Shown piece by piece: positions 1 to 35,091 of a stretch of 35,091 nt of DNA (position 1 is its first letter; each line of letters begins with the position of its first letter). Under the pieces are notes generated by a model that saw nothing but the letters and a program-made list of their open reading frames with translations, was not told the origin of the DNA and searched no databases. The translations under genes were made by a program, and so were the position numbers. Source of the stretch: Neolentinus lepideus HHB14362 ss-1. Its lineage: Eukaryota > Basidiomycota > Agaricomycetes > Gloeophyllales > Gloeophyllaceae. The stretch is from the NCBI GenBank assembly GCA_001632425.1, contig KV425677.1, forward strand, positions 19,043-54,133. The letters are read 5' to 3'.

Positions 1-527
1 TGATAGAATTGACCTGGCTGATAGCTTTTCGTGGCCTCCAGAGAGATTCAAACGAAGATCGCCGCTCGGCAGGGACCCCGAAAGAGCTCAAAAGTTATCA
101 GCTGGAGGCTATCAGCTAGAATTGAGGTGGGCTACTGTCCACAACGATGCTAGACTGCGGTGAGGGGACGTTGACACGGATCGTCGAGGAGAGCCAAGTA
201 CGGATGAGTGGGGTTGTCGAGGGCGGCATGTACAACACCATGCTAGCGCTGAGCAGTGAGGAGAGGGACTTAGTGACCTGGCGCGCCAATCGGGCCGTGA
301 CACGTGATCGACCTCTCCTCGTCCAAGATTTTGTCAGCTGCTGGATATTTATATTCTTCAGTCGATGCTGCTCACGGTTGCACTCGGTGCGGGGGTAAAA
401 TCTCGAGGTATCGTCTCGAGCTTTCTTTCTACCATCAGACGCCCTTGAGTCTTGGTTGTTGAATTCTGCTTGCCGACTGATCTCGGACGAATACTCAGTT
501 TGCATCCACCTGTTTGGCGATCTGGAT
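1..527. other. Left-edge non-coding stretch, presumed 5' flank of the decarboxylase gene
   Basis: I see no credible exon here; the open frames on both strands are short, compositionally biased and lack splice-supported continuation. An AT-rich TATTTATATTC stretch near 348-357 lies about 175 bp before the decarboxylase start and could serve as a core promoter, but nothing else supports that. Confidence 0.4.
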
Positions 528-2956
528 ATGCCTCTTGATATCGAAGAGTGAGTGCTTCCTTTTGAAAGATCGACACTGGCGGTTGCTGCGAACTTGCCAG
601 TAACCTACAACTAGATTTCGGAAGGCCGGCTACAAGGCCATTGACCGCATATGCGACTACTACTACTCCCTTCACGCTAAGCCGGTAGTCTCACAAGTGC
701 AACCTGGTTATCTAAGAGAGGCTCTACCAGGTTAGCTACCCCTGTCACTTCATCGATACGCCCCGTTCAAACCACTCTCCCCTATTTATAACGCGCTTCT
801 TCACTCCGCTCTTGCTCACCTACTCCTCGATGACAACTCCTCAATCCAGAGAACGCACCGGAGCACGGGGAGGACTTCGATAACGTACAGGATGATTATC
901 AGAAGCTCATTGTACCAGGTATGTATCTTCTTTCGCGATAGACGTCCCGTATTGCACGATTCTCCGCCTATTCATCATTTCCCCTTTCATTGCGAGCAGG
1001 TTTGACGCATTGGCAGCACCCTTCCTTCTTCGCCTACTTCCCAACCGCATGTACCTTCGAAGGAATCCTGGGTGATTTGTATGCCAGTAGTACTTCAAAT
1101 CCGGGCTTTAATGTATGTCCCTTCTATCCTCATGTCGCCCCATCATCTCGACTGTGCTCTTCCGTCATGTCCCTTGTAATAACGTCGGCAACTTCTTCGG
1201 TACCACAAAAATTGCTTACCCGCTCCATCTATTTGTCCCATCGATCTCCCGTAAATTCGTGGCATATAGTGGGCCTGCTCTCCGGCTTGTACGGAACTCG
1301 AAGCCGTCGTAATGGACTGGACAGCGAAGTTACTAGGTCTGAATCCGGAGTTCTACAACACGAGCGGGAGAGGTGGGGGCGTTATGATGGTAAGTCCGTA
1401 TCCTCTCGTTAGCCACCTATCCTTGCCCGACAGCCCCTTCGTCTCTCCTCCATCTCGCGTAACTACCGCCTGTATCTTGTCGTCCCTCTCATCTGTTCAT
1501 CTCCTCATTGACATCACTGTACACAGACAAGTGCCTCTGACTCCGCCCTCACCGCGATCGTCGCCGCCCGGTCGCGCTTTATCCGGCTGAACCCGACTAT
1601 CCCACTCAACAACCTCGTAATCTACGTCACCTCTCAAACGCACTCTCTTGGTTTGAAAGCCGGCTTGGTCTTGGGCCTGCAGGTCCGCGTGCTCGACGTG
1701 AAGGAGGAGGATGCGTTTGCGCTGAGGGGCGAGAGTTTGAGGACGGTTATAGAAGAGGACAGGGAAAAGGGCAAGCGTCCGTTCATATTAGGTGAGTGAA
1801 TCTTAATCGAGCAGTTCTAAGGCAGTTCAGTCGCGCACGGTACTGGCGATGCAGACGATCGACGGATATGACGAGAGATATATGTAGTCTCGTGGCTGAC
1901 GAATCGTTCCTATAGTCGTTACGGTCGGTAGCACGAGCTCAGGGGCGATCGATAGGATAGATGAGGCAGGGCATGTCCGTAGGTGTGCCTCCCTGTCTCC
2001 CCTTGCAACGTATTAAGCTTCTACCACTTTCCGTCCATATCTTCCTCGTACGCACTGCGCTATAGTGAAAGAATACCCGGATATATGGCTGCACGTCGAC
2101 GCGGCATGGGCCGGGATGACTCTCGTCTGCCCAGAGTTCCGGGAGCGGGCTCAGCTAGAGGCAATCAATGAGTACGCAACAAGCTTCTGCACCAATTTCC
2201 ACAAGGTCCGTTTTCAGCGCCGTGTCTGTCTGGTACCTTTCGTTGACACCGGCGCTAGTGGGGCCTGGTCAACTTCGACGCCTCGACGCTCTGGGTCCGA
2301 GATCGCACCCTCCTAACAGACGCGCTGGATATTACACCGGAATTTTTGCGAACCAAACACGGCGATGAAGGTCGGTACACGGTACTGCGATACTTCTTAA
2401 CGGAGTGCTCACCGTTACGTCGAACGTCAGGTACGGTGATCGACTATCGCAACTGGCACCTTGGCCTTGGGCGGAGGTTCCGATCGCTAAAGGTCTGGTT
2501 CGTCTTACGGAGCTACGGCGCTGAGGGGTTTAGAGGGTATATTCGCAAGGTGGGTTGTCTGCTTCGTCCCAGCACATTGCGATCGTGCTAAGATCGCACC
2601 AGTGTATCAGCCTCAACAACCAATTCGCTTCCTACATCCGTGATTCGCCTGATTTCGCTTTTGTGACACAGCCATCCTTCGCTCTTACTGTCTTTAGACT
2701 CGAACCGAAGATGCCAGAGCCATTGTCACTGCAGTCGTTGAACAGTCTAAACAGAATCTTCTACAGTCGACTGTCAGCGAGACACGATGTGCTTCTGACG
2801 CAGACACAGCTGAATGGCGTATTTTGCATACGACTCGCCGTGGGAGCTGCAAGGACCGACGATACGCACATCAAGCATGCGTATGACGTTATGGTCGAAG
2901 AGGCATTGGTGGCGATAAACACTTGGAGGGAAACTCTGCCGGCAGCGACGGATTGA
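528..2956 (+). CDS. Aromatic L-amino acid decarboxylase-type enzyme (group II, PLP-dependent), Phe in place of the catalytic Tyr
   Basis: Eleven exons: 528-547, 615-730, 850-918, 1000-1112, 1270-1389, 1527-1791, 1916-1978, 2066-2205, 2259-2370, 2431-2549, 2603-2956; all phases agree and give 496 residues, the usual length for canonical animal and plant members. The start is supported by the family N-terminus ([20 protein letters not shown]). Visible landmarks are QTHS with His185 (cofactor stacking), HVDAAWAG with Asp267 (pyridine nitrogen), NFHKW with the Schiff-base Lys302, and [18 protein letters not shown]. Family enzymes are cytosolic homodimers turning Trp, Tyr, Phe or DOPA into amines. 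Here the mobile-loop Tyr (Tyr332 in mammalian DOPA decarboxylase) is Phe331, in TPEFLR, exactly 29 residues after the lysine as in DDC. In plants that change converts a decarboxylase to an aldehyde synthase, so the product may be an aromatic aldehyde. Substrate cannot be read from sequence. There is no C-terminal extension of the kind described for non-canonical mushroom enzymes. Confidence 0.93.
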
Positions 2957-4183
2957 CGGAAGGGACGGAAAGCGAAGACCTCAGGTAAACTGGAAGTATA
3001 TCCGTATGTACTACACAGATATGTATGTATACTACACCCTTTACAACCAGCACGGACAGCACTGTCCGAGATGCAATCCGACACACGCGGAACGGGGCGG
3101 TGAGATGGGCCAAGAGATGCGTTTGGGCTGTGTTGTTCCAGGACCTGCGGTCGGTGGTATGGGCTACGCAGGGACGTGCGCGCGAGGATGAGGATCCGGG
3201 ATTGGCGGGCTGATGTCGGTCGAGGAGTAGGACCGGTCGTTGCGGCGGTCAGAGTTCTGATAGCCCCACGACGAATATGGATTTTATGTGGGCGTTCGTT
3301 GATTTAGAAACATTCACGGGATGGTAGCGTTGATAGTTTATTGGTAGTGATACCAGCATTCTCAGATGTTGGGATAGTATAAGAGAAAGAGTTGACGACA
3401 AAGCTGGGGGGAGTGGTCCTGATAGAAAGCTTATGTGTTTGAGGGACTGGTGGAGGCCAGAGGGTGGGGTGACCGTTGACGAGGTGAGGATGCTCCTTGT
3501 ATGAGATTTGTCCAGGTTGTAGTATCGACCGCAAAGCGATCCTCCTGTCCTGAGATACTTTGACACGGGCAAGCGTCGAGAATCCCGGGTCCTTGGCTGA
3601 CCGTTTTGGCGCGTGATACAGTCGATGTTTTCTGGGGCTGAGGCGCACAACGCATATAGGAAGTTTCAACCAGCGGCAGCAGGTCAGGGTCGGGGCTTTA
3701 TGGGTTCCGCTGCTTCCGCAATCGCTGTTGAAAGTTGCAATGTATCCTTTTGAAACAAAGCAAAGCCCGGATATATAGAGATATATAGACGGCATCCATC
3801 ATTGCGGCGATGGCGCAGTGATTCCAGTGAACCGCTACTCGAAAGTTGAAACGCTGCCTGTCCAGATCATAAAGTTATTTCCAAAAATCGCAATGCCGAG
3901 ACGTAACCGAGGAGCATATGGTGTGACATTGTGCATGTGATCGCGTCGCGTCGCGAAGCCACAAGCGTGTTGCGACCAATCCGACATGTCCCGACCTTCG
4001 ACTCGGAAGATTCGCTCGTGCCTGATAATCCGAGTAAACCAATGGTATCCTAGTACATTGTACATTTACAACAGGTACAGAGCGAAGTACGATACGAATG
4101 ACTAAAGCGCACAGCGCTTGGGTCTTACACATGATGAGCAATTTACAGAACATCCACCGAATATAATTGACACTTGCATGCAC
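2957..4183. other. Intergenic stretch between convergent genes
   Basis: The open frames here are short and unsupported by splice sites or recognisable sequence. Apart from the repeat at 2990-3048 the stretch appears empty. It separates the 3' ends of the decarboxylase (+) and the unrecognised gene ending at 4184 (-). A small AT-rich run (GGATATATAGAGATATATAG) lies near 3769-3788. Confidence 0.5.
2990..3048 (-). repeat. Inverted copy A of a ~60-bp element shared with 26528-26588
   Basis: Read on the minus strand, this matches 26528-26588 at all but about five positions. The match includes an uninterrupted 23-base run (TAGTACATACGGATATACTTCCA; here its complement at about 2991-3013). A further 12-base match (GACGGAAAGCGA, 2964-2975) lies on the gene-proximal side of this copy and recurs in the same relative order at 26608-26619. 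The element begins 34 bp after the decarboxylase stop codon. Confidence 0.85.
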
Positions 4184-5485
4184 TTAGTCCGAGTCTGCGA
4201 GCCCGACCATCTCCCGCAAGCCCTGTGCGACCACCTGCATCTCGAACCGTGTTATCTCGCGGCTTAAGACGAGCATCTCGAGGAAGTCGTGGCGCTGCGA
4301 GGCAGGCCAGGCTGCCATCGCTCGTATATACCTTAATGGATGTGATTAGCATTTTGGATGGGAGATGGAGAGGGGTGCGTACTCGGCGTTGATGATGCCG
4401 ATCCCGACAAATGTCAGCCCGAGCTGGGGGAGTGGCGGGGAGAGGGAGGCGAGGAAGGCTTTGATGGGCTCGGGGGCGGAGGACGAGGTGGTCGTGAGAG
4501 CCTGGGAAGAGATAGACGAGATGGATAGTTGCCCGGAGCCAGAGCCGGAACCGGAGAGGGTGGCTGAGACTTGCGAGCTGTTGACCAAGGTCGATGTAGA
4601 AGCGGAGGAAACCTGGGAGGAGGTAGCGTCCGCGGGGGCCTTGGGAGGGACCAAGACGTAGACCTCGTAGGATGATTAGTGTATTTCGATGTTGAGAGGA
4701 TTGACTTACCTGGCGGGCGGGCGGGAGAGACTTCCGGGGTATAATAGACGGCGTCGCCTGGAAAGAGGTCTTCAGTAGCACGAGTAGAAGTCAGGTTTGT
4801 TCACTCACAGTATGTCTGCTGGTGTCTTGCGGCAGCTGCTGATCCTTTGGAGGCTGATCAATGGTGTTTGTACTCTGGAGGGGCTGTCGGGACACATTTG
4901 TCGACGCCGTCGTGGTATCCACAGTATTCTCCAGCCCCTTGCCGTTCTCCTTAGTGGCAGCCGCTGCGTCCTTCCGCTGCAGCCAGAGCCTATGGTTCCC
5001 AAGGTATTGAGACATGAAGTCGCGCAGAGGCCAAGAGTGCTTGAATCGCTTGAATACCGGGAACGCGGTCGTCATCTACACGTCATGTAAGGGATATGAA
5101 TGTAGAAGAGAGGGAAAGGGGATAGACGCACGGCGTGGATGAATGTTTCCCACTCGCGATCCTGCTGCCTCACCGAGAGTTCGAGGTTGAGGTATTCTGG
5201 GGCGCGCGCGAGCACCTCTTTCTGAAACCCGAAAGACGGATTTGATGGAGTTGGACTCGGAGAAAACTTGGAGAGACATACCCGAAGTTTTTTGATCTGG
5301 TGAGAGGGGATCACTCGGCCGAGGGCTTGCGAGTACGACCCTGGCCCCCGGGGGATGATGCGCGTGCCGGGCGTCGTGGCGCGGGCTGTAGGTTTGAGGA
5401 AAGTCAGTATCGAGGATGGAGAGGGGTCTAGAGACTCGCGGATAGTGTCAGCTCCAGGCTGGGTCTTGACTTTGATGCGGGGCAT
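4184..5485 (-). CDS. Hypothetical protein, 345 residues, unrecognised
   Basis: Six exons on the minus strand: 5485-5282, 5221-5132, 5075-4809, 4757-4710, 4663-4383, 4331-4184. All introns are 44-60 bp with good GT-AG ends (GTATGT, GTGCGT, GTGAGT, GTAAGT, GTACGC) and phases that join, which argues for a real gene although I do not recognise the family. The N-terminus is basic and proline-rich (MPRIKVKTQPGADT). The middle holds a conserved-looking aromatic/basic block at about residues 105-130 (FKRFKHSWPLRDFMSQYLGNHR). A Ser/Thr-rich linker with a GSGSGSG run follows at about 210-265, then a short hydrophobic stretch near 283-293 (LTFVGIGIIN) and an amphipathic C-terminus ending GLADSD. No signal peptide, clear transmembrane segment or catalytic motif is visible. 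It is divergently arranged with the GH16 gene, 540 bp away. Confidence 0.7.
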
Positions 5486-6025
5486 GTTGGACGTTGGAAG
5501 TTGAACACGGTTTGTTGACTCTCTTCGCGATGCATGGTTCGTGTGAAGTTCAAATCTGAGATCACAACACTTGTAAAAATAGATCAATAGGGTCCGCGAT
5601 TTCGGCGCCAATCGCAGTAAAGACTGATGTTACGATCACAAACTGTCACATTGTAGCTCACCTCGGCTGATGTGCGATTCTCCAGGACCGTCGCGTCTCC
5701 ATGCCCATCGCGTGTTCTCCATACGCACACCAGAAGCGACAGTCGGCCACTCGATCTTGTCGGATGCGAGGGTTTCTCGGCACCGTTCGCCAGATCCATG
5801 TGCACAGCACTCTGCACCGCATTTCCTGCACAATGGTAGCGACGCGATCGGGTGGCGAGCACTACTTGTGCCATGCGGTCGCGCACGTATAAAAGGCAGG
5901 GCGAAAGGAGCCAGATCTTCAAAGCACGCCAGCCGTGTATCTGTCCTTCATTGTATCGACTGTACACCTCCCTCCCTTGGGTTCCTGTGATATAAATCCT
6001 TTTGTATTACGATCTCTACATCGTC
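5486..6025. promoter_or_regulatory. Divergent intergenic region with GH16 promoter
   Basis: This 540-bp region separates two divergent start codons and so must hold both promoters. A good TATA box (TATAAAA at 5888-5894, followed by GGCAGGG) lies 132 bp before the GH16 start, a normal distance for a strongly expressed secreted-enzyme gene. A second AT-rich element, TATAAAT at about 5991-5997, is too close to the start codon to be the main TATA box. Confidence 0.55.
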
Positions 6026-7696
6026 ATGCTCTCGCTAGCTCTCCTCTCCTTTGCTTCTTCGGCCCTCGCGGCCACTTATGGTCTCAGCGATAACCATGTC
6101 GGGTCGGATTTCTTGACGTCGTTTACGCATGAGACGATTCAGGATCCGACTCATGGGCGGGTGTGAGTCTCCTCGTTTCGTGTTTCCTCTTCCCATTTCT
6201 GTCTGCGTTCTGCGTGCCACCTCTTCCCTCCCTCCTTCCACCTCCCGACCTGTATCCCCCATCCTGCACCCCCACTAACCTAACCCACCCTCATAGCACC
6301 TACGTCGACCAATCCACCGCCGTCGCCAACAACCTCACCTTCACCTCCGCCGACTCGCTCGTCATGCGCTGCGACGACACGACCGTCCTCTCCTCGTCCG
6401 ACCCGGGCAGAAACAGCGTGCGCATCAAGAGCGTAAAGACGTACACGACGCATGTTACTGTGTCAGTCGGTTTCCTACGTATATGGTCTTCTTTGACCGG
6501 CTGACCTCGCTTGCGTTGTGATATTGTAGGTTTGATATTCGCCATATGCCGCAGGGCCTCGCGACATGGCCTGCTGCGTGGGAGACGCTTGAGGATGGGT
6601 GGCCAGCAAGTGGGGAGGTGAGAGTCGTTTCTCTTTCTTATTTCCTTGTTTTGTGGCCCTTTATTTCGTCTTTGCGTCTGTCTCTTCCCAAGCCCCACCC
6701 TTGATCTTCTCCTTCTCGTACGCGCACTAACGACCCTCCTTCGTAGGTCGACATTCTCGAAGGCGCGAACGACGTCACGCCCAACCAGAGCACGCTCCAC
6801 ACCTCGAGCGGGTGCACGATGCCCGACGGGCGCGCGGAGACTGGGTGAGTGGCCTCCTCCCTCTCTCTCTCCCCGCCTCACAACGCTAACAAACACATGC
6901 AGAACGGTCGTGCAGGAAGACTGCGGCGACTCGGGCGGGGCGAACCTCGGGTGCGGCGTGCACGCGCCGACGTCGAATAGTTATGGGGTGGCGTTTAACC
7001 AGAATGGCGGCGGGTGGTGAGTGTCCCTGACTCTGGCTTTTATTCTTGAGAATATGGTTCATTTGGGTCGAGACAACCGCGGTTGATTTGATTCGAGACA
7101 GCCACGGCTGATTTGATTCGAGACGACCACGGTTGATTTGGGTCGAGACAGCCACGGCTATTTCACTCGAAACCACCATGGCGATTTGGATTCGAACAAA
7201 GACTAACGTTTCTTTCTGTAGGTACGCGATGGAGCGCACGGACTCGTTCATCAAGGTGTGGTTCTGGGCGCGCGGCGACACGACCGTGCCCGCGGACGTG
7301 TCAGGAAATACGGGGAGCGTGGATACGGATAACTGGGTGCGTGTTTCATTCCCATCTCTTCCCTCCTCTCCTCTCCCTTACTCTCCCATCTACTCCCCCT
7401 CGCTGATCCTCTCCCCATTTAGGGCACCTCCACCGCCTTCTTCCCTTCCTCCTCGACGTGCGACATCTCCTCCAAATTCGGCGCGAATAATATCATTATC
7501 AACCTCACGCTATGTGGGGACTGGGCGGGCACGACGTTCCAGAGTGCGGGAGGGAGTGGGGACTGCAATTGTGGGTGTTGGTTTTGTTTTGTTCGCGATA
7601 AGTGCTGAGGGTCGGTTAACAGCGTACGTGGACGCCAACCCCTCTGCGTTCTCGGACGCGTACTGGGATATTGCGGCGGTTAGGGTGTATGCGTAG
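6026..7696 (+). CDS. Secreted glycoside hydrolase family 16 (laminarinase / endo-1,3(4)-beta-glucanase type)
   Basis: Eight exons: 6026-6162, 6297-6461, 6530-6617, 6747-6844, 6903-7016, 7222-7336, 7423-7570, 7623-7696, giving 312 residues, normal for the basidiomycete members. The first ~16 residues (MLSLALLSFASSALAA) are a signal peptide, so the enzyme is exported. The GH16 catalytic motif ExDxxE is intact across the exon 3/4 junction: Glu130 (nucleophile), Asp132 and Glu135 (acid/base) in GEVDILEG. Flanking family blocks are present: FDIRHMPQG, LHTSSGCTMP, YAMERTDSFIKVWFWARGD and CGDWAGTTF. N-glycosylation sequons occur at NLT, NQS and NLT. Family members cut beta-1,3- or mixed beta-1,3/1,4-glucans, acting on fungal cell wall or plant material; the precise substrate is not readable. 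Intron 5 is oversized and built of a 25-bp tandem repeat. Confidence 0.95.
7061..7203 (+). repeat. 25-bp minisatellite inside GH16 intron 5
   Basis: About five and a half direct copies of a 24-25 bp unit (core ATTTGATTCGAGACAGCCAC) fill most of the 205-bp intron 7017-7221. The first four units are nearly identical and the last two drift. Units start at about 7061, 7086, 7111, 7136, 7160 and 7184. Confidence 0.9.
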
Positions 7697-8709
7697 ACGC
7701 TCGACTGGTGAGGCGGTAGGTGGTCTGGGGAGGGTATTTATTTATTAATGCACAACGCGCTGTGCGCTGTTGCTTGTCGTGTATATACCAGTGTGGCGTG
7801 TTTTGGGTATTTATTTTATTTTATTTTATTTATTTTACTTGATTGAGAGAATGCGAGGCTCTCGGAGTCACGATTTTGATCATCTGATGGCTAGCAGCGG
7901 CGTTGATCCTGTGACAGAAAGCGAGTTGTGATGTGTACGTTTGACGGGATCATGCGGTAGACGTAGATTTGATGCTGTCAACCTCGGATCGGGCGAAAAA
8001 TGGAGAAATGATTTATTTAAAAGTGGAGCACATAGGTAATTCAGGGGAAGTCTATTGTGCGCGCCTTCGTGTTACAGAAAGATGATTAAATTATTATACG
8101 TAGGAGTGTGTTTTACTGATTGGAATGTCTGAACGAGTTTACAGGCGGAAGATAATTATTCGCTGGGATTTTACAAAGTGAGTGTCATTGGAAGCTGTTT
8201 AATACCCTGCATGCCATATATTTTCCTAAGCTACGCCTTTTCTTTTGCGACGGTGTTTTCTTCGCGAGGGAAAAGGAAAGGTTAAGGTTGGTCCGGGAGG
8301 AGGTCTATAAGGTCCACCGGAGATTGCGGAGAACACGAGTGACGTCACGGTGGCCCTCTGCGTCTCTCGTCGACCAGCACGTCTGTATTCTCCGCCACGT
8401 CTCAGCGCCCTGCTTTCTTTTGAAAGGACTGCCTTGCGTTAAAAAAACGGACACAATCGACACAAGTTAGCGAATAAATGGGACGACCCGACGTTTACAA
8501 AGCTGACCGAAGCGCTGGGGATGATGAGAGGCTAGCCTGGCTCGTTCTAACCTGGACGCGGCACACGGAATGACTTCATCTCGCTCGAATGCCCGAGACA
8601 GCCTGCAACATCCGCGATGGCATTAAGAGCCTCGGCCAGCCTGGTGCGGCTCTATTCTAGTGTATTCATTGAGCTGGTCATCTCTGCATCCATTCTCAAG
8701 TCTGCTGCC
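7697..8709. other. Intergenic stretch, GH16 3' flank to RhoGAP 5' flank
   Basis: No coding sequence is supported. A simple (TTTTA)n tract occupies about 7810-7837 and probably lies in the GH16 3' flank. The sequence from about 8600 to 8709 reads as a pyrimidine-rich 5' leader of the RhoGAP gene, although an in-frame ATG at 8617 leaves a longer N-terminus possible. Confidence 0.5.
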
Positions 8710-11123
8710 ATGAATGACCGCGCGTCCCTCTCCGCACCCACTCCCCGCCGCGCTACTGTCACTGGCCCTACCCGTCCGCCGCGCAGCATTCTCAGGTCAT
8801 TGCCGCCATCTGCGTCATCCAAGCGCTTCTCCCTGCCCGAAACGTCTTCCCCGCCCAACGGCCGACCGCGCTTCGCAAGCATCAACATTCCTTCAGCCGC
8901 GTTTATCGACACGGGCGACGACGGGGACAGGCTCGCGAGGGCGTGCGGGATGCCGCCGCCGTCGCATTACTCTGACTTTCCCTCTCCGTCTGGATCTCCT
9001 CGGTCCCCGTCTGAGCAGTTGGAATTTACCTACCCGGACTGGCGCGGTCGCTCGCGAAAGGAAACCGCGGACGATGCGAGGGGGAGGAGGAGGGCGAAGC
9101 CGATGCCTAGGCCGGACGTGAAGCAGGTGTATAAAATACTGGATGGGGTGTTGAGAGGGATGGGCGTGAACATGAAGGAGGTGTTGGGGTTGCAGGATGT
9201 GTTGGGGATGTATGAGGAGGACGATGACGATGATGACGAGGGAGGGGCAAGGGGGCCTAAGCGTGAGCGTCTGCTTCTTGTTCTCTGGAAGGCGAGCACT
9301 GATCGGAGGGTTCGTGTTCGTGTTTAGGTGTGTTCGGTGTTTCTCCTCTGAAAAGCATCCAATACGCATCGGCGCCTGTGGTTGTGGGAGGGTATGAAGC
9401 GAGGATACCGATCGTGGTTCACAAGTGTGTCGAGCAGCTGTTGAAGACGGGTACGTGTACAACACACTTTGTGGCTGCTCTAAACTCACGTTCATGCCTT
9501 TGCCCACCTCCTCTACCCGCCTTACCTCGTACCTTCTTGGCCCACCTCCATCTCTGCTCGGTCAATTCACCACCCCACAATGCAAACAGGCATCTACCAA
9601 CCAAATCTCTTCCGCCTCCTGCCATCGCGCGAGCGGCACCTGTTCCTCATATCCGTGTTCGACTCCAACGCCGACTTATCGCCGCCGTCTGATTCGCCCG
9701 CCACGCGTCGTGCAGAGGAAGGATACAGTGGTCGTGCAGAAGATTACAGGTCGTCGAGTCGCAGAGAAGATCGCGGTTCCTCGAGTCGCAGAGAGCAAGC
9801 CAACGGCCCCACGCGAGCAGGGTACGGCGCGGCCTTCTCGCTCGCGCCCGAGCGCACAGAGGACGTGTGCGCGTTGCTGCTGAGCTACCTCGGGAGCCTC
9901 CCCGGTGCGGTCGTGGGCGGCGCCGTGGGGCGCGCCCTGTGGGAGTGGTGCGTCGCGCGTTCCGGGTCCGGGGATGCGGGCGCGGAGGCGGAGGTCGCGA
10001 CGCTGCTGCTGACGCTCCTCCCGCCGCCGACGCTCGCGCTGTTTGCGTACTTGATGGGGTTTTTCGAGACGGTGGCGGTGGGGTGCGGGGAGAACGGGAT
10101 GTGGGAGGGGGATGTGGGGAGGGTGTTTGGGGCGGGGGGGCTGGGGTGTAAGGGGGGGAGGGAGGAGAAGTGGAGGGGGGAGAGGATGTTGGTGTGGATG
10201 ATGCGGCGGTGGGGGGCGATTAGTGAGGCGCTGTTTGGGGGCGGGGAGGTGGAAGTTAGGAGGAGGGGGTCGGTGCAGGAGAGGCGTGGCCCTGTGCGGT
10301 CTCCGTCCCGGTCTCAGGACAAGGAGGTTGGGGTGGAGAAAGAGAGACCTGTGAGGCGGCGCGCGACTGTTCATGGGGGCGGCGAGCGCGAGCGGCCGGG
10401 GCTTGCGAGGAGGGCGGAGAGGAGGGACGGGGCCGCGCCGTACGTGTCGCCAAAGGGCGGCCATCGCCGGCTCGCGATGCAGGACGCATACGAGTTTGGG
10501 GCGGGGAGGGAGCATGAGGGGGATGAGGCGACGCCGAGGCCTGTGGGTGGGGATGGGTATCCGTTCCCTGATGCTGTTCGGATCTTGCGCTCGTCAGATC
10601 CGTCGGCGGAGGTGGGGGAGGTGCCGGGTTTGAAGAGGTCAGTGTCGACTGCTTCGTCGGGTTCACCGTTTTCGGAACAAGGGGCGGAGGATGTGGACGG
10701 TGCTCGCGCGTGTTTGGGTCCTCATGTTGGTGAGTCTTTTGCGTTTTGTTCGCTGGGTTGTGAAGACGAGGACTGATTTGGGCATCAGTAGATGACTCTG
10801 GCTCTGTGGACCGACTTCTTGCGGAGAGGGATAAGAGGATCACGAGCCTCGATGAGGAGCTTGAGAGCGCCAGGAGCAAGATTCGCGACCTCGAAGCGAA
10901 GATGGCGACCGACAAGTCTCGCTGTCCACCGCCATCGTGTCCCCAGCTGGATGTGAACGTGCCGTCTGAGCAGGATGGGCTGGACTGGTGCGATTTGCTG
11001 GTGACTGGCGGCGACGAGGAGCTGAGGCGGCGGCTGGACCGAGTGGTTGGTGAGCGCGATGAGACGAGAAGGGTGTTACGGGAGGTTATAAGGTTGGTGG
11101 AGGCGACGGCGAGGTTGGGGTGA
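8710..11123 (+). CDS. Divergent RhoGAP-domain protein with C-terminal coiled coil
   Basis: Four exons: 8710-9262, 9328-9450, 9590-10729, 10792-11123, giving 715 residues; an upstream in-frame ATG at 8617 would add 31. I chose 8710 because MNDRASLS begins a Ser/Pro-rich tail and the 31 extra residues look like translated leader. Order: disordered Ser/Pro/Arg-rich region (1-135), a helix-rich block ending in an acidic run (YEEDDDDDDEGG, about 166-177), then the RhoGAP domain from FGVSPLKSIQYA (about 187). Its blocks are IPIVVHKCVEQLLKTG, NLFRLLPS with the arginine finger at Arg234, VCALLLSYLGSLPG, and TLLLTLLPPPTLALFAYL. A low-complexity Arg/Ser-rich insertion of some 50-65 residues sits after the finger. 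A disordered tail and two coiled-coil stretches (SVDRLLAERDKRITSLDEEL and EELRRRLDRVVGERDETRRV) finish the protein. RhoGAPs switch off Rho/Cdc42/Rac at membranes and the cytoskeleton; substitutions at other signature positions leave activity uncertain. Confidence 0.82.
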
Positions 11124-11475
11124 TTGGAAATTGAATTGATATGTATAGGATTGGTTGTATTGATGTGCTTCCTGGACACTGGAACCTGTTTATATGTCCT
11201 ATGCCTTCCATTCGAGCGGCGCATACAACGGTGATGTTATACGGAGGTGAGCAGGGGATAGCATCAGTGCCACATGAACTCAATTCCCAAGGAGGGCCCG
11301 CCAACCTTTGGGTGTGTGTTCATTCACACTCGAATTTCGGTACCGTCTGTCTTGGGGCAAGGGGGGAGACGTGTTAAACCCAATCACTAGAAGCAAGGGT
11401 ATACGTGTTATGACAAAGTACATTGAAGTCAAAGTTACATGTTCCCTCCAGTATCGTGACGGGGTATATATATAT
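11124..11475. other. Convergent intergenic stretch
   Basis: This 352-bp spacer lies between the stop codons of the RhoGAP gene (+) and the P450 gene (-). It should contain both 3' UTRs and polyadenylation sites. Nothing else is apparent beyond a short (TA)n run near 11465-11474. Confidence 0.5.
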
Positions 11476-13922
11476 CTAATCTCTAGGCGCGATGCTCACT
11501 TGCAAGGGTAGTTGGGCGCCCTTTCCGGACTGGCCCTCGACCATGGGCGCCATGACGAGGCAGGGCTCGCGGCGGAGGCGCGTGGCGTCCTTTGTCAGCG
11601 AGAAGTGGAATTGGTCGATGAGATCGAAGAGGAAGGTTTGTAGTTCGAAGAGGCTGGTGCCAGAACGTGGATGAGTAGAGAGCAGGCACGGACAGGTTGG
11701 GTGGGGACTTACGCTATACGCCAGCCGAGACACGATCGGAAGCCGCCGGAGAAGGTCATACTGGAAGGAAGGAGGTGGTCAGCGGAGGGACGCGGAAGAG
11801 GGCTGGAGTACTACTGACAGATTCGAGTACATGCCGACGGTGAGGCCGGTCTTATTATTTAGACCTGGGAAAGACGCGTCGAGCCAGCGCTCGGGTTTGA
11901 ATGCATGCGCGTCCGGGCCCCATACGTCTTTGTTTCTGGGTGGCGATTATCAAATGTGGAGACGCCAGATTGATCGTATAAGAGGGCGTACCTGTGATAG
12001 CCGGCGACGGATATGATCATCTTCGTCCCGGCGGGTACGAACACGTCGGATATTTGCTCTCCTTTCGATGTGACGATGGGTTTGTGCAAGGGGATCACGT
12101 CGTCGGTGCGCGGTTGCCGGTTCATGTGGTAGCCCACTGGGTGGAGGCGCAGGACTTCCTGCGTGGACAATGGTTAATAACGCAGAATAGATTAATGGCA
12201 CCGCGTCGAGGAATCAAATATAACAGCTCGCTCACCTTTATGACGCTGTTGAAGTAGGGGAGGTTATCGATTTCGTTGACCCACTTGTCTTTGTCCTCGA
12301 GGTCCCGGACGCCTCTCGCGCGAGCGGCGCGAATCTCGTCGCGCAGGCGTTGCTGGGCGCGCTGGTCTTTCGCTAGTTCGTATAGCGCAAAGCAGAGTGT
12401 GGCAGCTGTTGTGTCGTGGCCCGCGAAGAGTACAGTGCTGTGATGGACGTGAGGTAGTTTAGTTGTAACAGTCGTTGAGGAAAATGACGGGATGCTTACC
12501 ATACTTGAGCTAGCATTTCCTCGCGGGAGAGCTTGCTGCTCCCGTTGTGGGAAGAATTCGCGTTGACTGCCGGCGAGAGCGGAGAACAGCTAAGCCACCG
12601 CCAAAAAGAAATAAGAGTGCGTGTAGACTTACTGAGGAGCGTCAGCAAATCGAATCCCTTCGCCTTCCCCATGCCGCCGCGCGTCCTGTCGAGGCTGTGC
12701 ACGCCGCGCTCCTCGGTGACGAGCGACCGCGCGACGCCGTTGACGACCTTCTTGACGCTGCGCAGGCGCTCTAGGCCGCGGTTCGGGATGTGGTCGAAGA
12801 GGAAGCGCACGACCGGGGGCGGGAGGAGGTGCATGCAGCCCTGGGCGAGGACGGCGGCTGTGTTGGGAAGGGCGAAGGCTTCTATTCTGGTGGGGGTAGC
12901 GTTAGATGAGAAATGGGAAAGAAGAAAGGACTGGGGAGCGGCAGGAGTGGATACGGACGTCATGTTCTCGTATGCCTTGCCCAGCTCGCTTTCAAGATCG
13001 TCGAGGGCGCCGATGTCGTATCCAAAGGCCGCTGTGTAATATTTGAACAGGCCACGCGATCAGAAACGCCGGAGAGATGTCAAGGGATGTTAAGTTGGCT
13101 AGGAAAAGACAAGTGTGGGGCGCACCTTCGCCGATGATATCCAGAGAGGCACGGTTGATCCATTTGGGAAGGTTGATCACGACCGGATAGATGTCTTCGT
13201 GCAGGGCGTCTTCCTCGTCCCCGGATATTAATATGGTGCGCCATTTGGATGTGAGCTGCAGGGACATCTCAGTGTAAGTTGAGACCTGGGGGATTTTCCT
13301 TACGCTCTCGGCTGTTGCTCTGAACAACGGGATGAGGCTCTTTGCTTGAGCCACTCCGAATGCGGGGCTCATGACCTTTCTGTGGCGTCTGTGAGTATCC
13401 GCTATCACAGGTTTTAGATGGGTGAGTTGCTCAGTTGCTCATTAAAAGAGGGAACCGACCGTCTGCCCAAGCTATCCCAGGGCCTAGCAAGGTGCGTAGG
13501 ACTTCTCGATCTTGAGGCGGTTGAGTGTAGTTGGTAAAGTTGGTCTGAAAGATGTGTTGAATTGCCTTTGGGTCGCAGATCATAAGACGGTCCTCCTACA
13601 AACCGCCAATAAGGGATAGGATAAAATACGTAGAAAGTATGATTACCCCGAGTGGTGCTTTGAAGCGCAAGACCGCGCCATATCTTTCTTGCCATTCAAA
13701 GTCCACTTCGCCCACTTGTCCCTGGCGTATTTGGCGATAATTGCCTGTATAATCGTGAGAAATATAGATCCCGCATAGGGATCGCCGGGTCGAACCTAGC
13801 AGAAACGACTCCGCATTTGGACCTCTGATGTCGGCTAGTAGGCTGGACCGGGAGCGACGCCTGTGGAGGATGTACACGCAGAGCAAGGCAGCGCAGGCGA
13901 GGGCGGCATAGGGAATGGACAT
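11476..13922 (-). CDS. Cytochrome P450 monooxygenase, microsomal class, basidiomycete type
   Basis: Thirteen exons: 13922-13796, 13744-13647, 13595-13460, 13401-13304, 13255-13126, 13031-12959, 12886-12633, 12566-12500, 12437-12236, 12158-11992, 11935-11819, 11760-11713, 11653-11476. Phases agree throughout and give 564 residues. The N-terminus (MSIPYAALACAALLCVYIL, then HRRRSR) is a membrane anchor with a positive stop, so the enzyme should sit on the ER facing the cytosol and use cytochrome P450 reductase. Diagnostic motifs are all intact: I-helix AGHDTT at 333-338, K-helix EVLR at 396-399, PERW, and heme loop FSGGFRSCLG with the heme-ligand Cys500. Two junctions, near 13256-13303 and 12887-12958, are less certain: both introns could be read through in frame, but they have good donors, branch sites and acceptors, and removing them restores the family pattern. 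The substrate is not predictable; family number left unassigned. Confidence 0.93.
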
Positions 13923-15659
13923 GGGAGGATAAGAGCCAAGAATAGGAATGGAGGGAGGGGGAATGAATATTGACGAAGAACAAGGTTCTTAAAGGCGAGG
14001 GAGGCCGTTCCGCGAAGACCGAGCGTCCTTCGTCTGTTCCGTGGTGACAGTGTGACTTGTCATTTGGGTGACGCCATCGGAAGAAGTAGACAATATCAGT
14101 CCATATCGCCATCAGACGCAGCAGAATAGACTCGAGGCATGTCCGTGGCGGAGATGGAAAGTAGGTGTATTTTGTGGATTACAAGTAGTTGATGGGCGTA
14201 GTGCGCGCGCTCGATCACCCCTTCCCGATTCGCAGGTCTTCGCCAGGCCGATGTAATTCCCCGAAGCACAGCCTTCGTCCCCTGCTCGGAAGCGGCCTTT
14301 CTTTCTTTGCGCCTCTTCCACAGGAACGCGATATGCAACATGCAACTGGCGGATGCTCGCGCTGCTCAAGTCGTGCACTTGTACGTGTTGCCCAACCCAA
14401 TCACGGCCGGCGGATCCGCGTCTGATGGTCGGAGGAATGGTCGGCATCCGGCAGGAGAGCGAACGCCCGAGTTAAATCGGGACATAACGATCTCCTTTTA
14501 TGGAACATGACTTCCGTATTTGGAGCATCTGGAAATGCTATCTTGCTTATCGTAGATTTATATTTCCTCAGTGTGCCCGATCGACCCTGATCGAGATACT
14601 CGTTGGGGCCTTGTACAAGTCAGTTCAGTAAGTGTTCGACGAGTACAAAGGCGGGACTAGAGGCGTCTGGCCAGAGAATCGCGAAACCCTGACATCTTCC
14701 ATCACTTGGAGTCGAGAAGCCACCAGCACAGAACTCCTGAGCTCCTGCCGAAGCGCTGATTTCATCTGGTACGTATCTTGATAACGAGGCTTCATGACAG
14801 CAACCTACCTCGACTCGACAGCACACAGAGCCTAATTGTCACAGAAGTCGCTGAGGTGATTGACTAAATACTGAATATCTGAAGCGCCCGACGCGAGCGC
14901 ACCCGACGCTGAGCAGTAGATACGCGCAAACGACGCACAGTAAGATGGTCGGATAATTATCATTTCATTATGACAAACACAGGGTCCGATGAGAAGACGA
15001 GTCTTCGGGTACTCAAGACGTCCTGTGAGTCACTCGTGTGAGACCATCTCAAAGACAATAAGTAAAGTGAGCCCTTTGACATGTCACGCCCCGAGCTACC
15101 CGAACTCTATCGCCTTCGGTGGCGTTAAGCCCGAGAACTTACGCTGCTGATTTGACTCAAGTAGGCGCTATAGGTCTCGTATTCTGGGCGGGGTCGTCAT
15201 TTTCCAAGGACCGGCGCCCCCCGTCTGTAAATAATTTGTCTCACGTTCGGATGCACAATCACAGGCACAGTCGGATGATGTCCAAACGTCATTCAGTCAC
15301 CTTGATTTTCGCACACAATTGTGACTAGTTGCATCTCACATCTTTGAATCGAACTCAGGATAGACTGAGCGCCAGGTAATACAAGCATTCACCCGTTTCG
15401 AGTACGTTACTTCTCACTACACGTTGGTCTATTTCTGACGCTTCTATAAATCTGACAAAGATGCATCCGATTTTCGGTTAGGTGAGCGCAAGAATCGCTC
15501 CACCAGCTCACACGAGGGTCTCGACGAGATGTATGCAACATCGGGCGGAAAATCGTACCACGATACAGTACTGTAATTGACCACCATTGTCACTGACTCG
15601 TCTGTCAAATATCAGGCCATGTGGTACACGTCGACTTGCTAGCCGAATAGTGCACAATC
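13923..15659. other. P450 5' flank and start of gene desert
   Basis: This should contain the P450 promoter, but I cannot pick a clear TATA box. Open frames on either strand around 14096-14510 are mutually overlapping shadows with arginine-rich, non-conserved translations. Beyond about 14500 the sequence is more AT-rich and has stop codons in all frames at short intervals. I see no gene. Confidence 0.45.
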
Positions 15660-18600
15660 AGGCCTAGGGATGACGTTGGAACATGTCGAAGCACTCGATT
15701 CCATCCTTGGAGCCTTGGTTTGCTGCAGTATCTCGGCTCTTGAATCATCATGCATTGAGTTCTAGGCCAGGCAAGCACAAACCCTCTGGAGTATGTTGGA
15801 GGCAAACGTACCGTATCACCCAACCGCACCACAGATACCACAACGTCTGCTTCCGCAGCGAGACCAGCGAGCGAAATCGTGCGACCATAATACAACGGCC
15901 TCGCTAAAAGTGTGCTGCGGCCAGATCACCCCCAAGTACGGTCAGTGAATTGATATCTCATCCCGGACGTACGGATAGGATGGGATGATGGGCTACTCGC
16001 AGGACCGTATATCCCGGCGACGATCATTTACTGAGCGATACTAAGACTGGTCACCGCACGGAAGCCGCTACCTCCTCTGCATTTCCCTTGCCGCGAATCT
16101 TAGCCCCAGTGTCCCACTCCGATAAACTGTGCTGCAAGGAACCGGGGGGCAGTTGGCCTCCTCGTTTCGGTACCCGAGGTCGCAGGGAGTGATGGCAGAT
16201 CAGCTTAAGTGTCCGAGATGCCCACGATACATAATGCGGACAGTAAAAGGCTTGCTGAGATTTTGAGAGAGTTACCGGGGTTGCGGGTAGTCTGGTAGTT
16301 CAGAGTTATGGAGGGCTCAGGTCAATGATTTAGTTCTACGCACAATGACAAACCACCGAGGAGAGAACGTACCGCTATCGTCGGGCATAACCCTTCGCTC
16401 GCCCTCCTGTATCTCGAATTGTACCGATAACGGATGGACTGAAGTGGTAGGCCAGACTATATGCGAATCATTCAAATGCACTACAGATAACCACAATATT
16501 AATGTCTGCTTCGATAGCGAGAGACGTCCACCGGCTAACGAAGCGAGCCCTATCGAAAATAATACAATGGCATCACTAAAACTCTGATGCGGCTAGATCA
16601 CCCCATCCGGTAAGTGAGGTTTCATATGCATCGTCAGCCTGGACGTACGGATATTTGACGTCACATAAGCTGGGATGATGTTGTGCTAACAAGGGTAGTT
16701 GTGCTCCTTAGTCCGAAGTCGTATATAGGACCGTGTTAGCCGGGAATGATAGAAGCGACGGTGTTTTAGCACACTCATTTATTGGATAATCCTGAGACCA
16801 TAGGTAGACTTACCAAGCCTGGTCAACGTAATGAAGCCCCGGTCCTCAGCTGTCGGAAAAGACAGATGGCATCTCTCTTACCAAGAATCTCTGTCCCAAG
16901 TGTCCCACGCCGGTAAATTTTGAATTTAAGGCATCGACGTCGTTCTGCAAGGAACCAAGAAGCAGTTGGCCTCCTCTCTTGGTGCCCGAGGTTCCCGAGA
17001 GTGATCGCAGATCAACTACAATGTCCTGGCATTGTCTGCTTCGATAGTGAGAGACGTTCACCGCGTTCACCGACCAACGAGCACGACCAGAAATATGCGA
17101 CCATATACAATGGTCTGGTGAAAATTGTGCTGCGGCTAGACCACCCTCACGGCACTGGTCAAGGACGGTCAGTGGATTGACGTTTCATACACATCATCAG
17201 ATTGGCGGGGATAATAAGGAGACATGAGTAGTTGCGCTGCAGTCATAGAACCGGATTATCCGGGAATGACAGAAGCAGCAGTTGTTAGAAAACTCATTTT
17301 ATTGGATAATCCTGAGACCATAGGTAGACTTACCGAGGCCTGGTCAACATAGGGAAGCGTCCCTCTTGATATGAATTAAGCATGGTCCCAAGCTGTTGGA
17401 CAGGAGAGATGGAATCTCTCTTGCCGCGAAACCCAATGTCCCACGCCGATAAATTTTGAACCTAAGACATTGATGTCGTGCTGCAAGGAACCAGGGGGTA
17501 GTTGACCTCCTAGTCTTGGTGTCCGAGGTCGCCGAGAGTGATGGCAGATCAACTTGTCCGTGATGACAGAAGCAACAGTTGCTGTTATTGGACGATACTA
17601 ATACCTAACTGGCTACCACCGGCAGGACCAGACTGGTCAACATCCGGAAGCCATTACACGTCTCTCCCCGGATGGGGTCCTTAGGACAGAGGGCAACGCC
17701 TTTGCCGCGAATCTCTGTCATCAGTGTCCCACGCCGATGAACTTTGAATCCAAGTACTGCAAGGAACCGGGGAGCAGTTGGCCTCCTAGCTCTGGTACCC
17801 GAGGTTGCCGAGAGTGATGACAGATCAACTTGTCCGTGATACACGCGATACATAATGAGGACAGCGAAGAGGTACTGACAACTTTGTTACCGGGGGTGCT
17901 GGAAGCCTGGTATTTCAGAGTTATGGAAGGATCGGGTCAATGATTTAATTCTATGTACAATGAAAAACCACCGAGGAGTGTGGTGGAGGCAAACGCACCA
18001 CTATCGTCGGGAGTGACCGTTCGCGCGCCCTCCTGGATCTTGAATTGCACCGATAACGGATGAATGAAAGTAGTATGCCAGCCTTTATCCAAATCATCCA
18101 ACCGTACCACAATATCTGCTTCGATAGCGAGAGAGGTCAACCGTTCACCGACCACCAATGAGACCATCGAAAACATGTGATCATATACAATGGCTTGGCG
18201 AAAATTGTACTGTGGATAGATAGGCGAACATCCCCCCTATCCGATACCGGCACCACGTGTCAAGCACGGTCAGTGAATTGAGGTTTCAGCCCGGACGTAC
18301 GGATATCTAACGTCAGATAGGAGGGGATGATAGTCTGACAAGAGTCGTTGCGCTGCTCACTTTCAGGCCCGCATTAACCGGGAATAACAGAAGCAACGAT
18401 GTGTTAGCAAACTCGTTTATCGAACAATCCTGAAACCATAGGCAGACTTACCAAGGCCTTATCAACGTCCGGACACCCCCCTCATGATGTGGATTAAGCA
18501 TCGTCCCAAGCTGTCGGACAGAACAGAGAGCATCTCCCTTGCCCGCGAATCTCTGTCCTGAGTGTCCCACGCCGATAAACTTTGAATTTAAGGCATTGAT

Positions 18601-18830
18601 GCCGTGCTACAAGGAACCAGGGGGCAGTTGGCCTCCTAGTCTTGGTGCCCGAGGTCGCCGGGAGTGATGGCAGATCAACTTGTCCATGATACCCGCGATA
18701 CATTATGCGGACGGCAAAGAAGTTGCTGACGTTTTTGAGATTTCGATAGAGTTACCGGGGGTGCAGGTCCACAGTGGGCTGCCGGCGGTAAGCCAGTTGG
18801 GGAATCCCTGATGGTACAGAGTTGTGGAGG
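15660..18830 (-). repeat. Degenerate tandem array of coding-derived repeats (about five copies)
   Basis: A long unit recurs in direct orientation. One block of about 70 bp (around AAGGAACC..GGGGGCAGTTGGCCTCCT, running on to GAGTGATGGCAGATCAACTT) occurs five times, at about 16137, 16947, 17480, 17759 and 18608. Spacings are about 810, 533, 279 and 849 bp, so full units are 0.8-0.85 kb and two are internally deleted. A second block (TCTGCTTCGATAGCGAGAGA) occurs at about 15848, 16507, 17035 and 18115. A third (GTTACCGGGG) occurs at 16275, 17886 and 18751. Minus-strand translation keeps related peptides in different copies: SLAIEADIVV, SLAIEADINIVV and LAAEADVVV; also VQFKIQEGARTVTPDDSG and VQFEIQEGERRVMPDDSG. 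Frames are interrupted by stops and frameshifts, so these look like decayed exons of a tandemly duplicated gene. I do not recognise the family. Confidence 0.75.
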
Positions 18831-20839
18831 GCTCGAGCGGCAGGTTGGGAGTTCTCGACGAGATCCACCCGAGGTTGACTCAACGTGAAAAAGGAGTTCC
18901 ATAGCTAGACTGCGCAAAATTTTCGGCGTTGGCGGACGATCCACGAAGCGATGCATCCGAGATGCGTACTCGGAGTGTTTCGAGAGGGAGTTTTAAACTT
19001 CTACAGCGGGGTATAGAGTCAACTCAAGGAGGCTTACGTCTCTAGGTGGTATTGGGATCCGCAGAAGGCTGCAGAACGTGAAGACTCCGCCCATGACGGA
19101 GGGTCTAGGCGGTGGGGTGCCTACCAGCATTAAAGGTTCGATTAATAACCCAGCTGAGTGCCATACGAGCACGTCAGTTTCTTTTACTGCGCGTGAGATA
19201 GAGAAAAATGCTTGCCGTCGATTACGGTGGCGTTTCTAGGATAATATAATCAATACAACAAAGCCGCGGCACCATCGAAACAATAATAAGTCATTAGAGC
19301 GCCCCGGTCGGAGACGGTGATCAAATAAAATAGGCGGGGATTCTGCATGAGAAGGGGTACATAAGGCGCTTTTTATCTTGCGGTCTTGGATTCTTCCAGT
19401 CAGGTCATGGCTGGCACACGGAGAGATGCAAGTCCGACATCATTAGGAAATATTGAATGTCCTCGTACCACGGGTGGTCAGTAATTTGGCATACATTTTA
19501 GCGACAGCTGGAATACACGATGGAACTTGACACGGGACGTTGATTCACCGGAACGTCGTCCATGCAAAGACACTGTCCGATTCGACCATCCTGGCGGCAA
19601 ATACCGTACCGCTGACATCGAGTGAAGTGTGTGAATAGACGACTGTAGGACCTTGGCACCAGACTGAGTTGTTATATTCTACCGTTGAGGTCGGAGCCGT
19701 GAGCCCGCTGAATTTCAACAGTATACAATAAGACGTTAGTTTTAGCTTCTGATTTTTGCTAAGGTGAATTCGGCACCTAGCGCGCATAAGGGCATGCCAC
19801 CAGAAATGCTTGACCCCATTGGAAACGTCATGGCGGCGTATACGACGATAAAGCTGCTGCAAGCAAGAAAGATACCAACGACGTTGGGAAATAAGAATAC
19901 GCACGTTCCGATCACACCACATAGTCATCAGGTTGCAGTTACGCACCGCCGGCATCCGGGGAAACAATTTAATGAGCCAGGCATACACGATATAAGGACT
20001 TGCACCTCGCACCATTTTCATCATCACTCTCTTCTGTCCATACCGATTCCATAATCGATCTGATCACGGATCGTACGGTCAGCGCGAACCAAGAAGAAGT
20101 GAATGCGGTGCCTTTTCGAGCATTGACGAAATTGGTGATAGCAGGATATTCCGAGCTGGTGATAGAGGCAGCATGTTCTGTTTGCATCTACAAGCGTTAT
20201 AAGATGATGCAGGTCCCTAACTTCAGATCCCCCATCGTATAAGTATCAACCTTGCTATGAGCGCGTCAAAGCCACAGACCGTTCGTCGTCAGTCCAGACG
20301 CGCGCAGGACCAAAACCTACAGTCAGCACCTGATACTGTTTCCAAGATCTGGCCTCCGTACCTTCTCCACAATGACGAGGGAGTTGAGGATTGAGCGCAG
20401 GTGAATCTGGGTAGCGTATGTTGAAGAACACCAAATTTTCAGCATAAACCACCGAGATTTAGGCGCGTATAGGCAGCGAACCATGGTAATGACTTATCTG
20501 ACGAGGCCTGAGTCGAAGAGCGACTCAGCTCTATGGCTCAGGAACGTGACAGGGATGCATGATATCACTGCCACGCCCCACGTGGCAGCTGGTATTGGCG
20601 CCGTATACTCCTCGAATGCAGGCATGCTCTGAGTTTTCGACGTCAATCATAGATCATATATACAAGCTATCCAAGAATGGTGACTTATCGATGCGGCGAG
20701 GTGAGTAGTGGAGAACCCGCCGAGTGAATAGTCTCGATCGGCAGTTTAGTGCAATCGTTGATCGCTGGCAAGGCTTCATGAAAGACGTGTGCATGTACGT
20801 GTTATCCGATTCGAGTGCCTCAAAGATGACATCGGGAAA
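18831..20839. other. Gene desert between the two repeat arrays
   Basis: No intact gene is supported. On the minus strand near 19745-19910 one frame reads FPNVVGIFLACSSFIVVYAAM, a plausible transmembrane segment. A neighbouring frame just upstream reads MWCDRNVRILISQ, similar in feel to the loop of fungal multi-pass membrane proteins (xLWxRNRxI). The two are not joined by a usable intron, so at most this is a membrane-protein relic. Confidence 0.35.
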
Positions 20840-21700
20840 CGAATGACGAGTTGATAGACACGGGTACCGGTGTCGTTTAATACGTGTCTAGTATGCCTCA
20901 CTCGGTGTAAGAAGTTAGAGATAATTGGCACGAGGGATAATATGATGGGTGCGCACCAAATGGTCCAAGGAAAGTGTTTACCCACTAAACTCGCTGTAAT
21001 CGACACGGGGCGACGAAGAGATGGCCTACATCTCCGGAATAGATATTTATACGTGACATCTTACCGTACCAGGCACTGGACCACCAGGATTCACGCAACG
21101 GGACACGTAGCGAGAACAGAGGGAGTTCGTTGGGGGTAACCTTGGCTCGAGAGATACGCGGTGCGAATGCTGCCAGGTAGTACTCTATTCGAGAGCACTC
21201 ACGCACCGCGTCACGCTCGATACAATGGGGTTGGGGGTTGAGAATATGCGTGTATGCGTTGAAGGTGGAGAAAATCGGACTGGTGTGGTTGGATACACAT
21301 GTCTGAAGGTACGCGTCACTCAAGTGAAAGAAGGGTGAAGGGGAATTAGAGACAATGGACACGATGGATAATATGTTGGGTACGCACCGGACGGTCCAAG
21401 GAAAATGTTTGCTCAGTAGACTCACTGTGATCGCCCACACAGTGACGAAGAGACCGTCTCCATCCTCGACAGAGATATTTACGCGTGACGTCTGACCGTT
21501 CCGAGGACTGGAACACTAGCATTCAAGCACAGCACACGTAGCGAGAACAGAGGGGCATTGTTGGGGTAACATTGGATCGGGAGATGCGCGGTGCGAGTGT
21601 TGCCAAATGAGACTTTACTGGAGAACAATCACGTACGGCGTAGCGCTCGATCCAATTGGGTTGAGTCAGTTCAGTGAGAGGGGGGTAATGAGGAACACAG
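20840..21700. repeat. Direct tandem duplication, period 431 bp, two copies
   Basis: Two diverged direct copies: about 20840-21270 and 21271-21700. Two independent anchors give the same spacing: GATAATATG at 20936 and 21367, and CGAGAACAGAGG at 21111 and 21542. That is exactly 431 bp each, so no net indel has accumulated between the anchors. Minus-strand translation shows KHFPWTIWCAPIILSLVPII in one copy and KHFPWTVRCVPNILSIVSIV in the other. The second half of each peptide follows a GTGCGT donor-like site, so part may be intron. Confidence 0.75.
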
Positions 21701-22896
21701 GGTGACGGGAAGTGTATCGGCTCGATGGAGGGCGTTCACTCGAAGGCTGCGTGGTGTGGATGTTACGAGGCCAAGGAAGGGGATTTTTACCGTGTGCTGT
21801 TGAATGCGAAGAAGTTGATCACGGGAGTGTGTATATGCGAAGGAAGGCAAGATACTGGAGGAAGGAAGGACCTACCGATGTTATTTGAGGGATGCAGAGA
21901 CACCAGTAGACTACGTGACACTGCATGAGCGTCTACGGTCAAACTGTGAGCTGAATAATAAGCGTATATTTGTCGGCAATTTAGCGAAAGGAGAGAAAAG
22001 GGTGAACCCGTAAAGCAAAGAGAACACGGAAGGGACATGTGTGATGAAAAGAACCACGCGGTAACAGGATTGCGAGGCATGGCCCTCAGTCATGCTAGAA
22101 TCGCGGTACCGCGTGCTCCTTCGATACAAACAAGCTATTGAACCAACTTTGAGAGTGGTATATGCGACAGTCTTGAGGATAAAAGCGGATTAATGTAGCC
22201 TAAATCCGGAATGAGCGTCAGTCAATAAGTTACGAGATCCCCAGGAAAGGCGCACTGCCTGCGATATTCTGAATTGGGCGATTTCTAACGCCGGCTCGCA
22301 CAGCGGTGCGATGATATCACATTTGAAATATCTTGTTGGTTCTCTCACGTACACGATATAATTCCCACTGCTCTCACTTTGGTTTTGCAGCGTGTGTCTT
22401 CAGCTCAGCGGAGTGACCATCTGGTGTTGATTGCTAGATAGGGTTAGCGAGAGACTACAGAGTACCGCTACAAATATGCATACCATCGGAATAGGTTTCA
22501 TGAATGGATCCGATCGATATCAAGTGATTTTCCAGAGATGAACGGAGGTCTTGATGCAAGGTTGATGCTGTGCGATATTTGGTTCAACGAGGGACCAACA
22601 GTGTACCATTCTGCTACATCGTTAGCGAACTCATTGCCACAAGACGAAGACAAAAAGCATACGGGTGAGTGAGAGCGCTAGATAGAAACCGAAATATTGA
22701 GAGGCGGCGACACAAGGCAGAGGATCCGTGTGCGAGTGGATGAGGCTGTGGCAAGTGTGAAGGGGTGATCAATAGAGTCGGCTAATCCCGATCGTAGATC
22801 GAGTTGATCGCGTCCACCTCCACATTTTACGCGCATATATCGACCTCTTCGCCCTTCGTCGCCACCAGCAGCACCTGTACATACCTAAAAGCCGCC
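21701..22896. other. Intergenic stretch, 5' flank of importin gene
   Basis: Short unsupported open frames only. The importin promoter should lie in the last few hundred bases; no TATA box is evident, which is usual for a housekeeping gene. A CT-rich, leader-like stretch precedes the start codon from about 22840. Confidence 0.45.
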
Positions 22897-25800
22897 ATGG
22901 AGACCGTCGTGCCTTCAGAGGTCACCGCTGAGCTGACCCAGATACTCTCAAACCTCGTCCTGGGCGATAACCAGATTCGATCCAAGTGCGTACATGTTCC
23001 TGTACTTCGAGGATTCAGCTCAAGTTTGGATTTGAGCACAGCGCTGAAAATGCAGTCAACGAACGACTAGCGACGTCGCCAGAGCTGTACATGCTTGCAC
23101 TCGCACAGTTCGCCATGTCCGCAGATAAGGAAGTCGTGCGTACATCCTGTCCTGCATCCTCGCCATGTGCTCACACTCTCGCAGATGCGCTCCTTTGCTC
23201 TGGTACTACTACGCCGCCTCCTTTTCCGCACCCAACCCAACACCTCCATGACGCTCTACGACCACCTCACTGGCCCAGCGCTCGCCGCCCTCGAGCGTCT
23301 CCTGCTCCGCATCCTCGCCGCTGAGCCTTCTCCCGCCGTCCGTCCGAAAGCAGTCGACACCATTTGCGACCTTGCAAACAACTCGATGGGCCGAGGCAAG
23401 CCCTGGCACGCGCTGCAGAGTCAGGCATTCAGCATGACGCAGAGTGACGACCCGAATGCGAGGGAGGGCGCCTATAGGGTCCTTGCAGGATGTCCAAACC
23501 TGATTCTGGATCTAGATGTGGCAACTGTGATTGGATTATTGCAGAAAGGACTTCAAGATTCGCAATCTGTCGAGGTGCGTTTCGTTCCGTCTTAGACCTC
23601 GGACCCTACCACCCCAACCCCAAACCAAATACATATCTATTCCTCTGACTTTGGCTTATGCAGGTTCGCCTTGCTGCGCTGAAAGCTTCCACGACATACC
23701 TCTCCTCCATCGAAACCCATCAGCTCGCCCAGTCCCTCGCCCTCATGTACCCCATCCTCGACACCCTCCCCGCCCTCTCCAACACCCACCTCCCCAAGTT
23801 CCTCGCCGCCCTTACCCCGCTCGCGACCTCCTCTCCCACGCTCTTCGCCCCGCACCTCCCCGCCCTCCTCTCATTCTTCTCCGCCTTGCTCGCACCCACC
23901 GCGGATCCTGGGCCCACACCGACTGTCGCGAGACCCTTCCCGAGCTCGGGGAGCAGCGCGTTTACGTTTCCGCCGCCAAACGCGGGCGACGGGAAGGGGG
24001 GGAAGGGCAAGGAGCCCGCGGAGGAGGTAGACGAGGAGAGGGAGGAGGTGAGGAAGGCGACGCTCGAGCTGATGATCAGTCTCAGCGAGGCGCGGCCGGG
24101 GATGGTCAAGAGGGTGAGTGGGTGGGTGACCGCGGTGGTGCGCGGGTGTCTGGAGGGGATGGGCGAGTTGCCGGAGGGAGAGCTGGATGTGTGGCTAGAT
24201 GCAGATGTACGTGCTCGTTTCCGTTATTCTCCTCTCATCGTCTCACGTCTCTCACTCCACAGCCCGACGACGACCCCACCGACGACTCCTACCCACACGT
24301 GTACGAGCAATCACTCGACCGGCTCGCGATCGCCCTCGGAGGAAAGTCTGTTCTACCACCAGCCTTTCAGTATATTCCGGCGATGCTGGCTTCCCATGAT
24401 TGGAGGCTGAGGCATGCGGGACTGATGGCGATTGCGGCGGTGGCGGAGGGCACGCATAAGGTACATGTTCTCGTGATCCATCGTCTCACTGGGTAGGAGC
24501 TCAAGGGATGCGTAGGTCATGGCGAATGAGCTGGGAAAGGTCGTCGAGTGAGTGACGAGTCATGCGAGAGGGGGTGGTACTGAGAAGATGGGGCTTTAGA
24601 CTGGTCGTGCCGATGTTCAAGGACTCAAATCCGAGGGTGCGCTACGCGGCGTGTCAGTGCATGTGAGCTTCTTTTTCGTTTTGTGGAGTGTTGTTTTAAA
24701 CAGCGATTCTGACAGAGGGCAGTTGTGTACGGACATGGAAGTAAGTGATCGAGTCGGATGCTGTGGATGGGCGTGCAAGTGACGGAGCGTGTGTAGGAAA
24801 TAATACAAGAAAGGTACCACGAAGAGCTATTCGCAGCGCTTATACCGACGCTTGATGCGCCCGAACCCCGGTGAGCACCTCTCTCCCCCTATCTCTCCAT
24901 TCCCTCTCCCTTGCCCCCGCCTCCCTTTTCCGACCTAACGCTCTACCTCTGCAGAGTGCACGCCCATGCCGCCGCTGCCCTTATCAACTTCTGCGAGGGC
25001 GTCGCGCGGGAAACCTTAATACCATACCTGGATCCGATCTTCGAGCGTCTGCTGAGACTCTTGAACCCGGCGGGCGAGAGCGGGCGCGTGGTGAAGAGGT
25101 ACGTGCAGGAGCAGGCGATCACGACGCTGGCGATGGTTGCGGATGCGAGCGAGGCTACGTTTGCAAAGGTGCGCTGTCAGCCGATCGACAGGGTAGAAGT
25201 AGAAAGCTGATTGGTGTGGTGGTAGCATTACTCGTCCATCATGCCGCTTTTGCTGAACGTGCTGCAGAATGCGGCCGGGAGCGAGTATCAGAAGTTGCGG
25301 TTGAAGGCGATGGAGTGTGCAGGGCTGATAGGTGCGTTCTTACCTCATGTGGTCGGTCTCATTTTTGGTTGCTGATAGGATATCTTTCACTCTTGAAGCT
25401 ATTGCGGTCGGGCGCGATGTCTTCCGCCCCGACTCGGCGGTGTTCATTGAACAGCTGATGCGGATACAAAGTACGTATCTTGTAGGCTCCTGGGCGTATA
25501 ATAGGGGATTGACGTGTGCGACGTAGACAGCCCACTGGACTCAAGTGACACCTTGCTTCCACATTATTTGATCGCGACGTGGGCGAAAGTGTGCCAAGCA
25601 CTCGGTCCGGAGTTTGAGCCATATCTGCCTGTGGTTATGCCGGCACTGTTGCGGGCAGCGAGTGCCAAGGCGGATGTATCTATTTACGACAGTATGTCTT
25701 CATTCTCATCCATCCTGGATGCTGGTCTGATGTGAAGGGTAGACGACGACGAGGAACACGAGGACAAGGAAGGCTGGGAGACGATCTCAATGGACGGGCA

Positions 25801-26492
25801 GCAGGTCGGCATCAAGACCTCTGCGATCGAGGAGAAGTGCCAGGCGTTCGAGACGCTCGTTATTTATTGCTCGACACTGCAAGCGAAGTTTGCCCCGTAC
25901 CTACCACAGAGTTTGGAGCTCGTGCTCCCGTCGCTTAGGTTCTATTTCCACGACGGTGTTCGGGAGGCTTCCGCATTGTAAGCAGTCACCTTTTGTGATA
26001 TCGCTGCTACTGATAGCTTGTTGTAGATTGGTTCCGATGCTCCTTTCATGTGGCAAGCACAGTGGTACGCTCACACACCAGATGGTTAACGCCTCATTCA
26101 CCCAAGTCGCGAGCTGTATGGCATCTGAGAATGACGCGTCCTTCCTCGCTTCGCTCTACAGGTCGTTTACCGACTCTCTACGGGTAATCGGCGGCTCGAG
26201 CGCGCTCCCGCATGAAATACAAGCCCACGCCATCGACGCGACGAAGCGCCAACTGAATATCCTCGCGGAGAGACGGAAAGCTCGCGCGGAGAAGCCGTCA
26301 GCTGAGATAGAGGACGAGCGTGAGGATATTGCGCTGTTGGAAGAGATGGAGGACTTCGCGCTAGAGGACATGGAGAAAATGTTGAAGGCTTTCGATCCGA
26401 ACCATCCCCTCGTCGTAGCGATTTCTAGCGTCAAAGAGCTGGGGCTGCATCTTGGGGAGTGGAGTGAAGACGAGGGGGATGAAGAGGGCTAA
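22897..26492 (+). CDS. Importin beta-3 / karyopherin Kap121 (importin-5) homologue, C-terminally short
   Basis: Fifteen exons: 22897-22985, 23042-23135, 23185-23574, 23664-24206, 24263-24460, 24516-24547, 24600-24662, 24716-24740, 24797-24870, 24955-25168, 25226-25331, 25399-25470, 25527-25691, 25743-25977, 26027-26492. They give 921 residues. The start sits in a textbook context, GCCGCCATGG. HEAT-repeat blocks follow the Kap121/importin-5 order: [83 protein letters not shown], the acidic [22 protein letters not shown] and [10 protein letters not shown] (about 755). The protein would carry cargo through the nuclear pore under RanGTP control. Yeast Kap121 and human importin-5 have about 1,090 residues. 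This protein stops just after the [18 protein letters not shown] helix with an acidic tail (EDEGDEEG), so the last HEAT repeats are missing. Exon 4 contains a charged, Gly/Pro-rich insertion around [18 protein letters not shown]. Confidence 0.92.
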
Positions 26493-27242
26493 CCGCACCA
26501 ATCATACTCATCTATACTTTCTGCCTTGGTTGTAAAGGATGTAATATACATACATATCTCTGCGTAGTACATACGGATATACTTCCAGCTTCATTTATCT
26601 AAGATTTTCGCTTTCCGTCATTTTTCTCAGCCGCCGCCTGCAAAGTTTCCTTTCAAGCACTTACCGTCAACGCTACCTCTTCTACAATAGCATCGTACGC
26701 ATGGGTCTCGTGAGTCGTCAGTCCTCGCAGCCCCTACGGCGAGTCATATGCAAAATACGCCGCTCAGTTGCGTCTGCATCAGGAGTAAATTATATCTGGC
26801 CTCTGGTACCAAGACTAGCTAGAAGGGGCTGCGCACAGTATCGAGTGGCCGTCCGCGAATCAATATTTCCCCAATAGCAGTAGATGGTATACCGGGAGTA
26901 TCTCGGACTATGGCGTAAGCATATCGTAGTTCTATATACTCGATGTCAGTGTATATACCATTTCCTTTGCTCGTTCAATATGCAGGTTTTTGTTTAATTC
27001 GGGCGGGTTTTATCGCAGTCATCTCAGTCTCGTTTACCCGGTCCCAACTTTTCCATTACAGTGCCTCTCATACCGACTCGTTATTATACACCACCATGAC
27101 AATGCTTCTGCCATGTCAACTCGCATGGACAAGGCAGCTTGGAAGAATTCCAAAAAATCTCGCATGTTGCGAGGTCATTTGACAGCTGTTGCCCATTTAA
27201 AGCATGGACAAGTTTCGTCCTGTATCATATGTGACACATGAG
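26493..27242. other. Importin 3' flank and intergenic stretch
   Basis: No frame continues the importin C-terminus and no other gene is visible. The first ~130 bp hold the repeat copy at 26528-26588 and its companion at 26608-26619. The rest shows only short spurious frames. The importin gene (+) and the next gene (-, ending 27243) are convergent. Confidence 0.5.
26528..26588 (+). repeat. Inverted copy B of the ~60-bp element shared with 2990-3048
   Basis: Begins 35 bp after the importin stop codon. It is the reverse complement of 2990-3048 with about five differences, one of them a single-base insertion near the middle. The 12-base companion TCGCTTTCCGTC follows at 26608-26619, in the same relative position as at the other locus (spacer 19 versus 14 bp). 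Confidence 0.85.
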
Positions 27243-29622
27243 CTACAAACCACGATGAAAGTCCATCGGATGTACTAACCGCGCCATCCAGAACACAGGA
27301 TCCTGGCCGCACAAGACGTGTAGCTCACCGTCCCTGCTTTGCTGCATATCGTCGGCTGTCATAACCCGAAGCTGACCTTTATCCAGGAGTCGGTTTCGTG
27401 ACCGTACTACACGGAGTGATTGTTCGCTCCCCTCTGAAGGTACTATAATTGGTTCGTATTCCGCCTCTTGCATGTCGGCTATTGATACCCAGCGAAGATT
27501 GAGATACGAATCTTGGGTAATGAGAAACATGAGTGAATGACCGGGATCATACGTCCTGTCTGCAGCCCAGGGACCTTTATAGTGGTCGGCAAATACCTAT
27601 GTTGTAATAAATAAAAAATTACACTGAAATCGAGAGCCAACCTACCCCGGGCCGACCAAACTCTGGACGGCCATAGGCGATGCCAATGCAGTGAAGGATC
27701 TGCTCTGGGCCCTTGTCGGATAATTGGTGCATTATTGCTGCAGCTCTTCGGGAATGCGACCAATTACTCGACGTCCTATATGGCATTGCTAGAGTCTGCA
27801 GCTCACGCTTGATCGTGCTATCATAGTATGGTGCGACTGCGCGGAGGAGGGGAGGCGACATTACAATGCTATCGGAAGTATGTTCGCTGTAACAGAAATG
27901 GTCTACAGGGTGCTGATAAGGCCATGTGAGTGGACATACTGCATTATGATCAACATGATCTGTTTGCATAGTTCCTTAACTCGGGAAAGAGGGACGTAAC
28001 GTGGGATATCATATCCGCCATGTTCGAGCGTTATTAGTCGCTCCTCTTGAAGTATGCCCGCAATCTCGAACAGTAGACTAGTCGCTTCTGTCATCAACGA
28101 AAATATAGGATCTACTCTTCCAACCGCTCTTGGGCTCCCGGGCAATGTGGATTCTTGAAAGTCTCGCATTAGCCGTCTCAGGGCTCTAATGCCTTCTCGA
28201 GCTTGGAAGCTCGTCAGTAACGCCAAGATAGGAAACCGAAAGAAGTTGTCGCAGATCTCCTGTACGTCTTTAAAGGGGATCGATAGGATTGCTGACGGAA
28301 AGTTCAGTCTAACAAAATAACACGGTTTAACAAATGTACGCTAACATGAATAAAACGAGAGGAAGAACATAATTACATACCTCAGATGGAAAAGGGGAAT
28401 CCATAGCGTATGCCAGGTCCACGCGCATGAAGCGATGTGGCATTGACGGGTAATATCCCATTGGCACAAGCACACTTTTGTTGCGAAGTCGTACAGGCCC
28501 ACCATGAGAGAATAGATGGTGCTGTAGACTACTGGGTTGATTGTAGATGCGAGCAGACGCCATAAATAATCTATGATATCAGCGTTTAGACTTGCCCTCA
28601 ATCCGGGAAGGATTGATGCCAAAGTCAGCTCCTGCAAGACAACCGATCGCGAGATCCTTGCGGCAGCAATGATCTGCAGTTGCGGTTTACTGCTAACATT
28701 GAGCCCATATCGACAGATGATAAGTCGAGACTCACAGAAGGCTACGAATAAGGGTAGACACGCAATCCATGCTATGAGGAAGCAATAACGTCTGTTCCCT
28801 CTCGGGTAAATGCCAATGATAGGAGTCGGCAAACGCAGCTTCTAGAGAATTGAATCGTTTGATCACAGGAATGATGGCATCTTCACTAAGCGCAAGTAGC
28901 ACGAGACGTGAGGGAGAGATCATAGTACAGTCCGAAGAGAGTCTCAATTCTTGGATTAGGGTGTTGAAGGCTTCCATAGCGTTGAGCCCTACGAACATTT
29001 CACGTGTATGGGCGTGAAAAGAGGCGAGGATAAAGACGTGATATGCAATTAAAATATTGGCGGAAGAATTGCTTCGTCTTATAATATCGAGTCAGTTTTG
29101 TTTGTGCGATAATGTCCAGACTGCATACCGCAATTTGTTCACTAATTTCTGACATCCAGCGACAAATATCGCGCTCTTCGAGAGCGAGAGAGCATGCAAT
29201 TCGTGGCAGCTATGACAGAAAGGCAATGACAGTAGTTCCGCAACTTCGGCTATAGAGGGCGGCAGCCTGCTAAGCCCGATGTTCGGTTTGTGTCCTCCCT
29301 CCGGTGAATAATTAGGACAGAATTCGTATCGGCATTTTCGTTGAGACCAATCAATAGAGCTAAGCATGCGTCCAACGAGCGCATTCGGGCCCAGTCCCAG
29401 ATAACGTGCAGAGATACGACTGATGAAGTATGTCAGTTGTTCCCCAATGAAAGTAAGGAACTTGTCCATAGTCCGTCCTGGTCCAATGGCGTCAGAGACG
29501 GTGGAAGTCGAAGATGGTGCATATACGATTGAGACGGGTGAATAACCATCATTGAGGTTGAGTGAAAATGAATATTGTCTGTTTCGAGTCACGATGCGTG
29601 GAGCAGCAGGGCGGGGCGACAT
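27243..29622 (-). CDS. Hypothetical protein, 703 residues, unrecognised; possible N-terminal zinc-binding cysteines
   Basis: Six exons: 29622-29129, 29077-28736, 28692-28381, 28308-27940, 27886-27646, 27596-27243. Introns are 43-72 bp with good ends and compatible phases (2, 2, 2, 2, 0), giving one uninterrupted 703-residue product, so I regard it as a real gene. I do not recognise the family. The N-terminal third has a possible metal site, Cys97-x4-Cys102 and Cys136-x2-Cys139-His140 (KCRYEFC and FCHSCHELHAL). The middle is helix-rich, with hydrophobic stretches such as NILIAYHVFILASFHAH and VVYSTIYSLMVGLYDF. The C-terminal part has a mixed beta-like region (GHSLMFLITQDSYLNLRWVS). Some architecture recalls basidiomycete MYND-type proteins with long helical bodies, but the C-terminal MYND Cys/His set is not there, so that is only a thought. 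The junction at 27887-27939 is the least certain; it relies on the CTGTTACAG acceptor. Confidence 0.72.
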
Positions 29623-31207
29623 CGAGCGTTCAGGAAAGGGCAGATAAGATTGCGGGGAGAGGAGTCTTTATATAAGACGTCAAAGACGCCCAGAGACACA
29701 AGGTCGAACTTCAATGAGCCTTCTAACGCCAGTAGGCCTATCTATCTATAGAAATGTACTCAGCGATTTTGATGCCAATTTTACCGCACTTCCTGCGGTG
29801 TGCTATCGCAGAAACGACATATCGGAACATGTTTGCTTCCAGAATATATTTGGCGGCTCTTTTCCCATAACAGTGCTGATCAGTCTTGTTGTGTATGAGG
29901 TACTCCTGAAAGCAAAAGACTCACCTCATGATACATAGTCCCGAACGTTAATCGGTAGTGACCGATGATGAAACTCATGCACCGCGCGCAGCAACCTTTC
30001 GACAAGGCACCCTCGGATTCAAACTGGCACGAAAAAAATAATCCACCTGTGCTAGACGTACCTAAAAAAAGCACAGAGCTTGGTCGATCTTCTGATAAAT
30101 TGCTGGGCATTGATAGCTGGCCCATAACTGCCGAAAACCATGGTAAATATTCTTAGTGAGCAGGTACACGTGTGCCTGGCTATACTGGCTGTCACCGGAC
30201 GCCGCAAAGATCCGCTTGAAAGTCACTACTTACCGAAGACTCGAGACGCAGTTTGATCGATATTGCAAATCTCTCGGGCGGTATTTGCCAGGATTCACTG
30301 CAGCATGAATAGAGATTAATATGACTTATTATAGCGACTTGAGAGAAACGGAAGAGCGTTAACATACCTCAAGCCGAAGTACAGCGTATTCCTGAGCCAG
30401 GTTGAAGACATAGTACATCAGCACGTCATAAATTCTCATCGATTGAGCGGAGGGCGCTGCTCCAGACCACCGGAGCAGAGCAGGTGCGTGTAAGTGAATG
30501 TCAGAGGGCCTGTACTGTATTCCTTATAAAGCCAAAATCTCATTTGGATCTCTCGAGCTAAGTGTAGTGGTCCTTTAAGTCAAATCAGCTAGCTTCGAAT
30601 GCAAACAGTCCGTTGCTCACTGTACGCGCAACTTAGGACATCCAATCATCGGCCAGCCCCTATTACGCGTCTGCGTCCTTTCAGGCGCGTCGTCCCTCTT
30701 TCTTTTTCCTGTTACACCTTCAATTCATTGACACCAACGGATATACGCATCACGGGCAACGTTATTGGAGTTATTAAGCAGTAGGTATGGGTCGCGTCGC
30801 AAAGAGCTCCCTCAGTTGGTGAAGCAACTTCGGACGATTGGTGGGTGGCGTCACTTTGATCACGTACTTGGGACAGGCTAACCTCCTCAATTGCATGTTA
30901 GAAAGAAGCAGCTCGAATGAACTCGAGCTCACGAAATTCGGGTTGTGACCCTTGACGTTGAACGTGACATTCTCTGCCGGCTCCAGCTCTCGTCTTCTGG
31001 TCGACCACATTATTGTAGCATATACAGTTCTCTTCCGTACCGTACAGCGAATTTTTATTGGACGTCTTGGCCTTAATCCTCCATCTGAGATCTATCAAGA
31101 AATCACTTGCGCACAGTGTCATTCACAATCACGAAGTAGTGAAATCAGACGCGACGACTTTGCACTGACTTATTGCACAGCCATCTCACCCGAATTTCGC
31201 CACTTTG
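29623..31207. other. Intergenic stretch up to the retrotransposon LTR
   Basis: No gene is firmly supported. On the minus strand an ATG at 30439 opens a 24-codon frame (MRIYDVLMYYVFNLAQEYAV) ending at a GTATGT donor (30367), with a TTATAA element about 85 bp upstream. I could not find an acceptor that keeps a convincing frame. Another minus-strand frame (31010-30774, 78 codons) has balanced composition and is listed separately. Confidence 0.4.
30774..31010 (-). CDS. Small open reading frame, 78 residues, possible gene remnant beside the LTR
   Basis: The translation starts MWSTRRRELEPAENVTFNV and has a balanced, protein-like composition, including LACPKYVIKVTPPTNRPKLL and a hydrophobic/basic end. 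An overlapping frame upstream (from 31122) is also open for 74 codons. I recognise neither. Being so close to the LTR at 31208, it could be the 3' part of a gene whose 5' end was displaced by the insertion. It could equally be chance. Confidence 0.25.
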   Translation of the reverse strand: MWSTRRRELEPAENVTFNVKGHNPNFVSSSSFELLLSNMQLRRLACPKYVIKVTPPTNRPKLLHQLRELFATRPIPTA

Positions 31208-31484
31208 TGTGACGGTTCGGAGTCGGGATCCGGGACTCCACGTGGTGTCCCTCTCGTTTAGGGCGATGAGGCTGAGCGGGAAACATCTAGGCCGTATTAT
31301 TTTCTCTACCCTCTTTATTTTATTGTTTGTTCTTGCTTATACGACGGACCCCTCGTGGGGTATAAAAGAGATGTAGCTACTGCCTGTACGCTACCTTAGT
31401 CTCGTGCTGATAGACTGTTCTGAAAACCGTCTGTTTGTGCGTGCTTTCCGTGTGCCACTACCTGCTTAGTCAGCTAGCGTCACA
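31208..31484 (+). repeat. 5' long terminal repeat, 277 bp
   Basis: Bounded by a perfect 7-bp inverted repeat, TGTGACG at the left end and CGTCACA at the right end, with the canonical TG...CA termini. It contains a TATA box at 31361-31367, about 155 bp inside the left end, which separates U3 from R/U5. The partner LTR is not in the window, so the boundaries rest on the terminal repeat and on position relative to gag. Confidence 0.8.
31361..31367 (+). promoter_or_regulatory. LTR TATA box
   Basis: TATAAAA preceded by a GC-rich CCCCTCGTGGGG palindrome (31350-31360 region). Transcription of the element would be expected to begin about 25-35 bp downstream, near 31390, inside the LTR. Confidence 0.6.
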
Positions 31485-31610
31485 TATTTTTGACGAGTAC
31501 TAGAACACTCTACTAGGCGACAAAAAACTCACCGCACTTGGGCAAAGTTCCTGGCTGATCACCCGGAACTTCCAGCGGTCAATTACTCTGCGTTCATCTT
31601 CTCTGATTCA

Positions 31611-31640
31611 TAAAAAAAAAAGAAAAGAAAAAAAAAAACG
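31611..31640 (+). other. Poly-A/purine tract in the retrotransposon leader
   Basis: Roughly 27 purines, nearly all adenine, interrupted by two G residues, about 35 bp before the gag start codon. It is in the 5' leader, not beside a 3' LTR, so it is not the usual polypurine tract that primes plus-strand synthesis. It may be an unstructured leader favouring translation. Confidence 0.5.
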
Positions 31641-31674
31641 AGTGCGTTCTAATAATAACTGTTCCACTTATAGT

Positions 31675-34600
31675 ATGACATCTAGGTACAATCTTCGAGC
31701 ACGTCGGGCTCCCCCGACAGGATCAACTGATCCCGCAACAAAAGGCGGCTTGCCCCAATTGGCGGCTGCTCCCCCTGGAATGACGGTTCCTGTGGCATTG
31801 GCCCAGACCGATCAGACCACTCGGGATGAGAGGATCGAGCGTCCACGCTCGGCTCCTCCTCACTCCCCCCCAATGTCTCCGCGTTCTTACGCAGAGATGG
31901 CGGGCGCTCGAAGTCCCTCTCCCGTTCTAGTAACGGTTGGGCGATTTACAACTACAGTACCTAGCGAAGCAAAGGAACGTAGAAAAAGTATAGATATAGT
32001 AAATGATGAACTATTCTACTCTACAGTGACGGGAGTTAGCCCTAATCGGGAGCTTCCTGAGGAGAAGAATAGTCAGTGGCAAACTGTGTCTTACGATAGA
32101 AGCAACAGCCCGAACTCACGCAGACGAAAGACTCCTCCTCCGGTGCCTGCGGCCAAGGAGGCGGGAGGTTCAGTCGGAGCTCCAACTTCTGGTCGTACTT
32201 TAAACCCCGTTGTGGGTGGTAAGACGGCCGCGGAGTCTCAAATTAAAGAACAGCGAAAGCGTATTGACGCTGCTGTGGAATTCGAAGACAGACTAGAGGG
32301 ACCCTCCCGAAACACCGGAAAGGGTATTGATCCTCGAGAATTCGGGGCCGTGGGGATACCCATCGAGGAATTGAACCCCGCAGCCCAGGCTATAGAATAC
32401 GAGAAATGGCGGGTACCTCGTGATACGACGCCCCCGTCCATAGACAGTTCCGTACGTTCCGCCAGAGATCCCGAACCGAGTGAAGTATCGGTACCGCTAG
32501 CACGGGAGGCGAAGAGCCGCCGCGCCCGAATGGACAGGGCAAAGCGCTTACGAGCCGAATTACATCGGCTGGAGGGTGAATTGGTGTCTGACGACGCTGA
32601 GGAACCTAGAGAATTGCCAGACGTGGCAGAAAGAATGAATTCTATTCGCCCTCCCCAACGAGAGGAGGGGCGTAAAGGGTCACTGAGAGAGAAACCTCGG
32701 GTCGAACAAGCTCCCTTGGTAACTCCTAACCCTATGATGCCGGCTATTGCCGATATGGCCTCCAACATTGCTAGCCGCAGACCGTCGCGTACTCCGGTAG
32801 TAGTAAATGTCGGGGCAAACCTGAGACCATCTGCACAGCTGCCAAGAAGCAGTTATGTGAGTGAAATTTTCGAACGCTTGGCGGAAGATCAGGATCCACC
32901 GGGAGGGGACCCTTCGGATTCATCTGATGAAGGACCTACCCGAAGAACTCCATATCGATCGTCAAGCAACGAGAACGCTTCATCTGAGAGTGAGATAAGC
33001 AGCCGCTCGGCTCGTAAACACCGCTCGAGGAAGAAAAAAGTGCACCAACGTTCTAAGACCACTAGGCCATTGGTGAAGCCACTCCCACCACACAAGTATG
33101 ATGGGACAGCGGATATTAAAATATTCACCCATTTTATGGAGGAATCTCTCGCCTTTATAGAAGATGGACGGCTTACTTCGTCTAACAGATGGAGATATAT
33201 ATCCCATTACATGGAAGACAAGGCCCTAACATTCTATAATCGAAGCGTGTCTAGAAACGCGACTGAATGGAGCCCGCAGCTCTTTTTCTCAGAATTGTTC
33301 AATTACTGCTTCCCCCTCGATTTCAGGCAGAAAATGCGTGCAAAGTTGAGGTACTGCCGTCAAGGTAGCAAGTCTGTGAAAGACTATATTCACGAAATAT
33401 CAGAACTCCAGCATTTTGTGGGAGTTTCTGATCGACAGGAATGTGTCAGACAGTTATGGGACGGGTTCACGCCTGATTTACAGTCTGGGCTTATCGAAGG
33501 GGAACTTAGCCCGGAAGTCAACACCTGGGAACAGGTGGTTCACCGTGCTGAGGTCTTAGAATTATCATGGGGCGCGCTTGATTATAGCAGGCGCTCTCAT
33601 TCGAGACCTGAGCCTCGCAAGGACGATTCTCGTCGTCCTTTGATGGGCAAAAAGCGTCCACAACTGCCCTACAAAGGCAGTAGTGCACCTACTTTATCCT
33701 ACTCTCACGGTAATCGGGTAACCCATAACCCTAATCCACCCCAATCCGTAAAGGGGCCCACTCGGAATGGGAACTCTGGTGGCGGTGGCAACTCGAAGTT
33801 TCCTAGGCCTTCACTAAGCACGCAAGAGCGCAATGAGCTCGTGGCAGCTGGGAAGTGTTTCGAGTGTAAGGAGACAGGTCATCTATCGCGTAATTGCCCC
33901 AATAAACGGCAGGTGAAGTCCCGCAGTAGGGACAAACCACCTGGGGTAACGAATTATGCCGTGGGAATCGACTTGGCTCACACCGAAAACTTGAGTCGAC
34001 TCGCTGAGTCGACTCAGACTATTGATGAGCTTATGCTCGGTCACATCTCTATCGAGGCTGCGAGCATTGGTGATCCACACACCGGTGCTGGGGTGTGTTC
34101 TAGCAATAAATATCGACCTCCCAGACGGGAAGACCCTCTTGCCTTGCGAGGGGAGGAGTTACTATGGAGTGGCGTGCCATACCCTGGGGATGACCCTCTA
34201 TCGAAATATACTGGGGACCCGTCGGAGGTCGCGAATGAGCGTTTTTGTCTATATCGGGTCTCGGACAGCGAGTACGTGATAATGGACCATGCGCGTCGCT
34301 ATGAGGACCCTTTGATATCGGATACCATGCTACTCGACAGTGGGTTTGATATAGTATCCTGGTATATTGAGCTTTGCACTCAGCAAGTTCAGGGTCGGTC
34401 TGGGGAATGCGTAACTCGCAGTCCTGGACTTTCAGGCTGTAATTCACGGATGGGTAACGTCATTTGCCCACACGTTGAATGGATTCTAGAATTGAATACC
34501 CCATATCTCGGAGACTATGACTTCTCGTGTGGCGGTGAGGACAGGTTCGAGTGTCACCAACAAGGAGATGTGATTATTATTAATGATCGCTTTCGCCATT

Positions 34601-35091
34601 TTACGGCTTGTGTGCCGCTTAAACTGGTATTGGATTTTCGGGTGGATCTGCCTGGTTGGTATAACTGCCAGCTGAGTAAATCACAACGTGACTTAGCGGA
34701 GATACTCCTACCCTGCGAATCTGATATGGGCCTGAAACACCTGTTTTATGGTGAGCAAACGGCCTGTATCGATGGTGGGGAGGAACCTCTAAATGTCATG
34801 ATCGCGGAACTGATTGGGCTCGACGGGGATCGTCCGAGTTTCGCTCTGGAGGAGTGGAACGACTGCTACACTATAACTGAATTAAATGGTGTGCAGGTTC
34901 CCCCTAACACTTTCCCTAGTCTCGAGCGCAACGCCTCGACAGCTAAGGATTTTAAACGTATCATTCCTAAGCCACTGGTTGTGGTTGTCCAGATTGATGG
35001 ACGACCTGCAAGGGCTCTTATAGATTCGGGGTCCTTGGCTGATTTTATGTCACTGGACCTTGCGAATCAGCTTCGCTTGAATAAGATTGAG
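31675..35091 (+). CDS. Retrotransposon Gag-Pol polyprotein, N-terminal 1,139 residues (runs off the right edge)
   Basis: A single frame from ATG 31675 stays open to the last base. Order: a long disordered, Arg/Ser/Pro-rich N-terminal extension (1 to about 460) with a charged helical stretch (AKSRRARMDRAKRLRAELHR). The capsid region covers about 465-625 (KYDGTADIKIFTHFMEE, YISHYMEDKALTFYN, DYIHEISELQHFVGVSDRQE). A basic linker leads to a zinc knuckle CFECKETGHLSRNC (Cys728, Cys731, His736, Cys741), which binds the RNA genome. About 375 residues of Cys-rich sequence follow, with a first LLDSG motif at Asp888. The aspartic protease motif ALIDSGSLADFM has its active-site Asp at 1117. Gag packages the RNA in virus-like particles and the protease matures the polyprotein. 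The pol enzymes lie outside the window. Fusion of gag and pol in one frame is seen directly as far as the protease. Confidence 0.92.
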   Translation, partial: MTSRYNLRARRAPPTGSTDPATKGGLPQLAAAPPGMTVPVALAQTDQTTRDERIERPRSAPPHSPPMSPRSYAEMAGARSPSPVLVTVGRFTTTVPSEAKERRKSIDIVNDELFYSTVTGVSPNRELPEEKNSQWQTVSYDRSNSPNSRRRKTPPPVPAAKEAGGSVGAPTSGRTLNPVVGGKTAAESQIKEQRKRIDAAVEFEDRLEGPSRNTGKGIDPREFGAVGIPIEELNPAAQAIEYEKWRVPRDTTPPSIDSSVRSARDPEPSEVSVPLAREAKSRRARMDRAKRLRAELHRLEGELVSDDAEEPRELPDVAERMNSIRPPQREEGRKGSLREKPRVEQAPLVTPNPMMPAIADMASNIASRRPSRTPVVVNVGANLRPSAQLPRSSYVSEIFERLAEDQDPPGGDPSDSSDEGPTRRTPYRSSSNENASSESEISSRSARKHRSRKKKVHQRSKTTRPLVKPLPPHKYDGTADIKIFTHFMEESLAFIEDGRLTSSNRWRYISHYMEDKALTFYNRSVSRNATEWSPQLFFSELFNYCFPLDFRQKMRAKLRYCRQGSKSVKDYIHEISELQHFVGVSDRQECVRQLWDGFTPDLQSGLIEGELSPEVNTWEQVVHRAEVLELSWGALDYSRRSHSRPEPRKDDSRRPLMGKKRPQLPYKGSSAPTLSYSHGNRVTHNPNPPQSVKGPTRNGNSGGGGNSKFPRPSLSTQERNELVAAGKCFECKETGHLSRNCPNKRQVKSRSRDKPPGVTNYAVGIDLAHTENLSRLAESTQTIDELMLGHISIEAASIGDPHTGAGVCSSNKYRPPRREDPLALRGEELLWSGVPYPGDDPLSKYTGDPSEVANERFCLYRVSDSEYVIMDHARRYEDPLISDTMLLDSGFDIVSWYIELCTQQVQGRSGECVTRSPGLSGCNSRMGNVICPHVEWILELNTPYLGDYDFSCGGEDRFECHQQGDVIIINDRFRHFTACVPLKLVLDFRVDLPGWYNCQLSKSQRDLAEILLPCESDMGLKHLFYGEQTACIDGGEEPLNVMIAELIGLDGDRPSFALEEWNDCYTITELNGVQVPPNTFPSLERNASTAKDFKRIIPKPLVVVVQIDGRPARALIDSGSLADFMSLDLANQLRLNKIE

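What the first reader, a model, noticed from the sequence alone, without database searches (positions are those of the whole stretch)
2957..26630. Inverted ~60-bp duplicate at the 3' ends of two genes 23.5 kb apart: likely inversion scar
Seen: 2990-3048 and 26528-26588 are reverse complements with about five differences, share a 12-base companion on the same side, and each starts about 35 bp after a stop codon (decarboxylase, importin). Known: inversion through staggered breaks duplicates the breakpoint sequence in inverted orientation at both ends. Inference: decarboxylase and importin were once convergent neighbours sharing one 3' intergenic region, and the segment 3.05-26.5 kb was inverted. 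Both copies being downstream of stops, in the orientation each gene would have seen, fits this better than a random dispersed repeat.
Basis: partly seen in the sequence, partly recalled or inferred. Interest (0 to 1): 0.75.

Follow-up and report, generated by a model that had tools for sequence, protein, structure and literature searches.

The report
Dead inverted decarboxylase tail beside importin
In a wood-rotting fungus, the end of a decarboxylase gene has a reversed copy just behind an importin gene, where the coding part has decayed but a 60-letter stretch behind the gene stayed almost unchanged; this may be the scar of a small chromosome inversion, an ordinary kind of genome rearrangement.

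Summary
The repeat is real and larger than reported: 2777-3049 (+) and 26527-26800 (-) are inverted homologues (280 alignment columns, 76% identity). They include the last 60 codons of an aromatic-L-amino-acid decarboxylase (DDC), its stop and 93 bp of 3' flank. Genome searches find only these two places. The genome is very probably Neolentinus lepideus (identical DDC protein). The right copy is dead: two stops, two deletions, and three further changes at residues invariant in 13 relatives. About 50 residues place the copying after the split from Heliocybe. The 60-mer is 57/60 identical against 155/207 in the rest, suggesting constraint, perhaps as a 3'-end signal. The dead tail lies tail-to-tail with importin, as an inversion through a staggered break predicts, but no relative's gene order could be read. 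DDC and importin share a contig in Jaapia, not in Heliocybe. Inversion leads at about 0.42; a partial copy without inversion (0.27), or a remnant of a longer DDC duplicate cut by a later gene arrival (0.22), remain live. Known kind of event; modest interest.

The parts
528..2956 (+). Intact DDC gene, 11 exons, 496 aa, aromatic-L-amino-acid decarboxylase (PF00282)
   Evidence: spliced model identical to P0001 NEOLEDRAFT_1143320; PDB relatives are tyrosine/DOPA decarboxylases
2777..3049 (+). Source arm S: last 60 codons including the DDC stop, plus 93 bp of 3' flank
2990..3049 (+). Conserved 60-mer, DDC-side copy
   Evidence: 57/60 identical, against 131/174 in the coding part
22897..26492 (+). 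Importin beta-3/importin-5 type gene, 15 exons, 921 aa in my model
   Evidence: model; P0121, 924 aa in the database; PDB importin-5/beta-3; probes of 185 and 200 aa each hit one genomic place
26527..26800 (-). Arm S': dead, 5'-truncated copy of the DDC tail, convergent with importin
   Evidence: TGA at the codon matching 2831-2833, TGG to TGA, 2-nt and 4-nt gaps relative to DDC
26527..26588 (-). Conserved 60-mer, importin-side copy, antisense to importin
26800..26810 (.). Junction: DDC homology ends, and homology to a gene copy on contig C64 begins
26810..31179 (-). Member of a dispersed gene family ('gene Z'); main block 26810-29936 is 82.7% identical to C64:181405-184525
   Evidence: no Pfam family above cut-off in the ORFs tried

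Best explanation
26527-26800 is a dead, inverted, 5'-truncated copy of the DDC gene tail, probably made in the Neolentinus lineage after it split from Heliocybe (dead inverted copy shown by sequence, about 0.93; the timing rests on few residues). Most likely route (inferred, about 0.42): DDC and importin stood tail-to-tail with about 127 bp between their stops. One chromosome break was staggered across the DDC tail (at least 273 bp), and the 23.5-kb piece carrying importin was rejoined inverted. Both new ends then kept a copy of the tail: DDC its own intact end, importin a second copy behind it. The importin-side coding part decayed, while the 60-mer stayed almost unchanged at both ends because each gene still uses it for 3'-end formation (inferred, about 0.45). 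Later a gene-Z copy came to lie against the 5' edge of the dead tail and may have shortened it (inferred).
For: DNA found nowhere else in the genome stands in inverted orientation at both ends of a segment, which PMC3355041 gives as the mark of staggered breaks (passages). The copy includes DDC coding sequence, stop and 3' flank. It is tail-to-tail with importin, 34 bases past its stop. Dead copy: two stops, two gaps, 4 of 16 columns invariant in 13 relatives changed against 15 of 35 variable ones (Fisher p 0.35; small numbers, weak test). Timing: 5 columns where the dead copy matches Heliocybe and DDC differs; 5 columns where DDC and the copy agree on a residue that Heliocybe lacks and at most one of 13 relatives has. 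60-mer 57/60 against 155/207 in the rest of the arm, Fisher p 4e-4 (region chosen after seeing it), clustering permutation p 0.007. DDC and importin on the same contig in Jaapia (289 kb) and in 7 of 13 taxa with both contigs at least 1 Mb (6 of 12 without Scleroderma, matched at genus level).
Against: Heliocybe has DDC and importin on different contigs (241,701 and 29,711 bases), and 41 of 49 taxa show no shared contig, so tight adjacency is not general. The right edge of S' coincides with the end of gene-Z homology (26800/26810), and the Z/C64 3' end region is less diverged (203/241 identical) than S/S' outside the 60-mer (155/207), p 0.018, so 273 bp may be a cut remnant rather than the original overhang. 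C64 beyond its Z copy shows no clear match to the sequence right of 3050, as it would if the C64 copy recorded the pre-inversion neighbour; with looser scoring the score (186.5) exceeded all four shuffles (138-175), with stricter scoring 4 of 40 shuffles reached it. Coding differences are 12, 10 and 21 by codon position, a third-position excess with p 0.025, which leaves room for a time when the copy still served as a gene. Gene order in relatives was not seen.
Confidence: 0.42

Rival explanations
1. No inversion: a break behind importin was patched by copying the nearby DDC tail in reverse (templated insertion or small segmental copy).
For: Same contig, short copy, clean edges, found nowhere else in the genome. 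Gives the same anatomy without moving genes. Fits DDC and importin not sharing a contig in 41 of 49 taxa.
Against: Landing tail-to-tail 34 bases past a stop is then a coincidence, though intergenic landings are favoured. The conservation of the 60-mer on the importin side would need co-option.
Confidence: 0.27
2. S' is the last piece of a longer or full inverted DDC duplicate behind importin, cut off when a gene-Z copy arrived at 26810.
For: S' ends within about 10 bp of the gene-Z homology, and Z/C64 is less diverged than S/S'. Third-position excess in the coding differences, p 0.025. Some taxa list two DDC proteins (Cytidiella melzeri, Termitomyces sp. J132, Suillus subaureus, Amanita muscaria).
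Against: tblastn at E 0.05 finds no other DDC piece in contig C126 or in the fetched stretches around the Z copies; PF00282 matches elsewhere are on C7 and C40 only. One Heliocybe and one Jaapia DDC among the 120 listed of 4974 hits. No clear sign of constraint in S' (weak test).
Confidence: 0.22
3. 5'-truncated retrocopy of DDC mRNA inserted behind importin.
For: Tail-only copy reaching about 93 bp past the stop; S lies within one exon, so absence of introns says nothing.
Against: I saw no poly(A) run or convincing target-site duplication at the edges by eye; no test was run for this.
Confidence: 0.04
4. An older inverted pair of DDC copies recombined and inverted the segment between them.
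For: Inverted homologues flank the segment.
Against: Needs the duplicate first; S' is short and diverged.
Confidence: 0.05

Closest known systems
Staggered-break inversions of Drosophila (2h and 2q of D. mojavensis, PMC3355041; E12 of D. subobscura, PMC4965816)
   Same: Formerly single-copy DNA in inverted orientation at both ends of a segment; in 2h one copy intact and the other reduced; duplicates from a few hundred bp to 8 kb, partial genes included (passages only)
   Different: Fungus, 23.5-kb segment, 273-bp duplicate; no outgroup gene order here; the 60-mer is conserved at both ends; the dead copy ends against a gene-family copy
Truncated pseudogene from a partial inverted duplication
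   Same: Stops, frame breaks, changes at invariant residues
   Different: The noncoding end is far better preserved than the coding part and sits in the 3' flank of another gene

Membership tests
staggered-break inversion | otherwise single-copy DNA in inverted orientation at both ends of the segment | tested here: met
staggered-break inversion | segment inverted relative to an outgroup order | not testable with these tools
   no relatives of this genome held; only contig lengths of proteins
staggered-break inversion | ancestral adjacency of the joined genes in relatives | tested here: inconclusive
   same contig in 8 of 49 taxa including Jaapia (7 of 48 without Scleroderma); different contigs in Heliocybe
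pseudogene | disabling changes in the coding sequence | tested here: met
pseudogene | absence of coding constraint over its whole history | tested here: inconclusive
   invariant-column test p 0.35; third-position excess p 0.025, partly expected from the living copy
dispersed repeat | many genomic copies | tested here: not met
bidirectional 3'-end element | conservation above the surrounding homology | tested here: met
   57/60 against 155/207, region chosen after seeing it
bidirectional 3'-end element | mRNA 3' ends of DDC and importin lie in it | not testable with these tools
   no RNA data; RNA folds are ordinary

The most novel reading that the evidence does not exclude
The inversion split one shared, two-way 3'-end signal into two copies, one for each of two former tail-to-tail genes. 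Selection has kept both copies since, while the rest of the duplicate rotted, so the scar itself maps a functional terminator to about 60 bp.
Probability: 0.28. Interest if true: 0.5.

Novelty: new member of a known kind. Interest (0 to 1): 0.27.

Why it matters
If the inversion is confirmed, this is a base-resolved fungal case of a mechanism that I know mainly from flies (recalled, and the papers seen). It also acts as a natural experiment: decay of a duplicated gene tail outlines a short, preserved 3' element that two genes may use.

Tried and rejected
Dispersed repeat: rejected. RNA hairpin in the 60-mer region: z-scores 0.18, 0.21, 0.83 and 0.76 in the four sequences folded, nothing. Pre-inversion neighbour recorded at C64: C64:184526-194999 against window 3050-12000 gave 8 short hits, the best E 2.8e-4 in the wrong orientation and one in the expected orientation at E 0.29; strict local scoring was reached by 4 of 40 shuffles; a looser scoring had exceeded its four shuffles. 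Terminal inverted repeats at the gene-Z ends: 8 inverted pairs in 26780-32400, none at both ends. A protein search with the window ORF 9580-10773, meant to place a middle gene on a Heliocybe contig, returned no hit among 7991 candidates scored. Contig sharing was judged by equal contig lengths in the two lists of 120 hits; taxa not in both lists were not counted. 48 taxa were matched by species or strain name. Each cluster shows only its longest contig, so for clusters with several members (for example Pleurotus pulmonarius, Taiwanofungus) the two proteins may come from different assemblies. In one search the last 7 alignment columns, gap-rich in relatives, and one column with a broken codon were left out of the column counts.

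Full report
Source. The window is C126:19043-54133 of a 33.8-Mb, 168-contig genome. Its decarboxylase protein is identical to NEOLEDRAFT_1143320 of Neolentinus lepideus HHB14362 ss-1, so the genome is very probably that brown-rot fungus (way of life recalled). The contig length listed there is 54,962, while C126 has 54,133 bases; I did not resolve this difference.

Observation. The arm holds the last 60 DDC codons including the stop (2777-2956) and 93 bp of flank. Genome searches find only these two places with this homology. The sequences right of 3050 (3,001 and 251 bp) each match only themselves.

Genes. DDC: 11 exons, 528-2956, 496 aa, open throughout. Importin: 15 exons, 22897-26492, 921 aa in my model, 924 aa in the database, of the importin beta-3/importin-5 type. 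Importin probes of 200 and 185 aa each hit one genomic place; a decayed middle piece lies on C64.

The right copy is dead. Relative to DDC it lacks 2 bases at 2862-2863 and 4 bases at 2950-2953, has TGA for an arginine codon (2831-2833) and for a tryptophan codon, and changes a D, a T and an N that are the same in all 13 relatives aligned. Of 16 invariant columns 4 are changed, of 35 variable columns 15 (p 0.35; a weak test; one broken codon and the last 7 columns left out). Codon-position differences are 12, 10 and 21, a third-position excess with p 0.025. I judge this to fit a dead copy beside a living, constrained gene, but a time of service before death is not excluded.

Age. In 5 columns the dead copy agrees with Heliocybe and DDC does not; in 9 columns DDC agrees with Heliocybe and the copy does not. 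In 5 columns DDC and the copy share a residue that Heliocybe lacks and that occurs in at most one of 13 relatives. The copying therefore most likely happened on the Neolentinus line after the Heliocybe split. This rests on about 50 residues and no tree was built.

The 60-mer. Identity is 131/174 in the coding part, 24/33 just after the stop and 57/60 in the 60-mer. Fisher p is 4e-4 for the 60-mer against the rest of the arm, with the region picked after seeing it; a permutation test of clustering gives 0.007. Constraint is the simplest reading; gene conversion between the arms is not excluded. It holds TATGTA-like motifs, which recall yeast 3'-end efficiency elements (recalled, from no call). 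RNA folding is unremarkable.

The right edge. From 26810 on, the minus strand is 82.7% identical to C64:181405-184525 (main block 26810-29936), with further blocks to 31179. This is a dispersed gene family: 18 places in the genome, itself included, for one of its ORFs. The ORFs tried have no Pfam family above cut-off; one C64 ORF had a weak match at E 0.037. The 3' end region of 241 aligned bases is 84.2% identical to C64, against 74.9% for S/S' outside the 60-mer (p 0.018); part of that region may be coding, so rates may differ. The gene-Z copy probably arrived, or was duplicated, after S' was made. It may have cut S' short, so 273 bp is a lower bound for the duplicate.

Linkage in relatives. 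The genome tool holds no relatives of this genome, the genome-contig collection is bacterial and archaeal, and metagenome scans are capped at zero, so no relative's DNA was searched. Using equal contig lengths in the two lists of 120 hits, DDC and importin share a contig in 8 of 49 taxa: Jaapia (289 kb), Serpula, Crassisporium, Scleroderma (genus level), Phlebopus, Amanita muscaria, Coniophora and Coprinopsis cinerea. Among taxa with both contigs of at least 1 Mb it is 7 of 13 (6 of 12 without Scleroderma). In Heliocybe they are on different contigs. So the two genes often stay on one large contig, but close adjacency is not general, and orientation is unknown.

Mechanism. An inversion through one staggered break gives DDC + tail, inverted segment, tail copy, right flank, which is the order seen. 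PMC3355041 and PMC4965816 (passages seen) describe such duplicates in flies, including one intact and one reduced copy, and sizes from a few hundred bp. The same order results from a reverse copy of the DDC tail behind importin without inversion, or from a longer DDC duplicate later cut. I weigh these at about 0.42, 0.27 and 0.22. In the listings I saw (12 of 23 papers, 10 of 10, 10 of 105, 12 of 12; titles and starts of abstracts) I noticed no fungal staggered-break inversion; this is not a claim that none exists.

Verdict. It is an ordinary kind of rearrangement, with one attractive detail: a preserved 60-bp 3' element on both sides.

Noticed in passing
26810-31179, minus strand; also C64:180400-184525, C52, C41 and two places on C21: Dispersed gene family without a Pfam family above cut-off in the ORFs tried; 18 genomic places for one ORF, itself included, five other copies aligned here over about 3-4 kb.
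   Followed up: partly
C64:177201-178253 (L016): Decayed piece of the importin gene (about residues 454-688, 38-40% protein identity, 63% DNA identity) lies about 2.1 kb from the 5' side of the C64 gene-Z copy; a second link between importin and this family that I cannot explain.
   Followed up: partly
15876-18768: Diverged direct repeats with start-to-start spacings of about 0.3-1.6 kb; a 2-kb probe, 16800-18800, matched only this contig.
   Followed up: partly
12125-12502, minus strand: Cytochrome P450 exon (PF00067).
   Followed up: no
7056-7180: Tandem repeat of a 25-bp unit.
   Followed up: no
20915-21566: Direct duplication, start-to-start spacing 431 bp, 82-84% identity.
   Followed up: no
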